Shown here: positions 1 to 64,000 of the stretch, in pieces
How positions within the stretch are numbered: the stretch's first letter is position 1
How the letters are laid out: every line of letters begins with the position of its first letter
Assembly: GCF_029952955.1 (NCBI RefSeq)
Contig: NZ_JASATX010000003.1
Location: 124,001-188,000 of the forward strand
Direction of reading: 5' to 3'
Source: Ruicaihuangia caeni
GTDB taxonomy: Bacteria; Actinomycetota; Actinomycetes; Actinomycetales; Microbacteriaceae
Length of the DNA stretch: 64,000 nucleotides
Position numbers and translations under genes: made by a program
The notes under the pieces: model-generated
The model's input: only the letters and a program-made list of their open reading frames with translations
The model's database searches: none
Told to the model about the DNA's origin: nothing

Positions 1-1076
1 AGTTGGGCCCGAGGACCATTGGCATGGACAGCGACCTGCAGCCCGGCTTCGGCGGCGCGCAGAAGCGTGTCGCGCAAGTACTCCTCATCGAGGGCGATAT
101 GGCCGTGATTATGCGGTTCGCCGACGTACGCGGTGTCGAGCGCCGCGTTCTTCGCCGAGTACCCGCCGTCGGAGAAGAGCTTGAGCCCGCGCACGCCGAA
201 CCCCTCATGCGCGCCCGTCACACCGAGCGCCCTCCGCCAGTCGAGCGCGTCATCGAGCGGCAGCGTGCCGGGCACCCACAGATAGGTGCGCACGTTCACG
301 GGGTTCTCGTTGCGCGCGGCGAGCGATTCCATCGCACGCAGCCCGGCATGGGTCTCCGAGATCTCGCCGATCGTCGTCACGCCATTGGCAGCGAACAGCT
401 CGCGGAACCCGCCGCGCAGGGCGTCTTCGATCTCATCGTCGGCGGGGCCGGTCACCGGCATGAGCGAGTCCATCTCCTTGACCACACCGGTCGGCTCACC
501 CCGCTCATCACGCTCGACGACGGGTTTGCCGCTCAGGCTGCCCGCCGGCTCTCGGTACTCGCGATCGATGCCGAGCTCGGCCAGCGCGGCCGAGTTGAGC
601 GCGGATATGTGCCCGCCTGCGCGCACGGCGATGGGCACCGTCGCACTGACCCGGTCGAGTTCGGCGCGGGTCGGCAGCCGGCCGTCGCGCAACTTGCGGT
701 CGAGGAAGAGGTTGCCCTGCCCGACTACCCACCCCTCCCGACGCTCGGCGACCGCATTCGAGAGCCGGGCGAGCACGTCCTCGACAGTCGCACAGTGGGG
801 CGCTCTGCAGTCCACGGTGCCCCACGCGGCTCGCACGGCCACTTCGCCGTGGGCGTGCACGTCGATGAATCCCGGCATGATGGTGCGGTCGCCGAAGTCG
901 GTGACCGGGATGCCCGCGGCTTGAGCAGCGGCTACCTCCTCGCGCGTCACATACCCGGCGATCGATCCGCCGTCAGTGCGGATGCCGATGGCGCCGGCGG
1001 GTGCCTCGGCGTCCATGCTCCGAATAGTGCCGGCAACCCAGACCGCCTCACGTGAGACGACAGCGGACTCAGACAC
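1..1076 (-). CDS. Amidohydrolase family 3 (YtcJ-like), C-terminus outside window
   Basis: Metal-dependent hydrolase of the amidohydrolase superfamily, expected to cleave a C-N bond of an amide or imidate in the cytoplasm; the substrate is not known. About 358 codons are present and the frame stays open to the left edge, so the protein is partial. After an N-terminal beta-sandwich stretch the metal site FIDVHAHGE lies at about residues 70-78; KLFSDGG (near 297) and VAVHAN (near 350) fit the later active-site strands. The GTG start at 1076 overlaps the monooxygenase stop by 8 bases, so the two genes are translationally coupled. An oxygenase followed by an amidase-type hydrolase suggests stepwise degradation of a nitrogenous compound (inference). 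Confidence 0.85.
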   Translation of the reverse strand, partial: MSESAVVSREAVWVAGTIRSMDAEAPAGAIGIRTDGGSIAGYVTREEVAAAQAAGIPVTDFGDRTIMPGFIDVHAHGEVAVRAAWGTVDCRAPHCATVEDVLARLSNAVAERREGWVVGQGNLFLDRKLRDGRLPTRAELDRVSATVPIAVRAGGHISALNSAALAELGIDREYREPAGSLSGKPVVERDERGEPTGVVKEMDSLMPVTGPADDEIEDALRGGFRELFAANGVTTIGEISETHAGLRAMESLAARNENPVNVRTYLWVPGTLPLDDALDWRRALGVTGAHEGFGVRGLKLFSDGGYSAKNAALDTAYVGEPHNHGHIALDEEYLRDTLLRAAEAGLQVAVHANGPRAQ

Positions 1077-2148
1077 GCGCGAGCCCCGCATCCTGCCGCT
1101 CTACGACCGGAATGACTTCAGCCCCGATCAGACGGAGTGAGTCCATGATCGCCTCGTGTCCCATGCCGTCGATGCGCAGGAGCACCTCGTCGACGCCCAT
1201 CGACTCGAGCCGCTGGAGCCGCTCAATGAAGTCGTCGGGCGTGCCGACCATGACGGACGGGCTCGTCTTGCACAGCCACTCGAGATCATCGCGGTGCTCG
1301 ATGAGCGCCTTGATCTCTTCGAGGTAGCCGTAACCGGGGTTGTCGGCGAGTGGAATGTAGAGGTCAAGGATGAACTCGAAGTAGTGCCGCACCACATCGC
1401 CCGCGATCTCAAGGGCCTGTTGCCGAGTCGGCGCGCAGAACGCGGAAGCGACGTAGAGGCCCGAGTAGTCGTTGGGTGCCAGTACGGCGCTGTGATCGCT
1501 TGAGCCGAACGATTCCCGATATGCGTCGAGGCACTCCTGCAGGTAGGGGAAACCGAAGTAGTTCTCGAAGGTGATCACGCCGATGCCACGCTTTCCGGCG
1601 TTGTGGTGCGACTCGACACTCGATGCAGCGACTGAGACCGGCGGATGCGGCAGGGTCACTGGTGTCGGCATGATCTGCCGCTTCGGAAAGCTCCAGACCG
1701 GCCCTTCGTGCTCGACCTCGGGCTGGCTGATGGCCTTCATGAGCAGATCCATCGAGTCGTCCCACTGCGCACGTGTTTCCTTGGGGTCGACTCCGAAGGC
1801 CTTGAGTGTCGGGATGTTGTTGGACCGCGCGGTGCAGATCTCTGCACGTCCATTCGAGACGATGTCGAGAGTGGCGAGGCGCTCGGCGACCAGCACCGGA
1901 TGGTTCCATTTGAGCATCACCGAGGCCATCGTGCGCAGCTTGATGCTGCTGGTCTGCGCCGCGATCGCCGAGTACAGCACCTCTGGCGCCGCGACCGAGA
2001 AATGCGGCGGGCTGAAGTGCTGTTCCGAAGTTCCCCAAGTTGAGAACCCGAGTTCGTCGGCGAGCTTCACCTCCTTGATCATCTGGTGGTACCGCTCCGC
2101 AACGGTAGTGCCGACAAGGTCGCCTTCCTGAAGGAGTCCTACGCGCAT
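1069..2148 (-). CDS. LLM-class (luciferase-like) flavin-dependent monooxygenase
   Basis: A 359-residue flavin monooxygenase of the bacterial luciferase superfamily, which uses reduced FMN and O2 to oxidise organic substrates. It opens MRVGLLQEGDL and carries GTSEQHF at residues 39-45, the position of the family's conserved E-H-(H)-F; the TIM-barrel pattern of the family runs through SVMLKWNHPV and the C-terminal VDEVLLRI. An in-frame start farther upstream is possible, but the ATG at 2148 is preceded by AAAGGACAG and begins at the domain boundary. It needs FMNH2 from a partner; a flavin reductase of the right type lies at 5300. It is divergent from the double Lrp regulator at 2235 and leads into the amidohydrolase. 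Confidence 0.9.
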   Translation of the reverse strand: MRVGLLQEGDLVGTTVAERYHQMIKEVKLADELGFSTWGTSEQHFSPPHFSVAAPEVLYSAIAAQTSSIKLRTMASVMLKWNHPVLVAERLATLDIVSNGRAEICTARSNNIPTLKAFGVDPKETRAQWDDSMDLLMKAISQPEVEHEGPVWSFPKRQIMPTPVTLPHPPVSVAASSVESHHNAGKRGIGVITFENYFGFPYLQECLDAYRESFGSSDHSAVLAPNDYSGLYVASAFCAPTRQQALEIAGDVVRHYFEFILDLYIPLADNPGYGYLEEIKALIEHRDDLEWLCKTSPSVMVGTPDDFIERLQRLESMGVDEVLLRIDGMGHEAIMDSLRLIGAEVIPVVERQDAGLARV

Positions 2149-2234
2149 GTCGCTGTCCTTTCTGTGTGATCCGGAATGGGCCGGGGCATCCGCGCCTCGG
2201 CAGCGGCCGGTCCGCTGATTGGTAAGTTCTTCGC

Positions 2235-3239
2235 GTGAGCGAAGACGTGAGCCAGGCATTCGACGCAGAGTCGCGCAGTAGTAGCGCGGCGATCGCCGAC
2301 CCCATCGACCTGGCGCTGATCCGAGAGCTTCAAGCGAACGGGCGCGCGACCTACGCCGAACTCGCTGCGGCGGCGGGCGTGACCGAGAAGACCGCGCATC
2401 GTCGAGTGGGCCGCCTGATCGCAGATGAGGTGGTTCGCATTGCGGCCGTGACTGATCCGGCCGTGCTGGGCTATACGGCGGCCGCGCTGCTCGGCATCCG
2501 CCTCACGCCTGGAAGCCGAGCAGCCGACTTGGTGGAGCGTCTCAAGAGTCTCGAGCGCGTCGACTACATCGTGACCACCTCGGGCCGGTTCCCGGTGCAG
2601 GTCGAAGTCGTCTGTCGAGACGAGTCGGAACTCGCAGCGCTCGTCGATGACACGATCCGGGTGATGCCGGGGGTGCGTGACATCGACTTGCTGCCGTACT
2701 TGCGTCTTCATTACCAGCAAGCCCGCTTCCATGCAGGTGAATTGACGCGTCTCAGCGGCGTCCGGCCCCGCGCCCTCGACGACCTCGACCGCAATATCGT
2801 CGAACAGTTCGCTCTCAACGGCCGCGCGGCGTTCGTGGAGGTCGCCGCACGGATCGGCGTGTCTCAGGTGAAGCTGCGGCAGCGATTCCAGCGCCTCATC
2901 GACTCGAACACGATGAAGGTGATGGCGATCGTCAACCCGCTGCAGCTTGGGCTCTCGGCAGTGGCCTGGGTCGAGATCAAGGTCGATCAAGGTCACCGGG
3001 TCGAGGAGATCGCCGAGACGCTCACTACGCAGCCAAGCGTGTCGTACCTCGCGCTCACCTTCGGACGCTGCGACATCCTTGTCGAGGTAGTGTGCGCCGA
3101 CAAGGAGGAGTTGAACGTCTTGCTCAACGAAAGGCTTCGGTTCGTCCCCGGTGTCGGCGAGTTCACGGTGTCGCAGTATTTCGATCTCGTCTACAAGCCG
3201 CTGCTGCCGCCTCAACCGGCGACACCGGTCACGCGATAG
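2235..3239 (+). CDS. Lrp/AsnC regulator with two complete tandem modules
   Basis: A 334-residue transcription factor about twice the usual Lrp size. Two HTH-plus-RAM modules follow each other: HTH one at about residues 24-66 (with AELAAAAGVTEKTAHRRVGRL), ligand domain to about 170, then HTH two at about 182-224 (EVAARIGVSQVKLRQRFQRL) and a second ligand domain ending near 320. The GTG start at 2235 follows a TAAGTT -10 box by 6 bases, so a leaderless transcript is likely. It is divergent from the monooxygenase-amidohydrolase operon and faces the aldehyde dehydrogenase, so it probably senses a pathway metabolite (inference). Confidence 0.9.
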   Translation: MSEDVSQAFDAESRSSSAAIADPIDLALIRELQANGRATYAELAAAAGVTEKTAHRRVGRLIADEVVRIAAVTDPAVLGYTAAALLGIRLTPGSRAADLVERLKSLERVDYIVTTSGRFPVQVEVVCRDESELAALVDDTIRVMPGVRDIDLLPYLRLHYQQARFHAGELTRLSGVRPRALDDLDRNIVEQFALNGRAAFVEVAARIGVSQVKLRQRFQRLIDSNTMKVMAIVNPLQLGLSAVAWVEIKVDQGHRVEEIAETLTTQPSVSYLALTFGRCDILVEVVCADKEELNVLLNERLRFVPGVGEFTVSQYFDLVYKPLLPPQPATPVTR

Positions 3240-3251
3240 CCGACGCACGAG

Positions 3252-4748
3252 TCAGCCCACCCAGACGGTCTTCGTCTCGAGGAACTTCTCCACCGCGTCG
3301 GGCCCGCAGTCGCGCCCAAGCCCGGACTGCTTCGATCCCCCCCAAGGCGCATTGGCAGCCCAGTCGGCGTAGGTGTTCACCCATACACGGCCGACCTCGA
3401 GCCTGTCGGCGATCGAGTGCACGCGCGTGACATCGGAGGTCCAGAGCCCGGCAGTGAGTCCGTAGCGCGAAGCGTTGGCGCGGGCGATCAAGTCATCATC
3501 GTCGTCAAAGGTCTGCACGATGAGCACTGGTCCGAAGATCTCGTCCGTGGTGACTGCTTCAGCATCCGTCGGATCCAGCACGATCGTCGGGTCGTAGAAG
3601 AACCCGCCGTCGCGCGAGCTGATGCCTCCACGAGTGATCGACGCGGCACCCCTGCGCGCTTGCTCCACATACGAGTTGACCTTGTCTCGGTGCTGAGCCG
3701 ATACGAGCGGCCCCATAGTGCTCGCGCTGTCAAGACTCGGTCCGACGACGATCGCGTCGGTGTATTGGTGGATGACATCGAGCACGTCGTCGCGCACGTC
3801 GCGGTGCACCAGCACCCTTGACCCGGCGAAGCACACTTGCCCCGAGTAGAAGAATGCGGTCACGGCCGCGGCCGTCGCCGCCTTCTGCACATCAGCATCA
3901 GGGAAGATGATGTTCGGGTTCTTCCCACCGAGCTCCAGCGAGATCGGCTTCAGCGCAGCGCCCGCTTCGGCTGCGAGTTGCCGACCGACGCGATCTGAGC
4001 CGGTGAAGGTGATACCCCGAACAAGCGGGTGCGAGGTCAGCGCCGCCCCGGTGGTCTCCCCCCGCCCGGTGACGACGCTCACAACGCCTTCGGGAACGCC
4101 CGCTTCGACCGCGAGTTCCGCCAGGCGCAGAGTCGAGAGCGAAGTGAGTTCGCTCGGTTTGATCACGACTGCGTTCCCCGCGGCGAGCGCCGGCGCGATC
4201 TTGATCGCTGCTTGGCACAGCGGGAAGTTCCATGGCGTGATGGCCGCAACGACGCCGAGCGGATCCTTCTTCGTATAGACCAGGTGATCGGCCGACGCTA
4301 CTGGAACCACGCTTCCGAGGATCTTCGTTGGCCAACCCGCGTAGTAGCGGAACTGCTCGACAGCGAGCGCCACATCGACGGCCTCGACATAGCCGACGGG
4401 CTTCCCGCTTTCGAGCGCGTCGTACTGCGCGAGCTCTGTCGCGTGCTGCTCCATGAGGTCAGCGAGGCGGTGCAGCACACGCTCGCGTTCGAATGGCGAG
4501 AACCGCTTCCACGACCCAGTAAACGCGTCGTGTGCATGGCGCACGGTGCGGTCGACCTCTTCGGCGTTCGTCTCGGCGACGTGCACAAGCAGTTGACCGG
4601 TCGCGGGATCGAGCGAGGCAATCCGCTCACCCTTTGCCGCCCGCGACTCGACCTCGGCGATGAATGCCTCGACCTCGGGCAGCGCGCCGGGCTGCGTGCG
4701 CCTCTGCTCGAAAGCGTGCTCCTGAACGTCTGAACTCGTGATGGTCAC
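3252..4748 (-). CDS. NAD(P)-dependent aldehyde dehydrogenase
   Basis: A 498-residue ALDH-superfamily enzyme that oxidises an aldehyde to the carboxylate. All hallmarks are present: PWNF at 172-175, KPSE at 198-201, the cofactor loop FTGSDRVG at 248-255, general base Glu272 in LELGG, and nucleophile Cys306 in GQVCFAGSR. The start is GTG at 4748 with AGAGGA six bases upstream. It converges on the Lrp gene, leaving only 12 bases between stops, and diverges from the EthD gene across a regulated-looking 170-base promoter region. The exact aldehyde cannot be inferred. Confidence 0.93.
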   Translation of the reverse strand: MTITSSDVQEHAFEQRRTQPGALPEVEAFIAEVESRAAKGERIASLDPATGQLLVHVAETNAEEVDRTVRHAHDAFTGSWKRFSPFERERVLHRLADLMEQHATELAQYDALESGKPVGYVEAVDVALAVEQFRYYAGWPTKILGSVVPVASADHLVYTKKDPLGVVAAITPWNFPLCQAAIKIAPALAAGNAVVIKPSELTSLSTLRLAELAVEAGVPEGVVSVVTGRGETTGAALTSHPLVRGITFTGSDRVGRQLAAEAGAALKPISLELGGKNPNIIFPDADVQKAATAAAVTAFFYSGQVCFAGSRVLVHRDVRDDVLDVIHQYTDAIVVGPSLDSASTMGPLVSAQHRDKVNSYVEQARRGAASITRGGISSRDGGFFYDPTIVLDPTDAEAVTTDEIFGPVLIVQTFDDDDDLIARANASRYGLTAGLWTSDVTRVHSIADRLEVGRVWVNTYADWAANAPWGGSKQSGLGRDCGPDAVEKFLETKTVWVG

Positions 4749-4810
4749 GGCTCGTCCTCTCGTCTTTGAGTACCGACGTGAGACAGCAAATCACTGATTC
4801 CTGTCCCACA

Positions 4811-4884
4811 CAAGCCGATTTGGATAGATTTAGGTACTTGACTTTAGTGAAATGTCGTTTTTATGGTTCATGCAAGCCGAATTG
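4811..4884. promoter_or_regulatory. Divergent control region with promoter and a 12-bp direct repeat
   Basis: Between the aldehyde dehydrogenase (minus) and the EthD gene (plus) there is a plus-strand promoter: TTGACT at 4838-4843, 18 bases, then TATGGT at 4862-4867. It is bracketed by two direct repeats, CAAGCCGATTTG (4811-4822) and CAAGCCGAATTG (4873-4884), 11 of 12 identical and 62 bp apart start to start. The DNA is AT-rich compared with its surroundings. The repeat spacing, close to six helical turns, suits a regulator that wraps or loops DNA such as an Lrp protein; the regulator at 2235 is the obvious candidate (inference). Confidence 0.55.
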
Positions 4885-4919
4885 CCGGCCGACCCCTCCC
4901 CTGAACGAGAGGAGACGCG

Positions 4920-5252
4920 ATGTACGACGTCTTCGCCATCTATGACCACCCGAGCGACCCTGAGGCGTTCAATGCGCACTACGAGCGCGTGCACGCACCC
5001 CTGACGCGCCGGATGCCGGGCCTGCTCGAGTTCGAGTGGGGCGTCGCGGCGCCAGGTTCGAGTGTCCATGTGATCGCTCGTATGACCTTCGCCGACGAGG
5101 CGAGCGCTGATGCGGGGCTCACCTCACCGGAGGGCACCGCGGCGGTCGAAGACCTGCAGAACTTCGCGGCAGCAGGCGTGACTGTCATCCGCGCACCTCG
5201 GGCACTTGGCACAGCCGTCCTCGGCGTCGAGCCTGCCGACGCGTCCCGGTGA
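4920..5252 (+). CDS. EthD-type small alpha/beta-barrel protein
   Basis: A 110-residue protein of the EthD family, a dimeric alpha+beta barrel fold found beside monooxygenases in degradation pathways. It opens MYDVFAIYDHPSDPEAFNAHY and has the typical H-x-P-L/M-x-P-G region (VHAPLTRRMPGLLEFEWG). A strong Shine-Dalgarno, GAGAGGAG, lies five bases before the ATG. The next reading frame begins just past its stop, and the two genes probably form one transcript with the flavin reductase. EthD proteins are often required but have no settled enzymatic role. Confidence 0.82.
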   Translation: MYDVFAIYDHPSDPEAFNAHYERVHAPLTRRMPGLLEFEWGVAAPGSSVHVIARMTFADEASADAGLTSPEGTAAVEDLQNFAAAGVTVIRAPRALGTAVLGVEPADASR

Positions 5253-5299
5253 CGCGGCAGCAAGCAACGCGATCAGCAGCAAACCCAGTGAGGAACCAC

Positions 5300-5833
5300 A
5301 TGAACACCACTGCAATCGGCCACACCCGGCGCAAGGACAGCGCGGCACGGACGCCTGAGAAGCACGACGAACTCATCGCCATCGTGAAGGCGGCAAACCG
5401 CAGCCTCCCTACCGGAGTGTCCGTGGTCACAGGGCGCGACGCCGAACGACCGGTCGGCCTGGTCGTCAATGCTTACTCGAGCGTCTCACTGGAACCAGCC
5501 AGCGTGCTCGTCTGCGTCAACCGTTCGTCATCGAGCCACGATTACTTGCACGCGAGCCCCTTCATCGCGGTGAATTTCCTCGCCCACGACCAAGAGGAGA
5601 TCGCTAGGCGCTTCGCCGTATCGGGCGGCGACAAGTTCGCAGACCTTGACTGGCACCCCGGCGTGAATGGATCGCCGCTGCTCGCCGGCACATCCGCGCA
5701 CTTCGAGATCGAAGTGGATGAACGCCTGGCCGCCCACACGCACACGATCTTCATCGGTCGCATCGTTGATGCGATGACGCATGGCAGCGAGCCGTTGCTG
5801 TACAAGGATGGTCGGTTCCACGACATCTTCTGA
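5300..5833 (+). CDS. Flavin reductase (HpaC/DIM6-type NAD(P)H:FMN oxidoreductase)
   Basis: A 177-residue flavin-reductase-like protein that supplies reduced flavin to a partner oxygenase. Family features are LPTGVSVVTGRDAERPVGLVVNAYSSVSLEPASVLVCVN near the N-terminus, HASPFIAVNFLA mid-protein and the C-terminal HTIFIGRIVDA...PLLYKDGRFHDIF. The ATG at 5300 has GAGGAACC upstream; an in-frame start at 5249 would overlap the EthD stop and is less likely. The most plausible client is the LLM monooxygenase at 1069-2148, making a two-component system split over two divergent transcripts (inference). Confidence 0.9.
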   Translation: MNTTAIGHTRRKDSAARTPEKHDELIAIVKAANRSLPTGVSVVTGRDAERPVGLVVNAYSSVSLEPASVLVCVNRSSSSHDYLHASPFIAVNFLAHDQEEIARRFAVSGGDKFADLDWHPGVNGSPLLAGTSAHFEIEVDERLAAHTHTIFIGRIVDAMTHGSEPLLYKDGRFHDIF

Positions 5834-5997
5834 TCGACCTGCACCAACGCAACGACGGCGGCTCCCCTTCCGGCTCCTTTCGAGGGGCGCCGCCGTCGGA
5901 CCGATGTGTCAGAAACGTGACAGTGAACGAGCGATGACCTGTGCCAGCAGGCGCGCTGAGGCACGAGACCGCCTCCACGTAGAGGGTCGCGGCTCGG

Positions 5998-6432
5998 TCA
6001 GTCGAGCGGGAGGGGTGCGTTCGCGCTGTCGAGATGCTCGACGGTGGTGAAGATGAGGTCTTCGTCGCCGATGTTCTGGATGTCGTGGAGCAGGAACTCT
6101 CCCTCTCCGAACGAGTAGTGCCGTGTCTCCCCCTGCGGGTACTCCACGATCCGCGTCGTGCCGTCGGCGGTGTGCTGCAGGCTCTTCCCTGCGGTGACGG
6201 CGGTCCAGAAGTAGTCGAGCACATGGCGGTGCACGTGCCACCGCTGCCCAGGTGCGAGGTGGATCTCCCACACCCGCACGCGCTCGTTCTGACTCAACAG
6301 CCGTGAACCCACGTGGCCGTCGAACTCATAGCGCTCGAAGTCGGCCTTGACCTCGTCGGACCAGCCTTCGAAGTTCTCGGCGACGAGTTCTCCTGCGAGG
6401 GCGATGTCACTCGGGAGGTTGCTCGAGATCAT
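5998..6432 (-). CDS. Cupin-fold protein
   Basis: A 144-residue single cupin domain. The metal-binding motif one region reads PGQRWHVHRHVLDYFW, the YPQGETRHYSFGEGEF segment forms the middle, and motif two is weak (LLHDIQNIGDEDLIF) with one recognisable histidine. It could be a metal-dependent isomerase or dioxygenase, or a sensor of a pathway intermediate. Its ATG overlaps the TGA of the NIPSNAP-type gene by four bases (ATGA at 6429-6432), so it is translated second in that pair. Function is not assignable. Confidence 0.8.
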   Translation of the reverse strand: MISSNLPSDIALAGELVAENFEGWSDEVKADFERYEFDGHVGSRLLSQNERVRVWEIHLAPGQRWHVHRHVLDYFWTAVTAGKSLQHTADGTTRIVEYPQGETRHYSFGEGEFLLHDIQNIGDEDLIFTTVEHLDSANAPLPLD

Positions 6433-6761
6433 GCGCCCTGGTCCTCCATCTGCTTCACCGGGAGCTCCTCGAGCACACGCACTTCAAGCGACTCGACGAA
6501 CTTGCCCCGCACGTCGCCGAGCGCCACACGAGGGGGGTTCGAGAAGAACTCGTTCTCCTGCCGCTCGACGCTGTCGGCCGATTCGAACTGCCGGATCCAC
6601 ACGAACTCGTCGGGGTCCGCGGTGTTCCGCGAGGCGAAGGGCACCGGGATGCCGACCTCGTGGTGCAGCGGCACGAGCTTGTCGTGGAACAGCTCCAGCC
6701 ACTCGTCCATCAGTCCTTGCCGTATGCGATAGATCCGCAATTGGGAGACCAGGGCCATCGC
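6429..6761 (-). CDS. NIPSNAP-type dimeric alpha/beta-barrel protein
   Basis: A 110-residue NIPSNAP-family-like protein: LRIYRIRQGLMDEWLELFHDKLVPLHHEVGIPV is the classic opening, followed by FVWIRQFESADSVERQENEFF. The start at 6761 is preferred because GAAGGAG sits eight bases before it. It belongs to the same fold superclass as EthD, so this locus carries two such small barrel proteins. It heads a two-gene transcript with the cupin and diverges from the racemase-like gene. Confidence 0.78.
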   Translation of the reverse strand, partial: AMALVSQLRIYRIRQGLMDEWLELFHDKLVPLHHEVGIPVPFASRNTADPDEFVWIRQFESADSVERQENEFFSNPPRVALGDVRGKFVESLEVRVLEELPVKQMEDQGA

Positions 6762-6813
6762 GAACAACTCCTTCGTCGTCAATCAGCGCCGGGGTTCATG
6801 CCCGGTGAACTAG

Positions 6814-6829
6814 TGTATTCAGAATAACA
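6814..6829. promoter_or_regulatory. Near-perfect palindrome TGTATTC-A-GAATAACA, likely operator
   Basis: Positions 6814-6829 read TGTATTCAGAATAACA; apart from one extra A the two arms are exact complements around a central A. It lies between the divergent NIPSNAP-type (6761) and racemase-like (6844) starts, just where promoters of both should be. The protein that binds it is unknown; GntR-family sites have this general shape. Confidence 0.45.
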
Positions 6830-6843
6830 GGTCATCAGAGGAG

Positions 6844-7578
6844 ATGAGTACTTTGCTCGAGGAAGAGAATCGCCCGGACTCCCCGTCGGAGAACCAACAG
6901 GCACCGTACGCCGCGCCCTACGAAGGGAAGCGAATCGCGTTCGTCCACACCCTGGGGGCGCTGGCGCCCGTGTTCGATCAACTGGTCGCTGAGCACCTCC
7001 CCGGGGCAGTTGCGACCCATGTCGTCGACGACGGCTTCTACGAGGCCGAGTTCGCGGCGGGCGCCCTCGACGAGACGGAGCAGCGCCGCTTGGTCGAACA
7101 TCTCAACGATGGCGAGGCTGCCGAAGCCGACATCTCAGTGGTGACGTGCTCGTTCCTCGGCACCTACGTCGACGAGCTCGCCCATGAGGCGAATGGCTCG
7201 TGGCTGCGCATCGACCTCGCGATGGCGGAAGCCGCCTTGGCGATCGGCGACCGCATCGGTGTACTCGCGACTGCGGAATCGTCGTACCGGTCGACGGTGC
7301 AGTTGCTGGAGCGCCTCGCCAGCGAAGCGGCACGCGAGGTGCAGCTCAGCGCACACCTGGTCGAAGGCGCGTTCGCCGCGTTGGAGCGCGGCGACCTCGA
7401 CACCCACAACTCGGCGGTCGCGGATGCGATCGCGTCGGTGCAGGGCGAGGTCGATGTCATCGTGCTGTCGCAGGCTTCGATGGCCCAGGCGATCGCGACC
7501 ATGACCGAGCAGCCGACCGTGCCCGTGCTGACGAGCCCAGTGCTGTGCTTCAAGCGGCTGCGCGAGGTGCTCGCGTAG
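6844..7578 (+). CDS. Aspartate/glutamate-racemase-superfamily enzyme, atypical active site
   Basis: A protein of up to 244 residues with the Asp/Glu/hydantoin racemase fold: nucleotide-like opening KRIAFVHTLGALAPVF, first catalytic loop VVTCSFLG with Cys102, and the second loop IVLSQASM at 206-213. Family racemases place a second cysteine in that loop (LGCTG), but here the equivalent residue is Gln210, so a two-base racemisation is unlikely and a lyase, decarboxylase or isomerase role is possible. The Shine-Dalgarno AGAGGAG abuts the ATG directly; TTG at 6853 (codon 4) has ideal spacing and may be the true start. It converges on the TRAP operon across a strong terminator. Confidence 0.8.
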   Translation: MSTLLEEENRPDSPSENQQAPYAAPYEGKRIAFVHTLGALAPVFDQLVAEHLPGAVATHVVDDGFYEAEFAAGALDETEQRRLVEHLNDGEAAEADISVVTCSFLGTYVDELAHEANGSWLRIDLAMAEAALAIGDRIGVLATAESSYRSTVQLLERLASEAAREVQLSAHLVEGAFAALERGDLDTHNSAVADAIASVQGEVDVIVLSQASMAQAIATMTEQPTVPVLTSPVLCFKRLREVLA

Positions 7579-7594
7579 AGCACTCTCGCACAAG

Positions 7595-7643
7595 CAAGAG
7601 GGGCGGATGCCGCGGTTCGAAGCCGCGGCATCCGCCCCTCTTG
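7595..7643. terminator. Bidirectional terminator with perfect 21-bp stem
   Basis: Left arm 7595-7615 and right arm 7623-7643 are exact inverse complements with a 7-base loop TTCGAAG. The right arm ends CTCTTGTG, giving a modest T-rich tail, and the left arm mirrors this. It sits between the convergent racemase-like and TRAP permease genes. Both arms contain the GGATGCC/GGCATCC word that recurs in the window. Confidence 0.88.
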
Positions 7644-7657
7644 TGTATCGACTCGCG

Positions 7658-8932
7658 TCAGAACCCGAGCAGGCCGGGTAGCCACGTCGTCAGAGCCGGC
7701 ACCGCAGTCACCAAGGCGAGCACCCCCAGAAGCGGGAAATAGAAGGGCACTACGCCCTTGATGATCCGTTTGACCGGGATATTCGTCACGTTCGACAGCA
7801 CGAAGAGCACGAGTCCGACCGGCGGCGTCAGGAGGCCCAGCATGAGGTTGAACACGATGATCATGCCGAACTGCATCGGGTCGATCTGCATCACCATCGC
7901 AACAGGCCACAGCACGGGCACCAGGATCAGGATCGCCGCGACGGGATCGATCAGCGCACCGATGAACAGCAGCAGGATGTTCACGAGGATCAAGAACACG
8001 ATCGGGTCGGTCGTGAACGAAGTGATCAGCTCCGCTGCCTTCTGCGGTGCCTGCTCACGGGCGAGAATCCAGCCGAACAGCGCGGCAGGCGCCACGATGA
8101 GCAGCACCGCGCCGACGGTCTCGACTGTTGTCGTGAGGATCGCCTTGATGTTGCCCCAGCCCAGCTGCTTGTACAGCAGCGCGAGGACCAGCATGTAGGC
8201 GACGCCCGCTGCTGCCGCCTCCGTGGGCGTGACGATGCCGCCCAGGATGCCACCGAGGATGATCACACCCGCGCCGAGCGCCGGGATCCCGCTGGCCGCC
8301 GTGCGAACGCGCTCCCCCATCGGCGTGCGGGGCAGCCGCAGGTCTTCGCGCTTGCGGGCGTAGACCCACACGCACAGGCACAGCACGGCCACGAGCAGCA
8401 GGCCCGGCACGATCGCAGCGATGAACAGCGAACCGACCGAGATGCTCGCGGTGACGGCAAGGATGATCGCAGGAATGCTGGGAGGGATGATCGGTGCGAT
8501 CAGGGCGGCGGATGCCGTCACGCCCACCGTGAAGCCCTCGGAGTACCCGCGGCGCACCATGGCCGGCACCTGCACCTTGCCCAGGGCAGCGGCGTCGCCA
8601 AGCGCTGCACCACTCATCCACGCGAACGCGAAGCTGGTGAACACGTTGACGTAGCCCAGGCTGCCTCGAACGCGACCGAAGACGGCCGTGGCGGCCTCGA
8701 ACAGTCGGTCGGCGATTCCGGTGATGTTGACCACGTTGCCGAGGAGGATGAACAGCGGCACCGCGAGCAGCGGGAAGCTGTTGACTCCGGCGATCGTCTG
8801 CTGCACCAGCACATTGATCGCGGTGCGTCCCTCGATCGTGAAGTAGATGAGCGAGGGCATGAGCAGCGAGAAGGCCACTGGAACTCGCAAGAAGAGCAGG
8901 ACGACGAGAACGCCCACCATCATCAGCAACAT
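7658..8932 (-). CDS. TRAP transporter large permease (DctM type)
   Basis: A 424-residue membrane protein with about twelve hydrophobic segments, the large channel subunit of a tripartite ATP-independent periplasmic-type transporter for carboxylates. Recognisable DctM segments include LFLRVPVAFSLLMPSLIYF, the PLFILLGN motif, and SAALIAPIIPPSIPAIILAV. It begins one base after the small-permease stop (TGA-C-ATG), so the two are coupled. It ends the five-gene operon 12611 to 7658. Confidence 0.95.
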   Translation of the reverse strand: MLLMMVGVLVVLLFLRVPVAFSLLMPSLIYFTIEGRTAINVLVQQTIAGVNSFPLLAVPLFILLGNVVNITGIADRLFEAATAVFGRVRGSLGYVNVFTSFAFAWMSGAALGDAAALGKVQVPAMVRRGYSEGFTVGVTASAALIAPIIPPSIPAIILAVTASISVGSLFIAAIVPGLLLVAVLCLCVWVYARKREDLRLPRTPMGERVRTAASGIPALGAGVIILGGILGGIVTPTEAAAAGVAYMLVLALLYKQLGWGNIKAILTTTVETVGAVLLIVAPAALFGWILAREQAPQKAAELITSFTTDPIVFLILVNILLLFIGALIDPVAAILILVPVLWPVAMVMQIDPMQFGMIIVFNLMLGLLTPPVGLVLFVLSNVTNIPVKRIIKGVVPFYFPLLGVLALVTAVPALTTWLPGLLGF

Positions 8933-8933
8933 G

Positions 8934-9515
8934 TCAGGCTCCCACTCGGCTCAGGTCGACGTCGTCCTCGAACTGCTTCGGGTACTTCAGCGCAAGCACG
9001 ATGTTCACGACGGCGTGCGCGGCCATGAGCAGGTACGAGACGACGCAGATCGAGTACACGATGCTCATCGGCAGCCCGGTCACCGGGCCGTTGAGTCGTC
9101 CGGATGCGCCGACCAGAGCGATCGACCCGTAGGCCATCACTGCGCAGCCCGCGATGACGATGACGCTCGCGAGTGCCTCCGCGATCGAGACCGCGCGCGC
9201 GCCGATGCGCTTGGAGCCGAACAGCACGACACTGATGTGACGGCGTCGGGCCATGACGAACGTCGCTGAAGCGAACACCAGCCAGATGAAGAGGAACCGC
9301 GAGAGTTCCTCCGACCACGGCAGCGGCGAGTTCAGCACGTAACGGCTGAACACCTGGATGAGGATCAGGAAGAATACCGCCACCATCAGCACGCAGCTGA
9401 CGATGACCTCGGCGCGCACGAGGGCACCGTAGGCGCGGGATCTCGTCTCGGGGTAGAAGGGGCTCCCCGGATCGAGCGCTTCCTGAGGGGCGTCGCCCTC
9501 GTAATCGAGTGTCAT
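8934..9515 (-). CDS. TRAP transporter small permease (DctQ type)
   Basis: A 193-residue protein with four predicted membrane segments; the DctQ signature FSRYVLNSPLPWSEELSRFLFIWLVFASA is intact. ATG 9515 is preceded by GAAGGAG with good spacing, better than the upstream in-frame start. It bridges the extracytoplasmic binding protein and the large permease. A 99-base gap separates it from the SDR gene upstream. Confidence 0.93.
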   Translation of the reverse strand: MTLDYEGDAPQEALDPGSPFYPETRSRAYGALVRAEVIVSCVLMVAVFFLILIQVFSRYVLNSPLPWSEELSRFLFIWLVFASATFVMARRRHISVVLFGSKRIGARAVSIAEALASVIVIAGCAVMAYGSIALVGASGRLNGPVTGLPMSIVYSICVVSYLLMAAHAVVNIVLALKYPKQFEDDVDLSRVGA

Positions 9516-9614
9516 CGCGCTACTCCTTCGTATGTCGCGGGGTCGGGATGCTTCATTGGGGTCTCGTGATGCTGCTGGCAAGACCCGCTCGCAGCATCGG
9601 CTGAGTTAGGTCGG

Positions 9615-10370
9615 TCAGGCCATCACGATTCCGCCGTTGACGTCGAGCGTCGCGCCGGTGATGAACGACGCGTCGTCCGAGAGCAGGAATCGCACTGCAG
9701 CGGCGATATCGGCAGGGTCTGCGAGCCGCCCCAACGGAATCGCCTCGCGAATCGCCTCGAGCCGCTCGGGCCCCTCCAACTCGCGCAGCCGCGGCCCATC
9801 GACCGGGCCGGGAGCGACAGCATTGGCGCGGATGCCGTGACGTGCTCCGTCCCGAGCCGTGTGCCGCGTGAGCCCGAGCAACCCTGCCTTCGCCGCGGTG
9901 TATTCCGCGCCGAGCGACGTCGCGGTCGAGCGGGCGGCATTCGACGCGATGTTCACGATCGCACCGCCTCCGCCCGCGATCATGCTCGGCATCGCCGCCT
10001 TGGTGGTCAGGAACGCGGCCTTGAGGTTGGAGTCGACGACGGCATCCCAGTCGCCTTCCGTGATCTCGTGCACTTCCTTGACGGCCACATATCGGCCGGC
10101 ACAGTTCACGAGCTCGGTGACCGGTCCAAGTTCGCCGACGAGGTCGGCGAACGCCGTGTCGACGGCGGCGGCATCCGTGAGGTCCACCGTGAACGCGCGC
10201 ACCGGGGCGGTGGCGACGCTGGCGAGTTCCTCGCGGAGTCGTTCGATCGCCGACCGGTTCAGGTCGAGGAGCGCGACGGCTCGCCCAGCGGCGGCGAGCG
10301 ACCGGGCGACTGCGTCGCCGATGCCGCTCGCCGCGCCGGTCACAATCGCGAAGCGGTGCTCACGCTGCAT
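9615..10370 (-). CDS. SDR-family oxidoreductase
   Basis: A 251-residue classical short-chain dehydrogenase: cofactor motif TGAASGIG at 11-18, acidic DLNRS after beta-2, NCAG at 89-92 (usual NNAG with Asn to Cys), catalytic Ser143 and Y157-x3-K161, and the C-terminal FITGATLDVNGG. The start overlaps the stop of the zinc dehydrogenase by 11 bases. Paired with a zinc alcohol dehydrogenase and a TRAP importer, it probably oxidises a sugar acid or polyol acid in two steps (inference, as in idonate or gulonate routes). Confidence 0.9.
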   Translation of the reverse strand: MQREHRFAIVTGAASGIGDAVARSLAAAGRAVALLDLNRSAIERLREELASVATAPVRAFTVDLTDAAAVDTAFADLVGELGPVTELVNCAGRYVAVKEVHEITEGDWDAVVDSNLKAAFLTTKAAMPSMIAGGGGAIVNIASNAARSTATSLGAEYTAAKAGLLGLTRHTARDGARHGIRANAVAPGPVDGPRLRELEGPERLEAIREAIPLGRLADPADIAAAVRFLLSDDASFITGATLDVNGGIVMA

Positions 10371-11397
10371 GCTGCACTACGACCTTGCCGGGCACCGAGC
10401 CGGCGTCGCCGAGAATCGTCGGGATCTCGTCAAGCCGCGCCTCGAGCCCCACGAACTGCTGCAGATCGAGCTTGCCGCTGCGAACGAGCTCATCGACGCG
10501 ATCCCAGCTCGACCAGATGTGCCGGCCGAAGGTGCCCTTCCAGTTGATGACTCGCAGATTCACGTCGCGCGAGATGTTCACGGGGATGGGCTGGCTGGTG
10601 TGGCCGATCGACACCAGGGTCGACTCCTTGCCGAGCGTGTCGAAGAGCGTCTCGTACGCCGACGGCGCTCCGGACACTTCGAATGCGAGGTCGGCGCCGG
10701 CGATGACGCCGCGCTCTCTGGCGAGAGCGATGAAGTCGTCCTTCTCACGGAGGTCGAACGCCGTCGCCCCGAGCTGCTCAGCCATGGTGCGGCGCGACTC
10801 CCCCGGTTCGAGCACGAGCACGTCGCCCGCTCCTTGCGCCTTGAGCATTGCGATCAGGAAGAGCCCGACCGGTCCCGCACCGCTGACCGCTACGACCTTG
10901 CCGTCGACATCGCCGGCGCGCTGTGTGGCGTGCATGGCGACTCCGGCCGCTTCGTAGAGCGCCGCGTGCTCGGGCGAGACGCCTGGCGCCACGCGATACA
11001 GAGCGCGCTCGGGGATGACGGCGTATTCGGCCCAGATGCCGTCCCGGCTGACGCCGGGGATCTGCATGTTCAGGCAGTTGTGGGCCGCGTCGTTGCGGCA
11101 GGCGACGCACTCGCCGCAGAAGATGTGGGTCTCGACGACGACGAGCTGCCCCTCAGGGATGTCGACGTCGTCCGCTGCGTCGACGACGAAGCCGGAGCAC
11201 TCGTGGCCGAGCACCATCGGAAGCGGGGAGCCCCAGGTGGCCGAGTGCCGCGGCCAGTCGAACGCCAGGCCGAGGTCGGTTCCGCAGATCGACGATGCAG
11301 CGACCTTGATGACGACCTCGCCCGGGCCGGCCGTCGGCTTCGGCACGTCGCCCGTCGATACTCCGGGGCTCGGGTCGGTCTTGGTGATGGCGAACAA
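10360..11397 (-). CDS. Zinc-dependent alcohol dehydrogenase (MDR family)
   Basis: A 345-residue medium-chain dehydrogenase. Catalytic zinc ligands are in SSICGTDLG and GHECSGFV; the structural zinc lobe has the four-cysteine set CGECVACRNDAAHNC; the Rossmann motif is VSGAGPVGLF. The start is TTG at 11397, chosen because AAGGAG lies six bases upstream and the domain begins there; a longer in-frame extension has no homology-like features. It sits between the binding protein and the SDR in the TRAP operon, so its substrate should be the imported compound. Confidence 0.92.
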   Translation of the reverse strand: MFAITKTDPSPGVSTGDVPKPTAGPGEVVIKVAASSICGTDLGLAFDWPRHSATWGSPLPMVLGHECSGFVVDAADDVDIPEGQLVVVETHIFCGECVACRNDAAHNCLNMQIPGVSRDGIWAEYAVIPERALYRVAPGVSPEHAALYEAAGVAMHATQRAGDVDGKVVAVSGAGPVGLFLIAMLKAQGAGDVLVLEPGESRRTMAEQLGATAFDLREKDDFIALARERGVIAGADLAFEVSGAPSAYETLFDTLGKESTLVSIGHTSQPIPVNISRDVNLRVINWKGTFGRHIWSSWDRVDELVRSGKLDLQQFVGLEARLDEIPTILGDAGSVPGKVVVQHAA

Positions 11398-11564
11398 CGG
11401 TGTCTCCTTGCGAATGGGTACTGCGGTGCGCGAGAGCGCGCTCTGTCTGAAGAACGCTCGTGCGTCTGACGCGGCGGTCGATGAGGCCGGGCCAGAGCCG
11501 AGCGAAAGATGAGGGGCCGTGCCCGCCGAACGGATGCCGGCGGGCACGGCTGCGACGGATGCCG

Positions 11565-12611
11565 CTACTTCTGCGACTCGATGATCGCGTTGTAGATGTC
11601 GATCGAGAAGCCGGAGTTGGCTGCCGCCCACTTCTCGGCGCTGCCCTTGGTCGCCTCACGGATCGACTTGAGGTCGGGGCGGGTGACGGTCATGCCGTGC
11701 TCGCTCTCGAGGCGCTCGAGCGCAGCGGCGTTCTCTTCGAGGGCGAGTTGCGACTGGTGCTCTCCGGCATCCTTGATCGCGGTCTCGATGAGTTCACGGT
11801 CTTCATCGCTGAGGCGCTGCCAGAACGCCTCCGAGAAGAGGGCGACCTCACCCTGAGTGAGGTGACCGGTGACCGCGAGGTACTTCTGCACCTCGAAGAA
11901 CTTGCCGGACTCGATGGTGCTGAAGGGGTTCTCCTGCCCGTCGACGGCTCCGGTCTGCAGCGCAAGATACAGCTCGCTGAAGGCCATGGGCGAGGGCGAG
12001 GCGCCGAGGTCTTCGATCGCCAAGAAGTGGATCGGGGCGTCGGGAGTGCGCAGCTTCATGCCCTTGAGATCGTCGACCGACTCGATCGGGCGAACCGAGT
12101 TGGTGATGTGGCGGTTGCCGTACCACCAGGTCCAGTCGACGGCGCGCATGCCGTACTCCGCAGCCATGTCCTCGGTCATCTGCTCGACCTCGTCGATCTG
12201 GGCGACCTTCTTGAGGTTCTCGTACTGCTCCTCCTCCGAGTCCCCGTCGATGAGGTAGGGCATCGACCAGACGGCCGCGTTCGGCGCGACGTTCGACATC
12301 ACGGCTGGCGACACGAGCGCCACCTCGAGCGAGTCTGCCTGCACCTGCGCGATCGTGTCGAGCTCGTTTCCGAGCTGCGCCGAGGGGTAGACCGATACGG
12401 TGATGCGTCCGTCGGAGCGCTCCTCGACGAGCTCCTTGAACTTCAGCGCGCCTTCCTGCAGCGGTGTATCAGGAGCGATCTGGTGCGCCACGCGGATGTC
12501 GAACGAGGGCGCGTCGCCGCTGTCGCCGTCGCTCTTCCCGCCTTCCGAGGCGGCACAACCGGTGAGGGCGAGCGCTGAGGCGAGCCCGAGCGCGATGACC
12601 GTTTTCTTCAC
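11565..12611 (-). CDS. TRAP transporter substrate-binding lipoprotein (DctP type)
   Basis: A 348-residue extracytoplasmic solute receptor. The signal peptide VKKTVIALGLASALALTGC ends in lipobox LTGC, so it is anchored to the membrane as suits a Gram-positive TRAP system. DctP features include IRVAHQIAPDTPLQEGALKFKELVEERSDG in two parts and the carboxylate-binding arginine region KLRTPDAP followed by ALQTGAVDGQENP. GTG 12611 follows AGAGG. It is the first gene of the operon, 167 bases before the dehydrogenase. Confidence 0.94.
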   Translation of the reverse strand: MKKTVIALGLASALALTGCAASEGGKSDGDSGDAPSFDIRVAHQIAPDTPLQEGALKFKELVEERSDGRITVSVYPSAQLGNELDTIAQVQADSLEVALVSPAVMSNVAPNAAVWSMPYLIDGDSEEEQYENLKKVAQIDEVEQMTEDMAAEYGMRAVDWTWWYGNRHITNSVRPIESVDDLKGMKLRTPDAPIHFLAIEDLGASPSPMAFSELYLALQTGAVDGQENPFSTIESGKFFEVQKYLAVTGHLTQGEVALFSEAFWQRLSDEDRELIETAIKDAGEHQSQLALEENAAALERLESEHGMTVTRPDLKSIREATKGSAEKWAAANSGFSIDIYNAIIESQK

Positions 12612-12700
12612 ATTGACCTCTTTGTCTCTTCGATGCGGAGACCGGCTCCCCATCCCGGTCGCGGTTGACCAGGTCCTCTGAGGATCCGATGCTGTGATCC

Positions 12701-12734
12701 ACATATGTATAGCGGTAGTGTGGTGACACCGCAA
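12701..12734 (-). promoter_or_regulatory. Promoter and candidate operator of the TRAP operon
   Basis: On the minus strand TTGCGG (12734-12729), 17 bases, then TATACA (12711-12706) form a good promoter about 90 bases before dctP. The 8-bp palindrome ACATATGT (12701-12708) overlaps the -10 box, an ideal repressor position. The divergent GntR/FCD gene at 12851 is the likely binder (inference). Confidence 0.55.
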
Positions 12735-12850
12735 GCCGTCGGGCTCGAAAACTTGCCGCGACCCACGACGTGCGGCGTGGTCGGTCGTGGTGAGAGGATC
12801 AGCGAGGCGACGCGTCAGCGGAGACGAACGCGATGAAGGAGGAGGCGACG

Positions 12851-13564
12851 ATGACCTCGCAGGCCCTACTGGAGCCGATCCCAGGACCGATGAGCGTGTC
12901 GACGCATGTACTGCGCGGCCTGCTCTCGTCGATCGTCGACGGCAAGCTGAAGACCGGCGAGCAACTGCCTTCCGAGGCCGAGATCGCGCAGCAGATGGGC
13001 GTGGGTCTCTCTTCGGTGCGCGAAGCACTGTCGGCGCTGCAAGGCATGGGGGTCATCTCGGTGAAGCACGGTTCAGGACGAACCGTGCGCGGGCTCACCT
13101 TTGCCGCGATCGCCGACCCCCGCGTCAGCGACACCGTTGTCAACGGTCAGCTGCTGCTGCAGACGACCGCAGTGCGCGAGCTGCTCGAGGTCGCGGCGAT
13201 CCGTCACGCGGCAAGTGAGGCCACGAGTTCCGACCTCGCCGAGATCGAGCGGGCCGTGGCCGAGATGGATGCCGCGGTTCACCGCGGCGAACTCGGTGTG
13301 GAGGAGGACGGCGAGTTCCACCTGGCGATCGCCCGCACCACGGGCAATGTCGTGCTCGTGCTGCTGCAGGAGTCGATCAACTCGTTGATGAACAGCATCC
13401 GGCGCAAGAGTCATCAGCAGGAGGGACGGCCGCAGATGGCCGTCGACGAACACCGCGCCATTGCCGAAGCGATCCGCAACGGCGATGTCGAGAACGCGGA
13501 ACGCCTGCTCAGAGAGCACCTCGCGCGGGGTGCTTCCGACGCCGGCACCTACTTCAAGGACTGA
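12851..13564 (+). CDS. GntR-family regulator, FadR/FCD subfamily
   Basis: A 237-residue regulator: winged HTH at about residues 15-80 (EQLPSEAEIAQQMGVGLSSVREAL, GVISVKHGSGR in two parts) and an FCD ligand domain with the metal-site pattern ELLEVAAIRHA...EFHLAIARTTGN...DEHRAIAEAI. ATG 12851 is preferred over 12833 because GAAGGAGGAG stands before it. FCD regulators usually bind a carboxylate and are released from DNA by it, which fits control of the divergent TRAP operon. Confidence 0.93.
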   Translation: MTSQALLEPIPGPMSVSTHVLRGLLSSIVDGKLKTGEQLPSEAEIAQQMGVGLSSVREALSALQGMGVISVKHGSGRTVRGLTFAAIADPRVSDTVVNGQLLLQTTAVRELLEVAAIRHAASEATSSDLAEIERAVAEMDAAVHRGELGVEEDGEFHLAIARTTGNVVLVLLQESINSLMNSIRRKSHQQEGRPQMAVDEHRAIAEAIRNGDVENAERLLREHLARGASDAGTYFKD

Positions 13565-13644
13565 GCCGCAGCCACGGCTTGGAGCGACTCCGACGCTGCT
13601 CGTCGACGGCGATTCCAGCGCTGGTGCGCGCCTGACGAGCCGGT

Positions 13645-13905
13645 CTAGGCGGAGGCTTCCGCTGCGGCCAGCGCAGCCCGAAGCCGCTCGCGGTCGACGC
13701 GCCAGATGTTGTGCACCCGATCATCGATCATGACGACCGGGATCTCCTCCGAGTACCGATCGAACAGTTCGGGCTCCTGAAGGATGTCGCGTTCCTCGAG
13801 CTGCACCGCGGGGAACTCCGAGAGCACCTCCGTCACGACCTCGCGGGCGTCATCGCAGAGATGGCAGCCCGGCTTGCCGATCAACGTCACGCGCACAGAA
13901 GACAC
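13645..13905 (-). CDS. Glutaredoxin-family thiol protein
   Basis: An 86-residue thioredoxin-fold protein with the redox motif GCHLCDDA near the N-terminus and the cis-proline region EIPVVMIDDRV. The GTG start at 13905 is supported by a TACGCT -10 box (13917-13912) exactly six bases upstream, predicting a leaderless mRNA. It is likely a cytosolic disulfide reductase of the DUF836/glutaredoxin-like type common in Actinobacteria. Confidence 0.88.
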   Translation of the reverse strand: MSSVRVTLIGKPGCHLCDDAREVVTEVLSEFPAVQLEERDILQEPELFDRYSEEIPVVMIDDRVHNIWRVDRERLRAALAAAEASA

Positions 13906-13995
13906 GGAGCCAGCGTACGACCCGCACCCTGAAGCGACGGGTGGAGCCCATCGCACGGCGGCCTTCGGCGCACGTGTGGAACGCGCCAAACGCAG

Positions 13996-14027
13996 AACGC
14001 GCCAGCCCTGATGAGGACTGGCGCGTT
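13996..14027 (-). terminator. Hairpin terminator after the bS22 gene
   Basis: AACGCGCCAG (13996-14005) pairs perfectly with CTGGCGCGTT (14018-14027) across a 12-base loop, 17 bases past the stop of the 32-codon gene on the minus strand. There is only a short T run, as is common in high-GC genomes. Confidence 0.7.
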
Positions 14028-14044
14028 CGTCGCTTCTGGCGCGA

Positions 14045-14143
14045 CTACTTCTTGTTGCGGCGCTGGTGGCGGGTCTTGCGAAGCAGCTTGCGGTGCTTCT
14101 TCTTCGCCATACGCTTGCGGCGCTTCTTGATCACGGAACCCAT
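14045..14143 (-). CDS. bS22-type (AURKAIP1/COX24-domain) ribosomal small protein, 32 aa
   Basis: A 32-residue, extremely basic protein starting MGSVIKKRRKRMAKKKHRK and ending RRNKK. This is the conserved actinobacterial AURKAIP1/COX24-domain protein found on the small ribosomal subunit (bS22 in mycobacteria). More than half of its residues are Lys or Arg. GAGGTTCTT precedes the ATG. It lies downstream of an excisionase-like HTH gene, its usual neighbour in Actinobacteria. Confidence 0.93.
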   Translation of the reverse strand: MGSVIKKRRKRMAKKKHRKLLRKTRHQRRNKK

Positions 14144-14267
14144 AAGAACCTCACTCATTGCTGAACAGGCAGACCGGGTCCGTTCGAGAACCGCGGAAAA
14201 TGTACCGCGCTAGTCTACCTGCTCCGTGCTGGGCGGATGACACGCGGATGCTGGTTGAACCCGCGCC

Positions 14268-14462
14268 TCAGCCGACGTCGGCGTTCGGCAGGCGCAGCAC
14301 CTGCTCCACCGCGCTCTCCGGGATGCGGAATGACCGACCGAACCGGATCGCCGGAAGCTCACCCGAGTGCACCATCCGGTACACCGTCATGTTCGAAACC
14401 CGCATCATCTCGGCGACTTCGGCCACCGTGAGAAAGCGCATATCCGACAACGAGCTCGCCAT
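14268..14462 (-). CDS. Small excisionase/BldC-type helix-turn-helix protein
   Basis: A 64-residue MerR-like winged-HTH DNA-binding protein: RFLTVAEVAEMMRVSNMTVYRMVHSGELPAIRFGRSFRIPESAVEQ, read in pieces, is the complete excisionase-type domain. ATG 14462 has GAAGGACG upstream. Such proteins pair with the bS22 gene across Actinobacteria and are chromosomal regulators rather than phage excisionases; the target genes are unknown. Confidence 0.9.
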   Translation of the reverse strand: MASSLSDMRFLTVAEVAEMMRVSNMTVYRMVHSGELPAIRFGRSFRIPESAVEQVLRLPNADVG

Positions 14463-14820
14463 CTGATTCGTCCTTCGCCTGCGCACTCTCGACCGCCCGG
14501 CCCGGCTGCCTTGCTGTGACTGGAGTGCTGTATCGCAACCATAGGGGCTGATGTGATTCAGCGTCCAGTCCCCACCGAGGGGGTGAGCACAGGCGAATAT
14601 GCGGCGGCGGCAATATCGCCATCCGGCTCAGAGATGCGCCCCTCTCGGAACGCCTGGACCGTCGCGAACGGGCGCGCTGACGCGCGTGAGCGCTCACAAG
14701 GTGGCCGCTATTCACTTCGACGGAGATCGCACCGCTCGCGCTGGGCGCAAGTGACGAGCGGCGGAGCGAAGCCATCCGTCGGGACGTGCGCACGCGAGTG
14801 CGCAAGGAACAACGTCTTGG
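14463..14820. other. Intergenic region without recognised gene
   Basis: About 360 bases between the HTH gene (start 14462, minus) and the ArsR gene stop (14821, minus). Short frames here lack codon bias and ribosome-binding sites. It must contain the promoter of the HTH-bS22 transcript, but no convincing -35/-10 pair was seen; a small hairpin CCCCACCGAGGGGG lies near 14570. Confidence 0.5.
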
Positions 14821-15267
14821 CTACTTCTTCTTGAGCCAGGGCAGCCGCTTCGAGACCTGCTCCTGCGCGTCGTGGATGACCGTGCGGGCCTGATGGAGGC
14901 TGTCGGCGGTGGCGCGGCCGATCGTGCTTGCCACCTCGGTACCGGCCCACGCGGTGTACGCGGACACCCCGCTGGTGTCGAAGTCGGCAGAGAGGAACGG
15001 GATCAGCCAGTCCTCGAGCTGCTCAAGCGGTGTCGCGTCGAGCCGGTAGTAGCGGTGCTGGCCGACATCGCGCACGCTGACGAGTCCGTGATCTCGCAGC
15101 ACCTTGAGGTGCTTCGACACTGTGGGCTGACTCACGCCGAGCTTCGTGACCAGCTCTCCCACGCTGATGTCGCGCTTGTCGGCATCCGGCGACACATATC
15201 GGTCGAGCAGAGCGTGGAGGAGATCGCGTCGAGTCGCGTCTGCGAGCACGTCGAAGATGTCGGCCAT
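14821..15267 (-). CDS. ArsR-family winged-HTH regulator
   Basis: A 148-residue protein with an N-terminal ArsR domain: IFDVLADATRRDLLHALL, GELVTKLGVSQPTVSKHLKVLRDHGLV and QHRYYRLDATPLEQ, in order. No clear metal-binding cysteine pair is present, so it probably senses something other than a soft metal. The ATG at 15267 has TACCCT (15279-15274) six bases upstream, indicating a leaderless mRNA. The C-terminal amphipathic region (RTVIHDAQEQVSKRL) is unusual. It diverges from the potassium-transport genes. Confidence 0.9.
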   Translation of the reverse strand: MADIFDVLADATRRDLLHALLDRYVSPDADKRDISVGELVTKLGVSQPTVSKHLKVLRDHGLVSVRDVGQHRYYRLDATPLEQLEDWLIPFLSADFDTSGVSAYTAWAGTEVASTIGRATADSLHQARTVIHDAQEQVSKRLPWLKKK

Positions 15268-15334
15268 TCCATCAGGGTAGCCAGCGCGCCACCGGAGTAC
15301 CATGACGAACTGTCACAGATCGCGGGGGTTGGAC

Positions 15335-16780
15335 ATGAGCGCGCAACGAGTGCGCAGCAGCCTGGGCCGCCCGCGCGAGCGCGGGCCTGGAAGTCGGCTG
15401 CGCGGCGCCATCGACCGTCTCGCGTCGAGTTCGCCGGCGCGGTTCGCGATTGTCGTGTTCACGACGCTGATCGCCGTCGAGACCCTCCTGCTCTCACTGC
15501 CGATCGCGGCTCGCGACGGCAAGGCGACACCCTTCGCCGATGCACTGTTCACCGCCGTATCCACCATCTGTGTGACCGGACTCACGACGGTCGACATGGC
15601 GACGCACTGGTCGACCTTCGGCAACGTGGTCATTCTGGTCGGCCTCCAGGTCGGTGGCATCGGCGTGCTGACCCTGGCGAGCATCATGGGCCTGATCGTG
15701 TCGAGGCGCCTCGGACTGCGACAGCGACTGCTCGCAGCGAGCGATACCAACCTCTCGCGCGTGCACCACGGTCCGGTGATCGAAGCGCAGGCGGTGCGGC
15801 TCGGCGAGATCGGCGGCTTGCTTGCGACAGTCGCAGCCAGCGCCTTGATCATCGAACTCGCACTCACCGCGCTCATCACTCCGCGGCTGCTGCTCGAGGG
15901 GTTCGAGCTGTGGCCGGCGATCTGGCAGGGGTTCTACTTCGCGGCATCCGCGTTCACGAACACCGGGTTCTCGCCGCTGCCTGACGGTCTGGCTGCCTTC
16001 GCTCTCGATCCGTGGATGCTGTCGGTCATCGCCGTAGGCGTGTTCCTGGGTGCGCTCGGGTTCCCAGTCATCTTCACGCTCGCGCGTCACTGGCGCAGGC
16101 CGCGTCGGTGGCCGGTGCACGCGAAGCTCACGCTCACGGTGACGACCGGGCTGATCGTGCTCGGCGGTCTTGCGTTCTGGGCGCTCGAAGCGGGGAACCG
16201 CTCGACGCTCGGCGGGCACGAGGGTGTCTCCCAACCGCTCACCGCCCTGTTCATGTCGGTGATGACGCGCTCCGGCGGCTTCGCGACCATCGACGTCAAC
16301 TCGATGAACGGCTCATCGCTGCTGGTGGCCGACATGCTGATGTTCGTGGGCGGCGGCTCGGCATCGACCGCGGGCGGCATCAAGGTGACGACACTCGCGG
16401 TGCTCTTCCTCGCTGCGTTCGCCGAAGCGCGGGGATACACGGACATGCAGGCGTTCGAGCGCCGCATTCCCGTCGACGTGCTGCGCCTCTCGGTGAGCGT
16501 CGTGCTGTGGGGCGCAACGATCGTCGCCTCGGCCTCGATCGCGTTGCTGCAACTCACCGGCGAACCGCTCGATCGGGTACTGTTCGACGTCATCTCGGCC
16601 TTCGCCACGTGCGGCCTTAGCACGGGTCTGGCCAACGAGCTGTCAGACCCAGGAAAGTACGTGCTCTCGGCCACGATGTGGGCAGGGCGCGTTGGTACAG
16701 TGACACTCGCTGCAGCGCTGGCGGCTCAGCAACGGCGCCAGCTCTTCAGACGCGCGGAAGAGAGGCCCATCGTTGGTTGA
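15335..16780 (+). CDS. ktrB: KtrB/TrkH-type potassium channel subunit
   Basis: A 481-residue membrane protein with four pore repeats. Filter sequences are visible in each: STICVTGLTT, SAFTNTGFSP, TRSGGFATID and FATCGLSTGL. About eight to ten hydrophobic segments surround them. ATG 15335 has GGGGGTTGGAC before it; an upstream ATG at 15302 is possible but would lie in the -10 region. The stop overlaps the KtrA start by 8 bases, so the channel and its gating subunit are made together. Confidence 0.93.
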   Translation: MSAQRVRSSLGRPRERGPGSRLRGAIDRLASSSPARFAIVVFTTLIAVETLLLSLPIAARDGKATPFADALFTAVSTICVTGLTTVDMATHWSTFGNVVILVGLQVGGIGVLTLASIMGLIVSRRLGLRQRLLAASDTNLSRVHHGPVIEAQAVRLGEIGGLLATVAASALIIELALTALITPRLLLEGFELWPAIWQGFYFAASAFTNTGFSPLPDGLAAFALDPWMLSVIAVGVFLGALGFPVIFTLARHWRRPRRWPVHAKLTLTVTTGLIVLGGLAFWALEAGNRSTLGGHEGVSQPLTALFMSVMTRSGGFATIDVNSMNGSSLLVADMLMFVGGGSASTAGGIKVTTLAVLFLAAFAEARGYTDMQAFERRIPVDVLRLSVSVVLWGATIVASASIALLQLTGEPLDRVLFDVISAFATCGLSTGLANELSDPGKYVLSATMWAGRVGTVTLAAALAAQQRRQLFRRAEERPIVG

Positions 16781-17444
16781 GAAGATCGCCCCCAACGCGC
16801 CGGTGCTCGTAATCGGGCTCGGCCGTTTCGGCGCCGCGACGGCCGGCCAGCTCGACCGCCTCGGCCGCGAAGTGCTCGCCGTCGACATGGACAACGAGCT
16901 CGTTCAGAAGTGGTCGGAGCGCGTCACCCATGCTGTGCAGTCCGACGCCCGGTCGATCGAGGCGCTGCGACAGATCGGGGCGCAAGACTTCTCGATCGCA
17001 GTGGTGGCGACCGCATCCGACATCGAGGCGTCCGTGCTCATCACGGCCAACCTCGTCGACCTGCGCATTCCGCAGATCTGGGCGAAGGCGATCAGCCAGA
17101 CGCACGGCAAGATCCTCTCGCGCATCGGCGCGCACCACGTCATCTACCCGGAAGCCGAAGCCGGCGTGCGCGTCGCCCACTTGGTGTCCGGTCGGATGCT
17201 GGATTTCATCCAGTTCGACGACGACTTCGCCATCGTGAAGATGTACCCGCCTCGCGCGATCCGCGGGCTCGCGCTCTCGGAATCGGGCGTGCGCAGCAAG
17301 TACGGCGTGACGATCGTCGGCGTGAAATCGCCCGGCAAGGACTTCACCTACGCGACCGCCGACACCGTCGTGTCGAATCACGACCTCGTGATCGTCTCAG
17401 GGCACAGCGGCGACCTGGAGCGCTTCGCGGCGCTGCAGAGTTGA
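16773..17444 (+). CDS. ktrA: KtrA/TrkA-type RCK regulatory subunit
   Basis: A 223-residue cytosolic gating protein. The RCK_N nucleotide-binding motif VIGLGRFGAATAGQLDRLG leads a Rossmann fold with acidic VDMDNE at the end of beta-2, and an RCK_C domain follows after about residue 140 (MYPPRAIRGLALSES). The start is TTG at 16773, eight bases before the ktrB stop, with GAGAGG upstream. Together with KtrB it forms a sodium- or nucleotide-regulated potassium uptake system. Confidence 0.93.
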   Translation: MVEKIAPNAPVLVIGLGRFGAATAGQLDRLGREVLAVDMDNELVQKWSERVTHAVQSDARSIEALRQIGAQDFSIAVVATASDIEASVLITANLVDLRIPQIWAKAISQTHGKILSRIGAHHVIYPEAEAGVRVAHLVSGRMLDFIQFDDDFAIVKMYPPRAIRGLALSESGVRSKYGVTIVGVKSPGKDFTYATADTVVSNHDLVIVSGHSGDLERFAALQS

Positions 17445-17572
17445 GTGCTGGGGTGAGCGACGCCGGTTTCTAGCCTTCGCCGCGACGCCACTGGGAGCGC
17501 CTTATCGGCACTCGGCCGGCCAGCCGGCTGTCTATAGGGAATCAACCCAGCTGGGGCAGTGGCCCCTACCGT

Positions 17573-18400
17573 TCAGCCGCCGGCGGCAAGCTCGCGGGCG
17601 CGGTCACGTGCCGCCGTCGCGGCTCGGGCTACCAACTGGCCGAGCCTGCCTCGCTCGAGCTCGGCGATCGCGCGCTCGGTAGTGCCATTGGGGCTCGTCA
17701 CCGCGCGTCGCAGCTCAGCGGGCGGCTCACCGCCGTCCAGAAGCGCTCCGGCGCCGATGACGGTGCCGATTGCGAGGGCTGACGCCTGACGCTCATCGAA
17801 CCCGAAGCCAGTCGCAGCCGCTGCCAGTTGCTCGGTGAAGTAATAGACGTAGGCGGGGCCGCTCGCGGCGATGGCGAGGGCCGCGTCAACCATGTGCTCC
17901 GGCATCTCGACCACCGCTCCGACTGCCGAGAACAATCGGCGGACGAGGGCGACATCCGCCTCGGTCGCTCTGGTCCCAGCGGCCAGCGACGTCACCCCCC
18001 GACCGACCGCCACGGGCGTATTCGGCATCGCGCGCATGACAGCGCCGGGCACGATCGACTCGAGTGCCTCAGTGGTGACACCGGCAGCGATGCTCACAAC
18101 AATGGCGTCGTCCTCAAGCGCGGGAGCGATCTCGCGCAGCAGCGGCTCCACCATGGCCGGCTTCACTCCGAGGATGACGATTCGAGCGCCTTCCACAGCG
18201 GCGAGGTTGGCGGTCTCATCGCTCTCGAGCGCCAGGCTCACCACACCCTCTTGGCGCAGGCCCGCCGCTTTGGTGGCGCTGCGATTGGTCACTCGCACAT
18301 CGCGTTCCACCGCCGCGCCAGACCGGAGGATTCCGCTGAGGATCGCCCCGCCCATTGAACCGGCGCCGAGGATCGCGACAGCGGGCAGGTCGTTGGTCAT
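17573..18400 (-). CDS. proC: Pyrroline-5-carboxylate reductase
   Basis: A 275-residue enzyme for the last step of proline synthesis. The NADPH motif ILGAGSMGGAIL opens the protein; MRAMPNTPVAVGRG and the C-terminal TSPNGTTERAI...LVARAATAARDRARELA match the family. The ATG has TAGAAT (18412-18407) six bases upstream, so the transcript is probably leaderless. Its -10 box overlaps that of the divergent CDF gene. Length is normal. Confidence 0.95.
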   Translation of the reverse strand: MTNDLPAVAILGAGSMGGAILSGILRSGAAVERDVRVTNRSATKAAGLRQEGVVSLALESDETANLAAVEGARIVILGVKPAMVEPLLREIAPALEDDAIVVSIAAGVTTEALESIVPGAVMRAMPNTPVAVGRGVTSLAAGTRATEADVALVRRLFSAVGAVVEMPEHMVDAALAIAASGPAYVYYFTEQLAAAATGFGFDERQASALAIGTVIGAGALLDGGEPPAELRRAVTSPNGTTERAIAELERGRLGQLVARAATAARDRARELAAGG

Positions 18401-18423
18401 TCGCTCATTCTAGGATGGGGCCT
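18401..18423. promoter_or_regulatory. 23-bp divergent spacer with two overlapping leaderless -10 boxes
   Basis: The whole gap between the divergent proC and CDF start codons is 23 bp. TAGAAT (minus, 18412-18407) lies six bases from proC, and TAGGAT (plus, 18411-18416) lies seven bases from the CDF ATG. The two boxes share the TA step at 18411-18412, so RNA polymerase cannot melt both at once. The -35 region of each gene would lie inside the other gene's coding sequence. Confidence 0.6.
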
Positions 18424-19383
18424 ATGAGCGCGAGCGGCGGAACGAAAGCGGTCATCGCAGCACTGCTGGCAAACACCGGCATCGCGGTGACGAAGTTCAT
18501 CGCCTGGGCGTTCTCCGGATCGAGCGCGATGCTCGCCGAGGCGGTGCACTCGGTCGCAGACGCCGGCAACCAGGCACTGCTGCTCTTCGGCGGCAAGCGA
18601 GCGAAGAAGAAGGCCGATGCCGAGCACCCCTTCGGCTACGGGCGCGAGCGCTATCTCTGGGCCTTCGTCGTCGCGATCGTGCTGTTCAGCGTCGGTGGAA
18701 TGTTCTCGATCTATGAGGGGATCGAGAAGCTCCGGCATCCGCATCCCCTCGAGGTGCCGTGGCTGCCGATCGTCGTGTTGATCATCGCGATCATCATGGA
18801 GTCCTTCTCCTTGCGGACGGCAGTGAAGGAGTCGCTGCCGTTCAAGAAGGGAAGCTGGATCGACTTCGTGCGCCACGCGAAGTCGCCCGAGCTGCCAGTG
18901 GTACTGCTGGAGGACATCGCGGCGCTGCTCGGTCTGGTGTTCGCCCTGTTCGGTGTAAGCCTCACGATCCTCACCGGCGACCCGATGTGGGACGGCATCG
19001 GCACGCTCGCCATCGGTGCGCTGCTGATCGTGGTCGCACTCATCCTCGGCTTCGAGACGCAGAGTCTGCTCGTGGGCGAAGGCGCGCTGCCGCGCGACGT
19101 CAGCACCATCCGCGCGGCGATCAACGCCCACCCGCGGGTCGAGGCGCTCATTCACATGAAGACGCTCTATCTGGGCCCCGATGAGCTGCTGGTCGCGGCG
19201 AAGGTCGCATTCCCTCGCACGGAGCAGCTCAGTCAGGTCGCGGCGCATATCGACGAGCTCGAGAAGTCGATTCGCGAGGCGGTTCCGGTTGCCAAGGTGA
19301 TCTACCTGGAACCGGACGTCTACCGTCCCGACAACAAGGTCAATCCGCCGACCGATACCTTCGTCATTCGCGCCTCCGACTAA
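18424..19383 (+). CDS. Cation diffusion facilitator family transporter
   Basis: A 319-residue CDF-type metal-ion/proton antiporter with five to six membrane segments: first metal-site helix AEAVHSVADAGNQ, then HPFGYGRERYLWAF, and second metal-site helix LLEDIAALLGLVFA, where Glu-Asp replace the usual His-x3-Asp. A C-terminal cytosolic domain follows (residues about 215-300). This variant resembles the SLC30A9-like branch, so the metal is uncertain. The likely mRNA is leaderless. Confidence 0.9.
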   Translation: MSASGGTKAVIAALLANTGIAVTKFIAWAFSGSSAMLAEAVHSVADAGNQALLLFGGKRAKKKADAEHPFGYGRERYLWAFVVAIVLFSVGGMFSIYEGIEKLRHPHPLEVPWLPIVVLIIAIIMESFSLRTAVKESLPFKKGSWIDFVRHAKSPELPVVLLEDIAALLGLVFALFGVSLTILTGDPMWDGIGTLAIGALLIVVALILGFETQSLLVGEGALPRDVSTIRAAINAHPRVEALIHMKTLYLGPDELLVAAKVAFPRTEQLSQVAAHIDELEKSIREAVPVAKVIYLEPDVYRPDNKVNPPTDTFVIRASD

Positions 19384-19451
19384 CAAGGCTTGACCTCGAC
19401 CTGGTGGCCGAGACGGCCACCAGCGCTGGCGTCATTCGCGCCTCGACTGAC

Positions 19452-20639
19452 TCATCGCGAGAGTTCGCCGAGCACGCCACTGAGCGCGTCGATCCCCTGT
19501 GCCAGTTGCTGCTCGGTGATCACGAGGGGCGGTGAGAAGCGGATGCTGGAGCCGTGCGTGTCCTTCGCCAGCACCCCGCGCTCTGCCAAGCGCTCGCACA
19601 CCTCGCGGCCGGTGGCCAGACTCGGGTCGATGTCGATGCCGGCCCACAGGCCGCGCACCCTGACATCGACAACGCCTCGATCCGTCAGCGCTTCGAGCCC
19701 CTCCCGCAGCACTGGCTCCAGCCGTGCCGCTTGCCGTTGGAAGTCGCCCGGCTCGAGCAGTTCGACGACCGCGCTGCCCACGGCCGCGGCGAGCGGATTC
19801 CCGCCGAAGGTGCTGCCGTGCTGACCCGGCTCGATCACACCCAGCACGTCGCGGTCGGCGACGACCGCTGAGACAGGCAGCACTCCGCCCCCGAGTGCTT
19901 TGCCGAGCACGTACATGTCGGGCACCACACCCTCGTGGTCGACCGCGAAGGTCTCGCCGGTGCGCGCCAGGCCCGACTGCACCTCGTCCGCGATGAAGAG
20001 CACGCCGTGCTTCGCGGTGATCTCCCGCACCCTGCGCAGGTAGCCCTCGGGCGGGATCAGCACCCCGGCCTCGCCCTGGATCGGCTCGATGAGCACCGCG
20101 ACGGTGTGCTCGTCGATGGCCCGCTCGACGGCATCCGCGTCACCGTAGGGAGCGGTTCTGAACCCCGGCGTGTACGGGCCGAAGTCGGCGCGTGCATGCT
20201 CGTCGTCAGAGAACGAGATCACAGTGGTGGTGCGGCCGTGGAAGTTGCCGTGCGCCACGACGATGGTCGCCCGATCGCGCTCGACGCCCTTCACCAGGTA
20301 GCCCCACTTGCGCGCGACCTTGATGGCGGTCTCGACCGCCTCGGCGCCAGTGTTCATCGGCAGCATCATCTGCTTGCCCGCAAGCCGCGTGAGCTTCTCG
20401 GCGAACGGTTCGAGTTGGTCATGGAGGAATGCCCGCGAGGTGAGCGTCACACGGTCGAGCTGGGCGCGAAGAGCCTCCATGATCGCCGGATGCCGGTGAC
20501 CGAAGTTGGCCGCGGAGTAACTGGCGAGGAAGTCGAGGTACTGCTTGCCCTCGACATCCGTGAGCACCACTCCCTCGCCGCGGGCGATCGTCACCGGCAA
20601 AGGGTGGTAGTTGTGCGCGAGTGCGTCGTGCTCGGTCAT
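19452..20639 (-). CDS. rocD: Ornithine aminotransferase
   Basis: A 395-residue class III PLP aminotransferase converting ornithine to glutamate semialdehyde. The N-terminal NYHPLPVTIARGEGVVLTD and YSAANFGHRHP are typical of ornithine aminotransferases; PLP is held by Asp218 (FIADEVQ) and Lys247 (LGKALGG). It starts three bases after the tadA stop, so it is coupled to it. In other Actinobacteria rocD sits beside ddaH and an Lrp gene; here those two are at 62-63.5 kb. Confidence 0.95.
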   Translation of the reverse strand: MTEHDALAHNYHPLPVTIARGEGVVLTDVEGKQYLDFLASYSAANFGHRHPAIMEALRAQLDRVTLTSRAFLHDQLEPFAEKLTRLAGKQMMLPMNTGAEAVETAIKVARKWGYLVKGVERDRATIVVAHGNFHGRTTTVISFSDDEHARADFGPYTPGFRTAPYGDADAVERAIDEHTVAVLIEPIQGEAGVLIPPEGYLRRVREITAKHGVLFIADEVQSGLARTGETFAVDHEGVVPDMYVLGKALGGGVLPVSAVVADRDVLGVIEPGQHGSTFGGNPLAAAVGSAVVELLEPGDFQRQAARLEPVLREGLEALTDRGVVDVRVRGLWAGIDIDPSLATGREVCERLAERGVLAKDTHGSSIRFSPPLVITEQQLAQGIDALSGVLGELSR

Positions 20640-20642
20640 CGG

Positions 20643-21095
20643 TCAGCGCCTCGCTTCGAAGAACTCGAGCAAGAGGGATGCCGCGGCATCCGCCTCGACA
20701 CCCGCCACGACCTCGACGCGGTGCGGCAGCCGGCGGTCGCGCAGCAGGTCGTGCACCGAGCCGGCTGCTCCGGCCTTCTCGTCCCACGCGCCGAACACCA
20801 CTCGAGGCAGTCGCGCAGAGAGGATGGCCCCCGCGCACATCACGCATGGCTCGAGCGTCACCACCAGCGTGCAGCCATCCAGATGCCAATCGTCGAGGGC
20901 CGCCGCGGCACGACGGATCGCGACGATCTCCGCGTGCGCGGTCGGGTCGTGATGGAGTTCTCGCTCATTGCGACCGGTCGCGATGATGTCGCCCTTCGCG
21001 TCGACGATCACAGCGCCGACCGGCACGTCTTCGCTCGCCGACGTCGCGCGGGCCTCATCGATCGCGAGCCGCATCCAGCGTTCGTATTGGCTCAT
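20643..21095 (-). CDS. tadA: tRNA-specific adenosine-34 deaminase
   Basis: A 150-residue zinc deaminase that makes inosine at the wobble base of tRNA-Arg(ACG), a tRNA that is itself encoded at 29610. Zinc ligands are in HAE (54-56) and PCVMC (83-87). ATG 21095 is preferred because GGGAGG lies nine bases upstream. It is transcribed ahead of rocD and diverges from upp. Confidence 0.94.
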
Positions 21096-21144
21096 CGGCA
21101 TCCGCCTCCCGAGTCGCGGCAACGGCCCTAGTAGCCTTGAGCCT

Positions 21145-21780
21145 ATGCGAGTGCATATCGCGGATCACCCGCTCATCACCCACAAGCTCACGGTGTTGCG
21201 CGACAAGCACACGCCATCGCCGACCTTCAGGCAGCTGACGGAGGAACTCGTCACGCTGCTCGCCTATGAAGCGACTCGCAACGTGCGGGTGACCCCGGTG
21301 CAGATCGAGACCCCCGTTGCCCAGACGATGGGGGTGGCGATCGCGACGCCCCGGCCCATCGTGGTGCCGATTCTGCGCGCCGGTCTCGGGATGCTGGAGG
21401 GGATGACTCGACTGCTCCCCACCGCCGAGGTGGGGTTCCTCGGGCTCGTGCGCGATGAGGAGACGCTGCAGCCGGTGACCTATGCCGAGCGTCTGCCCGA
21501 CGACCTCTCGAACCGGCAGTGCTTCGTGATCGACCCGATGCTCGCGACCGGCGGTTCGCTGATCGCGGCCATCGACTACCTCTTCGATCGCGGTGCCGTG
21601 GATGTGACGGCAGTGTGCCTGCTCGGCACACCGGAAGGGCTTGCCGCGACGGAGGAGGCTACGAAGGGCCGCGACGTCACGATCGTGCTCGGCGCGCTCG
21701 ATGAGCGGCTCAATGAAAAGGGCTACATCGTGCCTGGGCTCGGCGATGCGGGTGATCGCCTGTACGGGCTCGCCCACTGA
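21145..21780 (+). CDS. upp: Uracil phosphoribosyltransferase
   Basis: A 211-residue pyrimidine-salvage enzyme making UMP from uracil and PRPP. Family motifs: [12 protein letters not shown], the PRPP loop [12 protein letters not shown], and the uracil-binding C-terminus [21 protein letters not shown] (21132-21137) lies seven bases before the ATG and no Shine-Dalgarno is present, so a leaderless transcript is expected. Confidence 0.96.
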
Positions 21781-22270
21781 CGCGCGCGCTGGAGCTTGGA
21801 GCGAAGATCAGTTCTCGTCTTCGTCGCGACACCGGCGCGGCGCGCGGCGCTCGGGTTGGAGGCGATTCCTCGCCGTCAACGCGGCTGCTGGCTCTGGGCG
21901 CCGCCTCGGCGCACGGCACCGGCCGTGCCGCCCGACCGGACAACTCAAGTTTGAGAGAAGTTGACAATTCGGCACTCGCTCGCCGAAACTTGCAGTCATG
22001 ATTGACACCGCTTTCTCCGTGACCTCCGTTGAGGCCCATGGGAACGCCGGCGCCATGTCGTCGGCGAGCGCTGTCACGTGTTGTCGAATGTGTGCTTGAT
22101 CGGCTTTCTCGCCGGCGTCGCCTCGTTGAAATCCGACGCCCAGGGCTGCCCCTCTCATCACAGGCCAGCCCTCGCACCACACGCAACACGAAGGATTCCC
22201 TCTTCATTACGAGGCCTTCACTTGGTTTGACCGACCTCTGACGTCGGCATTCGCCACAAGGATTTCCGTA
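21781..22270. other. 490-bp intergenic region, regulatory leader of the winged-helix gene
   Basis: No supportable gene was found. The segment 21940-22000 is AT-richer, with the palindrome CTCAAGTTTGAG and a TTGACA at about 21960, but no well-placed -10 box was found. Frames crossing this stretch have scattered rare codons and no start signals. It presumably holds the promoter and a long 5' leader for the regulator at 22271. Confidence 0.45.
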
Positions 22271-23089
22271 ATGCCTCTCGCAACCCTCGAACGTCCCCTG
22301 ACCTCCGCCACGCCGGTGCTGCGCCGCGCCGAAGCGACGAGTGCTCCCGCACGGGTCGCCGCGCTCGCCGCCAGTTCCTCGGCACCGGTTCCCACGTCGG
22401 CCGAAGAAGGCGTTGCCACGCCGACCCCCGACCAGGCGCCCCAGGCCCGCCAGAACCATCTGCGCTCAGTGCCCGAGGGCACCGAAGCGCGCGGTTTCGC
22501 CCTCTACGTCGGGCTCGACGAAGAGACGGCTGCCGCTGCAGGAGTCGACCTCGGCACCGTGGTCGACGCCGTGAAGCGCCTAGTTGGTGAGCTCGTGCCT
22601 TCGGCCCAAACGCACGCCGCGGTCGCGCTCGCGCCGAAGGGCGCGGGCGGCCGCGACGTCGACGTCGTTCGGCTTGCGCTCCGCGAACCGACGGCGGTGG
22701 CGCGCGTGCAGCGGAAGCCCGCGGTGCAGGAAGAGCCCGCGGCTCAGGCCCCCCGGCCCGGCATCGTGGTCGACCTGTCACGCAAGCGCGTGCTGCTCGA
22801 CGGCGAGACCGCCGCACTCACCTTCAAGGAGTTCGAGCTGCTGCAGTTCCTCGTGCTGCGCGAGGGGCGCACGGTCGAGCGCACCGAGCTCATCGAAGGA
22901 CTCTGGTCGGGTTCGGATGCCGAGACCCCGAACGAGCGCACGATCGATGTGCATGTGCGCCGCCTCCGTTCGAAGCTCGGCAACTACGACGACATCGTGC
23001 GCACCGTGCGAGGGCGCGGGTACCGGTTCGACCGTCACGCCGACGTCTCGATCCGGCACACATCGACGCCCTCACCTGACGTCTTCTGA
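22271..23089 (+). CDS. Winged-helix (OmpR/PhoB-type DNA-binding) regulator
   Basis: A 272-residue protein whose last hundred residues are a trans_reg_C winged helix: RVLLDGETAALTFKEFELL, ERTELIEGLW, NERTIDVHVRRLRSKLG, IVRTVRGRGYRF, in order. There is no receiver domain; instead the first 60 residues are Ala/Pro/Thr-rich and disordered, and residues about 70-140 form an unassigned domain (FALYVGLDEETAAAAGVDLGT onward). It is therefore an orphan regulator not driven by phosphorylation. The ATG has AAGGA eight bases upstream. Confidence 0.85.
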   Translation: MPLATLERPLTSATPVLRRAEATSAPARVAALAASSSAPVPTSAEEGVATPTPDQAPQARQNHLRSVPEGTEARGFALYVGLDEETAAAAGVDLGTVVDAVKRLVGELVPSAQTHAAVALAPKGAGGRDVDVVRLALREPTAVARVQRKPAVQEEPAAQAPRPGIVVDLSRKRVLLDGETAALTFKEFELLQFLVLREGRTVERTELIEGLWSGSDAETPNERTIDVHVRRLRSKLGNYDDIVRTVRGRGYRFDRHADVSIRHTSTPSPDVF

Positions 23090-23153
23090 CGCGAACTGCG
23101 ACGTTCGTCAGGCGTCACAGCGCTTGGCGCCCGAAGCGCGGGCGCGAGGTCGA

Positions 23154-23552
23154 TCAGATCTGCCCGGCGCTCGCGTCGGAGTCTGTTCCGCCGGTGTCGG
23201 TCGAGCCCTCGTAGAGGCCGATCTCATTCCCGTCGGGATCGACTACCACGGCCCACCAACTCGTGGCGTCGATCTGCGTCTTCTCCGCCGCGACCTGCCC
23301 GCCCGCCGCGATAGTCGCCGCGATGGTGTCGTCGATCGAGTCGACCTCGACTGTCGACCGCGGCTGGGTGAAGCGCTCGTCACGCGGAGCGAGCCCGCCG
23401 CCGGAGACTCCGTTCGGTGCCCTCCACATCGGGTAGCCCTCGAACCCGGGATACTCGAGGATCTCCCATCCGAACAACCGCGAGTAGAACGCCTTCGCGC
23501 GCTCCATGTCGCTCACCGGGATGTCGATATGAGTGATGTCGCCGTGGGCCAT
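23154..23552 (-). CDS. VOC-family (glyoxalase/bleomycin-resistance fold) protein
   Basis: A 132-residue vicinal-oxygen-chelate protein with two beta-alpha-beta3 modules: HGDITHIDIPVSDMERAKAFYSRLFGW, then DSIDDTIAATIAAGGQV and WWAVVVDPDGNEIGLYEG. His and Glu at the usual metal positions are visible. ATG 23552 follows GAGGAGG. Members vary in activity, so the substrate cannot be given. Confidence 0.87.
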   Translation of the reverse strand: MAHGDITHIDIPVSDMERAKAFYSRLFGWEILEYPGFEGYPMWRAPNGVSGGGLAPRDERFTQPRSTVEVDSIDDTIAATIAAGGQVAAEKTQIDATSWWAVVVDPDGNEIGLYEGSTDTGGTDSDASAGQI

Positions 23553-23682
23553 GTCACGCCTCCTCGCCGTGCCGGACGCGCTCAGTCTCGCCTCAGCAAG
23601 CGGCGAAGACAAGGGTCGGCGAGCTATTTCTCTCCGGAAACCGAGGGCGCAGTGACCATTTCGAGATTTTTTCGCGAGGCAC

Positions 23683-23711
23683 TGGACGCCGTTACCTCAC
23701 CGTTATATAGT
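23683..23711 (+). promoter_or_regulatory. Strong orphan promoter of a candidate small RNA
   Basis: TGGACG (23683-23688), exactly 17 bases, then TATAGT (23706-23711), preceded by an AT-rich block around 23655-23675 that could act as an UP element. It is one of the best consensus promoters in the window, yet no supportable gene follows; transcription would start near 23718. Confidence 0.6.
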
Positions 23712-23717
23712 GAGCAT

Positions 23718-23825
23718 GCGTTGATCGTTTGCTGTGGCGGTCATCGCGGAATGTGATTGCAGGACACTCTTGGTGCAAGGGATGAGGGCCGGTCGTATTG
23801 CCTCTACGACCGGCCCTCGGTCTGT
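23718..23825 (+). ncRNA. Candidate small RNA of about 105 nt (unclassified)
   Basis: A consensus promoter ends at 23711 and a strong hairpin terminator occupies 23784-23818, defining a transcript of about 100-110 nt in the gap between the VOC gene (minus) and the MarR gene (plus, with its own leaderless promoter at 23850). The ATG at 23716 is followed at once by a stop. The sequence does not show the conserved SRP RNA loop, the C-rich 6C loops, or a tmRNA tag frame, so it belongs to no family I recognise. An open GTG frame crosses it but lacks a ribosome-binding site. Confidence 0.42.
23784..23818 (+). terminator. 14-bp perfect hairpin terminator
   Basis: GAGGGCCGGTCGTA (23784-23797) pairs perfectly with TACGACCGGCCCTC (23805-23818) around a 7-base loop. 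No gene ends upstream on the plus strand, so it most likely ends the candidate small RNA. Confidence 0.72.
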
Positions 23826-23861
23826 CCCGGCCGACGTCTGCAACGCTCATAGGCTTGAGCC

Positions 23862-24305
23862 ATGACTGACCGGGCCCTGGCCGTCGATGCGTGGGAAGCG
23901 CTGTTCCGCGCACAAGTGGTCGTCATGCGGGAACTCAACGCCGAGTTCCCCGATGAGAACATGTCGCTGAACGAGTACGACGTGCTCTTCAACCTCAGCC
24001 GTCAGCCGGATCGGCGCGCTCGCATTCGCGACCTCAATCGCATGCTCTTCCTGACGCAGCCGAGCGTCAGCCGCCTTCTCGACCGCCTTGTCACCCGCGG
24101 ATTCGTGACCAAGTCGCCAGACCCGAAGGACGGCCGAGGCACGATCGTCGCATTGACGGATACCGGCTACGAGCGGTTCAGAGCAGCGGCCGCTGAGCAT
24201 TCGGCATCCATCAGCGCGCACTTGGGCAATGCGCTCGATGCCGGCGAACTCCAACGACTTCGTGAACTCTGCGACAAGCTCCGGAAGAGCGTCGAGCCGA
24301 ACTGA
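23862..24305 (+). CDS. MarR-family regulator
   Basis: A 147-residue winged-HTH repressor: DVLFNLSRQPDRRARIRDLNRMLFLTQPSVSRLLDRLV in pieces, then the wing DPKDGRGTIVALTDTGYERF. TAGGCT (23850-23855) stands six bases before the ATG, so it is probably leaderless. No adjacent gene is an obvious target; the inducer is unknown. Confidence 0.92.
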   Translation: MTDRALAVDAWEALFRAQVVVMRELNAEFPDENMSLNEYDVLFNLSRQPDRRARIRDLNRMLFLTQPSVSRLLDRLVTRGFVTKSPDPKDGRGTIVALTDTGYERFRAAAAEHSASISAHLGNALDAGELQRLRELCDKLRKSVEPN

Positions 24306-24430
24306 CGGTCCTCGCGGCGGCGCGTCGGAGCGTGAAGTGGCTGGCCGACGCGAGCCCTTGCGTCGCGCGCTGGGGCTCCTAGCGTGAGAGCGAGACGCGT
24401 CGCGGAGAGCCCGTGACAGAAGGGACGCTC

Positions 24431-24697
24431 ATGCCCGGAAAGAAGAACTCACCGCTCAAGGATCGTGAACTCTACGAAGAGCTTCGCGATCAGGGCGCCT
24501 CGAAGGAGAAGGCCGCGCGGATCTCGAACGCTGCCGCGAAGCAGGGGCGCTCCGAGGTCGGCCGCAAGGGCGGGGAGTCGGGAAGCTACGACGACTGGAC
24601 CGTCGATGAGCTGCAGCACCGCGCCAAGGAACTCGGACTCCACGGATACTCGGGCAAGCGAAAGGGCGAGCTGATCGACATGCTTCGCGACCACTGA
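24431..24697 (+). CDS. Small protein with Rho N-terminal-like (SAP-type) domain
   Basis: An 88-residue basic protein. The N-terminal half (KDRELYEELRDQGASKEKAARISNAAAKQG) is a conserved actinobacterial segment (DUF7218-like), and the C-terminal half (WTVDELQHRAKELGLHGYSGKRKGELIDMLR) is a Rho-N/SAP-type nucleic-acid-binding helix pair. AAGGGACG precedes ATG 24431. It may bind DNA or RNA; the role is not established. Confidence 0.85.
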   Translation: MPGKKNSPLKDRELYEELRDQGASKEKAARISNAAAKQGRSEVGRKGGESGSYDDWTVDELQHRAKELGLHGYSGKRKGELIDMLRDH

Positions 24698-24776
24698 GCT
24701 TGAGCTGAGCTCGAGCGGCGGAGTTATGCCCACCAGCGATGGCGTGCAACCCCTGAGAAAAGTTCCGCGGGCCGAG

Positions 24777-24788
24777 GTAGCATGCTAC
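24777..24788. promoter_or_regulatory. Perfect 12-bp palindrome GTAGCATGCTAC over a -10 box
   Basis: GTAGCATGCTAC is its own reverse complement and contains TAGCAT, a good -10 box, 28-40 bases before the NTF2-like gene at 24817. The placement suggests an operator whose occupancy blocks polymerase. Confidence 0.5.
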
Positions 24789-24816
24789 AGAACCACCGAG
24801 TTTTGGAGCCGCACGA

Positions 24817-25197
24817 ATGAACACCCCGACCTACGCCCAGGAGCACGCAGCGATCGTGGAGACCCTCGGCAAGTACATCGCTGGAGGCACCCAGGCCGAC
24901 AGCGCGCTCATGCAGCCCGCGTTCAGCGAGCACGCAATCATGTACTCGGCGAAGAACGGTGAACTCGCGGGAGGACCGATCGCCCGGCTCTTCGACACAG
25001 TCGACAACCGCTTCGTGGCCTCGCCTGACGCCCTCGCGGCCGTCACCTCGGTCGACATCGTGGGCAACGCAGCGAGCGTTCGCCTCGACATCGATGGCCT
25101 CTCCGGCTCACGATTCACCGACTTCTTCCACCTGCTGAAGGTGGAGGGAGAGTGGAAGATCATCAGCAAGATCTTCCACGCGCATCCCGCCGCCTGA
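24817..25197 (+). CDS. NTF2-like (SnoaL/lumazine-binding type) protein
   Basis: A 126-residue cone-shaped alpha+beta protein: VETLGKYIAGGTQADSALMQPAFSEHAIMYSA, LDIDGLSGSRFTDFFHLLKVEGEWKIISKIFHAHP. This matches the putative lumazine-binding/DUF4440 branch, which includes small-molecule-binding or isomerase-like proteins. GGAG precedes the ATG by eight bases. It appears monocistronic, with its own operator-like palindrome and terminator. Confidence 0.85.
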   Translation: MNTPTYAQEHAAIVETLGKYIAGGTQADSALMQPAFSEHAIMYSAKNGELAGGPIARLFDTVDNRFVASPDALAAVTSVDIVGNAASVRLDIDGLSGSRFTDFFHLLKVEGEWKIISKIFHAHPAA

Positions 25198-25212
25198 CTC
25201 TGCTCTTCCACG

Positions 25213-25246
25213 CAATGGCCGGTGCCCCATCGGGGCCCGGCCATTG
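25213..25246 (+). terminator. Two-tier hairpin terminator
   Basis: CAATGGCCGG (25213-25222) pairs with CCGGCCATTG (25237-25246), enclosing a second GCCCC/GGGGC stem. TTGT follows. It lies 16 bases after the NTF2-like stop. Confidence 0.82.
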
Positions 25247-25361
25247 TTGTCGCAACGCTGTCAAGCGATGACCCAACCAGCACCGGCGGATTCGGCCGAC
25301 TAACGCTGTCGAATTCGGCCAGGCGTGTCCCCGCGCGATAGCCCGCCCGGGGGCCCGGTAC

Positions 25362-25691
25362 TCAGTCGACAGGCTCGATCTGGGTCAGGATGTACCGCCG
25401 GTCCTCCTCGCTCAGATGAGCGATTCCTGTGTCGCGCGAGCGTTTCGTGATCAACGCGATCTCCTGCACGATGACGGCGCCCAGCGGCGCATGCAGGTTC
25501 TCGAGCAGCGCATGCTTCGCCTCGACCGAGAGCTTCGGCCACCAGTGCTCGGCGGGCGGAAGAGGGTTGCTCCGGTTATCTGCGGACTCTTCCGCAGTCA
25601 CCGAGTCCGCACTGACAGACTCTGCGGCGACAGACTCTTCAGCCACGGACTCTGCGTCGGCACGCTCTTCGCCATTCTTCGCATTGCTCAT
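25362..25691 (-). CDS. Hypothetical acidic low-complexity protein
   Basis: A 109-residue protein of unknown function. Residues about 5-40 are a run of imperfect Glu-Ser-Val-Ala repeats (ESVAEESVAAESVSADSV), highly acidic and probably disordered; the C-terminal 60 residues (HWWPKLSVEAKHALLENLH and ITKRSRDTG, LSEEDRRYILTQIEPVD) look folded and helical. ATG 25691 follows GGGGTGATC. It diverges from the envelope/stress cluster at 25907. I recognise no family. Confidence 0.62.
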   Translation of the reverse strand: MSNAKNGEERADAESVAEESVAAESVSADSVTAEESADNRSNPLPPAEHWWPKLSVEAKHALLENLHAPLGAVIVQEIALITKRSRDTGIAHLSEEDRRYILTQIEPVD

Positions 25692-25906
25692 GTCGATCAC
25701 CCCGTTCAGTTGAACGCTACGTGGCCCGAGTGCGCCCGACAACGGTCCGCCCGCTGATACGTCGCGGGTTGGCGCACAAGTTCCTGAACGCCGCCTCCAC
25801 ATCTCTTGCCTGACCCTCGAACGAGGCACAGGCTGCATGCAGCCCGTGACCCTGCCGTGATCAGGCGAATTACCTGAGACACGAGCATTCGGCGAAAGGA
25901 AGCGCA

Positions 25907-26752
25907 ATGTCGAACAGCGATCCCATGGTTCCCCCGTCGAGTTCGGGGTCGGTGCCGCCAAGCGGCGCGCGTCCGCCGATGACGACCAGCGGTGATGTGT
26001 CTACACCTCCGAGCGGTGACACGGGTCAGGGCATGACCGATACCGCCAAGGAGCAGGCGAAGCACGTGGGCCATGAGGCGGCGGAGGCGACCAGTCACGT
26101 CGCCCACACCGCGAAGGATGAAGCCGCGGGAGTGGCTTCCGAGGCATCCGCCCAGGCGAAGAGCCTCTTCGCCGAGTCGAGGCAGGAATTGACCGACCAG
26201 GCCGAGAAGCAGCAGCGCCGGGTCGCGGAAGGGCTGCGTTCACTGAGCGGTGAGCTCGACACCATGGCCCAGCACTCCGAATCCGACAGCACTGCCGGGC
26301 GCCTCGTGTCGCAGATGGCGAGCAAAGCCGACGATGTCGCAGCCTGGCTCGACCAGCGCGATCCCGGCTCGCTCGTCGATGAGGTCAAGGGTTTCGCCCG
26401 CCAGCATCCGGGCGCGTTCATCGCCATGGCTGCGGGTGCGGGGCTGCTGGTGGGACGTCTCACCCGTTCCCTCGTGAGCGGTGATGAAGGCTCGTCGTCT
26501 TCGCGCACGAGCGGCATGGGCCGGGACGACACCCGAACGATGCCCGCGTCCCAGGTCTTCCCGCCGACCGGCGCAGGAGAACGGGGGCCGAGTCCGGCCG
26601 ACCCGCTGCGCAGCGGCATGGGGACGACCGCGACCGGGATGGGCACCGGCATGGGTACCGGGTCCGGTATGGGAACGACCGGCGCAACCGGCACTGACCC
26701 CATGAGACGAGACGAGGGGATGCCGGGAGCTAGCGGTGAGGTGGCGCCATGA
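25907..26752 (+). CDS. Membrane-associated, Ala/Glu-rich protein of the holin/DUF3618 cluster
   Basis: A 281-residue protein. Residues about 40-120 are an Ala/Glu/Lys-rich helical stretch (KEQAKHVGHEAAEATSHVA...) reminiscent of LEA or apolipophorin-like stress proteins, about 160-180 contain a hydrophobic helix (FIAMAAGAGLLVGRLT), and the tail (220-270) has Met-Gly-Thr repeats. Helical ElaB/YqjD-type proteins have the same layout. It begins after GAAAGGAAG and overlaps the holin-like gene by ATGA at 26749. Confidence 0.78.
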   Translation: MSNSDPMVPPSSSGSVPPSGARPPMTTSGDVSTPPSGDTGQGMTDTAKEQAKHVGHEAAEATSHVAHTAKDEAAGVASEASAQAKSLFAESRQELTDQAEKQQRRVAEGLRSLSGELDTMAQHSESDSTAGRLVSQMASKADDVAAWLDQRDPGSLVDEVKGFARQHPGAFIAMAAGAGLLVGRLTRSLVSGDEGSSSSRTSGMGRDDTRTMPASQVFPPTGAGERGPSPADPLRSGMGTTATGMGTGMGTGSGMGTTGATGTDPMRRDEGMPGASGEVAP

Positions 26753-27165
26753 CCGATCCGCAGACCCCGTCGGAAGAGAAGGCGGCGAGGGCGTCGCTCG
26801 GTGATCTCATCGGCGAGGTGAGTCGTGACTTCTCGACACTGGTGCGGCAAGAGGTCGAGCTCGCGAAGGCGGAGCTGACCGAGTCTGCCAAGCGCGCAGG
26901 GAAGGGCGCCGGAATGTACGGCGCGGCCGGCTACGCGGCGCTGATGGCGGTGTTCTTCCTGTCGGTCGCGCTCTGGTGGGCGCTGGGCTACCTGGTCGGC
27001 CTTGGATGGTCGGCCGTGATCGTGGCGGTCATCTGGGCGATCGTCGCGCTCGTGCTCTTCCTGATCGGTCGACGGTCGTTCGAGAGCGTCAAGGGCGCAC
27101 CGCAGACCGTTGACACATTGAAGAAGATTCCCGAGACATTGAAGAGGAACGAGGAGAACCGATGA
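26749..27165 (+). CDS. Actinobacterial holin-superfamily III-type (DUF1469/PF07332) membrane protein
   Basis: A 138-residue protein with an N-terminal amphipathic segment (LGDLIGEVSRDFSTLVRQEVELAKAELTE) and two adjacent membrane helices (about residues 60-110). This is the chromosomal phage-holin-like family present in nearly all Actinobacteria, not evidence of a prophage. It overlaps both neighbours by four bases, so the three genes are coupled. Likely role: envelope stress or membrane organisation (inference). Confidence 0.88.
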   Translation: MTDPQTPSEEKAARASLGDLIGEVSRDFSTLVRQEVELAKAELTESAKRAGKGAGMYGAAGYAALMAVFFLSVALWWALGYLVGLGWSAVIVAVIWAIVALVLFLIGRRSFESVKGAPQTVDTLKKIPETLKRNEENR

Positions 27166-27740
27166 CCATGAACGATCCGGACGCGATCCGGCAAGACATC
27201 GAGGAGACCCGCGCAGAGCTCGGCCGCGACGTGGACGCGCTCTCCGACAAGGTCAATCCCTCGAAGATGGTGCACCGCCAGACCAGCAAGGTGCGCGGCG
27301 CGATGCACAGGGCGAGAGAGCGCGTGATGGGCGTGGCCAGTGACGCCGGCGACACGGCATCCGACATGGCGGAGAACGTGGGTGATGTCGCTCATGACGC
27401 TGTCGAGAAGGCGAAAGGCAACCCGCTCGCCGTCGGCCTGATCGCCTTCGGCGTCGGCTGGCTCGCCGCGTCGCTGATTCCGGCGACCGACGCCGAGAAG
27501 AAGATGGCGGCATCCCTGAAGGAGGCGGCACAGCCACTCATGCACGAGGTGACCGATGTCGCCAAGGAGATGGGTGAGCACCTCAAGGAGCCCGCCCAGG
27601 AGTCGCTCGACGCCGTGAAGCAGCGCGCGACGGAGGGCATGGACGCTGTGAAGTCCGAGGCAGGAATGGCCGCCGACGACGTCAAGCAGGAGGCGCAGCG
27701 GGCGACCCAGACGATGAAGGAACCAGGTCAGCCGCTCTAG
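27162..27740 (+). CDS. DUF3618-domain protein
   Basis: A 192-residue protein opening with the DUF3618 signature PDAIRQDIEETRAELGRDVDALSDKVNPSKM. A single hydrophobic helix (PLAVGLIAFGVGWLAASLIP) lies near residues 87-106 and is followed by a long helical tail rich in Ala, Glu and Lys. It ends the coupled three-gene unit and is followed by a strong terminator. Confidence 0.88.
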   Translation: MTMNDPDAIRQDIEETRAELGRDVDALSDKVNPSKMVHRQTSKVRGAMHRARERVMGVASDAGDTASDMAENVGDVAHDAVEKAKGNPLAVGLIAFGVGWLAASLIPATDAEKKMAASLKEAAQPLMHEVTDVAKEMGEHLKEPAQESLDAVKQRATEGMDAVKSEAGMAADDVKQEAQRATQTMKEPGQPL

Positions 27741-27755
27741 CGGCCGGTCGCGAAC

Positions 27756-27799
27756 AGCCGTCGCCGTCGCAGGCTAGAGGTGCTGCGACGGCGACGGCT
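27756..27799 (+). terminator. 16-bp perfect hairpin terminator
   Basis: Arms 27756-27771 and 27784-27799 are exact inverse complements with a 12-base loop; the stem is built of CGTCG repeats. It begins 15 bases past the DUF3618 stop and argues that the YihY gene has separate or read-through transcription. Confidence 0.83.
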
Positions 27800-27827
27800 C
27801 GTTCTCGAAGCGATGAAGAAGGCACCG

Positions 27828-29054
27828 ATGTCTCGCAACTCCCCCAATGCCCGCACCCTCGGCGAGCAGGACCCGAGGTCGAAGCAGGATGCGCCGCATC
27901 CGGACGCCGAGCGGAAGGTCGATTGGCCGACGCAGGTCGAGAAGCCCTCGTGGAAGTACATCGCCCGTAAGGTCGTGCGCGAGTTCTCAGACGACCAGTG
28001 CATCGACATCGCCGCGTCGCTCACGTATTACGGGGTGCTCTCGCTGTTCCCGGGGCTGCTGGTCGTGATGTCGCTGCTCGGCCTGTTCGGGCAGTCGGGC
28101 GAGGCCGTGCGCGCAATCCTCGACATCGTGCGCCAACTGGCTCCGAGCGAGACGGTTCAACTGATCGAGGCGCCGCTGCGGCAGTTCGTGGACTCGCCAG
28201 CGGCGGGCTTCGCGCTCGTCTCCGGTATCGTGCTCGGGATCTGGTCGGCATCCGCCTACGTGACCGCGTTCAGCCGCGGAATGAACCGCATCTATGAAGT
28301 CGTCGAGGGTCGGCCGTTCTGGAAGCTCAAGCCGCAGCAGCTGCTCATCACGATCTGCCTGGTCGTGCTGGTGATCGTCATGATCACGCTGCTGGTGATC
28401 TCGGGCCCGGTGACGGATGCCGTCGGCAACGCTCTCGGCATCGGTGACACTGCCCGAACCGTGTGGTCCATCGCGAAGTGGCCCGTGCTCGCGATCGCCG
28501 CTGTGGTCATCATCGCGCTGCTGTACTACACGACCCCGAACGTCAAGCAGCCGAAATTCCGCTGGATGAGCGTGGGCGCTCTCATCGCGCTCGTCGTGAT
28601 CGTGCTCGCGACTCTCGCGTTCGGCCTCTACGTGACCAACTTCTCGAACTACGACCGCACGTACGGTTCACTCGCCGGGGTGATCATCTTCCTGCTCTGG
28701 CTCTGGATCACGAACATGGTGCTGTTGTTCGGGGCAGAGGTCGACGCGGAACTCGAACGCGGGCGCCAGTTGCAGGCGGGCATCGAGGCCGAGCGCTCTG
28801 TGCAGTTGCCGCCGCGCGATACCCGCAAGTCCGACAAGCTCGCCGCCAAGGCGGAAGAGGATATCGAGCGGGGAAGAGAGCTTCGCGAACGTGCCGCCGC
28901 CGAGGCTGCGGCCGCCGACCAGCGGCGCCGCGAGCAGGAGCGCAGCGAGCGCGAGGCCGCGCGTCGCGCGGAGAAGCTACGGAAGCGCGAGGCCAAGACG
29001 CGAAGCGGAGCTACTCCTCCGGCTGCCCCTCCAACTGCTCCTCCACGGGGGTGA
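27828..29054 (+). CDS. YihY/BrkB-family inner-membrane protein
   Basis: A 408-residue protein with six membrane helices in the central 260 residues: [47 protein letters not shown], and [34 protein letters not shown] are family hallmarks. The last 90 residues are a charged coiled coil ([19 protein letters not shown]...) with a Pro/Ala-rich end. ATG 27828 has GAAGAAGG upstream and avoids the terminator stem. The stop overlaps the convergent nitroreductase-like gene by 44 bases. Function in Actinobacteria is not settled. Confidence 0.88.
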
Positions 29055-29475
29055 GCACGAAGAGCGGGATCAGTCGATCCGTCTTCTTCTGGTAGTCGGC
29101 GTACGGCGGATATGCCTCGACCGCGCGCGGCCACCACTCCTCGCGTTCCGCGCCAGCGGCTTCGACGGCGCGGTAGGCACGCTTCACGGCGCCGTCTTGC
29201 AGTTCGACGAGCGGGTTCGCCCGAACGTTAAACACCCACGCCGGGTGCTTGGGAGCTCCGCCTTTCGAACCGACGAGCAGATACTTCCCTCCGTGCTCCA
29301 CTCGCATGAGCGCCGTCTTCCGCAGCTTGCCGGTCGAGGCTCCGACCGTCGTCACGACGATGATCGGCATCCCGCGCAGCGTTGCAGCCTCGGTGCCGCC
29401 CGATGCTTCGTACCGCTCGGCCTGTTCACGCGCCCAATCCGAGGTGCTCGGCGCGTATTCACCCTGCAATGCCAT
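29011..29475 (-). CDS. Deazaflavin (F420)-dependent nitroreductase-family protein
   Basis: A 154-residue split-barrel protein of the Ddn family. [44 protein letters not shown], read in pieces, is the F420-binding signature, followed by [10 protein letters not shown]. Such enzymes use reduced F420 for quinone or nitro-compound reduction; the presence of F420 synthesis genes was not testable here. Its 3' end overlaps the YihY gene antiparallel by 44 bases. Confidence 0.9.
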
Positions 29476-29609
29476 GTGGTCCCCTCCCAGACACTGGGAG
29501 ACTACAGCCCCCGCGACCTCCGGCTCGGCACGCGATCACGTGGGCGGATGCCGGTGGGATGAAGGCCCCGTGTGCGACGTGATCGCCGAAGCCCACGGAG
29601 AAACAGATG

Positions 29610-29682
29610 CGCGCCCGGAGGGACTCGAACCCCCAACCTTCTGATCCGTAGTCAGATGCTCTATCCATTGAGCTACGGGCGC
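29610..29682 (-). tRNA. tRNA-Arg(ACG)
   Basis: A 73-nt cloverleaf: acceptor GCGCCCG/CGGGCGC, anticodon loop CTACGGA (anticodon ACG, the substrate of TadA), T loop TTCGAGT, discriminator G. The 3' CCA is not encoded. A36-type wobble editing to inosine would let it read CGU, CGC and CGA. Confidence 0.97.
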
Positions 29683-29867
29683 ATGCTGGCGAAAACCAAC
29701 CTGAAAAGCATAACAGGTTGTGGGGGCTCCGAAATCTGGGTGGGGCTGAGCGCAGCCTGAGCGGAAGCTGCGGCATCCGTCCCCTCCCCTGTCACGGCGT
29801 AACCGGCCCGCCTACCATGGGCGGCACTTGACCAGCCGTGTCAAGAGATTCCGACGAAGGAGGGCTG

Positions 29868-30434
29868 ATGTCCAACACGACGAACGCCGATGTGGAGATC
29901 GATGCACCGGTCGAGACGGTGTACACCCAGTGGCGCAATGTTGATGCGTTCCCCGGGTACTTCCCGAACGTCAAGTCTGTGCGGCGCATCGACGCCGACA
30001 CTACGCACTGGGCCGTCACCGTTGGTGGAGTGGAGCGCGAGTTCGATGCGCGCACGACTGACAGCGTTCCGAACCAGCGCATCTCGTGGACCAGCACCGG
30101 CGACACCGAACACCAGGGTCGGGTGATCTTCAGCACGATCGACGGAGGCCGCACCAGGGTCGAAGTCGAAGTCGACTGGGAGCCTGAGGGATTCGTCGAG
30201 AAGGTCGGAGCGGTGCTGCACGTCGACGCCATGCAGTTGAAGACGGCGCTCGGCCACTTCAAGGATTTCGTCGAGCACCACATGCGGCAGTCCGGTATGG
30301 CGACCAACGAGGACGACGTGATCGGTGACGAGAACGAGTTCCATCAGCACTACCCGCCGAAGCGCGCGGGCACCGAGTTCTCGACCGACCCCCGGATGCA
30401 CCCTCCGGTTGACCCGCCTGAGACCCGGATCTAG
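29868..30434 (+). CDS. SRPBCC-family (polyketide cyclase/START-like) protein
   Basis: A 188-residue protein with a helix-grip fold over residues 1-145: NADVEIDAPVETVYTQWRNVDAFPGYFPNVKSV, then RISWTSTGDTEHQGRVIFSTID and the long C-terminal helix. A polar tail with PPKRAGTEFSTDPRMHPPV follows. GAAGGAGGG precedes ATG 29868. It probably binds a hydrophobic ligand; no enzymatic role can be assigned. Confidence 0.88.
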   Translation: MSNTTNADVEIDAPVETVYTQWRNVDAFPGYFPNVKSVRRIDADTTHWAVTVGGVEREFDARTTDSVPNQRISWTSTGDTEHQGRVIFSTIDGGRTRVEVEVDWEPEGFVEKVGAVLHVDAMQLKTALGHFKDFVEHHMRQSGMATNEDDVIGDENEFHQHYPPKRAGTEFSTDPRMHPPVDPPETRI

Positions 30435-30494
30435 TCGCACCTGACCGCGGCCGCGGCTTCTTGAGCTCGAGCCGCGATCAGATGGCGTCAGACC

Positions 30495-30532
30495 ACGGCG
30501 CGCGCCCCTGTTGCACCAGGGGCGCGCGCCGT
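30495..30532 (+). terminator. 16-bp perfect GC-rich hairpin terminator
   Basis: ACGGCGCGCGCCCCTG (30495-30510) pairs exactly with 30517-30532 across the loop TTGCAC. It separates the SRPBCC gene from the BCCT transporter. Confidence 0.82.
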
Positions 30533-30623
30533 CTGCTTGCGTCACCATGGGGCGGCGCACTAGCGCGCGGCGATGAACGGTGCGCCGCGCATGTCACTGC
30601 AGCAGAGGACAGGATCCAACGTG

Positions 30624-32552
30624 ATGACTACGGCGAGCGAGCAACGACAGCGGCCGGCCACGCGGCGAGCCCTCGAGGCGTGGGTGTTCTGGCCGACGGC
30701 TGTAGTAGTGCTCGCGTTCTCAGCGTTCGCCATCATTGCGCCCGAGACGGCCGAACGCCTGTTCGGTGCGGTGCAGTCGTCGATCGTGAATGCGTTCAGC
30801 TGGTACTACGTGCTCATCGCGGCGTTCTTCGTGGCGTTCAGCCTCTTTCTCGGGTTCAGCCGGTTCGGCGATATCAAGCTCGGGCGTGACGAGGACCAGC
30901 CGGAGTTCTCGCTCGGCGCCTGGTTCGCTCTGCTGTTCGCGGCGGGCATGGGGATCGGACTGGTCTTCTACGGAGTAAGCGAACCGCTGAGCCATTTCGC
31001 GACACCGCGACCCGGCGTGACCGGCACGACCGAGCAGCTTGCCCAGCAGGCGCTGACGCAGACCTACCTGCACTGGGGCGTGCACGCCTGGTCGATGTAT
31101 GTCGTGGTGGGTCTCGCGCTCGCCTACGCGATCCACCGCCGGAAGCGCCCGATCTCGATCCGCTGGACCCTCGAGCCGCTCTTCGGCCGCCGCATTCGCG
31201 GCTGGGTCGGCAACGTCATCGACGTCGTCGCCTTGGCGGGCACGCTCTTCGGCGTCGCGACCTCGCTGGGGCTCGGCGTGCTGCAGATCTCGGCTGGGCT
31301 GGATGCGTCCGGGCTGCTCCAGCCGTCGGTCGGCGCGCAGATCGGGATCATCGCCGTGATCACCGTCTTCGTGCTCATGTCGGTGCTCTCAGGAGTGGCC
31401 CGTGGCATGAAGTGGCTGTCGTCGATCAATCTCGTGCTCGCCGGACTGCTCCTGCTCTATCTGCTCGTGGTCGGCCCCACCGGATTCCTGCTTCGCGAGT
31501 TCGTGCAATCGATCGGCAACTACATTCAGAACTTCGTCGGCCTGGCGTTCAACGTGAGCGCGTTCCAGGGTGCGGCAGGTGAGGCCTGGCAGGCGAGCTG
31601 GACCTCGTTCTACTGGGGGTGGTGGATCTCCTGGGCGCCCTTCGTGGGGATCTTCATCGCGCGTGTGTCTCGCGGACGCACAGTGCGGCAGTTCGTCGCC
31701 GGCGTGCTGCTCGTTCCTACGCTGCTCGGCATCCTCTGGTTCAGCGTGCTCGGGGGTTCGGCGCTCGTGCTCGAGGCGGCATCCCCCGGCACGCTGACGC
31801 GGCCCGACGGCACCGTCAACGTCGAGGCGGCGCTGTTCGAGCTGCTCCGGCACGTGCCGGGTACGCCGGTGCTCACGATCGGCACCATCCTGCTCATCGC
31901 GATCTTCTTCATCACCTCGAGCGATTCCGGCGCGCTCGTCATGGGAATGATCGCGACCGGCGGCCAGGTCAGCCCAGCGCGCGGGGTTCGCACGTTCTTC
32001 ACGCTCATCACTGCGGTGCTCGCCACGGCGCTGCTGCTCGCCGGGGGCCTGCAGGCACTGCAGACCGCCGCGATCATCATCGCGCTGCCATTCAGCGTCG
32101 TGATGCTGCTCATGTGCGCCTCAACCGTCCGGGCGTTCCAGCGCGAGAGACGAGCGTACGATCTCGCACGACGCGCGCGGTTCGTCGACCACATCGGCGA
32201 GTACTACGGTCTGGAGGCCGAGAGCGTGCCGACTCCGGATGCCGGCGGCACCGCCCTGGGACGCTTGTTCTTGCTCGCCAGGCAGCGTTTGAGGAGGGGC
32301 GGGGCACCGCTCGACATTGCGGTCGGCCCGACCTCGCCGTTGCCGCAGCAGCCGGCACGGCCGGCGGCTCCTGTGGGCGAACCCCACCCGATCCACCCCT
32401 CCGAACGGGCTCTCGCCGCTGAAGAAGCGGAGAGCGAGTCGGCCGCGCCGAACGATGTCGACGAGATCGTCGACCACGACCGCGAGGCGCCGCTGCACGA
32501 CGTCGACGAGGTGCCCGACAGGGGCGACGACGCTCCCCCGCCGATCCGGTAG
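30624..32552 (+). CDS. BCCT-family betaine/choline/carnitine transporter
   Basis: A 642-residue membrane protein with twelve helices. BCCT signatures: GMGIGLVFYGVSEPLSHF, the substrate-site YLHWGVHAWSMYV, and SFYWGWWISWAPFVGIFIARVSRGR. A long C-terminal cytosolic tail (after about residue 510) is acidic and Asp/Glu-rich; in BetP-like proteins the C-terminal tail is the osmosensor, but there it is basic, so this tail is different. AGGATCC precedes ATG 30624. It likely imports glycine betaine or a related osmolyte. Confidence 0.93.
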   Translation: MTTASEQRQRPATRRALEAWVFWPTAVVVLAFSAFAIIAPETAERLFGAVQSSIVNAFSWYYVLIAAFFVAFSLFLGFSRFGDIKLGRDEDQPEFSLGAWFALLFAAGMGIGLVFYGVSEPLSHFATPRPGVTGTTEQLAQQALTQTYLHWGVHAWSMYVVVGLALAYAIHRRKRPISIRWTLEPLFGRRIRGWVGNVIDVVALAGTLFGVATSLGLGVLQISAGLDASGLLQPSVGAQIGIIAVITVFVLMSVLSGVARGMKWLSSINLVLAGLLLLYLLVVGPTGFLLREFVQSIGNYIQNFVGLAFNVSAFQGAAGEAWQASWTSFYWGWWISWAPFVGIFIARVSRGRTVRQFVAGVLLVPTLLGILWFSVLGGSALVLEAASPGTLTRPDGTVNVEAALFELLRHVPGTPVLTIGTILLIAIFFITSSDSGALVMGMIATGGQVSPARGVRTFFTLITAVLATALLLAGGLQALQTAAIIIALPFSVVMLLMCASTVRAFQRERRAYDLARRARFVDHIGEYYGLEAESVPTPDAGGTALGRLFLLARQRLRRGGAPLDIAVGPTSPLPQQPARPAAPVGEPHPIHPSERALAAEEAESESAAPNDVDEIVDHDREAPLHDVDEVPDRGDDAPPPIR

Positions 32553-32566
32553 GGGCGGGGCCTGCT

Positions 32567-33214
32567 TCACCGCAGAAGACCGGCGGCAGTCCTCAGGTCG
32601 GCGACCAGTTGAGCGAACGCGGCCTCGCGATCGTCGTCTCCGCGCAACCGCAGGATCGCCGAGGGGTGCGCCGTCACGACTACTGGTGCGGGTAGCCCCT
32701 CGCGCACGAGCGGCTCGCCCCTCGCCCGACCGATCGCCACAGTGCGGCCGAGCACCGACCTCGCGGCGGTGGCGCCGAGGCACACGATCGCCTGCGGTTG
32801 CACCGCCTCGAACTCCGCTTCGAGCCACGGGTGGCATGCCACGATATGCGCCACCGCAGGCTTGGCGTGGATGCGCCGCTTGCCCCGCTGCTCGAACCTG
32901 AAATGCTTCACCGCGTTCGTGAGGTAGAGCTCCTCACGACGGATGCCGGCGGCATCCACCGCCTCGGCGAGCACACGCCCGGCAGGCCCCACGAACGGCT
33001 TGCCTTCCTCGTCCTCCCGATCGCCCGGTTGCTCGCCCACGAGCATGAGCCGCGCAGTGGCCGGGCCGGTGGAGAACACCACCTGGGTGGCCGGTTTCCA
33101 GAGCTCGCAGCCGCGGCATCCTTCCGCCGCGCGCTTGAGTTCGCCGAGGCTCGCCTCTGCCGGCACCCACCGCTGCGCGCCGGGACGCTCGACCTCTGCG
33201 AGTTCGGGAGCCAT
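32567..33214 (-). CDS. udgX: UdgX-type iron-sulfur uracil-DNA glycosylase
   Basis: A 215-residue family-4-like uracil-DNA glycosylase. Motif A is GEQPGDRED (60-68), the iron-sulfur cysteines are Cys33, Cys36, Cys127 and Cys145, and motif B is AHPSAILR. The loop KRRIH at 112-116 is diagnostic of UdgX, in which that histidine forms a covalent bond with the abasic site after uracil removal. TACACT (33226-33221) lies six bases before the ATG, so the mRNA is probably leaderless. Confidence 0.93.
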   Translation of the reverse strand: MAPELAEVERPGAQRWVPAEASLGELKRAAEGCRGCELWKPATQVVFSTGPATARLMLVGEQPGDREDEEGKPFVGPAGRVLAEAVDAAGIRREELYLTNAVKHFRFEQRGKRRIHAKPAVAHIVACHPWLEAEFEAVQPQAIVCLGATAARSVLGRTVAIGRARGEPLVREGLPAPVVVTAHPSAILRLRGDDDREAAFAQLVADLRTAAGLLR

Positions 33215-33323
33215 GCCCCGAGTGTAGGAGCGGGCCGCGCGTGCGGAAGGAGGCTCTGCCGAGGTAAGGCTCGCGCCTGGCTGCGAGCCCGCTGCGCTTC
33301 AACCGAGAAGCGGGGAGTGCTCC

Positions 33324-33351
33324 TTGACCTGCGCGCCAGCCGCGCTAACCT
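33324..33351 (+). promoter_or_regulatory. Consensus promoter TTGACC-N16-TAACCT
   Basis: TTGACC at 33324-33329 and TAACCT at 33346-33351 with a 16-base spacer, eight bases before ATG 33360. It drives the otherwise unexplained 33.36-33.74 kb segment. Confidence 0.55.
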
Positions 33352-33359
33352 CTTAGGCC

Positions 33360-33473
33360 ATGGCAAGGCTCAACGCTGATCGAAGAGGGCGCGCCGCGGA
33401 GGGATTGGGCCACCGTGCAGTTCGCTCATGCTCAGCAGTGCCACCGAACGCGGAGCCGCGATCCAACGCATGA
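33360..33473 (+). CDS. Possible 37-codon leader or small basic protein
   Basis: An ATG lies eight bases past a consensus -10 box, so the message would be almost leaderless. The product, MARLNADRRGRAAEGLGHRA and 17 more residues, is Arg/Ala-rich. Its TGA overlaps the ATG of the next frame (ATGA, 33470-33473), the arrangement seen for coupled genes throughout this window. No family is recognised; it may be a leader peptide, a small protein, or chance. Confidence 0.33.
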   Translation: MARLNADRRGRAAEGLGHRAVRSCSAVPPNAEPRSNA

Positions 33474-33739
33474 ACAATGACCAACTTCGACCGTTGATCT
33501 GTCGAGACTGCCTCTACCCGCTGCAGCACATCGGAGGTTCGGAGCGTCCGTACTTCGGGTGCATCCTCTGCGGGGCGCTGGGAGTGCGGGTTGCTCAATC
33601 GACTGAGCGCTTGTCAGACGCTGACGCTCAAATCCACAGCCCGAGCCACGGTCGCCATGAGTTCCGTCGTCGTCGAAGCGGAGACTCAGATGCGAGCAAT
33701 CGGTCGTTGCCGCACGGCGACGGAGACTTGCAGCGCTAG
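33470..33739 (+). CDS. Possible 89-residue zinc-ribbon-like protein
   Basis: The N-terminal third has two CxxC knuckles, LICRDCLYPL at about 9-18 and YFGCILCGALG at about 28-38, an arrangement typical of zinc ribbons. The rest is polar, His/Arg/Ser-rich and probably disordered. An alternative start at 33428 adds 14 residues. Third-position G+C is lower than in neighbours, consistent with either a recently acquired gene or a non-gene. It is coupled by ATGA to the preceding small frame. Confidence 0.38.
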   Translation: MNNDQLRPLICRDCLYPLQHIGGSERPYFGCILCGALGVRVAQSTERLSDADAQIHSPSHGRHEFRRRRSGDSDASNRSLPHGDGDLQR

Positions 33740-33800
33740 CACCGCCGTATCAGAAGGCCCCAACAACCGCTGGAATCTCGCGGAAGTGCGGGGCTAGCGC

Positions 33801-33818
33801 TTGGCGGAGACGGAGGGG
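33801..33818 (-). pseudogene. Displaced tRNA-Ser 3' end (att-like or tRNA remnant)
   Basis: Positions 33804-33817 repeat 14 of 14 bases of the tRNA-Ser(GCT) 3' end at 33948-33961. In tRNA sense this copy continues with an encoded CCA, which the intact gene lacks. Further inward the T-arm has decayed. It is either the scar of an integration at the tRNA or a decayed second tRNA-Ser. Confidence 0.5.
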
Positions 33819-33911
33819 CTTGCTCCCGTGGTCCTCCCCCACCATTGGTCCGCAACGCTCGGCGCCCGTGGGCGTGACCCCACCCGAGAGTCCAAGCCAC
33901 AGCACCCGCTC

Positions 33912-33945
33912 ATGAAAAAACCCGGCCTTGGCCGGGTGTTTTCAT
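33912..33945 (-). terminator. Rho-independent terminator after tRNA-Ser(GCT)
   Basis: On the minus strand ACCCGGCC-AA-GGCCGGGT is followed directly by TTTTTT; the outer bases CATGAAAA/TTTTCATG extend the stem. It is the most canonical terminator in the window and lies four bases past the tRNA. Confidence 0.88.
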
Positions 33946-33948
33946 GAG

Positions 33949-34037
33949 CGGAGACGGAGGGATTTGAACCCTCGGTCCCCCGGAGGGGACTCCACCTTAG
34001 CAGGGTGGTGCACTAGACCTGACTATGCGACGTCTCC
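33949..34037 (-). tRNA. tRNA-Ser(GCT)
   Basis: An 89-nt class II tRNA: acceptor GGAGACG/CGTCTCC, anticodon GCT in CTGCTAA, a long variable arm (GGAGTCCCCTCCGGGGGACC region), T loop TTCAAAT, discriminator G. CCA is not encoded. It is 190 bp downstream of an LCP gene. Confidence 0.96.
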
Positions 34038-34111
34038 AGATAGTCCTGTGCAAGCATACCGGCATCCGTGAGCGGCTTCGAACACCGACGATCGACGAGA
34101 AGCCGTCTACT

Positions 34112-34165
34112 CGGCCAGAGTTGCAAGCGTCGGCCAGAGATGCAAGCGTCGGCCGGGGTTGCAGC
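34112..34165. repeat. 19-bp short tandem repeat, about 2.7 copies
   Basis: The unit TGCAAGCGTCGGCCAGAGA occurs at 34122-34140 and, with three mismatches, at 34141-34159, with partial copies on both sides. It lies between the LCP stop and tRNA-Ser(GCT). The outer ends (CAGAGTTGCA and TGCAGCTCTG) can pair and may form the LCP terminator. Confidence 0.55.
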
Positions 34166-34226
34166 TCTGTCCAGCGTCGACAACTCGGGCCCGCGCCTGC
34201 GAACTAGCGCCGCCGCGAGCGCATGC

Positions 34227-35489
34227 TCAGTTCGCGCGCGAGCAGGTCTGCTGAGCGGCGGTCTGACCGAGCACGCCCTCGAGTACTTCGGGCTCCGGTG
34301 TCGGCGACGCCGACTCGGTCGGAGTAGGAGTCGCGGTTTCCGCACCCTCTCCTTCCGGCGCAGGCGCGGCGGTCTCGGTGGGCTCGGTCGGCTCTGAGCC
34401 GGGCGCGAGCGTCGAACCGACACCGGTCTTGCCCTCGAGCGCGAAGAGCTCATCGTTCTGCAGCTTCGCCATGAGGGCGTCGGCCTGCGACTTGATGGGG
34501 GCTACCTTGCCTTCGTAGACGCCGCCGAGGCCAGTGGTGCCGGGGTACTGCACGAAGACGACCTTCTCAAGATCGAGCTTTCGCAGCACGTTCGCCATCG
34601 ACACCATGGTGTCGAGGTTGGCGAGACTCGTTGAGAGCGTCATGCTCTCGGTCGCGGTCTTGGCAATGTTGTAGAGCTTTCCGGGGTTGGTCAGGGTGTC
34701 CGAGCTCTTCAGCGTGCGGACGAGCGACGACATGTACACCTGCTGCGAGCTGATGCGCCCCAGATCGCTGCCGTCGCCCACCCCGTGTCGCGACCTGAGA
34801 AACGCGAGCGCCTGATAGCCCACGAGCGTGTGGTTGCCGGCGGTCGGCAGGTCGAGCCCCGTATAGCGGTCGTAGATCGGGGCGTCGATGCAGACGTCGA
34901 CGCCGCCGACCGCTGAAGACATCATGGCGACGCCGTCGAAGGTGATGAGACCGGCGTACGGGATGCTGAGGCCCGTGAGTTCCTCGACGGTCAGCACGGT
35001 GCAGGCGAGCCCGCCATGTCCGAGCGTCGAGTTGATCGGCTGCGCGCGCATGGGCGACAACTCGCCCTCGCCATGCGGGTCGGGACAAGCAGGCACCGGG
35101 ACCACCAGGTCGCGCGGGATGCTCACCACCACGGCGCTGCTGTGGTCGTTCGCCACGTGCACCAGGATGTTGACGTCGTTCAGCTCACTCCCGGTGTAGC
35201 CGAACGCCTCTTCGCGTCCCTCACGGCTGTCGCTGCCGACCAGCAGAATATTGAAGCCGCCGTCGAACTCGCCGATCTGCGGAAGCGGCGCCCCCTGCCC
35301 GCTGGCGAGGTCCACCGTGTCGAGATTGCTGGCGAATTGCGCGGCCGTCACGGTCGCGACCGACACGCCGCTCACGAGCACGACCGAGAGCACAGCGGCG
35401 ACGCCCTTCAGCAGAGCCGGCCAGGCGCGGTGGCGGCGACGGCGGGCGTGACGGGGCGTTACGGCGTTGCGGCGTTGCGATGCGGGCAT
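34227..35489 (-). CDS. LytR-CpsA-Psr (LCP) cell-wall glycopolymer ligase, paralogue 1
   Basis: A 420-residue membrane-anchored enzyme that transfers glycopolymers from undecaprenyl-phosphate carriers to peptidoglycan. One N-terminal membrane helix (LLKGVAAVLSVVLVSGVSVATV) precedes the LCP domain with FNILLVGSDSREGREE, NDVNILVHV, VVVSIPRDLVV and AFLRSRHGVGDGSDLGRISSQQVY. A Pro/Thr/Glu-rich tail ends GQTAAQQTCSRAN, nearly identical in plan to the paralogue at 40377. The start is uncertain; no Shine-Dalgarno is seen at 35489. Confidence 0.92.
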   Translation of the reverse strand: MPASQRRNAVTPRHARRRRHRAWPALLKGVAAVLSVVLVSGVSVATVTAAQFASNLDTVDLASGQGAPLPQIGEFDGGFNILLVGSDSREGREEAFGYTGSELNDVNILVHVANDHSSAVVVSIPRDLVVPVPACPDPHGEGELSPMRAQPINSTLGHGGLACTVLTVEELTGLSIPYAGLITFDGVAMMSSAVGGVDVCIDAPIYDRYTGLDLPTAGNHTLVGYQALAFLRSRHGVGDGSDLGRISSQQVYMSSLVRTLKSSDTLTNPGKLYNIAKTATESMTLSTSLANLDTMVSMANVLRKLDLEKVVFVQYPGTTGLGGVYEGKVAPIKSQADALMAKLQNDELFALEGKTGVGSTLAPGSEPTEPTETAAPAPEGEGAETATPTPTESASPTPEPEVLEGVLGQTAAQQTCSRAN

Positions 35490-35646
35490 GATCGGTGTGG
35501 GCGGGTCTGCTCTCGTGCGGCTGTTGCTCGGTGACGATGTCGAGGAAAGAAGTCGCGGGAGCGCCCGCGCGAACCAGACTAAACGAAGAACGTGCCGCGA
35601 AAGCTGAGCGCGACACACTCCTGGCCGCCCGGAAGGGCCTCGCGCG

Positions 35647-36297
35647 TCAGTCTGCCGGCACGCCGAAGGCGACCGCTCTTACCGGCGCGCCGTCTGCGTC
35701 GATCTTCAGTGGGAAGAAGCCGAGCTCGACGAGCACGGGCAGCCCGTCGAGCCCCGCAAGGTTCTCGACGATGAGCCCATCGCCGCCGAGCACCACCTCA
35801 TGCACGGGGAAGCCCCCGGCATCCGACCCCGTCTCATCAGGGCTGAGCGTGTCGACGGCGAGCAGGTGCATGCCTCTGTCTCGGAGCTCCTGCGCTGCTT
35901 CGGCGGCCATGAACGGATGCCGCAGCGCCCGCTCGGTGCCGAAGTGCTTCTCCCAGCCGGTGTGCATGACCACGATCGAAGGCACGCGCTCTGGCAGCTC
36001 CCCGCCGAGCGCGGCCGCGATCTCGGCGACACCGTACTGCTGGCCGTCGGCGAGCTCCCCCAGGTGAACGATGAGCGCGTCGCCCACCAGTTCATCGAGC
36101 GCGATGTCGCCGGTGGTGCGACCGCCCTCGACAGTGTGCGACGGCGCATCGAGGTGGGTGCCGGTGTGGCTTCCCATGTGCAGTTGCGCAACGTCGACGC
36201 CGTCACGGGCCAGCACGAGTCCCGGCTCGATCGTGACCCCGGGGTCGCCCGGGTAGACCATCATCGCGTCGGTGATGCTCCGGCTCAGCTCACGCAT
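35647..36297 (-). CDS. Cyclase-family (kynurenine formamidase-like) metal hydrolase
   Basis: A 216-residue protein with the family metal motif HTGTHLDAPSH near residue 45-55 and DTLSPDETG further on. Members hydrolyse formamides or cyclic amides such as N-formylkynurenine or isatin. ATG 36297 has AGGACG upstream; an in-frame start at 36351 is three bases past the permease stop and is less likely. It is last in the 39266-35647 operon. Confidence 0.87.
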   Translation of the reverse strand: MRELSRSITDAMMVYPGDPGVTIEPGLVLARDGVDVAQLHMGSHTGTHLDAPSHTVEGGRTTGDIALDELVGDALIVHLGELADGQQYGVAEIAAALGGELPERVPSIVVMHTGWEKHFGTERALRHPFMAAEAAQELRDRGMHLLAVDTLSPDETGSDAGGFPVHEVVLGGDGLIVENLAGLDGLPVLVELGFFPLKIDADGAPVRAVAFGVPAD

Positions 36298-36354
36298 GGG
36301 CGTCGTCCTGGCGGACGATGCGGCGGCGTGTCGGCGCGACCCCGAGGTCATCGC

Positions 36355-37758
36355 TCAACCGTTCTCGACAGCCGTGCGGTCGGCCTCGTTCGCGTCGACA
36401 TCCGCCAGGTGGCGGCTCGGTTCGGCCGCATGCCGTGCCCGGTCGGGCAGCATCGCGAGCAGGTACACGACGAAGCTCAGCACGAATGCCGGGATGGTCG
36501 CCCCGACCGGCAGCGGCCAGACGTACGCCCAGACATACGACATGACGGCGCCGAGCACCCACACCGCGATGGCGATCCAGTTGACACCGCCGGTGTACCA
36601 GTGGCGCCCGCCTCGTGCCGCGAGGATGTCGCGCCCGTACGACGCCCGCTTGATGATGTAGTAATCGACGATCATGATCGCGAATACCGGCACGAAGAAG
36701 GCGCCGATCATGACGAGGAAGTCGGTGAACTGGTTCAGCAGAGCGAGCCAGGTGGAGCCGATGATCGAGATGCCGCCGAGCAGGAGCGCCATCGGCAGGA
36801 ATCGAAGGCGGCTCCCGGCCTTTGCGTTCACCACCGAGGTGACCATGCCGTAGACGACCATGGTGTTCGTCGCCATGACCGAGAGGAAGATGACGATCGC
36901 GATCGGCGCTCCGAAGTGCTCGACGAACACCGCGGGGTCGAAGACGTCTGGTGTGCCGTCCGACAGCATGATGTAGACGAACGCGGTGAGACCGAGGGTC
37001 ATCGAGGTGACAGTCGAGAGCGTGTAGCCCACGCCGGAGCCGATCACGCCGGCCTTCGTGGTGCGGGCGAGCCGGTTGAAGTCGGCAGACAGCACGGTCC
37101 ACGAGATCGCCGTGGCGATCACGATGTCGAGCACCGAGATCGCGTTCATGCCGTATGAGGGGTCGGGCTCGACCGCCTGGAAGTCCCCGAGGTCGAAGGT
37201 CGTGAACGCGGTGATGAAGATCCACGCGATGATGACGAGCATCAGCACGGCGAACCACGGCTCGAGGCGCGCGATGCCCTCGTGCCCGAAGATCGCCATG
37301 ATGACGACGAGGGTCTGGCAGAGCACCGAGAACAGGATCGGGTTGGAGAACCCGGTGAGGCTGTGCACGAGAGCGTCGACCGTGACTCCGGCGAGCATGG
37401 CCTGCACCCAGCTCCAGCCCATGAGGATGATCACGTTCGCCGCTACCGGGAGGAAGCTCCCGTTGATGCCGAATGCACCCCGGGTGAGCGCCATCGTCGG
37501 CAGGCCGGTGCGGGTGCCCATGGCGCCGATCGACGTCAGCACGATCGCCCCGCCGGCGGTGCCGAGCACGATCATCAGGAACGCCGTGCGGAAGTCGACA
37601 CCCGGCACGAAGAAGGTTCCGGTGAGCAGGGTGGTGACGACCAGGTTCGCGGCCAGCCAGATCATGCCGATCCTGGGCAGCGAGAGCGTACCTCGGATCG
37701 GCCCACTGCCTTCTGCCTGCGCCTCGAGGCGTCGATCGAGTCGGGCGTAGAGCGACAT
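36355..37758 (-). CDS. NCS1-family (purine-cytosine/hydantoin-type) permease
   Basis: A 467-residue transporter with twelve helices. NCS1 features: the opening GTLSLPRIGMIWLAANLVV, the discontinuous helix GTRTGLPTMALTRGAFG, and GWSWVQAMLAGVTVDA. GAGGAGACAG precedes the ATG. In this operon it probably imports the nitrogen compound that the agmatinase-family and cyclase-family enzymes then hydrolyse (inference). Confidence 0.92.
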   Translation of the reverse strand: MSLYARLDRRLEAQAEGSGPIRGTLSLPRIGMIWLAANLVVTTLLTGTFFVPGVDFRTAFLMIVLGTAGGAIVLTSIGAMGTRTGLPTMALTRGAFGINGSFLPVAANVIILMGWSWVQAMLAGVTVDALVHSLTGFSNPILFSVLCQTLVVIMAIFGHEGIARLEPWFAVLMLVIIAWIFITAFTTFDLGDFQAVEPDPSYGMNAISVLDIVIATAISWTVLSADFNRLARTTKAGVIGSGVGYTLSTVTSMTLGLTAFVYIMLSDGTPDVFDPAVFVEHFGAPIAIVIFLSVMATNTMVVYGMVTSVVNAKAGSRLRFLPMALLLGGISIIGSTWLALLNQFTDFLVMIGAFFVPVFAIMIVDYYIIKRASYGRDILAARGGRHWYTGGVNWIAIAVWVLGAVMSYVWAYVWPLPVGATIPAFVLSFVVYLLAMLPDRARHAAEPSRHLADVDANEADRTAVENG

Positions 37759-37820
37759 TGCTGTCTCCTCTTTCAGGGTGTCGAGGGGGCGTTGCGCAGG
37801 TGGGATGCGCTCGCAGGGGG

Positions 37821-38246
37821 TCAGGGAGCGTCGGCGTCGTCTTCAGCGTCGTCCTGCGGCATCGGCGACAAGTGCTCATGCACGGCGATGAGACCATCGT
37901 CATCGACGCTGAACACGATCGTCTCGCGCTCCTCGTAGGCGTCTTCACCGTCTCCCGTGTCGACGCGCGTGAACACGTGGTGGGTGAAAACGGCGCCGCC
38001 GGGGAACGTCTGCACGCGACGCTCGCTCGACCGGCACTCGAGCACGCGCCAGCCGTCGGCCACCCACCCCTTCCAGATGTCCTCGTACTCAGGAGTGTCG
38101 AGCAGTTGCGGCTCGGTGTGGAACAGGAACGTCGCATCGCGCGCGAACCCGGCGAAGTAACGCTCGGTGTCGGTGGCGGCGAAGGCATCGACGATGGCGG
38201 ATGCCGCGGCCAGCACCTCGCTCTCGGTCGGCGTGCGGGTGGTCAT
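37821..38246 (-). CDS. NTF2-like (SnoaL/DUF4440) protein
   Basis: A 141-residue alpha+beta cone protein: SAIVDAFAATDTERYFAGFARDATFLFHTEPQLL, then ERRVQTFPGGAVFTHHVFTRVDTG and DGLIAVHEHLSPMP. GAAGGAGCAAG precedes the ATG. Three His residues (HH, HEH) are placed in the cavity. Its position in the operon between hydrolase and permease implies a role in the same pathway, not identified. Confidence 0.85.
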   Translation of the reverse strand: MTTRTPTESEVLAAASAIVDAFAATDTERYFAGFARDATFLFHTEPQLLDTPEYEDIWKGWVADGWRVLECRSSERRVQTFPGGAVFTHHVFTRVDTGDGEDAYEERETIVFSVDDDGLIAVHEHLSPMPQDDAEDDADAP

Positions 38247-38318
38247 CGCTTGCTCCTTCGGTCTGCGTGACTGCTGGTCGCGGCATCCGAATTGCGTATC
38301 CGGGATGCCGGTGGCGGA

Positions 38319-39266
38319 TCAGCCGCGGGGTGCCATGGCGCTGATGAGGTCGTAAGCGACATGGCTGGCCGCCACAGCGGTCAACTGGGCGTGGTCGTAC
38401 GCGGGTGCGACCTCGACGACATCCGCACCGACGATGTTGCGATCGGAGAGCGCACGGATCATGCGCAGCAGTTCGCGACTCGTCAGGCCGCCGGCCTCGG
38501 GCGTGCCAGTGCCGGGCGCGTGCGCCGGGTCGAGCACGTCGATGTCGATCGAGATGTACAACGGCTTGTCGCCGATGCGGGTGCGGATTCGCTCGATGGC
38601 GACCTCGACGCCTCGCTCTTCGATGTCTTCGCTCGTGACGATCGCGAAGCCGAGGCGCTTGTCGTCTTCGAGGTCGCCGACGTCGTACAGCGGGCCACGA
38701 GTGCCGACGTGCATGCTCGCGGTGAGGTCGATGAGGCCCTCCTCCGAAGCGCGGCGGAACGGCGTGCCGTGGGTGATCGGGGCACCGAAATAGGTGTCCC
38801 AGGTGTCGAGGTGCGCATCGAAGTGCAGCACCGCGACCGGGCCGTGCTTCTTGGTGACTGCGCGCAGCAGCGGCAGCGCGATGGTGTGGTCGCCGCCGAT
38901 CGTGACGATCTTGTCGGCCTTCTCGGCGAGTTCGAGTGCGCCGGCCTCGATATCGCGCACCGCTTCATCGATGTTGAACGGGTTGACCGCGATGTCGCCC
39001 GCGTCTGCGACCTGCTGCACGGCGAACGGCGAGACGTCCTGTGCCGGGTTGTACGGCCGCAGCAGACGGGATGCCTCGCGCACATGCGACGGGCCGAAAC
39101 GGGCGCCGGGGCGGTAGCTGACGCCGCTGTCGAAGGGCACGCCGACCACTGCGACGTCCGCGCGGTCGACCTGGTCGAGGCGAGGCAGGCGGGCGAAGGT
39201 GGCGATGCCGGCGAAACGAGGAACGACGCTCGCGTCGACAGGACCAATGGGCTCACTGAGTTGCAT
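38319..39266 (-). CDS. Agmatinase/ureohydrolase-family enzyme
   Basis: A 315-residue binuclear-manganese ureohydrolase releasing urea from a guanidino compound. Metal ligands: GGDHT, FDAHLD and SIDIDVLDP; all are intact. The family covers agmatinase, guanidinobutyrase, guanidinopropionase and guanidine hydrolase, and the substrate cannot be chosen by motif. First gene of the operon; its regulator is the divergent XRE-cupin gene. GGAAG stands nine bases before the ATG. Confidence 0.92.
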
Positions 39267-39307
39267 ATAGCTAAACTTCCGATAAATTGAGGTAAACCTT
39301 GGCCGTC

Positions 39308-39337
39308 ATGCTACGCCGCGGCTCGGAAGACTGTCAA
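39308..39337 (-). promoter_or_regulatory. Promoter of the agmatinase-family operon
   Basis: On the minus strand TTGACA (39337-39332), 18 bases, TAGCAT (39313-39308). Transcription would start near 39301, leaving a leader of about 35 bases that is AT-rich and could carry the operator of the XRE-cupin regulator. Confidence 0.6.
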
Positions 39338-39439
39338 CGCGGACGCCCCTCTTTCGTGGAGCTGCAACCGTGATCACCGCTCCAACCGCCAGCATGCGGC
39401 AACCCAACCTGTCTTGCCACCCTCATCAGGAGTTTCTCC

Positions 39440-40024
39440 ATGCGACCCGTCCCACCTTCGCCAAGTGGTCAGCCCCTCCTGATCGGCGCCCGCATCCGCA
39501 GCGCCCGCCAGGGGCAAGGGCTCACCCTGGCGCAAGTGGCCGATGCGACCGGGCTCACCAAGGGCTTCCTCAGCCGCCTCGAGCGAGACGACACATCCCC
39601 GAGCGTGGCCACGCTCGTGCAGCTCTGTCAGGTGCTCTCGATCGAGGTGGGCTCGCTGTTCGCCGAGCCTCCGATCCAGCGGATCCAGCTCTCGCAGGCG
39701 CCCCGCATAAACCTCGGCGGCACGAAGCTCGATGAGCGGCTGATCTCACCGCGCTCTGAATCGAGGGTGCAGATGATCCGATCGTCGATGCAGCCCGGAG
39801 CGACCGGGGGCGAAGGCTTCTACACGATCAGTTGCGAGGTGGAAGTGCTCCACGTCATCTCAGGGTCGGTGACGGTGCAGTTCGTCTGTCGCGAGATCGT
39901 GCTCGAGGCCGGCGATTCGCTGACGTTCCCGGGGCGGGAGCCGCACAACTGGGTGGCGGATGCCGAGACCGGAGCCGAGGTCGCCTGGGTGGTCGTGCCG
40001 GCATCTTGGAGCGGCGCCGGGTAG
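39440..40024 (+). CDS. XRE-family regulator with C-terminal cupin domain
   Basis: A 194-residue regulator: Cro/C1-type HTH at about residues 15-70 (IRSARQGQGLTLAQVADATGLTKGFLSRLERDDTSPSVATL in pieces), then a cupin ligand domain at 110-185 ending LEAGDSLTFPGREPHNWV. AGGAG lies seven bases before the ATG. This architecture (PuuR-like) commonly senses amines or amino acids and represses the adjacent catabolic operon. Confidence 0.92.
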   Translation: MRPVPPSPSGQPLLIGARIRSARQGQGLTLAQVADATGLTKGFLSRLERDDTSPSVATLVQLCQVLSIEVGSLFAEPPIQRIQLSQAPRINLGGTKLDERLISPRSESRVQMIRSSMQPGATGGEGFYTISCEVEVLHVISGSVTVQFVCREIVLEAGDSLTFPGREPHNWVADAETGAEVAWVVVPASWSGAG

Positions 40025-40033
40025 CAACCTGCG

Positions 40034-40065
40034 GCGGAGCCGCTTGGCGGAGCCGCTTGGCGGAG
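40034..40065. repeat. 13-bp tandem repeat at the tRNA-Ser(TGA) 3' end
   Basis: GCGGAGCCGCTTG occurs at 40034-40046 and 40047-40059, and GCGGAG starts again at 40060 inside the tRNA. In tRNA sense each unit is a copy of the terminal CTCCGCCA plus AGCGG, so the 3' end including CCA has been duplicated. Confidence 0.6.
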
Positions 40066-40145
40066 GGCGTGGGATTCGAACCCACGAGGCATTGCTGCCC
40101 ACTGGTTTTCAAGACCAGCTCCATCGGCCGCTCGGACAGCCCTCC
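40058..40145 (-). tRNA. tRNA-Ser(TGA)
   Basis: An 88-nt class II tRNA including an encoded CCA (40060-40058): acceptor GGAGGGC/GCCCTCC, anticodon TGA in CTTGAAA, long variable arm, T loop TTCGAAT, discriminator G. It lies 232 bp downstream of the second LCP gene. Confidence 0.96.
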
Positions 40146-40261
40146 AGATACGAGTCACGAGCATATCGGACGCCGCTGCACCCCGATGGTGCCCGCAGTC
40201 GCCACGCCCTGACCGGCCCGCCGCGATCTCGGATGCACGTCGCTTGCGCGCCACCTAATCG

Positions 40262-40291
40262 CATCTGCGCCACTAGGAAGTGGCGCAGATG
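40262..40291 (-). terminator. 12-bp perfect hairpin terminator
   Basis: CATCTGCGCCAC (40262-40273) pairs exactly with GTGGCGCAGATG (40280-40291) with loop TAGGAA. It follows the second LCP gene and precedes the tRNA on the minus strand. Confidence 0.78.
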
Positions 40292-40350
40292 TCCCTAACT
40301 GGCGCGGACGGGCGGGTTAGTAGTGCGGTGACCACGGAACGGATGCCGCC

Positions 40351-40406
40351 AGCGGTTGACGACCGAGCAGATGCGGTCAGCGGTTGACGACGGAGCAGGT
40401 GCGGTC
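40351..40406. repeat. 28-bp tandem duplication of the LCP gene's 3' end
   Basis: Units 40351-40378 and 40379-40406 differ at only two positions. The second contains the last coding bases of the LCP gene; the first, just past the stop, would encode the same C-terminal residues in another frame. The unit length, not a multiple of three, fixes the present stop at 40377. Confidence 0.75.
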
Positions 40407-41687
40407 GGCCGCGGTCTGGCCAGTGAGGCCCTCGATGACGGGCGGACTCGTGGGCGCAGGCGAAGCAGGCGGTGAGCTGCTGCCGGGCGCAGGCGTCTCA
40501 GTCGGCGCGGGCGTCTCGGTGGGCTCGCTCGGCGCCGGCGTCTCACCGGCGTCGGGGCCACCGGCATCCGTTCCGCCCGGCTCGAGCGCAGCGCCCGGCC
40601 CGGTCTCGCCGGTTGCGACGGCGAATGGGGAGTCCGCGCGGATCGCGGCCATGAGCTGATCCGCCACCTGCTGATCGGGGATGAGACGGGTGAACCCGTC
40701 GGTGTACGCGCTCGGGTACATGACGAACTGCACTTCGTCGAGCTCGATGTCCTTCAGCGCCTGCGCGATCGACATCATGGTCGGCACATTGGCGAGGCTC
40801 GGCGAGAGGGTCATGTTACGGAGCGCCACTTCGGCGATCTGATAGAGCCGAACCGGGTCGCCGAGCGTGTCCGAACTCTTGAGCGTGCGCACGAGCGAGG
40901 CGAGATAGACCCGCTGCGAGCTGATCCTCGCAAGGTCACTGCCGTCTCCAACGCCATGGCGCGACCGGAGGAACGCGAGGGCCGTCGCACCCGAGATGAC
41001 ATGCTCGCCCGCCGTTGGCAGATTGATCCCCGTGTACGGGTCGACAAGCGGGCCGTCGATGCACACCGGCACACCACCCACGGCGTTGGTGAGCTCGATG
41101 ACTCCGAGGAACGTGATCATGCCGGCGAACTGGATGTCGAGGCCGGTCAGTTGCTCGACGGTGTCGACGACGCAGCCCAGACCGCCCCGCCCGAGCGCCG
41201 CGTTCAACGGTTGCGATTGGAGCGCAGCGTGTTCGACGCCCTTCTCGTCCACGCAGACCGGCGCGGGCACCCGCAGATCGCGCGGCAGGCTGATGGCGAT
41301 CGCCCGCGAATGGTCGGCGGAGACGTGCAGCAGGAGGTTGACGTCGTTCAGCTCGGCGTCGCGATCGCCGAACCCGTCGCCCTGGCCCTCGCCGGTGTCG
41401 CTTCCGACGATGAGGATGTTGAAGCCCCCGGGGTAGGCGCCGATGGTGGGCGGCCGCGCGTGGTCGCCGTCACCGATCGAGACCACGTCGATGTCGCGGG
41501 TGAAGCGCATCGCCGTCACTCCTGCGATGGCGACGGTGCTCACCAGGACCGCGCTGAGCGCCAGGCCGACCGCTCGCAGCACCGATCGGCCGTCGCGATG
41601 CGGGCGCAGCCTGCCGTGGCGCGCGACGCCATCGGTCGAAGGAACCGCGATCGTGCGACCGGAGAGCAGCGGGTCGGTCACGCCCAT
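40377..41687 (-). CDS. LytR-CpsA-Psr (LCP) cell-wall glycopolymer ligase, paralogue 2
   Basis: A 436-residue LCP enzyme. A membrane helix (LRAVGLALSAVLVSTVAIAGV) is followed by FNILIVGSDTGEGQGDG, NDVNLLLHV, AISLPRDLRV, and AFLRSRHGVGDGSDLARISSQRVYL. The tail is a Pro/Thr/Glu/Ala-rich linker ending GQTAADRTCSVVNR. GGAGGTGAGCG gives a strong ribosome-binding site. Both paralogues share the unusual C-terminal GQTAAxxTCSxxN peptide whose single Cys could be acylated or disulfide-bonded (inference). Confidence 0.93.
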   Translation of the reverse strand: MGVTDPLLSGRTIAVPSTDGVARHGRLRPHRDGRSVLRAVGLALSAVLVSTVAIAGVTAMRFTRDIDVVSIGDGDHARPPTIGAYPGGFNILIVGSDTGEGQGDGFGDRDAELNDVNLLLHVSADHSRAIAISLPRDLRVPAPVCVDEKGVEHAALQSQPLNAALGRGGLGCVVDTVEQLTGLDIQFAGMITFLGVIELTNAVGGVPVCIDGPLVDPYTGINLPTAGEHVISGATALAFLRSRHGVGDGSDLARISSQRVYLASLVRTLKSSDTLGDPVRLYQIAEVALRNMTLSPSLANVPTMMSIAQALKDIELDEVQFVMYPSAYTDGFTRLIPDQQVADQLMAAIRADSPFAVATGETGPGAALEPGGTDAGGPDAGETPAPSEPTETPAPTETPAPGSSSPPASPAPTSPPVIEGLTGQTAADRTCSVVNR

Positions 41688-41781
41688 CGCTCACCTCCAG
41701 TCGAGCTGCTGACGCTCGCTCAGATCTTGCGCCTGCGAAGGGCGCCCGCCCAGTACCCGACGATCGGAAGAGCCAGGGCGA

Positions 41782-42606
41782 TCAGGCCGACGCGAGCCGA
41801 CCCGGTACGAGTTCTTCGAGAATCAGTGCGACACCGTCATCGTCGCCGTGCGCCGTGAACGTGTTCGCCACCTCACGCACCTCTTCCGGCGCTTGCCCCA
41901 TGGCCACCCCGTGGCCGTTCTCCGACGCCCAGCGCAGCATGTCGATGTCGTTGCGGCCGTCGCCGATGGCGATGACATTGCCTCGACGGATGCCGAGCGA
42001 TTCCCGCACCCGCTCCAGCGCCGTCGCCTTGTTCACTCCGTCGGGCGCGATGTCGAGCCAGGCCGTCCAGCCCACGTTGTAGCTCACCTGGTGGAGGCCC
42101 ATGCGCTCGACGATGTGCAGGAACTCCTTCACCTCGTGCTCGGGTGAGATGACGACGACGCGGGTGGCCTGCCTGTTGAGCAGTTCCTCGAAGTCGACCT
42201 TCTCGGCGGTGGCGCCCACGGTGCCGTTCGAGAACCAGCCCGTGTACTTGAAGAGGCCGTGCTCGTCTTCGACCGCAAAGTCGGCGCCCTTCAGATGCTC
42301 TCGCACGGTGAGCAGGACCGCGGTCGGGTCGAACGTCTCGACGTGATCGCGCGCATACCCGACGGGCGCGTCCGGGTCGCGCCGAAGCGTTACTGCACCG
42401 TTGGAGCAGACGATGTACTCGGAGGTCAGCTCGAGCCGTTCGAGAACTGGAAGCGTCATCGACGGTGCGCGCCCCGTGGCGAGCATGACCTCGTGACCGG
42501 CGTCCCGCACTCGGCTCACCTGCTCGTGCACGGCATCGCTGATCTCACCGTCTTCCATGAGCACGGTGCCGTCGATGTCGAGTGCGACAAGCAGGCGTTC
42601 GGTCAC
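41782..42606 (-). CDS. HAD-superfamily (Cof-type) phosphatase
   Basis: A 274-residue C2-cap HAD hydrolase. Nucleophile motif [11 protein letters not shown] at 7-17, motif II in LATGRAPS, Lys in GVNKATAL, motif [12 protein letters not shown]. The GTG start overlaps the serS stop by four bases (GTGA, 42603-42606), so it is coupled to serS, its usual neighbour in Actinobacteria. The substrate is probably a sugar phosphate or flavin nucleotide; not assignable. Confidence 0.92.
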
Positions 42607-43868
42607 GTGATCGGCTCCAATCGTTCCAGTCCGCCGAGGAATGGTCGCAGCGCGTCGGGCACTGTCACCGAGCCGTCGGCGTTCTGATGGGTCTCGAGCA
42701 GGGCGACAAGCCACCGCGTGGTGGCGAGCGTGCCGTTGAGGGTGGCGACCGGGGCGGTCTTTCCGGTCTCGGTGCGCGAACGGATGTCGAGCCGACGCGC
42801 TTGATAGGTCGTGCAGTTGCTCGTGCTCGTCAACTCGCGGTACCGGCCCTGGGTGGGCACCCACGCCTCTACATCGTACTTTCGCGCGGCGCTGGAGCCC
42901 AGATCGCCGGCCGCGGTGTCGATGACCCGGTACGCGAGCCCCAGTGCCTGCAGCATCTCCTCCTGGAAGGCGAGCATGCGCTGGTGCTCGGCCTCGGCAT
43001 CCTCGGGCAGCGTGTAGGCGAACATCTCGAGCTTGTTGAACTGGTGCACGCGGATGATGCCGCGCGTGTCCTTTCCGCCTGACCCCGCTTCGCGCCGGTA
43101 GCAGGTGGACCATCCCGCGTACCGCAGCGGGCCGCACGAGAAGTCGAGGATCTCGTCGGCGTGGTAGCCGGCGAGCGCGACCTCGCTGGTGCCCGTGAGG
43201 TAGAGGTCGTCGGCGGGCAGGTAGTACACCTCGTCGCTGTGCTCGCCGAGGAAGCCGGTGCCCGACATGATCTCGGGTCGCACCAGCGTCGGCGTGATGA
43301 GCGGAACGAACCCTCCGGCGAGCGCCTTCTGCAGGCCGAGGTTCATGATCGCCAGCTCGAGCTGGGCCCCGACTCCGCGCAGGTAGTGGAACCTCGCTCC
43401 GCTGACCTTCGCGCCTCGCGCCATGTCGATGGCACCGAGCAGCTCGCCGAGCTCGAGGTGATCGCGCGGTTCGAAGTCGAACTCCGGGATGCCGCCGACC
43501 TCGCGAAGCACGACATAGTCGTCTTCGCCGCCAGCAGGGACGCCGTCGAGCACGATGTTGTCGATCGCGGTGATGGCGCGGGTGAACGCCTCCTCGGCAT
43601 CCGTCGCCTGCTGCTGGGCCTGCTTGACGTTCGACGCGAGCTCCTGGGCCTGGGCGACGAGTGCGGCCTTCTCATCGCGAGGCGCGGAGGAAACCGTCTT
43701 GCCGAACGCCTTCTGCTCGGCACGCAGGCGCTCGAACGAGGCGATCGCGGCGCGTCGCGCGGCATCCGCCTCGATCGCGCGGTCGACCAACTCGACCGAG
43801 GATCCCCTGGCCTCCTGTGAGCGGCGAACCACGTCGGGATTGTCGCGAAGAAGTTGGGGATCGATCAC
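42603..43868 (-). CDS. serS: Seryl-tRNA synthetase
   Basis: A 421-residue class II synthetase. The N-terminal coiled-coil arm (residues about 25-105) that grips the long variable arm of tRNA-Ser is followed by motif 2 ([37 protein letters not shown], in pieces) and motif 3 ([18 protein letters not shown]). GTG 43868 is chosen because [12 protein letters not shown] is the family N-terminus. It lies a few kb from two tRNA-Ser genes. Confidence 0.97.
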
Positions 43869-43906
43869 CGCACTAGTCTGGCACGGCATGCCATACCGTG
43901 TTCTGC

Positions 43907-44917
43907 ATGGCAGAGGCCCTTGCGCGCGGCACCCGCGCGGCAGTGATCGTGAATCCATCGAAGGTGGATGCCGAAGCGCTGCGCGCCTCCGTGGAGCAGC
44001 ACGAGCAGGCCGAAGGATGGCAGCCGTCGCTGTGGATCGAGACCACCGTCGAGGATCCCGGCAGCGGGCAGGTGCGTCGTGCGCTCGACGAGCAGGTCGC
44101 GCTCGTCATCGCCGCAGGGGGCGACGGCACGGTCAGGGCCGCCGCTGCGGCGCTCCGTGACAGCGGCGTACCGCTCGCCATCGTGCCCGCCGGCACGGGC
44201 AATCTGCTCGCGCGGAACCTGGAGCTACCGCTCGGCGACCCGGCCGCCGCTGTGCGCGTGGCATTCACGGGCACGGAGCGCGCGATCGATCTGGGCATCA
44301 TCGATGCCGAGCGGGTCGATGGCGAGGTGGATCAGTTCGTGTTCCTCGTCATGGCCGGGGTCGGTCTCGACGCCCAGATGGTCGCGAACACGAACCCGCA
44401 ACTGAAGGCGAAGGTGGGCTGGCTCGCGTACGTGGATGCGATCGCGCGCTCATTGCGCAGCGGCAGCCGGGTGCGGCTTCGCTACCGCCTCGACACGAAT
44501 CCCGATCGGGCCATGACTGCTCACACGGTACTCATCGGCAATTGCGGCATGCTGCCGGGCAATATCGCGTTGCTCCCGGATGCAGAGATCGACGATGGCC
44601 GCCTCGACGTGGTGGCCCTGGCACCGCGCGGGTTCCGCGGGTGGCTGCGGATCTGGTCACGAGTGGTGTGGGAGAACGGCCTCCTTCGCCGCACCCAGGT
44701 CGGTCGGTGGATCGTGGGAGAGACGAAGCCGATCCGCGCCCTGCGCTATCTGACTGGAGAGCGCTTCATCGCTCGGTTCCCCCATCCCGAGGAGTTCGAG
44801 GTAGACGGCGATCCCGCAGGCGAGGTCGTCGCGCTGCGCGCCACCGTCGACCACCAGGCGCTCGCGGTGATGGTCAGCGCCGAGGGCACGCCCGAGGAGG
44901 ACGACGTCGGTCGCTGA
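43907..44917 (+). CDS. Diacylglycerol-kinase-family lipid kinase
   Basis: A 336-residue DAGK_cat enzyme: VIVNPSK at 13-19, nucleotide motif [15 protein letters not shown] around 69-83, and [14 protein letters not shown]. The C-terminal beta-sandwich includes [30 protein letters not shown] (43894-43899) lies seven bases before ATG 43907, so a leaderless start is favoured over 43898. It probably phosphorylates diacylglycerol or a related lipid. Divergent from serS. Confidence 0.92.
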
Positions 44918-44979
44918 TCGTTCGCGTCAGTCGAGTGCGACGGCACGCCGAAGCCGCAGCCTCGGTCGGCGCTGACCCG

Positions 44980-45924
44980 TCAGTCGTCGGGTTCGCCCGA
45001 GAGGATGCCGCGCAGCCAATCGCGCGCTTCGATGAACACCTCGTCGGCGTAGCGCGAGGGCACGGCCACGGGCTGGCGGTCGGCACGCGGGTACGAGCCC
45101 AGGAAGATGACGTTGGGGCTGAAGCGCTTGAGCCCGAGCATGGCGTCTGCCACGCGCTCGTCCTTGATGTGACCGTCGAGGTCGATCACGAAGCGGTAGC
45201 GACCGAGGGCGTCGCCGATGGGACGCGACTCGATGAGGCTCATGTTCACGCCCCGCGTCGCGAACTGCTCGAGCATCTCGAGCAGCGATCCCGGCGCGTC
45301 GACCGGCAGTTCGGCGATCACGCTGGTCTTGTCGGCCCCCGTCGGCTCGGGCAGCACACGAGTGCGGCTCACGAGCACGAAGCGCGTCACGGCGTGCTCG
45401 CTGTCGGCGAGGCGCTCGGCGAGCACCTCCAGCGGGTAGTGGTCGGTGATGCCGGGCGGGGCGATGGCGGCATCCGCGTGCTCGACCTCGAGCAGCGACG
45501 CCGCGGCGCTCACGTTCGACGACGCCGGAATGTGGCCGTGCTCGGGCAGCGCCCGTTCGAGCCAGCGCCGCGTCTGGGCGTAGGCCACCGGGTGGGCGTT
45601 CACCACGTGCACCTGCTCGAGCGAAGTGCCAGGGCGTGCGACGAGCACGAAGTCGACCGGCACAAGATACTCGCCGGTGATGCGAAGACCCGGGATGCTG
45701 GCGAGCGCGTCCTGGGTGGCGCTCACGCCTCCCTCGATCGAGTTCTCGATCGCGATCATCGCGGCGACACTGCGGCCGGTCACCACATCGTCGAGCGCCT
45801 CGCCGACGTTGTTCACCGCGCGCCAGCTCTTGTTCTGCGCTTCGGGCACCTGGTTCAGCGCCAGCCAGGTGAAGGTGCCGACCGGGCCGAGATAGCTGTA
45901 GGTCTCAGCAGCGGCATCAGGCAT
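44980..45924 (-). CDS. pheA: Prephenate dehydratase
   Basis: A 314-residue enzyme making phenylpyruvate in phenylalanine synthesis. The dehydratase domain (1-185) has [30 protein letters not shown] and the catalytic TRF motif in [10 protein letters not shown]; an ACT domain (about 198-275, [41 protein letters not shown] in pieces) gives Phe feedback. TAAGCT (45936-45931) lies six bases before the ATG. Confidence 0.96.
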
Positions 45925-45959
45925 GGAACAAGCTTAGGGGCGATGCCAGACTGGGCGGC

Positions 45960-47612
45960 ATGAACGCCCGAGCAGGAGAGCCGGCATCCGAGTCCGACCT
46001 GATCAACGTGCACGAACTCGTCGCAGCGTACTTCGAGCTGACGCCGGATCCCCGTGATCCCGCTCAGCGCGTGGCCTTCGGCACGAGCGGGCACCGCGGC
46101 TCGTCGCTCGACCGCTCGTTCAACGAGGCCCATATCGCCGCCACGACGCAGGCGATCTGCGAGTACCGGAAGGCGCAGGGCATCACCGGTCCCCTCTTCG
46201 TCGGGCGCGACACGCACGCGCTGAGCCGGCCGGCCGAGACCACGGCGCTCGAGGTGCTCGAGGCCAACCGAGTGCACGCGCTGACCGACGCGTACGACGA
46301 CTATGTGCCGACGCCGGCGCTGAGCCGCGCGATCCTCGCGCACAACCAGGGGCTCGCCCCCGATGCGGGCAGTCGCGCCGACGGCATCATCATCACACCT
46401 AGCCACAACCCTCCCCGTGATGGAGGCTTCAAGTACAACCCGCCGCACGGCGGTCCGGCTGATTCCGACGCAACCGATTGGATCGCTCGTCGCGCCAACG
46501 AGCTGCTCGAGGACGGCAACCGCGACGTGAAGCAGCAGGAGCCGAGCGCTGTCGATACCTATGACTTCCGGGGCGAGTACGTCGACGCGCTCTCTTCGAT
46601 CATCGACATGGACGCGATCCGATCGAGCGGCATCCGCATCGGGGCCGACCCGCTGGGCGGCGCGAGCGTGCACTACTGGCAGTACATCGCCGAGCGGTAC
46701 CGCTTGCAGGGCCGCGATGGTGCCGCTTCGCTCGAAGTCGTGGATCCGATCATCGACCCGACCTGGGCTTTCATGACGCTCGATTGGGACGGCAAGATCC
46801 GCATGGACCCCTCGAGCCCGTCGGCGATGGCCGGCGTGCTGGCGAACAGGAACCGGTTCGACATTCTCACCGGCAACGATGCGGATGCCGATCGGCACGG
46901 CATCGTGACACCCGACGCCGGACTCATGAACCCCAATCATTTCCTCGCCGTCGCGATCCACTACCTGCTGAGCCACCGCCCGCAGTGGAGCGCCGACGCG
47001 ACGATCGGGAAGACGCTGGTCTCAAGCGCCATGATCGACCGGGTGGTGGCTTCCCTCGGTCGACGGCTCGTGGAAGTGCCCGTCGGGTTCAAGTGGTTCG
47101 TTCCAGGGCTCAGCGATGGCTCGGTGGCGTTCGGCGGCGAGGAGAGCGCCGGCGCGAGCTTCGTGCGAATGGACGGCAGCGTCTGGACCACCGACAAGGA
47201 CGGCATCCTGCTCGCCCTGCTCGCCGCTGAGATCAGGGCTGTCACTGGTCAGAGCCCTTCAGAGCTCTATCGCCAGCTCGAGGCGCAGCACGGCTCTCCC
47301 GCGTACGAGCGCACGGATGCCGCCGCGACACCGGCCCAGAAGGCGCGCCTCGCGAAGCTCGCGCCCGCCGACATCACCGCCGATCGGCTCGCCGGCGACC
47401 CGATCGTGGCGAAGCTCAGCCGCGCGCCGGGCAATGATGCGCCGATCGGCGGCGTGAAGGTGATGAGCGAGCGCGCGTGGTTCGCGGCGCGTCCGAGCGG
47501 AACCGAGAACGTGTACAAGATCTACGCCGAGTCGTTCGCCGGGCCTGAGCATCTGGCCGCGGTGCAGGCGGAGGCGAAGGCGATCGTCGACGCGGCGATC
47601 CACGGGGCGTGA
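45960..47612 (+). CDS. pgm: Phosphoglucomutase (alpha-D-glucose phosphate-specific)
   Basis: A 550-residue hexose-phosphate mutase interconverting glucose 1- and 6-phosphate. The phosphoserine loop is [14 protein letters not shown] near residue 147; metal loop DADADRHG near 305; sugar loop [11 protein letters not shown]; phosphate loop [25 protein letters not shown] stands seven bases before the ATG, a weaker version of the leaderless signal. It is divergent from pheA with 35 bp between starts. Confidence 0.96.
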
Positions 47613-47630
47613 GCCACGCGCTTTCGCGCA

Positions 47631-48515
47631 TCAGCCGGCGTAGTCCGGCGCGGGCGGCAGGCCGAAGAACTCCTCGAGTGTGGGGATGCCGGTGCGGTGC
47701 AGCTCTGCCGCGAGTTCCGGCCCGACGTAGCGGAAGTGCCATGGCTCGTACTCGTAGCCGGTCACCGGCGTCATGCCGTTCGGGTACCGCAGCGTGAAGC
47801 CGAACCGCCACGCGTTGGCGGCCAGCCACTTCCCGTGCGGCGTGTCGCCGAAGCAGGCCTGCAGCGCGCACTCCGCGGGCAGTGAGGAGATGTCGATCGA
47901 GAGTCCGGTCTGGTGCTCGCTGTGACCGGGCCGGGCGCTGGTGCGGTCGGCGCCCGCTTGCCCGAGCGACGACACCCAGCTGTTGTAGACGTCGACCTGT
48001 GTGGTGTAGCTGCGGTAGGCGCTCTGCGACTGCAGTTGCAGCCCCGTCTCGGCGGTGAACGCGGCGAACATCTCGACGACGGCATCCGCTGCCGCTTTGC
48101 GCAACTGCGGGGTGTAGACGTGCGGCACCGGCACCTCGACGAGATCGTCGGGCGCGTAGTCGAGCGGTTGCAGCGGGCGCAGCTTGTTCGCGACGACCCA
48201 GTAGCTGCTGGCCGCATCGATCGACTGCGCGGTCTTGTCGAACTCCGGCTGCGCGGGAGGGGCTGACGGGGTGGGCGTCGCGGCCTGAGGCGGGGCGTCG
48301 AGAGTCGGAGACGGCGACTTCGACGGCGCGGATGCCGGCGGCTGATCGCCCGCGCCCGTCGCTGCGGCGACGATCGCCCAGACCACCGCCACCAGCGCGA
48401 TGCCCGCGACGATGCCGAGCACCACCGCACGACGCCGACGCACCGCTGGGGACGGTGCACGTTGTGCGCGTTGGGAGCGCTCGCCCCCGCTCGGCGTCGT
48501 CTGCTGGTCGCTCAC
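47631..48515 (-). CDS. M15B VanY-type D-alanyl-D-alanine carboxypeptidase
   Basis: A 294-residue exported zinc peptidase acting on peptidoglycan stem peptides. It has a positively charged N-terminus and membrane helix (VVLGIVAGIALVAVVWAIV), a Pro/Ser/Thr-rich wall linker (55-90), and the peptidase domain with SARPGHSEHQTGLSIDI (His and Asp zinc ligands) and YEPWHFRYVG. TAGCCT lies seven bases before GTG 48515, consistent with a leaderless mRNA. VanY-like enzymes of this type are normal cell-wall enzymes, and no other vancomycin-resistance genes are near. Confidence 0.93.
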   Translation of the reverse strand: MSDQQTTPSGGERSQRAQRAPSPAVRRRRAVVLGIVAGIALVAVVWAIVAAATGAGDQPPASAPSKSPSPTLDAPPQAATPTPSAPPAQPEFDKTAQSIDAASSYWVVANKLRPLQPLDYAPDDLVEVPVPHVYTPQLRKAAADAVVEMFAAFTAETGLQLQSQSAYRSYTTQVDVYNSWVSSLGQAGADRTSARPGHSEHQTGLSIDISSLPAECALQACFGDTPHGKWLAANAWRFGFTLRYPNGMTPVTGYEYEPWHFRYVGPELAAELHRTGIPTLEEFFGLPPAPDYAG

Positions 48516-48583
48516 CGCACCAAGGCTACGCGAGGCTGCCCCTCACAGGCGGTCAAGCACCAGAGGCAAAGATGCTGCGCATC

Positions 48584-48597
48584 GTGTAAATTTGCAC
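48584..48597. promoter_or_regulatory. Operator-like palindrome GTGTAAATTTGCAC over the DHA2 exporter promoter
   Basis: GTGTAAATTTGCAC matches its reverse complement at 12 of 14 positions and contains TAAATT, a plausible -10 box, 12-25 bases before the ATG at 48609. No recognisable -35 box is present. A dimeric repressor could control the exporter here, but its gene is not adjacent. Confidence 0.45.
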
Positions 48598-48608
48598 TCC
48601 ACGCAATT

Positions 48609-50393
48609 ATGAGTACAACGCCGAAGAATCACTCGAGCACGCCCGAACGCACGCGTACCGCCGAGCAGACGCCATCGAAGCCCCGCCGAGGGTCGCGCGG
48701 CGCTGCCCGCGCCCAGGCCATCGCCGAGGCCGGCGGCGTCATGACCCATCGCGAGATCCTGCTCGTGATCGCCGGCCTGATGGCCGCGATGTTCCTGTCG
48801 TCGTTGAACCAGACGGTCGTCGGAACCGCGATGAAGACCATCGCCGACGACCTCGACGGCATGGCGCTGCAGGCCTGGGTGACCACCGCGTTCCTCATCA
48901 TGTCAACCGTCTCGACACCCATCTACGGCAAGCTCAGCGACCTCTTCGGCCGTCGCCCGCTGTTCCTCGCCTCGATCGTGATCTTCTTGATCGGTTCACT
49001 GCTGTGCGGACTCGCCAACGACATGGTGCAGCTCGCCGCGTACCGTGCTGTGCAGGGGCTCGGCGCCGGCGGACTCATGGCCCTGCCGCTCACGGTGATG
49101 GGCGACATCCTGGCGCCTCGTGAACGGGCGAAGTACCAGGGCTACTTCCTCGCGGTCTTCGGTGTGACGAGCGTGATCGGGCCGCTCATCGGCGGGCTGT
49201 TCGCCGGACTCGACGAGATTCTCTTCATCTCCGGCTGGCGCTGGGTGTTCCTGCTCAATCTGCCCATCGGCGTGATCGCGCTCATCATGGTGATGACATT
49301 CCTCCACATCCCGCACACGCCGCACCGCTCACGCATCGACTGGTTCGGGGCGGTGCTGGTGATCGTGACCGTGGTGCCGCTCATCCTCGTCGCCGAGCTC
49401 GGTCGCGACTGGGGCTGGACCTCGCCCCTGTCGGTCGCCATGTACGTCACCGGCGCGCTCGGGCTCGTCGCGTTCATCCTGGTCGAGCGCAGGATGGGCG
49501 ATGCCGCGCTGATCCCGCTGAAGCTGTTCCAGTCGCCCACCTTCTCGATGGTCACCGTGCTGAGCGTATTCGTGGGCGTCGGCATGTTCGGCGCCCTCAT
49601 GACGGTGCCCCTCTACCTGCAGATGGTGCAGGGGGCGACCCCGACCGAGAGCGGCTACCTCATGCTGCCGATGGTCGCTGGACTCATGCTCTCGTCGATC
49701 GTCGTGGGCCAGCTCATCGCACGCACCGGGCGGTACAAGATCTTCCCGATCATCGGCACCGGGATGCTGTCGGCCGCGTTCCTCTGGCTCAGCTTCGCCA
49801 CCGCCGACAAACCGTTGTGGTTCATCATCGTCGGCATGGCCGTCGCGGGGCTCGGGCTCGGCCAACTCATGCAGACGCTCACGATCGCCAGCCAGAACTC
49901 CGTGGGCCACCGCGACATCGGCGTCGCGACCAGCTCCGCGACGTTCTTCCGGCAGATGGGCGGAACGCTGGGCACCGCGATCGTGTTCTCCCTGCTCTTC
50001 GGCGCTTTGCCATCCACACTGCGCGCGGCCTTCGGCGACCCCGCTCTCATGGGTGCCCTGCGATCGGCGGCCGCGGATCCCGCGGTGGCAGCCGACCCGG
50101 CCAACGCAGCGGTTCTCGAAGTGCTGCAGCATCCGGCGCAGCTCGGCGAGACCCTCAATGGCGACACCTCGTTCCTGATCGGCGCCGACCCTCGGCTCAC
50201 CGCACCGTTCCTCGACGGCTTCGCCGACGCGAACACGCAGGTGTTCTTCTTCTGCTTCGTCGTGGTGGCGATCGCGTTCGTGCTCAGCTTCTTCCTCAAG
50301 GCGACGCCCCTGCGCGAGAAGTCAGCGATCCAGGAGGCGCACGAGCACGCGCGGAAGCAGGACGACCGGCAGCAGCCCGAAGACGCGCGATAG
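48609..50393 (+). CDS. DHA2-family (EmrB/QacA-type, 14-TM) MFS exporter
   Basis: A 594-residue major facilitator with fourteen helices. MFS motif A appears as GKLSDLFGRRPLF, motif C region as GGLFAGLDE; VVGTAMKTIADDL and RAVQGLGAGGLMALPLTVMGDI are typical of DHA2 members. A polar 45-residue N-terminus and 30-residue C-tail face the cytosol. Family members export drugs, dyes or peptides by proton antiport; the natural substrate cannot be told from sequence. Confidence 0.93.
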   Translation: MSTTPKNHSSTPERTRTAEQTPSKPRRGSRGAARAQAIAEAGGVMTHREILLVIAGLMAAMFLSSLNQTVVGTAMKTIADDLDGMALQAWVTTAFLIMSTVSTPIYGKLSDLFGRRPLFLASIVIFLIGSLLCGLANDMVQLAAYRAVQGLGAGGLMALPLTVMGDILAPRERAKYQGYFLAVFGVTSVIGPLIGGLFAGLDEILFISGWRWVFLLNLPIGVIALIMVMTFLHIPHTPHRSRIDWFGAVLVIVTVVPLILVAELGRDWGWTSPLSVAMYVTGALGLVAFILVERRMGDAALIPLKLFQSPTFSMVTVLSVFVGVGMFGALMTVPLYLQMVQGATPTESGYLMLPMVAGLMLSSIVVGQLIARTGRYKIFPIIGTGMLSAAFLWLSFATADKPLWFIIVGMAVAGLGLGQLMQTLTIASQNSVGHRDIGVATSSATFFRQMGGTLGTAIVFSLLFGALPSTLRAAFGDPALMGALRSAAADPAVAADPANAAVLEVLQHPAQLGETLNGDTSFLIGADPRLTAPFLDGFADANTQVFFFCFVVVAIAFVLSFFLKATPLREKSAIQEAHEHARKQDDRQQPEDAR

Positions 50394-50468
50394 GCGTGGA
50401 GCTAAAGGACTCGACCAGAGTTCAGTCTGACCAGAACGGGGTTTCGACCGGGTCGCCCGCTCAGACGA

Positions 50469-51245
50469 TCAGCGCGGAAGCGAGTCGCGCACGGGCAGCA
50501 CCATGGGCACCCCGTCTTGCACGATGACGCGCACCGCAAGCCCATACACCCCGCCGATGACCTCGGCGTCGAGCACCTCGTGCGGCGTTCCTGAGGCGAC
50601 CAGCCTTCCCCCGCTCAGCAGGGCGATGCGGTCGGCGTAGGCACCCGCGAGCGAGAGATCGTGCAGCACGACGACGACCGCGCGGTCTTCAGCCGCGAGC
50701 GCCCGCGCCGTCAGCATCACGTCTTCCTGATGGCGCAGATCGAGGGCAGCGGTCGGTTCATCGAGAAACAGCAGCTGCGTGCGCTGGGCGAGCACGCGCG
50801 CGAGCGACACCCGCGCCTTCTCACCGCCTGAGAGCGAGGTGTAGCGGCGTCCGAGCAGGTGCGAGACGTCGGTGGCTTCGACGGCATCCGTCACCGCTCT
50901 GCTGTCCTCGTCAATGCGCGAGGTGCGGTTCCAGGGGGAGCGCCCCATCTGGATGACCTCGATGGCACGGAACGGGAAGCTCACGGCGTTCTCCTGCGTG
51001 AGCACCGCCCGGTGGCGCGCGAGCTCGAGCGGCCGATAGTCGCCGATGGGCCGGCCGTCGAGCTCGATCGCCCCGCGGGTGGGCCGCGCATCGCCGCTCA
51101 GAACTCCGAGCAGGGTCGACTTGCCCGCACCGTTCGGACCCACGAGCGCGAGCACCTCGCCCCGTTGAATCTCGAGCGAGACCCCGTCGAGGATCACGGT
51201 GCCATCGCGCACCACGTCGACGTCGCGAGCGACGAGCAGACTCAT
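50469..51245 (-). CDS. ABC ATPase of iron-siderophore/heme type (FepC/HmuV-like)
   Basis: A 258-residue nucleotide-binding subunit: Walker A GPNGAGKSTLLG near 38-46, signature LSGGEKARVSLAR, Walker B LLFLDEPTAALDL, H-loop VVLHDLSLAG. AVSFPFRAIEVIQMGR is typical of the HmuV branch. Its ATG overlaps the permease stop by four bases (ATGA). No periplasmic-type binding protein is encoded beside it. Confidence 0.92.
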   Translation of the reverse strand: MSLLVARDVDVVRDGTVILDGVSLEIQRGEVLALVGPNGAGKSTLLGVLSGDARPTRGAIELDGRPIGDYRPLELARHRAVLTQENAVSFPFRAIEVIQMGRSPWNRTSRIDEDSRAVTDAVEATDVSHLLGRRYTSLSGGEKARVSLARVLAQRTQLLFLDEPTAALDLRHQEDVMLTARALAAEDRAVVVVLHDLSLAGAYADRIALLSGGRLVASGTPHEVLDAEVIGGVYGLAVRVIVQDGVPMVLPVRDSLPR

Positions 51246-52309
51246 GCCCACCCCCCGCTGCGCCGACGCTGCCGGAAGAGCAGGAAGAAGAAGAACGGGC
51301 CGCCCACGAGCGAGGTGAGCATCCCGATGGGCAGATCCGCGCCGGCGATGAGCACACGCGTGAGCAGATCGGCGACCACGAGCAGGGCGCCGCCGCCGAA
51401 CGCGGACGCGATGATCAGGGGCCGGTGCGCGGGCCCGATCGCCATGCGGATGATGTGCGGCACGACCAGGCCGACGAACGAGATGATGCCGACGAAGGCG
51501 ACGCCGATGCCGGTGAGCAGGGCGACGAGCAGGATGCTGGCCATGCGCAGCCCCTCGACGTTCACGCCGAGGTGCCGCGCGTTTCGCTCGCCGAGCGCGA
51601 GGAGGTCATAACGACGACCGAACGCGGCAGCGACCGCCGCACCGAGCACGCAGACGACTGCGACGAGGAGCGCCTCCGACCAGCGCGCGCCGTTGAGCGA
51701 CCCGAGCTGCCAGAAGACGATCTGCTCGCGGCTCGACGAACTGCCCATGAAGAGCACGAAGGCGAGGCCCGCGCCCGCGAAGGCATTGATCGCGATGCCC
51801 GTGAGCAGGAGCGTGACGACCTCGGTGCGCCCGCCGCTGCGCGACACGAAGTAGACGATGAAGGTGGCGAGCAGGCTGCCCGCGAACGCCAGCACCGCAA
51901 CGCTCCAGTTGCCGAGCGCGGTGATGCTGAAGGCGATCGCGATGGCCGCGCCCAACGCCGCACCCGACGAGACTCCGACCACTCCAGGCTCGGCGAGCGG
52001 GTTGCCGAAGATCGCCTGCATCACGGCCCCCGCCACGGCGAGCGCTGCTCCGACCATCAACCCCATGACGATGCGCGGAAAGCGCACGACCCATAGGGTC
52101 GATTCGACGATCGGATCATCAGGCGCCCAGCCGTTGGCGATGCCCATCGCGCGCAGCAGCGAGCCGATCACCTCGGATGGCGAGACTGGCAGTTGACCGA
52201 CCATCGACGAGGCGCCGACACCGACCACGAGAACAGCGCCCAGCACGATGCTCAGCGCCATCCCGCGCGCCACCCGCCGGCGGCGAACCACCGGGCGGGA
52301 CGCGGTCAC
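51242..52309 (-). CDS. FecCD-family ABC permease (HmuU-like)
   Basis: A 355-residue permease with about ten helices, partner of the ATPase downstream. Signatures: RFPRIVMGLMVGAALAVAGAVMQAIFGNPLAEPGVVGVSSGA in pieces and GIISFVGLVVPHIIRM. GTG 52309 is preferred because it overlaps the upstream stop as GTGA; a GTG at 52327 is the alternative. It would import heme, siderophore or cobalamin given a binding protein encoded elsewhere. Confidence 0.92.
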   Translation of the reverse strand: MTASRPVVRRRRVARGMALSIVLGAVLVVGVGASSMVGQLPVSPSEVIGSLLRAMGIANGWAPDDPIVESTLWVVRFPRIVMGLMVGAALAVAGAVMQAIFGNPLAEPGVVGVSSGAALGAAIAIAFSITALGNWSVAVLAFAGSLLATFIVYFVSRSGGRTEVVTLLLTGIAINAFAGAGLAFVLFMGSSSSREQIVFWQLGSLNGARWSEALLVAVVCVLGAAVAAAFGRRYDLLALGERNARHLGVNVEGLRMASILLVALLTGIGVAFVGIISFVGLVVPHIIRMAIGPAHRPLIIASAFGGGALLVVADLLTRVLIAGADLPIGMLTSLVGGPFFFFLLFRQRRRSGGWA

Positions 52310-53355
52310 GGGACCCGGTGGAGCCACGAGTCCGACGAGAACTTCTCGGCCGCCAGCTGATGCGCTGCGTCAAGCTCATCCGAGGTGAGCCGGCCATCGC
52401 TCAGGCCGTACAGCTCTCGGAAGGTGGCGACCATGCGCTCGATGATCTCCTCGCGCTCGAGCCCGGTCTGCATGCGAAGCGGGTCGACGCGCTTCGCGGC
52501 GCTCACGGTGCCCTTGTCGCTCAGCTTCTCGCGACCGATGCGCAGCACTTCGGTCATCCGTTCGCGGTCCATGTCGTAGCTCATGGTGACGTGATGCAGC
52601 ACGGCACCGTTCCCGAGGCGCTTCTGGGCAGCGCCGCCGATCTTGCCCGCGGGGCTCGTGATGTCGTTGAGCGGCTGATACGTCGCCTCGATGCCGAGCG
52701 ATCGCAGCGCCGTGAGCGCCCAGTCGTCGAGGTAGGCGTACGAGTCGGCGAACGACATGCCCTGCACGAGGTCGCCGGGTACGTACAACGACCAGGTGAT
52801 CACCGACCCGGCTTCCATGAACATCGCACCGCCACCGCTGATGCGGCGCACGACATCGATGCCGTAGCGAGCGGCGTTGTCGAGGTCGACCTCGTTCTTG
52901 ACCGACTGGAAGCTGCCGATCACGACCGCTGGCTCGTTCCACTCCCAGATGCGAAGCGTCGGCCTTCTGAGCCCCTCGCCGACGGCTTCGGTGAGCACCT
53001 GATCAAGGGCCAGGTGCACCCGGGGGGCGAGCGCGCCATGGCGCACCAGTTGCCAGTCGTAATCGCGCCACTCGGTTGCGCGGCGGAGCGCACGACGGAT
53101 GGCCGTGGCCACGGCATCCGCGTTGAATCCCAGCATCTGCGTGCCCTCTGGCAGCGCCTGCTCGATCACCTCGGCGATGTGGCGCGACTCGCTCGTGACC
53201 GGCAGTCCGTTGACGGCCTGGTCGATGGCTTCGAGCGCGCTGTCGGGCTCGAGGAAGAAGTCGCCCGCGAGCCGGAAGTTCGCGATGCGCCCTTCGATGG
53301 AGTCCAGGTCGACGACGACGAGCTTGCCGCCGGGAACCTTGTACTCACCGTGCAT
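52306..53355 (-). CDS. Lipoate-protein-ligase-like enzyme with inverted domain order
   Basis: A 349-residue biotin/lipoate A/B ligase-family protein. Residues 1-85 (MHGEYKVPGGKLVVVDLDSI onward) match the small accessory domain that usually sits at the C-terminus of LplA; the catalytic domain follows (ALDQVLTEAVG, WEWNEPAVVIGSFQS, VRRISGGGAMFMEAGSV, AGKIGGAAQKR). The lysine and RRxSGGGA motif for lipoyl-AMP are present. It is coupled by GTGA to the ABC permease. ATG 53355 is preferred to the TTG at 53364. Confidence 0.9.
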   Translation of the reverse strand: MHGEYKVPGGKLVVVDLDSIEGRIANFRLAGDFFLEPDSALEAIDQAVNGLPVTSESRHIAEVIEQALPEGTQMLGFNADAVATAIRRALRRATEWRDYDWQLVRHGALAPRVHLALDQVLTEAVGEGLRRPTLRIWEWNEPAVVIGSFQSVKNEVDLDNAARYGIDVVRRISGGGAMFMEAGSVITWSLYVPGDLVQGMSFADSYAYLDDWALTALRSLGIEATYQPLNDITSPAGKIGGAAQKRLGNGAVLHHVTMSYDMDRERMTEVLRIGREKLSDKGTVSAAKRVDPLRMQTGLEREEIIERMVATFRELYGLSDGRLTSDELDAAHQLAAEKFSSDSWLHRVP

Positions 53356-53366
53356 AGCAGGCAAGC

Positions 53367-54254
53367 CTAACCAATCCGGCGGGCCGGTTCCTGGGGCACC
53401 TTCTCACGCAGCCACTCGACAAGACGCGCGCGGACCTCCGCCTGGTTCAGTTCGTTGAAGATCTCGTGGCGCGCTTCTTCGAAGACGACCACCTCGACGT
53501 CTGTCAGCCCACCGCGGCGGCGGTACTGCTCTGCCAGACGGTGGGCGCTCCGGATGCCGCCGAGCGAGTCGTCGGAGCCGATCATGATCAGCATGGGCAC
53601 ATCGGGCAGCCCTCGCCGCGGCCGACCGTACAACCGCAGACCATCACGGACGCCGAAGAGCTTCGCGGCGGTCGCGTTGAACGTGAGCGGGTCGGCCTGG
53701 AACGCCTTCGCGACCTCCGGATCGCGGCTGAGCCACTCGTGGCCGGTGCCGCCGAGCGTGCGGTGGCGCTTGTTCAAGTCTCCCGGGTTCATGGTCCACG
53801 GCATCCGGTATGCCGTGCCGGTGAGCACGACCCCGGCGTAATCGGCACGCCGTCGATCGAAGATGATCTGCGCCATGAGCGAGCCCCAACTGTGGCCGAG
53901 CAGCACCACGGGCAGTTCCGGGTGGCGCTCGTCGATGATGCCCCTGAACTGCACGATGGCGTCGATCGTGGCGCGCAGTCCCCCGGGCCCGAGACGCCCG
54001 AGCTTGGAAGGATCGTCCGCCCACTGCTCGACGCCCGTGCGCCCGTGCCCGCGGTGGTCGTCGGCATAGACGGCATAGCCGGCCGAGACCAGGTCTTGCG
54101 CGAGCAACTCGTAGCGTGCCGCGTACTCCCCGAGCCCGTGCAGCAATTGCACGACCCCGCGAGGCTTGCCCGGGCTCCAGATCGAGTAGTGGATGCGCAC
54201 CCCGTACGCGTCGACGAAGCTGTCGTCGCGGCGCTCGACGATGAACTTGGGCAT
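53367..54254 (-). CDS. Alpha/beta hydrolase (monoacylglycerol-lipase-like)
   Basis: A 295-residue serine hydrolase. LLHGLGEYAARYE and YADDHRGHGRT are typical of Hydrolase_4/monoglyceride lipases; nucleophile Ser122 in GHSWGS, the acid in GSDDSLGG and His in EEARHEIFNE complete the triad. AGAGGAG precedes the ATG. It ends 12 bases from the ligase start and diverges from the MarR gene. Confidence 0.9.
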   Translation of the reverse strand: MPKFIVERRDDSFVDAYGVRIHYSIWSPGKPRGVVQLLHGLGEYAARYELLAQDLVSAGYAVYADDHRGHGRTGVEQWADDPSKLGRLGPGGLRATIDAIVQFRGIIDERHPELPVVLLGHSWGSLMAQIIFDRRRADYAGVVLTGTAYRMPWTMNPGDLNKRHRTLGGTGHEWLSRDPEVAKAFQADPLTFNATAAKLFGVRDGLRLYGRPRRGLPDVPMLIMIGSDDSLGGIRSAHRLAEQYRRRGGLTDVEVVVFEEARHEIFNELNQAEVRARLVEWLREKVPQEPARRIG

Positions 54255-54310
54255 CGCTACTCCTCTCGTCCGACGCTCATTTGTATCGCTTGCAGATCCT
54301 CGCTGCGATA

Positions 54311-54329
54311 TTTACTTAGCCTAACTATT
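54311..54329. promoter_or_regulatory. Palindrome with TTAGCCTAAC core, possible DtxR/IdeR or MarR site
   Basis: TTTACTTAGCCTAACTATT (54311-54329) has a TTAG-C-CTAA core and matches the DtxR/IdeR box at about 13 of 19 positions. It sits in an AT-rich 95-bp divergent region upstream of the MarR gene, overlapping its likely -35 box. The adjacent MarR protein is an equally good candidate binder. Confidence 0.35.
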
Positions 54330-54348
54330 TTGTTATCGTTGACGCCGT

Positions 54349-54768
54349 ATGCCACACACTGCGCTCCCCACTGAACTCCGCCTCTCCATAGGTCGTCTGG
54401 CCCGCCGCCTGCGCGCCGAGAAGGCCGATCGGTCGATCTCCGACAGCCAGTTGTCGGCGCTCTGGCGCCTGCGAGAGGCCGCCGACTGCACGATGGGCGC
54501 GCTCAGCGGAATCGAGGGGGTGACCGCGCCCTCGATGCACCGCACGGTCAATGCGCTCGTGGATGCCGGCTATGTCACGCGCTACTCATCGCCCGATGAC
54601 GGGCGGAAGGTTCTGCTGCGACTGACGGATGCCGGCGAACGCGTGCTCGACGAGACGTCGCGCCGGCGCGACGAGTGGTTCACCGGCAGGCTGCGCGAGC
54701 TCGACGCCGACGAGCTCGCGATCGTCACGGCGGCCGCACCAGTGATCAAGAAGCTCGCCAATTCATGA
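54349..54768 (+). CDS. MarR-family regulator
   Basis: A 139-residue winged-HTH protein: ISDSQLSALWRLREAADCTMGALSGIEGVTAPSMHRTVNALVDAGYV in pieces, wing SSPDDGRKVLLRLTDAGERVL. It is coupled by ATGA to the following MFS gene, so it most likely represses that exporter and itself. TATCGT stands nine bases before the ATG. Confidence 0.93.
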   Translation: MPHTALPTELRLSIGRLARRLRAEKADRSISDSQLSALWRLREAADCTMGALSGIEGVTAPSMHRTVNALVDAGYVTRYSSPDDGRKVLLRLTDAGERVLDETSRRRDEWFTGRLRELDADELAIVTAAAPVIKKLANS

Positions 54769-56087
54769 GCGCGATGTTCCTCGCCCTCAGGGGCATGAAC
54801 TATCGACTCTGGTTCGCGGGTGCGCTGATCTCGAATGTCGGCCTGTGGATGCAGCGCACTGCCCAGGACTGGCTCGTGCTCACTGAGTTGACGGACAACG
54901 ACGCCACCGCCCTCGGCATCAACATGGGGCTCCAGTTCGCGCCGCAACTGCTGCTCGTGCCATGGGCCGGGCTCATCGCCGACCGCTTCGAACGGCGCCA
55001 TCTGCTGATCATCACGCAGGCGAGCGCGGCACTCCTCGCGGTGGGGCTCGGGGCTCTCGTGCTCACCGGGCACGTCGCGCTGTGGCACGTCTTCGCATTC
55101 TCCGCAGCCCTCGGAGTGGTCTCGGCGATCGACTCGCCGGCGCGACAGGCGTTCGTCTCCGACCTCGTGCGGAAGCGCGAACTGCCGAACGCGGTCGCCC
55201 TGAACGCGGCATCCTTCAACACGGCCCGTCTCATCGGTCCCGCGGTCGCCGGCGGACTCGTCGTGCTCGTGGGGCCCGGCTGGGTCTTCGTGCTGAACGC
55301 CGGCACCTACGCCGCGACCATCACCGCACTGCTGCTGCTGAACGCCAGCACACTCTTCAGGACGCCCCGCGCACCACGGGGCAAGGGTGAGTTGCTGGCC
55401 GGCTTCCGGTACGTGCGGCGACGCGGCGACCTGCTCGTGCTCTTCATCGCCGCGTTCATCATCGGCACGTTCGGACTGAACTTCCCCATCTACTCGTCGA
55501 CGATGACCCGCATCGAGTTCGGGCTGGGCGCGGGCGAGTATGGCGTGCTCTCGTCGATCCTGGCCATCGGATCGATCACAGGCGCGCTCGTGGCGGCTCG
55601 CCGCGAGCGACCCCGACTTCGCATCGTGTTCGGAGCAGCCGGACTCTTCGGCCTGGCTTGCCTGCTCTCCGCGGCCATGCCGAGCTTCTGGAGCTACGCG
55701 GTCTCGCTCATCGTGGTCGGCCTCGCGTCGACGACGTTCATGACCACCGCGAACGCCACGATCCAGACGACAACCTCGCCGGTCATGCGCGGCCGCGTCA
55801 TGGCGCTCTACATGGCGATCTTCGTCGGAGGGACGCCGCTCGGCGCTCCGATCGTCGGCTGGATCGCCAGTGAGTTCGGTCCGCGCTCAGCACTCCTCGT
55901 CGGCGCCGCATCGGGCATCGTCACGGCCATCATCGGAGTGGCGTGGATGGTCGTCGCCCACGACCTGCGACTTCGCTACAGCCGACGGCATCCGAGGCGC
56001 TTCTACTTCACGCGCGACGGGCAGTCGCGAGAGGCGGCGACCTCGGAGATCGCGATCACTGAGACGATCGCCACGAAGGGGTCGTGA
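54765..56087 (+). CDS. MFS exporter (EntS/MFS_3-like, 12-TM)
   Basis: A 440-residue transporter: LRGMNYRLWFAGALISNVGLWMQRTAQDWLVL is the hallmark N-terminus of the MFS_3 (enterobactin-exporter-like) family, with motif A in GLIADRFERRHLL and SAIDSPARQAFVSDLV after helix 4. It overlaps the MarR gene by four bases. Substrate unknown; export of a siderophore or toxic compound is plausible given the regulator. Confidence 0.92.
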   Translation: MSAMFLALRGMNYRLWFAGALISNVGLWMQRTAQDWLVLTELTDNDATALGINMGLQFAPQLLLVPWAGLIADRFERRHLLIITQASAALLAVGLGALVLTGHVALWHVFAFSAALGVVSAIDSPARQAFVSDLVRKRELPNAVALNAASFNTARLIGPAVAGGLVVLVGPGWVFVLNAGTYAATITALLLLNASTLFRTPRAPRGKGELLAGFRYVRRRGDLLVLFIAAFIIGTFGLNFPIYSSTMTRIEFGLGAGEYGVLSSILAIGSITGALVAARRERPRLRIVFGAAGLFGLACLLSAAMPSFWSYAVSLIVVGLASTTFMTTANATIQTTTSPVMRGRVMALYMAIFVGGTPLGAPIVGWIASEFGPRSALLVGAASGIVTAIIGVAWMVVAHDLRLRYSRRHPRRFYFTRDGQSREAATSEIAITETIATKGS

Positions 56088-56547
56088 CGAGCCCTCGCTG
56101 GTGAGCAGCACATCGGGTCGCGGCGCATACCGTCCACGAACTAATTACCCCCAAATGGGGGGTGTGGCGCTACGGCGTGTTTGCCTGTAGCTTGTGTAGC
56201 TATCAGCCCCCCTTCGGGGGCGCTGGGAGGAACCCGAATCCTCGCTGAGTGCGACGGCGCACTCGAAGGTCGACCGTACGTTCGGCCAGGCCCTTCCACG
56301 TCTGGGGCGCACCCCGAATGCGCGTCAGACGCTATTCCCGCACGCTTGCACATGCCTCGATGCGCCAGGCGCGTCTGATCCGTCACGACCGATCCTGTAT
56401 ACCCGAAACAGGTTGAACCGTGAAGTTCGCCCTCATGGAGGGGCGAGAGATTACCCGACTCGCTCCTGATCGTTCATTCCCTCATTCAAACCCCGATCGC
56501 CCTTCTCATGCCCTTTCGGGCATTGGTGTGGCGCGCAGGATCCGGCG
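56088..56547. other. 460-bp intergenic region, likely structured 5' leader
   Basis: No gene is supportable. Hairpins are frequent: ACCCCC-AAATG-GGGGGT (56147-56163, perhaps the MFS terminator), TAGCT-TGTGT-AGCTA (near 56188), GCCCCC-CTTC-GGGGGC (56206-56221), AGTGCG-ACGG-CGCACT (near 56247), and ATGCCC-TTTC-GGGCAT (near 56510), the last just before the transferase gene. This density suggests a folded leader that may control the polysaccharide genes. It matches no riboswitch I can identify with confidence. Confidence 0.5.
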
Positions 56548-58062
56548 ATGACCCGAGTCGCCGTGAGCCCCATTCCCGGCGTGCGCCGGGGCGTGTCACC
56601 TGGACGACTCGCGGTCGGCGGCCACCGTGCCGCCGCCGCGGTCGCTCCAGCAACCGGCACCCGCTGGTGCCGGAGCTACCGCCGCCGTCTCATCGTGACG
56701 GATGCCGTCGTGATCGCGACAGCGGCGTTCGCACCCATCGCTGCGATCGCAGCGGCGCGCGGCATCCTTCCCGCCAGCCCGCCGTTGTGGATCAGCGCGT
56801 CGCTCGTGACAGTCGTGTGGCTCCTCGCGCTTGCCGTGTGGCGCACTCGCGAGACTCGAGTCCTGGGCGTCGGCGCGACCGAGTACAAGACCCTCGCGGG
56901 AGCCAGTGCGACGACATTCGGCCTGCTCGCTGCGGTGTTCCTCGCCGCTGATTTCGAAGGCATCCGCACCTCGTTCATCTCCACGATGGTGGGCGGCACT
57001 GTGGCGCTCATGCTCAGCCGGTGGCTGTGGCGTCACTGGCTCACACAGCAACGTCAGTACGGCCACTACCTGTCGAAGGTGATCGTCGCCGGAGCCCCCG
57101 ACGAGGTGCGCTACATCGTCGACCGCCTCGAGAAGCGCACCGGTGCCGCGTACCGCGTCGTAGGCGTCGCACTCGACGAGCCCTCCACGGGAACGCTCGC
57201 GACCGACACGGGAGAGGTGCCCGTGGTGTGCGGACTCGACACGGTGACCGAGACCGTGCAGCGCGTCGGCGCCGACACGGTGATCGTCACCGACCACACC
57301 GAGCGCGGTGGCACGTACCTTCGTGATCTGGGGTGGAAGCTGGAGGGCACGAGCGCTGAGCTGGTTGTCGCGTCGAGCCTGACGAATGTGGCGGGCCCCC
57401 GCATCCATCTGCGGCCGGTCGAGGGACTCCCGCTCATGCACGTCGAGCTGCCGCAGTTCGAGGGCGGAAAGCACGTGCTCAAGCGCGTGTTCGACGCGAC
57501 CGCGGCAGGGCTCGCACTGCTGCTGCTCATGCCGTTGCTCGTCATGGTCGGCATCGCCATCAGGCTCGACAGCAAGGGGCCGGCGCTGTTCCGGCAAGAG
57601 CGGGTCGGACGCGGCGGCACGACCTTCATGATGCTGAAGTTCAGGACGATGGTGCCCGACGCGGAGTCGATGCTCGACGGCCTCGGCAGCGGAGACAGCA
57701 ACGGCATGCTGTTCAAGCTGCGCGATGACCCTCGGGTGACCCGCCTCGGCAAGCTGCTCCGCCGCACGTCGATCGACGAGCTGCCGCAGCTGTGGAATGT
57801 GCTCACCGGCGAGATGAGCCTGGTCGGTCCCCGCCCGCCACTGCCTCGTGAGGTCAACCAGTACGAGCCGCACGTGCACCGGCGGTTGTACATCAAACCC
57901 GGCCTCACCGGCATGTGGCAGATCAACGGCCGCTCTGATCTCAGTTGGCAGGAGAGCGTGCGTCTCGACCTGTACTACGTCGAGAACTGGTCACTCACGA
58001 CCGATCTGCTCATCCTGTGGCGCACCCTCAAGGTGTTCGTCCGACCAGACGGGGCGTACTGA
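56548..58062 (+). CDS. Polyprenyl-phosphate sugar-phosphotransferase (WbaP/CpsE family)
   Basis: A 504-residue membrane enzyme that starts exopolysaccharide or cell-wall glycan repeat synthesis by moving a sugar-1-phosphate onto undecaprenyl phosphate. Four N-terminal helices and a CoA-binding-like domain (KVIVAGAPDEVRYIVDRLE) precede the catalytic C-terminus: KRVFDATAAGLALLLLMPL, FRQERVGRGGTTFMMLKFRTM, RRTSIDELPQLWNVLTGEMSLVGPRPP, KPGLTGMWQINGRSDL. AGGATCC is the likely ribosome-binding site. Confidence 0.94.
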   Translation: MTRVAVSPIPGVRRGVSPGRLAVGGHRAAAAVAPATGTRWCRSYRRRLIVTDAVVIATAAFAPIAAIAAARGILPASPPLWISASLVTVVWLLALAVWRTRETRVLGVGATEYKTLAGASATTFGLLAAVFLAADFEGIRTSFISTMVGGTVALMLSRWLWRHWLTQQRQYGHYLSKVIVAGAPDEVRYIVDRLEKRTGAAYRVVGVALDEPSTGTLATDTGEVPVVCGLDTVTETVQRVGADTVIVTDHTERGGTYLRDLGWKLEGTSAELVVASSLTNVAGPRIHLRPVEGLPLMHVELPQFEGGKHVLKRVFDATAAGLALLLLMPLLVMVGIAIRLDSKGPALFRQERVGRGGTTFMMLKFRTMVPDAESMLDGLGSGDSNGMLFKLRDDPRVTRLGKLLRRTSIDELPQLWNVLTGEMSLVGPRPPLPREVNQYEPHVHRRLYIKPGLTGMWQINGRSDLSWQESVRLDLYYVENWSLTTDLLILWRTLKVFVRPDGAY

Positions 58063-58283
58063 TGCACGCCGCGGCCATCCACTCGCAAGAATTTGCGACA
58101 CAGCGGATGCCGCGGCGATCCGCCCGGAATCGTCCAGCCACGCCAGGCCCCGTCCCGGCGTCAATCGGGAGGCGCGTCGGCGGCCACCGAGGATGGCGTG
58201 GCTGGGCCCCGGGTCGAATCGCTCCCGCCGATCCGCCACCGTGGCAGGTTCTGCTCCCGCGGACGCAGGCCCTGCGCAGCTGA
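58062..58283 (+). CDS. Possible 73-residue basic protein coupled to the transferase
   Basis: An ATG overlaps the transferase stop by one base (TGATG) and the frame runs 73 codons. The product is Arg/Pro/Gly-rich with no recognised domain and no clear hydrophobic core. Without it, 233 bases would separate the transferase from the glycosyltransferase, unusual in so compact a region. Chance openness in GC-rich DNA is the alternative. Confidence 0.3.
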   Translation: MHAAAIHSQEFATQRMPRRSARNRPATPGPVPASIGRRVGGHRGWRGWAPGRIAPADPPPWQVLLPRTQALRS

Positions 58284-58295
58284 AAGGCGCGGCGT

Positions 58296-59549
58296 ATGCA
58301 CATCGCGATGCTTGGCACCCTCGGCATGCCGACGCGAACGGTCGCGAGTGCTACGGATCCCGACACCGACGCCGTTATCGCACTCGACGGCTCCGGCGCA
58401 GCCGACTTCGGGGTGCTCCCGCAGGAGGTGGGACCTCGCCTTGTGGCGCTCGGCCATCGGGTGACCCTGTACTGCCGCGCAGACCGGCGAGATCCGGCTG
58501 AGGAGTGGCACGGCATGCGGCTCGTGACCCTGCGAGCCCTCGGCCCGTCGCCGACAGCGCGCGAAGCGGGCTGGTCGAGAGCTCAATCTCTGGGCACGTT
58601 CCTGCAGACCGCCAGGTCAGCGGCGCGGCTGCTGCGAGAGAACACGACCGATACGGCCTTCGTCTTCGGCACGGCGAACGCGATCGCGCTCCCCGTGCTT
58701 CGATCTGGCCGAGTTCCCTCGGGGCTCTACCTCGACTCCCAGCAGACCGCCGCCGTGCCGGGCAAGCGTCTGGAGCCGCTCGCCGAACGTGTCGCCGTGC
58801 GATTCGCCGACGCGCTGCTCAGCGACGATCAGGAGGTGGCCGAGAGGTTCCGTGCGCAGTTCTCGGCGTTGGTCGAAGTGGTCACCATGTCTGGTGACTC
58901 GAGCGCCGTCCCTCGCTCTCACCGGCGACTGGCCGAACTCGACCTCTTCCCTCGCGGGTATCACCTGGCCGTGTCGGCGCGCCCCGACGAAGACCATCTC
59001 CCCCAGATCATCGAGGGGTTCCGGCGATCGGGCACTCACCGCCCGCTCGTCATCGTTCCGCGCGTCAGCGCTGTCTCGCCTCGGACCATTGAGCAGCTTG
59101 CCGGTGACGACCCACGTGTGCTGGTGCTCGGCGGAACGGCCGATGAAGAACTCATCGCAGAGCTCACGGCGCACGCGCTGTCGTATCTGCACGGGTGCGC
59201 TATTGGCCGAGCGGACGCCTCGCTCCGGCACGCGATGGACGGCGGAGCGGCAGTCATCGCGTGGGATGCCGGGATCGGGCGCCGCACGGATGCCGGCGAG
59301 GCATGCAAGTGCTCCGGTTCTGCCGATGCGCTCGCGCGCGCGATCGACCTCGTGGACGAGGAACCGCACGAGGCGATGGCGCTCGGAAGCCGGCTCCGGG
59401 CTCGCGCGCAGCAGCGCTCGCGATGGGACGCGATCGCCGAGCAGTACGAGCGCATCGCCTTCGCACTCCTTGAAGGGCGCAGCATCCGCGAACCGCGTGC
59501 GCACTTCGACCGCCGACGCTGGTCGCCGGACGCGATCGCCGGTTCTTGA
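58296..59549 (+). CDS. Glycosyltransferase family 4-like protein
   Basis: A 417-residue GT-B protein. MHIAMLGTLGMPTRT opens the N-terminal Rossmann fold, GVLPQEVGPRLVALGHRVTLYCRA follows, and the C-terminal domain has HGCAIGRADASLRHAMDGGAAVIAWDAG, resembling the donor-binding E-x7-E region though without a clear pair of glutamates. AAAGG precedes the ATG. With the phosphotransferase it forms a minimal glycan-assembly pair; no flippase or polymerase gene is present here. Confidence 0.87.
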   Translation: MHIAMLGTLGMPTRTVASATDPDTDAVIALDGSGAADFGVLPQEVGPRLVALGHRVTLYCRADRRDPAEEWHGMRLVTLRALGPSPTAREAGWSRAQSLGTFLQTARSAARLLRENTTDTAFVFGTANAIALPVLRSGRVPSGLYLDSQQTAAVPGKRLEPLAERVAVRFADALLSDDQEVAERFRAQFSALVEVVTMSGDSSAVPRSHRRLAELDLFPRGYHLAVSARPDEDHLPQIIEGFRRSGTHRPLVIVPRVSAVSPRTIEQLAGDDPRVLVLGGTADEELIAELTAHALSYLHGCAIGRADASLRHAMDGGAAVIAWDAGIGRRTDAGEACKCSGSADALARAIDLVDEEPHEAMALGSRLRARAQQRSRWDAIAEQYERIAFALLEGRSIREPRAHFDRRRWSPDAIAGS

Positions 59550-59576
59550 GCGCCTCTCAGCGGAGCTGCGCCGGAC

Positions 59577-60698
59577 TCACCCGCCGAGCAGCTGGCTTGC
59601 GACCGTCGAGTGCGCAGACTCGGGGTCGCTCGGGTGGAAGAGCCCGGCAAGCGCGTCGCGGTAGAGCCGGGAGAGCTCGTTGCCACCGCTGTACGAGCTG
59701 CCTCCCGACACCCGGATAGCGGTCTCGACGGCAGCGCGGGCAATGTCGACGGCCCGGGTCTTCGCTCCGACCAGGTAGCGGAACCAGGCATCGCCATGGT
59801 CGCTGAGCTCGTCGACGTCACGCGCGAGAGACTCGAGCTGCGGCGCGATCGAGTCGAGCGCGATCGCCGCGTCGGCCAGTTGCCACCGGATGTCGGGGTC
59901 GGCCGAATACGACTCGCCAGTGCGCATCGACATGCGGTGCTTCACTGCGTCGACACCGAGCTCGAGGGCGCGGTCGCCGATTCCCGCATACACCGCACCG
60001 ATGAGGAGGAGGAAGTTCGCGAAGATCCCGAACATGTACGGGTCAGCGGTCGGCCCGACCGGGAGGATTCGGCCGACCCGCTCGGCGGGCATCTCGACAG
60101 CATCCAGCGACGTGGCATAGCTCTGCGTGGCGCGCATGCCGAGCACGTCCCACTCGCCGACCGCACGGTGACCTGGGATGTCCCGAGTGATGAAGCCGTG
60201 CACGAGTACCGGGCGCTCGGGGTCGCTGTCGTCACGACCGAAGATTCCGAGGCGCGTCCACGCTGGCGACAGCGAGGTGAAGATCTTCGTTCCGGTGAAG
60301 CGGTACCCGCCGTCACCGGTGGGCTCGGCCTTGGTCCGCGAGTCGAACATCACCAAGTCATTGCCGGCTTCGCTGTTGCCGAACGCGAACAGTTCGCCGG
60401 CCTCGGCGTCGGCGAGCACCCAGTCGAGGCTGTGATCGCCGCGGTCGTGCAGCACCCGGGCGACCCCGACGACCACGTGGTGCATGTTGATGCCGAGCGC
60501 CGTCGCCGGAGCGTACCGGGCAAGCAGGCGCTGATTCCGAACGCCATCGAGCAGGGGCTGCGGTCGCAAATAGCCTGCCTGCCGCAATTCGTCGAGGTCT
60601 TCGCTGAAGAACGCGTTGTCGCGGTCGTAGCCGGACGCACGCGAGCGGATGCGCTCGAGCAGCTCGGGACTGAGCACGGAAGAACTTGGGGCCGTCAT
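59577..60698 (-). CDS. Acyl-CoA-dehydrogenase-fold flavoprotein (possible DszC/HsaA-like)
   Basis: A 373-residue ACAD-fold protein. The flavin-contact strand YRFTGTKIFTSLSPAW and the C-terminal SGGSSYSGGNELSRLYRDALAGLFHPSD are recognisable. In true dehydrogenases an acidic base follows the YG/GY motif in the C-terminal region; I do not see one here, and the HPSD ending resembles flavin monooxygenases of this fold. Substrate unknown. TAGCGT (60710-60705) lies six bases before the ATG, predicting a leaderless mRNA. Confidence 0.85.
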   Translation of the reverse strand: MTAPSSSVLSPELLERIRSRASGYDRDNAFFSEDLDELRQAGYLRPQPLLDGVRNQRLLARYAPATALGINMHHVVVGVARVLHDRGDHSLDWVLADAEAGELFAFGNSEAGNDLVMFDSRTKAEPTGDGGYRFTGTKIFTSLSPAWTRLGIFGRDDSDPERPVLVHGFITRDIPGHRAVGEWDVLGMRATQSYATSLDAVEMPAERVGRILPVGPTADPYMFGIFANFLLLIGAVYAGIGDRALELGVDAVKHRMSMRTGESYSADPDIRWQLADAAIALDSIAPQLESLARDVDELSDHGDAWFRYLVGAKTRAVDIARAAVETAIRVSGGSSYSGGNELSRLYRDALAGLFHPSDPESAHSTVASQLLGG

Positions 60699-60744
60699 TC
60701 CCCCACGCTACTCAGCGCGGCTGGGCCCGTCATCATCGCCCGTC

Positions 60745-60794
60745 CGGGCCGGGCTCGGGTTTCGGACACGGGCTGGGGTCGGGCCGGGCTCGGG
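60745..60794. repeat. 15-bp direct repeat CGGGCCGGGCTCGGG
   Basis: The 15-base word occurs at 60745-60759 and 60780-60794, 35 bases apart, between the acyl-CoA-dehydrogenase-like and hydrolase-like genes. The 140-bp gap is G/C-skewed and low in complexity; no function is apparent. Confidence 0.5.
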
Positions 60795-60838
60795 CTCGGC
60801 TCTCGATGCTCTCACTCAGGGCGGACGCCGGCAGGACG

Positions 60839-61945
60839 TCAGAACAAGGGGCCATCGGCGGCCGGCCGCTCGAAGAGCGCCCGCACCTGGTCGGCGTCGA
60901 CATCCTCGAGCGCCGCAGGGCTCCACCGAGGAGTGTCGCGATCGACGAGCAGCACCCGCACGCCCTCGCGGGCGTCAGGCATCTCGGCGAGCGCCGTCAT
61001 CGCCCGGTACTCGAGCTCGAGCGCTTCGCGCAGATCGACTCCCTGCGTGCGACGCAGCAGTTCGAGCGTGGCGACGGCCGCGGTGGGAGACACAGCGAGG
61101 ATCGCGGATGCCGCAGCCTCGGCATCCTGCCCCCCATCTCCCCGCGCTGACTCACGCAGCGCCTCGACGATCTGCGGAACCGAGTCGCTCGCGTAGCAAC
61201 GGTCGATCCAGTGCTGCTGGGCCATGAGGGTCGATTCGGGAACCGGCGCCGCGTAGTTCGCGACCGCGGCGTCGATGGCAGCGGCGGCCGCGACAGCATC
61301 CGCAGGTTCGTCGAGCTCGTCGAGTGCTATCAGCACTGCCTCCACCAACTGCACGAGGTGGGTGCTCGCGACAGTGGTATCAGCGAAGCCGCAGGCGATC
61401 GCGTCGGCGCCATCGAACTGGCCAGAGGTGAGCCCGAGGTGGCGCCCGATGGCGCCGGGTGCGGCGTTGAGCAGCAGAGAGCCGCCGACATCCGGAACCA
61501 TTCCGATGCGAGTCTCGGGCATCGCCAGCTTCGAGCGCTCGGTCACGATGCGGTGGCTGGCGTGCGCGCTGACTCCGATGCCGCCGCCCATGACAATGCC
61601 GTCCATGAGAGCGATGAAGGGCTTCGGGAACTCCGCGATCTGCAGATTGAGGTGGTACTCGTCGCGTAGGAAGGCCGGGGTGAGTGGCGCGTCGCCGTTC
61701 TTGTGCAGATCGCCGCCCGCGCAGAGCCCGCGTTCGCCGGCACCGTCGAGCAGCACCGCGGAGACGCTCTCGTCGGTCGACCACTCGGCGAGCGCGTCGG
61801 CCATCGCCATCACCATCTCGTGATCGATCGCGTTGAGGGCACGAGGCCGGTTGAGCGTGATGCGCCCGAGCCGCCCCTCGGTGCGCACGATGACGGGGGC
61901 ATCGCCGAGCGCTTCGCCCGGCGTCGACAGATCGGCAACAGACAT
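60839..61945 (-). CDS. 3-hydroxyisobutyryl-CoA hydrolase-like (crotonase superfamily)
   Basis: A 368-residue enoyl-CoA-hydratase/isomerase family protein of the hydrolase branch in valine catabolism. Oxyanion-hole and active-site motifs: RGLCAGGDLHKNG, LMDGIVMGGGIGVSAHAS, MPETRIGMVPDVGGSLLL. The length and the extra C-terminal 110 residues match HIBYL-CoA hydrolases rather than simple hydratases. TAGGCT (61957-61952) lies six bases before the ATG. Confidence 0.9.
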   Translation of the reverse strand: MSVADLSTPGEALGDAPVIVRTEGRLGRITLNRPRALNAIDHEMVMAMADALAEWSTDESVSAVLLDGAGERGLCAGGDLHKNGDAPLTPAFLRDEYHLNLQIAEFPKPFIALMDGIVMGGGIGVSAHASHRIVTERSKLAMPETRIGMVPDVGGSLLLNAAPGAIGRHLGLTSGQFDGADAIACGFADTTVASTHLVQLVEAVLIALDELDEPADAVAAAAAIDAAVANYAAPVPESTLMAQQHWIDRCYASDSVPQIVEALRESARGDGGQDAEAAASAILAVSPTAAVATLELLRRTQGVDLREALELEYRAMTALAEMPDAREGVRVLLVDRDTPRWSPAALEDVDADQVRALFERPAADGPLF

Positions 61946-62064
61946 GCCGTCAGCCTAAGACGGCGCTCGCTGCTGGCCGGGACAGCGAGCGTGCACGTAT
62001 TCTCTACCGCCTGATTGGCGCTACGAACTGGACGAGCTCCGCGTGCGCACCGAGCGTCGCCCCG

Positions 62065-62913
62065 CTAGCGGAGCTCAAGCGTGCAGCACTTGATGCCGCC
62101 GCCGCCGCGCTTGAGCTCGGAGAGGTCGACCGGCACCGGTGTGTAGCCCGCATCCTTCAACTGCTCGTGCATACTCGTCGCCTGCGCTGCGACGACGACG
62201 TTCTTGCCATCGCTGAACGCGTTGAGGCCGAACACGTCGGCAGAGGCGCGGTCGACCTCGATCGCTCCTGGGAACCGCTCGCGCAGCGTCGCCTGGGAGG
62301 CCTCATCGAACGCCTCCGGCAGAAAGGCGATGGCTGCTGGTCCGGCAGCGGTGGAGTCGAGCACGGCGACGGCAGTGTCGAGGTGGTAGAAGCTCGGGTC
62401 GACCAGCCTCAAGGTGATGACCTCGCGGTTGAACGCGGCAGCCACTTCGGCATGGCTCGATGAGTCGCTGCGGAACCCCGTGCCGGCGAGGATGACGCCG
62501 CCCACGAGGAGGAAGTCACCCTCGCCCTCGTTGATGTGTCGGGGCTCGCGCAACTCGAAGCCGTTCTGCTTGAACCACTCGTTGTACCACTGCGCTTCGG
62601 GCTGGCGCTCGGGGTAGACGAAGCTCGCCCCATACGCGACCCCGTCGATCACGAAGCCGCCGTTCGCGGCATAGACCATGTCGGGAAGTTCCTCGACAGG
62701 GTCGATCAGTTCGACCTCGAAGCCGAGTGAGCGATATGTGTCGTAGAGATGCTGCCACTGCCGCATCGCGAGCTCACGGTCGGTGTGCTGCTCGGGGTGC
62801 ATCCAGGGGTTGATCCGATACGCCACGGTGAACCACGTCGGGCGGCACATGAGCACTCGCCTTGGCACCGCTTCGCGATGAGCGGCAGCGGATGCCGGAC
62901 GAGTCAGAGTCAT
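62065..62913 (-). CDS. ddaH: Dimethylargininase (N-dimethylarginine dimethylaminohydrolase)
   Basis: A 282-residue amidinotransferase-fold enzyme converting methylated arginines to citrulline, or arginine-like compounds in the actinobacterial branch. Catalytic features: RVLMCRPTWF opening, Asp/Glu in DMVYAANGGFVIDG and GEGDFLLVGG, His in SFYHLDTAVAVL, and the terminal Cys276 (or 277) in GGIKCCTLELR. ATG 62913 starts at the domain; the Lrp gene is divergent 104 bp away. Confidence 0.94.
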   Translation of the reverse strand: MTLTRPASAAAHREAVPRRVLMCRPTWFTVAYRINPWMHPEQHTDRELAMRQWQHLYDTYRSLGFEVELIDPVEELPDMVYAANGGFVIDGVAYGASFVYPERQPEAQWYNEWFKQNGFELREPRHINEGEGDFLLVGGVILAGTGFRSDSSSHAEVAAAFNREVITLRLVDPSFYHLDTAVAVLDSTAAGPAAIAFLPEAFDEASQATLRERFPGAIEVDRASADVFGLNAFSDGKNVVVAAQATSMHEQLKDAGYTPVPVDLSELKRGGGGIKCCTLELR

Positions 62914-63016
62914 GGCTCCATGCTCACATGTGGGGCGCGGCCGCGCGATGGCTTGGCTTGCATGATTCCTGCAAGCAACGCCCGGGTTGCGCAACAAAAC
63001 GCCATAGACTGGCGGC

Positions 63017-63454
63017 GTGGACAACCTCGACCGGCAGATCATCGAGCAGCTCAGGCTGAACGCCCGCGCCGGCTACGGCGACATCGGCGCGGTCGTCGGG
63101 CTCTCGGCATCCGCTGTGAAGCGCAGAGTCGATCGGCTGGTCGAGACCGGCGTGATCCGCGCATTCACCATCGAGGTCGATCCCGCTGTCGACGGTCTGG
63201 TCGTCGAGGCATACGTCGAGCTGTTCTGCCGCGGGACCGTCGCACCTGATGAGTTGCGCAGGCTCCTGAGCACGGTGCCCGAGGTCGTCGACGCGGGAAC
63301 GGTCACCGGTTCGGCCGACGCCGTCGTGCACCTGCGCGCCCGCGACATCCCGGGGCTCGAGGACGCTCTCGAACGCGTGCGCGTCGCACCCAATGTGGAT
63401 CACACGCGCTCGGCGATCGTGCTCTCCCGACTGATCAAGCGCGACCCCCGCTGA
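63017..63454 (+). CDS. Lrp/AsnC-family regulator
   Basis: A 145-residue single-module Lrp protein: LDRQIIEQLRLNARAGYGDIGAVVGLSASAVKRRVDRL in pieces forms the HTH, and the RAM domain (VEAYVELFCRG...) follows. TAGACT (63005-63010) lies six bases before GTG 63017, so the mRNA is likely leaderless. It probably controls ddaH, its divergent neighbour, in response to arginine or citrulline (inference). Confidence 0.93.
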   Translation: MDNLDRQIIEQLRLNARAGYGDIGAVVGLSASAVKRRVDRLVETGVIRAFTIEVDPAVDGLVVEAYVELFCRGTVAPDELRRLLSTVPEVVDAGTVTGSADAVVHLRARDIPGLEDALERVRVAPNVDHTRSAIVLSRLIKRDPR

Positions 63455-63794
63455 CGCGCGCGTACCGCAGCCTCCGCCCGGTCATCGCGCGGCCATCGCG
63501 CTGTCACGACGCGGTCACGACGCGCCCACCGCGCCGCCTCACCGCTCTGCGACGCTTCCAGCTTCGACCTCGATCGGCGAGATGCCACTTTCTGCTCGCG
63601 ATTCGCGGATTCTGCAGCAGAAAGTGTCACCTCGGCTGACGGCGGCGGGTGAGGGGGGGGCGAGGGTCAGGCGGGCGAGGGCCGGTCGGGCGGCGCCACG
63701 GGCAGGCAGCGAGTGAGGACGGCGAGGCTCGGGCAGCCGGCGGCGATGCGTAATAATCAACAAACCCACGCCTCGCAGTGCTAGAACGGTTGCC
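63455..63794. other. 340-bp GC-rich intergenic region
   Basis: No gene is supportable. It contains an 11-bp inverted repeat (63586-63626), a G-rich run (63647-63700, GTGAGGGGGGGGCGAGGG), and TAATAAT at about 63751 that could be a -10 box for the next gene. TAGAAC at 63782 is seven bases from ATG 63795. Confidence 0.45.
63586..63626. repeat. 11-bp inverted repeat CACTTTCTGCT/AGCAGAAAGTG, possible REP element
   Basis: CACTTTCTGCT (63586-63596) and AGCAGAAAGTG (63616-63626) are exact inverse complements around a 19-base spacer. The arms are AT-rich relative to the surrounding DNA. It lies 130 bp past the Lrp stop without a T-run, so it could be a terminator, an operator, or a mobile palindromic repeat. 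Confidence 0.5.
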
Positions 63795-64000
63795 ATGTCA
63801 ACCTCCACTTCGTCTTCGCTCTCGCTACCCGTGCTCGATCTGTCACGGCTCGCGTGTGGTGACGAAGAGGCCGCCGCGTTCCGCGATGATCTGCGCCGCG
63901 CGACTCACGAAGTCGGGTTCTTCTACCTCACCGGGCACGGCGTGCCCCAGGAACTCATCGATCGCATGATCTCGGTCGGGCGCAAGCTCTTCGAGCTGCC
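63795..64000 (+). CDS. 2-oxoglutarate/Fe(II) dioxygenase-like protein (IPNS family), N-terminal part
   Basis: Sixty-eight codons are visible before the window ends. LPVLDLSRL, FRDDLRRATHEVGFFYLTGHGVPQELIDRM is the DIOX_N signature of isopenicillin-N-synthase-like enzymes; the catalytic HxD...H triad would lie beyond the edge. Members oxidise varied small molecules. ATG 63795 is preceded by TAGAAC at seven bases, so it may be leaderless. Confidence 0.82.
   Translation, partial: MSTSTSSSLSLPVLDLSRLACGDEEAAAFRDDLRRATHEVGFFYLTGHGVPQELIDRMISVGRKLFEL

Follow-up and report, generated by a model that had tools for sequence, protein, structure and literature searches.

A genomic island of Ruicaihuangia caeni that probably carries a recurring mobile gene set for N-heterocycle ring opening, beside a separate set perhaps for sugar acids

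Do the catabolic genes at the start of this stretch of Ruicaihuangia caeni DNA form one pathway or several? The window, that is, the whole stretch of 64,000 nt that was analysed (NZ_JASATX010000003.1, positions 124,001 to 188,000, assembly GCF_029952955.1), opens within a genomic island of 15.9 kb. A sequence-only reading had proposed either one peripheral pathway that a two-component flavin oxygenase starts, or two pathways side by side. On balance, the evidence favours an island made of at least two separate catabolic modules. One half is probably a recurring mobile set for N-heterocycle ring opening as known for pyridine, and the other half is perhaps a separate uptake and oxidation set for sugar acids.

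The island is absent from two congeners, in which the same site holds 456 and 413 bp instead. All the genes collected in Table 1 exist as long, intact reading frames, at the coordinates given there or within a short distance of them (ORF check), their GC-by-codon-position scores (a home-made score) are typical of coding sequence, and Pfam and NCBIfam profile searches support nearly all of them, the cupin-like and NIPSNAP-like proteins being the exceptions. Intactness, co-conservation, the module limits at the loci examined, the kinship of the LLM monooxygenase with the p2MP and TpdA-like oxygenases, and the insertion of the island are computed results. The gene list of the sequence-only reading is borne out by these checks, and so are its double Lrp and GntR/FCD regulators, both by domain matches; the Lrp/AsnC protein contains two HTH_AsnC and two AsnC_trans_reg stretches in a profile search. 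Some of its labels were less fortunate. The "HpaC-type" enzyme is indeed a flavin reductase of PF01613, but HpaC is too specific, as the models for FerA (107 bits), a p-hydroxyphenylacetate-hydroxylase reductase, HsaB, StyB, RutF and HpaC (73 bits) all match below cut-off.

Table 1. Features of the island, with positions counted from the first base of the window
Feature	Position	Strand	Basis and remarks
Genomic island, in-window part	1..13668	.	Comparison with two congeners; remainder beyond window
NCS1 permease	about -2197 to -764		PF02133; adjoins amidohydrolase, outside window
Amidohydrolase (Amidohydro_3), 5' part	1..1091	-	PF07969; 552 aa in all; runs past window edge
LLM flavin monooxygenase, predicted N-heterocycle ring opener	1069..2148	-	PF00296; start taken at 2148
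Double Lrp/AsnC regulator	2235..3239	+	Divergent from LLM gene
ALDH, StyD/BADH-like, predicted to oxidise ring-cleavage aldehyde	3252..4748	-	PF00171
EthD-family small barrel protein	4920..5252	+	TIGR02118, 71.6 bits (cut-off 30.5)
Flavin reductase, predicted partner of LLM	5249..5833	+	PF01613
Cupin-like protein, accessory outside conserved set	5998..6432	-	Homologue annotation and motif
NIPSNAP-like small protein, accessory	6429..6782	-	PF07978, 20.8, below Pfam cut-off of 22.3
Asp/Glu-racemase-fold enzyme, one-Cys / LAQASM subfamily	6844..7578	+	PF01177; tentatively acid-sugar half
TRAP large permease DctM	7658..8932	-	TIGR00786 above cut-off, PF06808
TRAP small permease DctQ	8934..9581	-	PF04290
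SDR dehydrogenase	9615..10370	-	PF13561/PF00106
Zn-dependent alcohol dehydrogenase (Zn-ADH)	10360..11421	-	Threonine dehydrogenase-like, below cut-off; start approximate
TRAP solute-binding protein DctP	11565..12611	-	TIGR00787 above cut-off, PF03480; start is GTG before signal peptide
GntR/FCD regulator	12833..13564	+	PF00392, PF07729; divergent from TRAP operon

Module 1 consists of the genes of the first 6 kb together with the NCS1 permease. It recurs on two plasmids, pLDW-10 (typed as conjugative) and pYKAM101 (a captured soil plasmid), and in genomes of two phyla, at 13 loci. Co-conservation was counted over these 15 stretches by tblastn, plus clustering for the flavin reductase; the loci are not independent, as L059 and L066 give near-identical match values and the LLMs of L055 and L068 are 92% identical. 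The ALDH is present in 15/15 at 48-64% identity, and a relative of the Lrp regulator in 14/15. The flavin reductase is detected in 14 by tblastn and in the fifteenth by clustering, while the amidohydrolase occurs in 13 (both misses are contig ends) and the EthD-like protein in 12. A full-length NCS1 permease is also present in 12; it is missing at L061, at L063 (only a 98-aa match, 33%) and at L066, where the contig ends in the LLM gene. In the alignment, the amidohydrolase shares its metal-binding HxH, H, H, D motifs with 14 close homologues, which come from 13 loci, and with the protein of plasmid p2MP discussed below. The catalytic Cys of the ALDH is conserved in 17/17 aligned rows; its StyD/BADH-like label comes from matches that fall short of the curated cut-offs shown. 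At 4/15 loci a second, SSADH-like ALDH is found close to the module, every such match being below curated cut-offs, and none was seen among the ORFs and family matches of the window's island. A DHBP synthase gene (riboflavin supply) or a CobW gene accompanies the module at some loci. The intergenic sequences between the LLM and Lrp genes were compared by eye only, and no conserved operator is claimed. A neighbourhood check across Microbacteriaceae proved uninformative on co-conservation, since R. caeni itself was the only one of 297 sampled genomes of the order to show the LLM at E<=1e-50 among the matches listed, with at most about six candidates scored per genome.

The same 15 stretches set the limits of the module. 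In the stretches examined, cupin-like, NIPSNAP-like, racemase-fold, DctM, DctQ, DctP and Zn-ADH genes were found at 0/15 loci. At these loci the expected co-occurrence of island genes holds for module 1 and not for these others, in favour of the second of the two options first raised, that of neighbouring pathways. All or most of the 16 genes could still serve a single substrate in a single pathway, into which the TRAP system would bring the substrate or an intermediate. Such an arrangement would fit the single island at a single insertion site, and it finds an echo in a plasmid cluster of Arthrobacter sulfonylureivorans. There, TRAP genes (DctM 30%, DctP 21%), an SDR gene (33%) and a NIPSNAP-family gene lie within 10 kb of an LLM, an ALDH and a flavin reductase (36%, 42% and 37% identity to the window proteins), an arrangement that argues against dividing the two halves strictly. 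This is one of the nine plasmid neighbourhoods examined, out of 45 records with an LLM match, and the only one of them with TRAP genes near the LLM. Given the absence of the TRAP and racemase genes from all 15 loci, a single system is unsupported there and appears quite unlikely, with the A. sulfonylureivorans cluster leaving it some room.

The two small accessory genes belong to this question as well. The cupin-like protein has no Pfam or NCBIfam match at E<=0.001, and its label is based on homologues annotated as "cupin domain-containing" and on an HxH-type motif seen by eye; the NIPSNAP label likewise weakens, as its Pfam score falls short of the cut-off. Cupin-like homologues 66-69% identical are found on other plasmids, where relatives adjoin ALDH and FAD-binding-domain genes, a further point in favour of one pathway. 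Plasmid neighbourhoods were examined for 6/34 cupin-like, 1/140 racemase-fold, 0/2 NIPSNAP-like and 1/1 Zn-ADH records, two of the cupin-like ones being unannotated there and read by gene finder or tblastn only. None of the examined cupin-like, racemase-fold and Zn-ADH neighbourhoods joined both halves.

The racemase-fold gene was surveyed separately, at 20 loci in 17 genomes (the best 20 of 30 matches listed outside the R. caeni genome). The module 1 set accompanies it at 0/20 of these loci, one of which carries a 25%-identical LLM; this lack of co-occurrence led to its removal from module 1 and further disfavours a single pathway. Five of the 20 loci carry a RuBisCO-like protein and a four-carbon acid sugar kinase. 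Canonical Asp/Glu/hydantoin racemases have two catalytic Cys residues. In the protein of the window the first is kept and the second is replaced by Gln, as in 16/16 aligned homologues, and a canonical two-Cys identity was rejected for this reason. The "altered" active site was thus correctly noticed, but, judged from the alignment, it is the norm of its subfamily. A phmmer search of the PDB with this protein gave nothing at E<=0.01.

With DctP, DctQ and DctM all present, the TRAP set is complete. The Zn-ADH has a single plasmid relative at E<=1e-50 (40%), and there, too, genes for a RuBisCO-like protein and for a four-carbon acid sugar kinase lie next to it. Clusters of this type serve isoapionate-type acid-sugar catabolism, and relatives of both the Zn-ADH and the racemase-fold gene sit in them; the RuBisCO-like protein and the kinase themselves have no match in the island or the rest of the window at E<=1e-15. 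The TRAP half, and by association the racemase-fold gene, points weakly to acid-sugar metabolism. Module 2 (TRAP system, SDR, Zn-ADH, GntR/FCD regulator and probably the racemase-fold enzyme) may act on a small acid sugar or on a polyol acid.

The LLM bears on the substrate of module 1 through its relatives. The members of its family are about 59-76% identical and form a clade with support of 98/96 in a 30-row tree that was rooted for drawing only. Outside the family, its identity is 38% with the p2MP LLM and 39% with the TpdA-like protein of Rhodococcus opacus 1CP; those two share 33% identity. The p2MP and Aminobacter LLMs join the family at 98/97, on long branches that leave that part of the tree unsure. 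More distant plasmid clusters combine an LLM with an ALDH and a flavin reductase, plus amidase or N-formyl hydrolases. The ALDHs of p2MP (33 and 36% identity to that of the window) are less similar than those of A. sulfonylureivorans (42%) and of a Pseudonocardia LLM cluster (44%), so that a better guide than p2MP may exist. The low identity to enzymes with known or attributed substrates (38% for the LLM, 30% for the amidohydrolase) counts against an N-heterocycle, since at such a distance LLMs differ widely in what they act on.

In the pathway proposed for module 1, the NCS1 permease would import a polar N-heteroaromatic compound. The flavin reductase would feed reduced flavin to the LLM, which would oxidatively open the ring beside the nitrogen; the product would be an enamine aldehyde carrying an N-formyl (or N-acyl) group. 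This aldehyde would be turned into an acid by the ALDH, and the amidohydrolase would strip the formyl group. The enamine may then collapse with release of ammonia and leave a semialdehyde that is probably succinic semialdehyde. A further dehydrogenase would pass the semialdehyde into the TCA cycle, and the double-Lrp protein would act as the dedicated regulator of the module. We infer every reaction, substrate and product; that the substrate of module 1 may be a polar N-heterocycle is suggested by the NCS1 permease. The explanation towards which the evidence leans is that module 1 is a mobile N-heterocycle pathway, next to a separate acid-sugar module 2.

The LLM superfamily is functionally broad, and the enzyme could instead oxidise a sulfonate, a cyclic ketone (type II Baeyer-Villiger), an alkylamine, a nucleobase or a hydantoin, the ALDH and amidohydrolase then processing a different intermediate. 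Many NCBIfam LLM models match below cut-off and none above (best 25 of 26). Known NCS1 carriers include transporters of nucleobases and hydantoins, and by phmmer the solved structure nearest to the NCS1 protein is that of the hydantoin permease Mhp1. However, the closest relatives with an attributed function, the p2MP and TpdA-like LLMs, open N-heteroaromatic rings, and the models for SsuD (29 bits), SfnG (44) and NtaA/DmoA-type enzymes (31, cut-off 279.7) score low, which makes these other substrates unlikely.

Within the N-heterocycle reading, a more specific proposal can be advanced tentatively: module 1 may be undescribed and horizontally mobile, common to Actinomycetota and Alphaproteobacteria, its NCS1 permease importing a polar N-heteroaromatic such as a pyridine carboxylate or carboxamide, and its LLM opening the ring directly, without hydroxylation by a molybdenum enzyme. 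Among the matches listed from the openly licensed literature (CC0, CC BY, CC BY-SA), no paper describes this gene set. As seven genes with their own importer and regulator, it offers a testable new branch of flavin-driven N-heteroaromatic ring opening, and its genes are markers for finding such pathways; separating it from the TRAP half guards against a misleading assignment.

To our knowledge, direct flavin-driven opening of N-heteroaromatic rings has few genetically described examples, namely for pyridine, tetramethylpyrazine and trigonelline. The Rut pyrimidine pathway was considered and rejected, as the NtaA/DmoA model reaches only 31 bits and the best 25 of 26 LLM models include none for RutA; RutB-E-type genes are also absent from the family matches of the island. 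Beyond ring opening, the trigonelline pathway proceeds through the aldehyde dehydrogenase TgnC and the hydrolase TgnD to succinic semialdehyde. Its logic of flavin-dependent ring opening, aldehyde oxidation and amide hydrolysis resembles that proposed here, a likeness of roles. The ring itself is opened by TgnA/TgnB, according to PMC8269262. The module of the window differs in having no N-methyl or betaine transporter.

The tpdABC operon for tetramethylpyrazine of Rhodococcus jostii TMP1 begins with a putative flavin monooxygenase gene (PMC6099782). Module 1 resembles it in the predicted use of a flavin oxygenase on an N-heterocycle, the role described for tpdA, and in the likeness of its LLM to that of R. 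opacus 1CP, whose cluster also has a cytosine permease. The two TpdA-like plasmid clusters examined have TpdB or a gene in its position, together with a LuxR-type regulator and an amidase-family protein, and neither contains a match to the ALDH or amidohydrolase of the window. The annotation of R. opacus 1CP includes TpdB; beside the window LLM none appears among the family matches, the flanks being the amidohydrolase and Lrp genes.

A further close comparison is the pyr pathway of plasmid p2MP from Arthrobacter sp. 68b, which reportedly comprises the LLM PyrA, the flavin reductase PyrE, the ALDH PyrB, the amidohydrolase PyrC and the SSADH PyrD. Its steps are ring opening, aldehyde oxidation and N-formyl hydrolysis, with (Z)-N-(4-oxobut-1-enyl)formamide as first product. 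The p2MP LLM is presumably PyrA, the pyridine ring-cleaving enzyme, a name that the annotation of the record does not give. The p2MP stretch has no tblastn match to the window's flavin reductase, NCS1, EthD or Lrp proteins, and the SSADH of the pyr set has no counterpart seen in the island. Module 1 might be a divergent pyr cluster with unsubstituted pyridine as substrate, and hence a known pathway, given the identical set of roles and the grouping of the LLMs. This seems improbable at only 38% identity for the LLM and 30% over 530 aa for the amidohydrolase, and a permease at 12/15 loci would be unexpected for a freely diffusing base like pyridine. The earlier statement that the island matches no known set needs tempering in view of these likenesses, and stands in so far as the identities are low and the first 6 kb give no exact match to a characterised pathway. 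By predicted roles, module 1 matches the pyr route role for role, yet it is not exactly the same pathway. Both have the core roles of LLM, flavin reductase, ALDH and amidohydrolase, together in one p2MP stretch, whereas the gene order differs and module 1 alone has a conserved NCS1 permease, EthD-family protein and double-Lrp regulator.

The genes named in the sequence-only reading are intact frames within the first 13.6 kb of the window (G000:C4:124001-188000; source assembly 2.67 Mb), and its catabolic interpretation of the first 6 kb was correct. The amidohydrolase spans the left window edge and has a full length of 552 aa. Beyond it, outside the window and on the same strand, lies an NCS1-family permease (PF02133, 112 bits). 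Catalytic motifs are intact in the amidohydrolase (HxH, H, H, D) and in the aldehyde dehydrogenase (ALDH; Cys). The permease, the amidohydrolase, the ALDH, the luciferase-like flavin monooxygenase (LLM), the double Lrp regulator, the EthD-like protein and the flavin reductase are here called module 1.

Close relatives are rare in the order and class. At E ≤ 1e-50 the LLM was matched in one of 297 genomes of the order, its own, and at E ≤ 1e-60 the Zn-ADH in three, own included; these counts, and that of 32 of 394 genomes of the class for the LLM at E ≤ 1e-40, are lower bounds, with about five or six candidates scored per genome. Besides its own genome, the class-level LLM matches listed are 30-35% identical. 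The cupin-like protein (E ≤ 1e-8) was likewise matched in its own genome only, out of the 297 of the order. Its relatives on Rhodococcus and Streptantibioticus plasmids are 66-69% identical; up to about 4 kb from the Rhodococcus ones lies an ALDH gene, which in one annotated case directly follows a FAD-binding-domain gene. Another relative lies inside a urate-type cluster on a Methylobacterium radiotolerans plasmid (L079), together with FAD monooxygenase, UraD, UraH, a racemase-family protein and an NCS1 permease.

An LLM pattern scan of one genome per species (84,980 species), which detects close relatives only, returned 13 loci in genera of Actinomycetota and Alphaproteobacteria: Arthrobacter (1), Nocardioides (3, one a partial MAG contig), Aeromicrobium (1), Mycobacterium (2), Leucobacter, Paeniglutamicibacter, Ancylobacter and Pseudochrobactrum (1 each), and Hansschlegelia (2). 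The LLMs of two plasmids were added (72% for pLDW-10, from A. crystallopoietes DSM 20117; 59% for pYKAM101), and all 16 island proteins were compared with these 15 stretches, which are partly non-independent (L059 with L066; L055 with L068). The ALDH is present in all 15 (48-64% identity), the double Lrp in 14 (absent at L061), the flavin reductase in 14 (29-47%; the fifteenth, L067, was recovered by clustering), the amidohydrolase in 13 (the misses, L058 and L066, are both at contig ends), and the full-length permease and the EthD in 12 each. Gene order differs between loci while content is constant, as expected of a functional set under reshuffling.

The cupin-like, NIPSNAP-like, racemase-fold, DctM, DctQ, DctP and Zn-ADH proteins were found in none of the 15 stretches, and the SDR matches at L062 (31%) and L065 (41%) and the GntR match at L062 (24%) are generic. 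One pathway or two neighbouring ones had been proposed; at least two pathways are favoured on present evidence over a single one. Against a clean split of the halves stands Arthrobacter sulfonylureivorans, in which DctM (30%), DctP (21%), SDR (33%) and a NIPSNAP-family gene lie within 10 kb of an LLM. The distant LLM cluster on its plasmid p1 (L085) contains amidase, ALDH, flavin reductase and Rid-family genes and has TRAP and SDR genes and a NIPSNAP-family member next to it; in part this combination resembles the content of the entire island.

In pYKAM101, a captured IncP-type soil plasmid, the module looks like a composite transposon, as judged from the two same-strand copies, annotated ISPman1 (IS21), that flank it; a table in the paper on this plasmid gives the accessory content simply as "Two ISs" (PMC9499019). 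DHBP synthase/RibBA, CobW-type or GTP-binding-protein genes occur near some copies and perhaps serve flavin and metal supply. In pLDW-10, module 1 is adjoined by a second, parallel cluster. Its amidohydrolase, EthD, ALDH and flavin reductase are homologous to those of the window, but its LLM is a different one (24%), its regulator is of the PucR type and its carrier of the BCCT type; the substrate of this cluster might be a betaine-like N-heterocycle, e.g., trigonelline or homarine.

Coordinates of the features discussed
Feature	Sequence	Position	Strand
LLM	window	1069-2148	-
Double Lrp	window	2235-3239	
ALDH	window	3252-4748	
Racemase-fold gene	window	6844-7578	
Gap at island end	window	about 13570-13645	
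Ends of 15.9-kb interval	L033; window	L033:13738 to window 13668	
Dabb-family gene of G001	L125	1808-2104	
Urate-type cluster, M. radiotolerans plasmid	L079	4157-12351	
Distant LLM cluster, plasmid p1	L085	137-15997	
Stretch holding module, pYKAM101	L069 (LC623911.1)	17118-34143	
Second cluster, pLDW-10	L068 (NZ_CP018865.1)	224-10216	
DHBP synthase/RibBA, CobW-type or GTP-binding-protein genes	L058	6552-7175	
same	L061	3438-4451	
same	L069	24586-26693	

The flanks of the island are a class II tRNA synthetase gene (PF00152) and a glutaredoxin-like gene (PF05768), both present in the congeners G001 and G002. The interval between the matched flanks is 456 and 413 bp in these, versus 15.9 kb here; the whole stretch therefore behaves as a single acquired island, and an island lost twice is less likely. 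Island GC in 2-kb windows is slightly low (0.639-0.677 versus 0.645-0.707 in the surroundings), and neither an integrase nor a transposase turned up among the frames and family hits of the island. A Dabb-family gene lies in the short interval of G001; by eye, a similar-looking frame occupies the corresponding place in G003, of another genus, and the gaps at the island ends are too short to hold such a gene.

The Zn-ADH has a single plasmid relative at E ≤ 1e-50 (40%), which adjoins genes for a RuBisCO-like protein and a four-carbon acid sugar kinase. Both of these occur in 5 of 20 loci of racemase-fold relatives; other loci hold an FGGY-type kinase, a DeoR regulator or a DeoC/LacD-type aldolase, and 2 of the 20 a Zn-ADH at about 30% identity. 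Because of these neighbours the racemase-fold gene is tentatively grouped with the TRAP/SDR/Zn-ADH/GntR half. The placement is weak, since the gene lies tail to tail with DctM and the island contains neither RuBisCO-like protein nor four-carbon acid sugar kinase. This half may, at a guess, serve acid-sugar or polyol-acid uptake and oxidation. The altered active site reported for the racemase-fold protein is real (the first Cys is retained and Gln replaces the second) but not peculiar to it, being common to all 16 aligned relatives. Of 149 relatives, 23 (the own genome counted) have a match to this one-Cys subfamily, which was also matched on many rhizobial plasmids; phmmer found no solved relative at E ≤ 0.01, and we know of no described function. 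Its members (the window gene, L034-L053 and L080) have invariant Cys, Ser and Gln, mostly with LAQASM.

As to the chemistry of module 1, the window LLM shares 38-39% identity with the LLMs of p2MP, a plasmid of Arthrobacter sp. 68b, and of R. opacus 1CP, where the gene adjoins one annotated tpdB; these two are 33% identical to each other. In a tree of 30 rows, with long branches and a root for drawing only, the LLM family is a clade (support 98/96), which the p2MP and Aminobacter LLMs join at 98/97. Distant plasmid clusters of A. sulfonylureivorans and Pseudonocardia combine an LLM (35-36%) with ALDH, flavin reductase and amidase, and their ALDHs (42 and 44% identical) are closer to the window ALDH than those of p2MP. 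Close to the module, 4 of 15 loci (L055, L056, L061, L065) have an additional ALDH that is SSADH-like, SSADH being the best model with all scores below cut-off; the one at L056 shares 51% identity with a p2MP ALDH. The nearest solved relative of the permease is the hydantoin carrier Mhp1 (phmmer, E about 2e-6), which argues for a polar substrate.

Plasmid p2MP reportedly carries the pyr genes for pyridine. Ring opening by PyrA/PyrE yields an N-formyl enamine aldehyde, which PyrB oxidises; amide hydrolysis (PyrC) and succinic semialdehyde oxidation (PyrD) follow. The distant cluster of Aminobacter MSH1 pairs an LLM (35-36%) with N-formylglutamate deformylase and peptide deformylase, and these deformylases are consistent with an N-formyl product. 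On balance we lean towards reading module 1 as a new version of the LLM-driven cleavage of N-heterocyclic rings, whose reactions and substrate we infer. In about 20 kb of the p2MP record there are two LLM copies and, beside them, one flavin reductase, one amidohydrolase and a pair of SSADH-annotated ALDHs; the window set likewise has an LLM, a reductase, an ALDH and an amidohydrolase.
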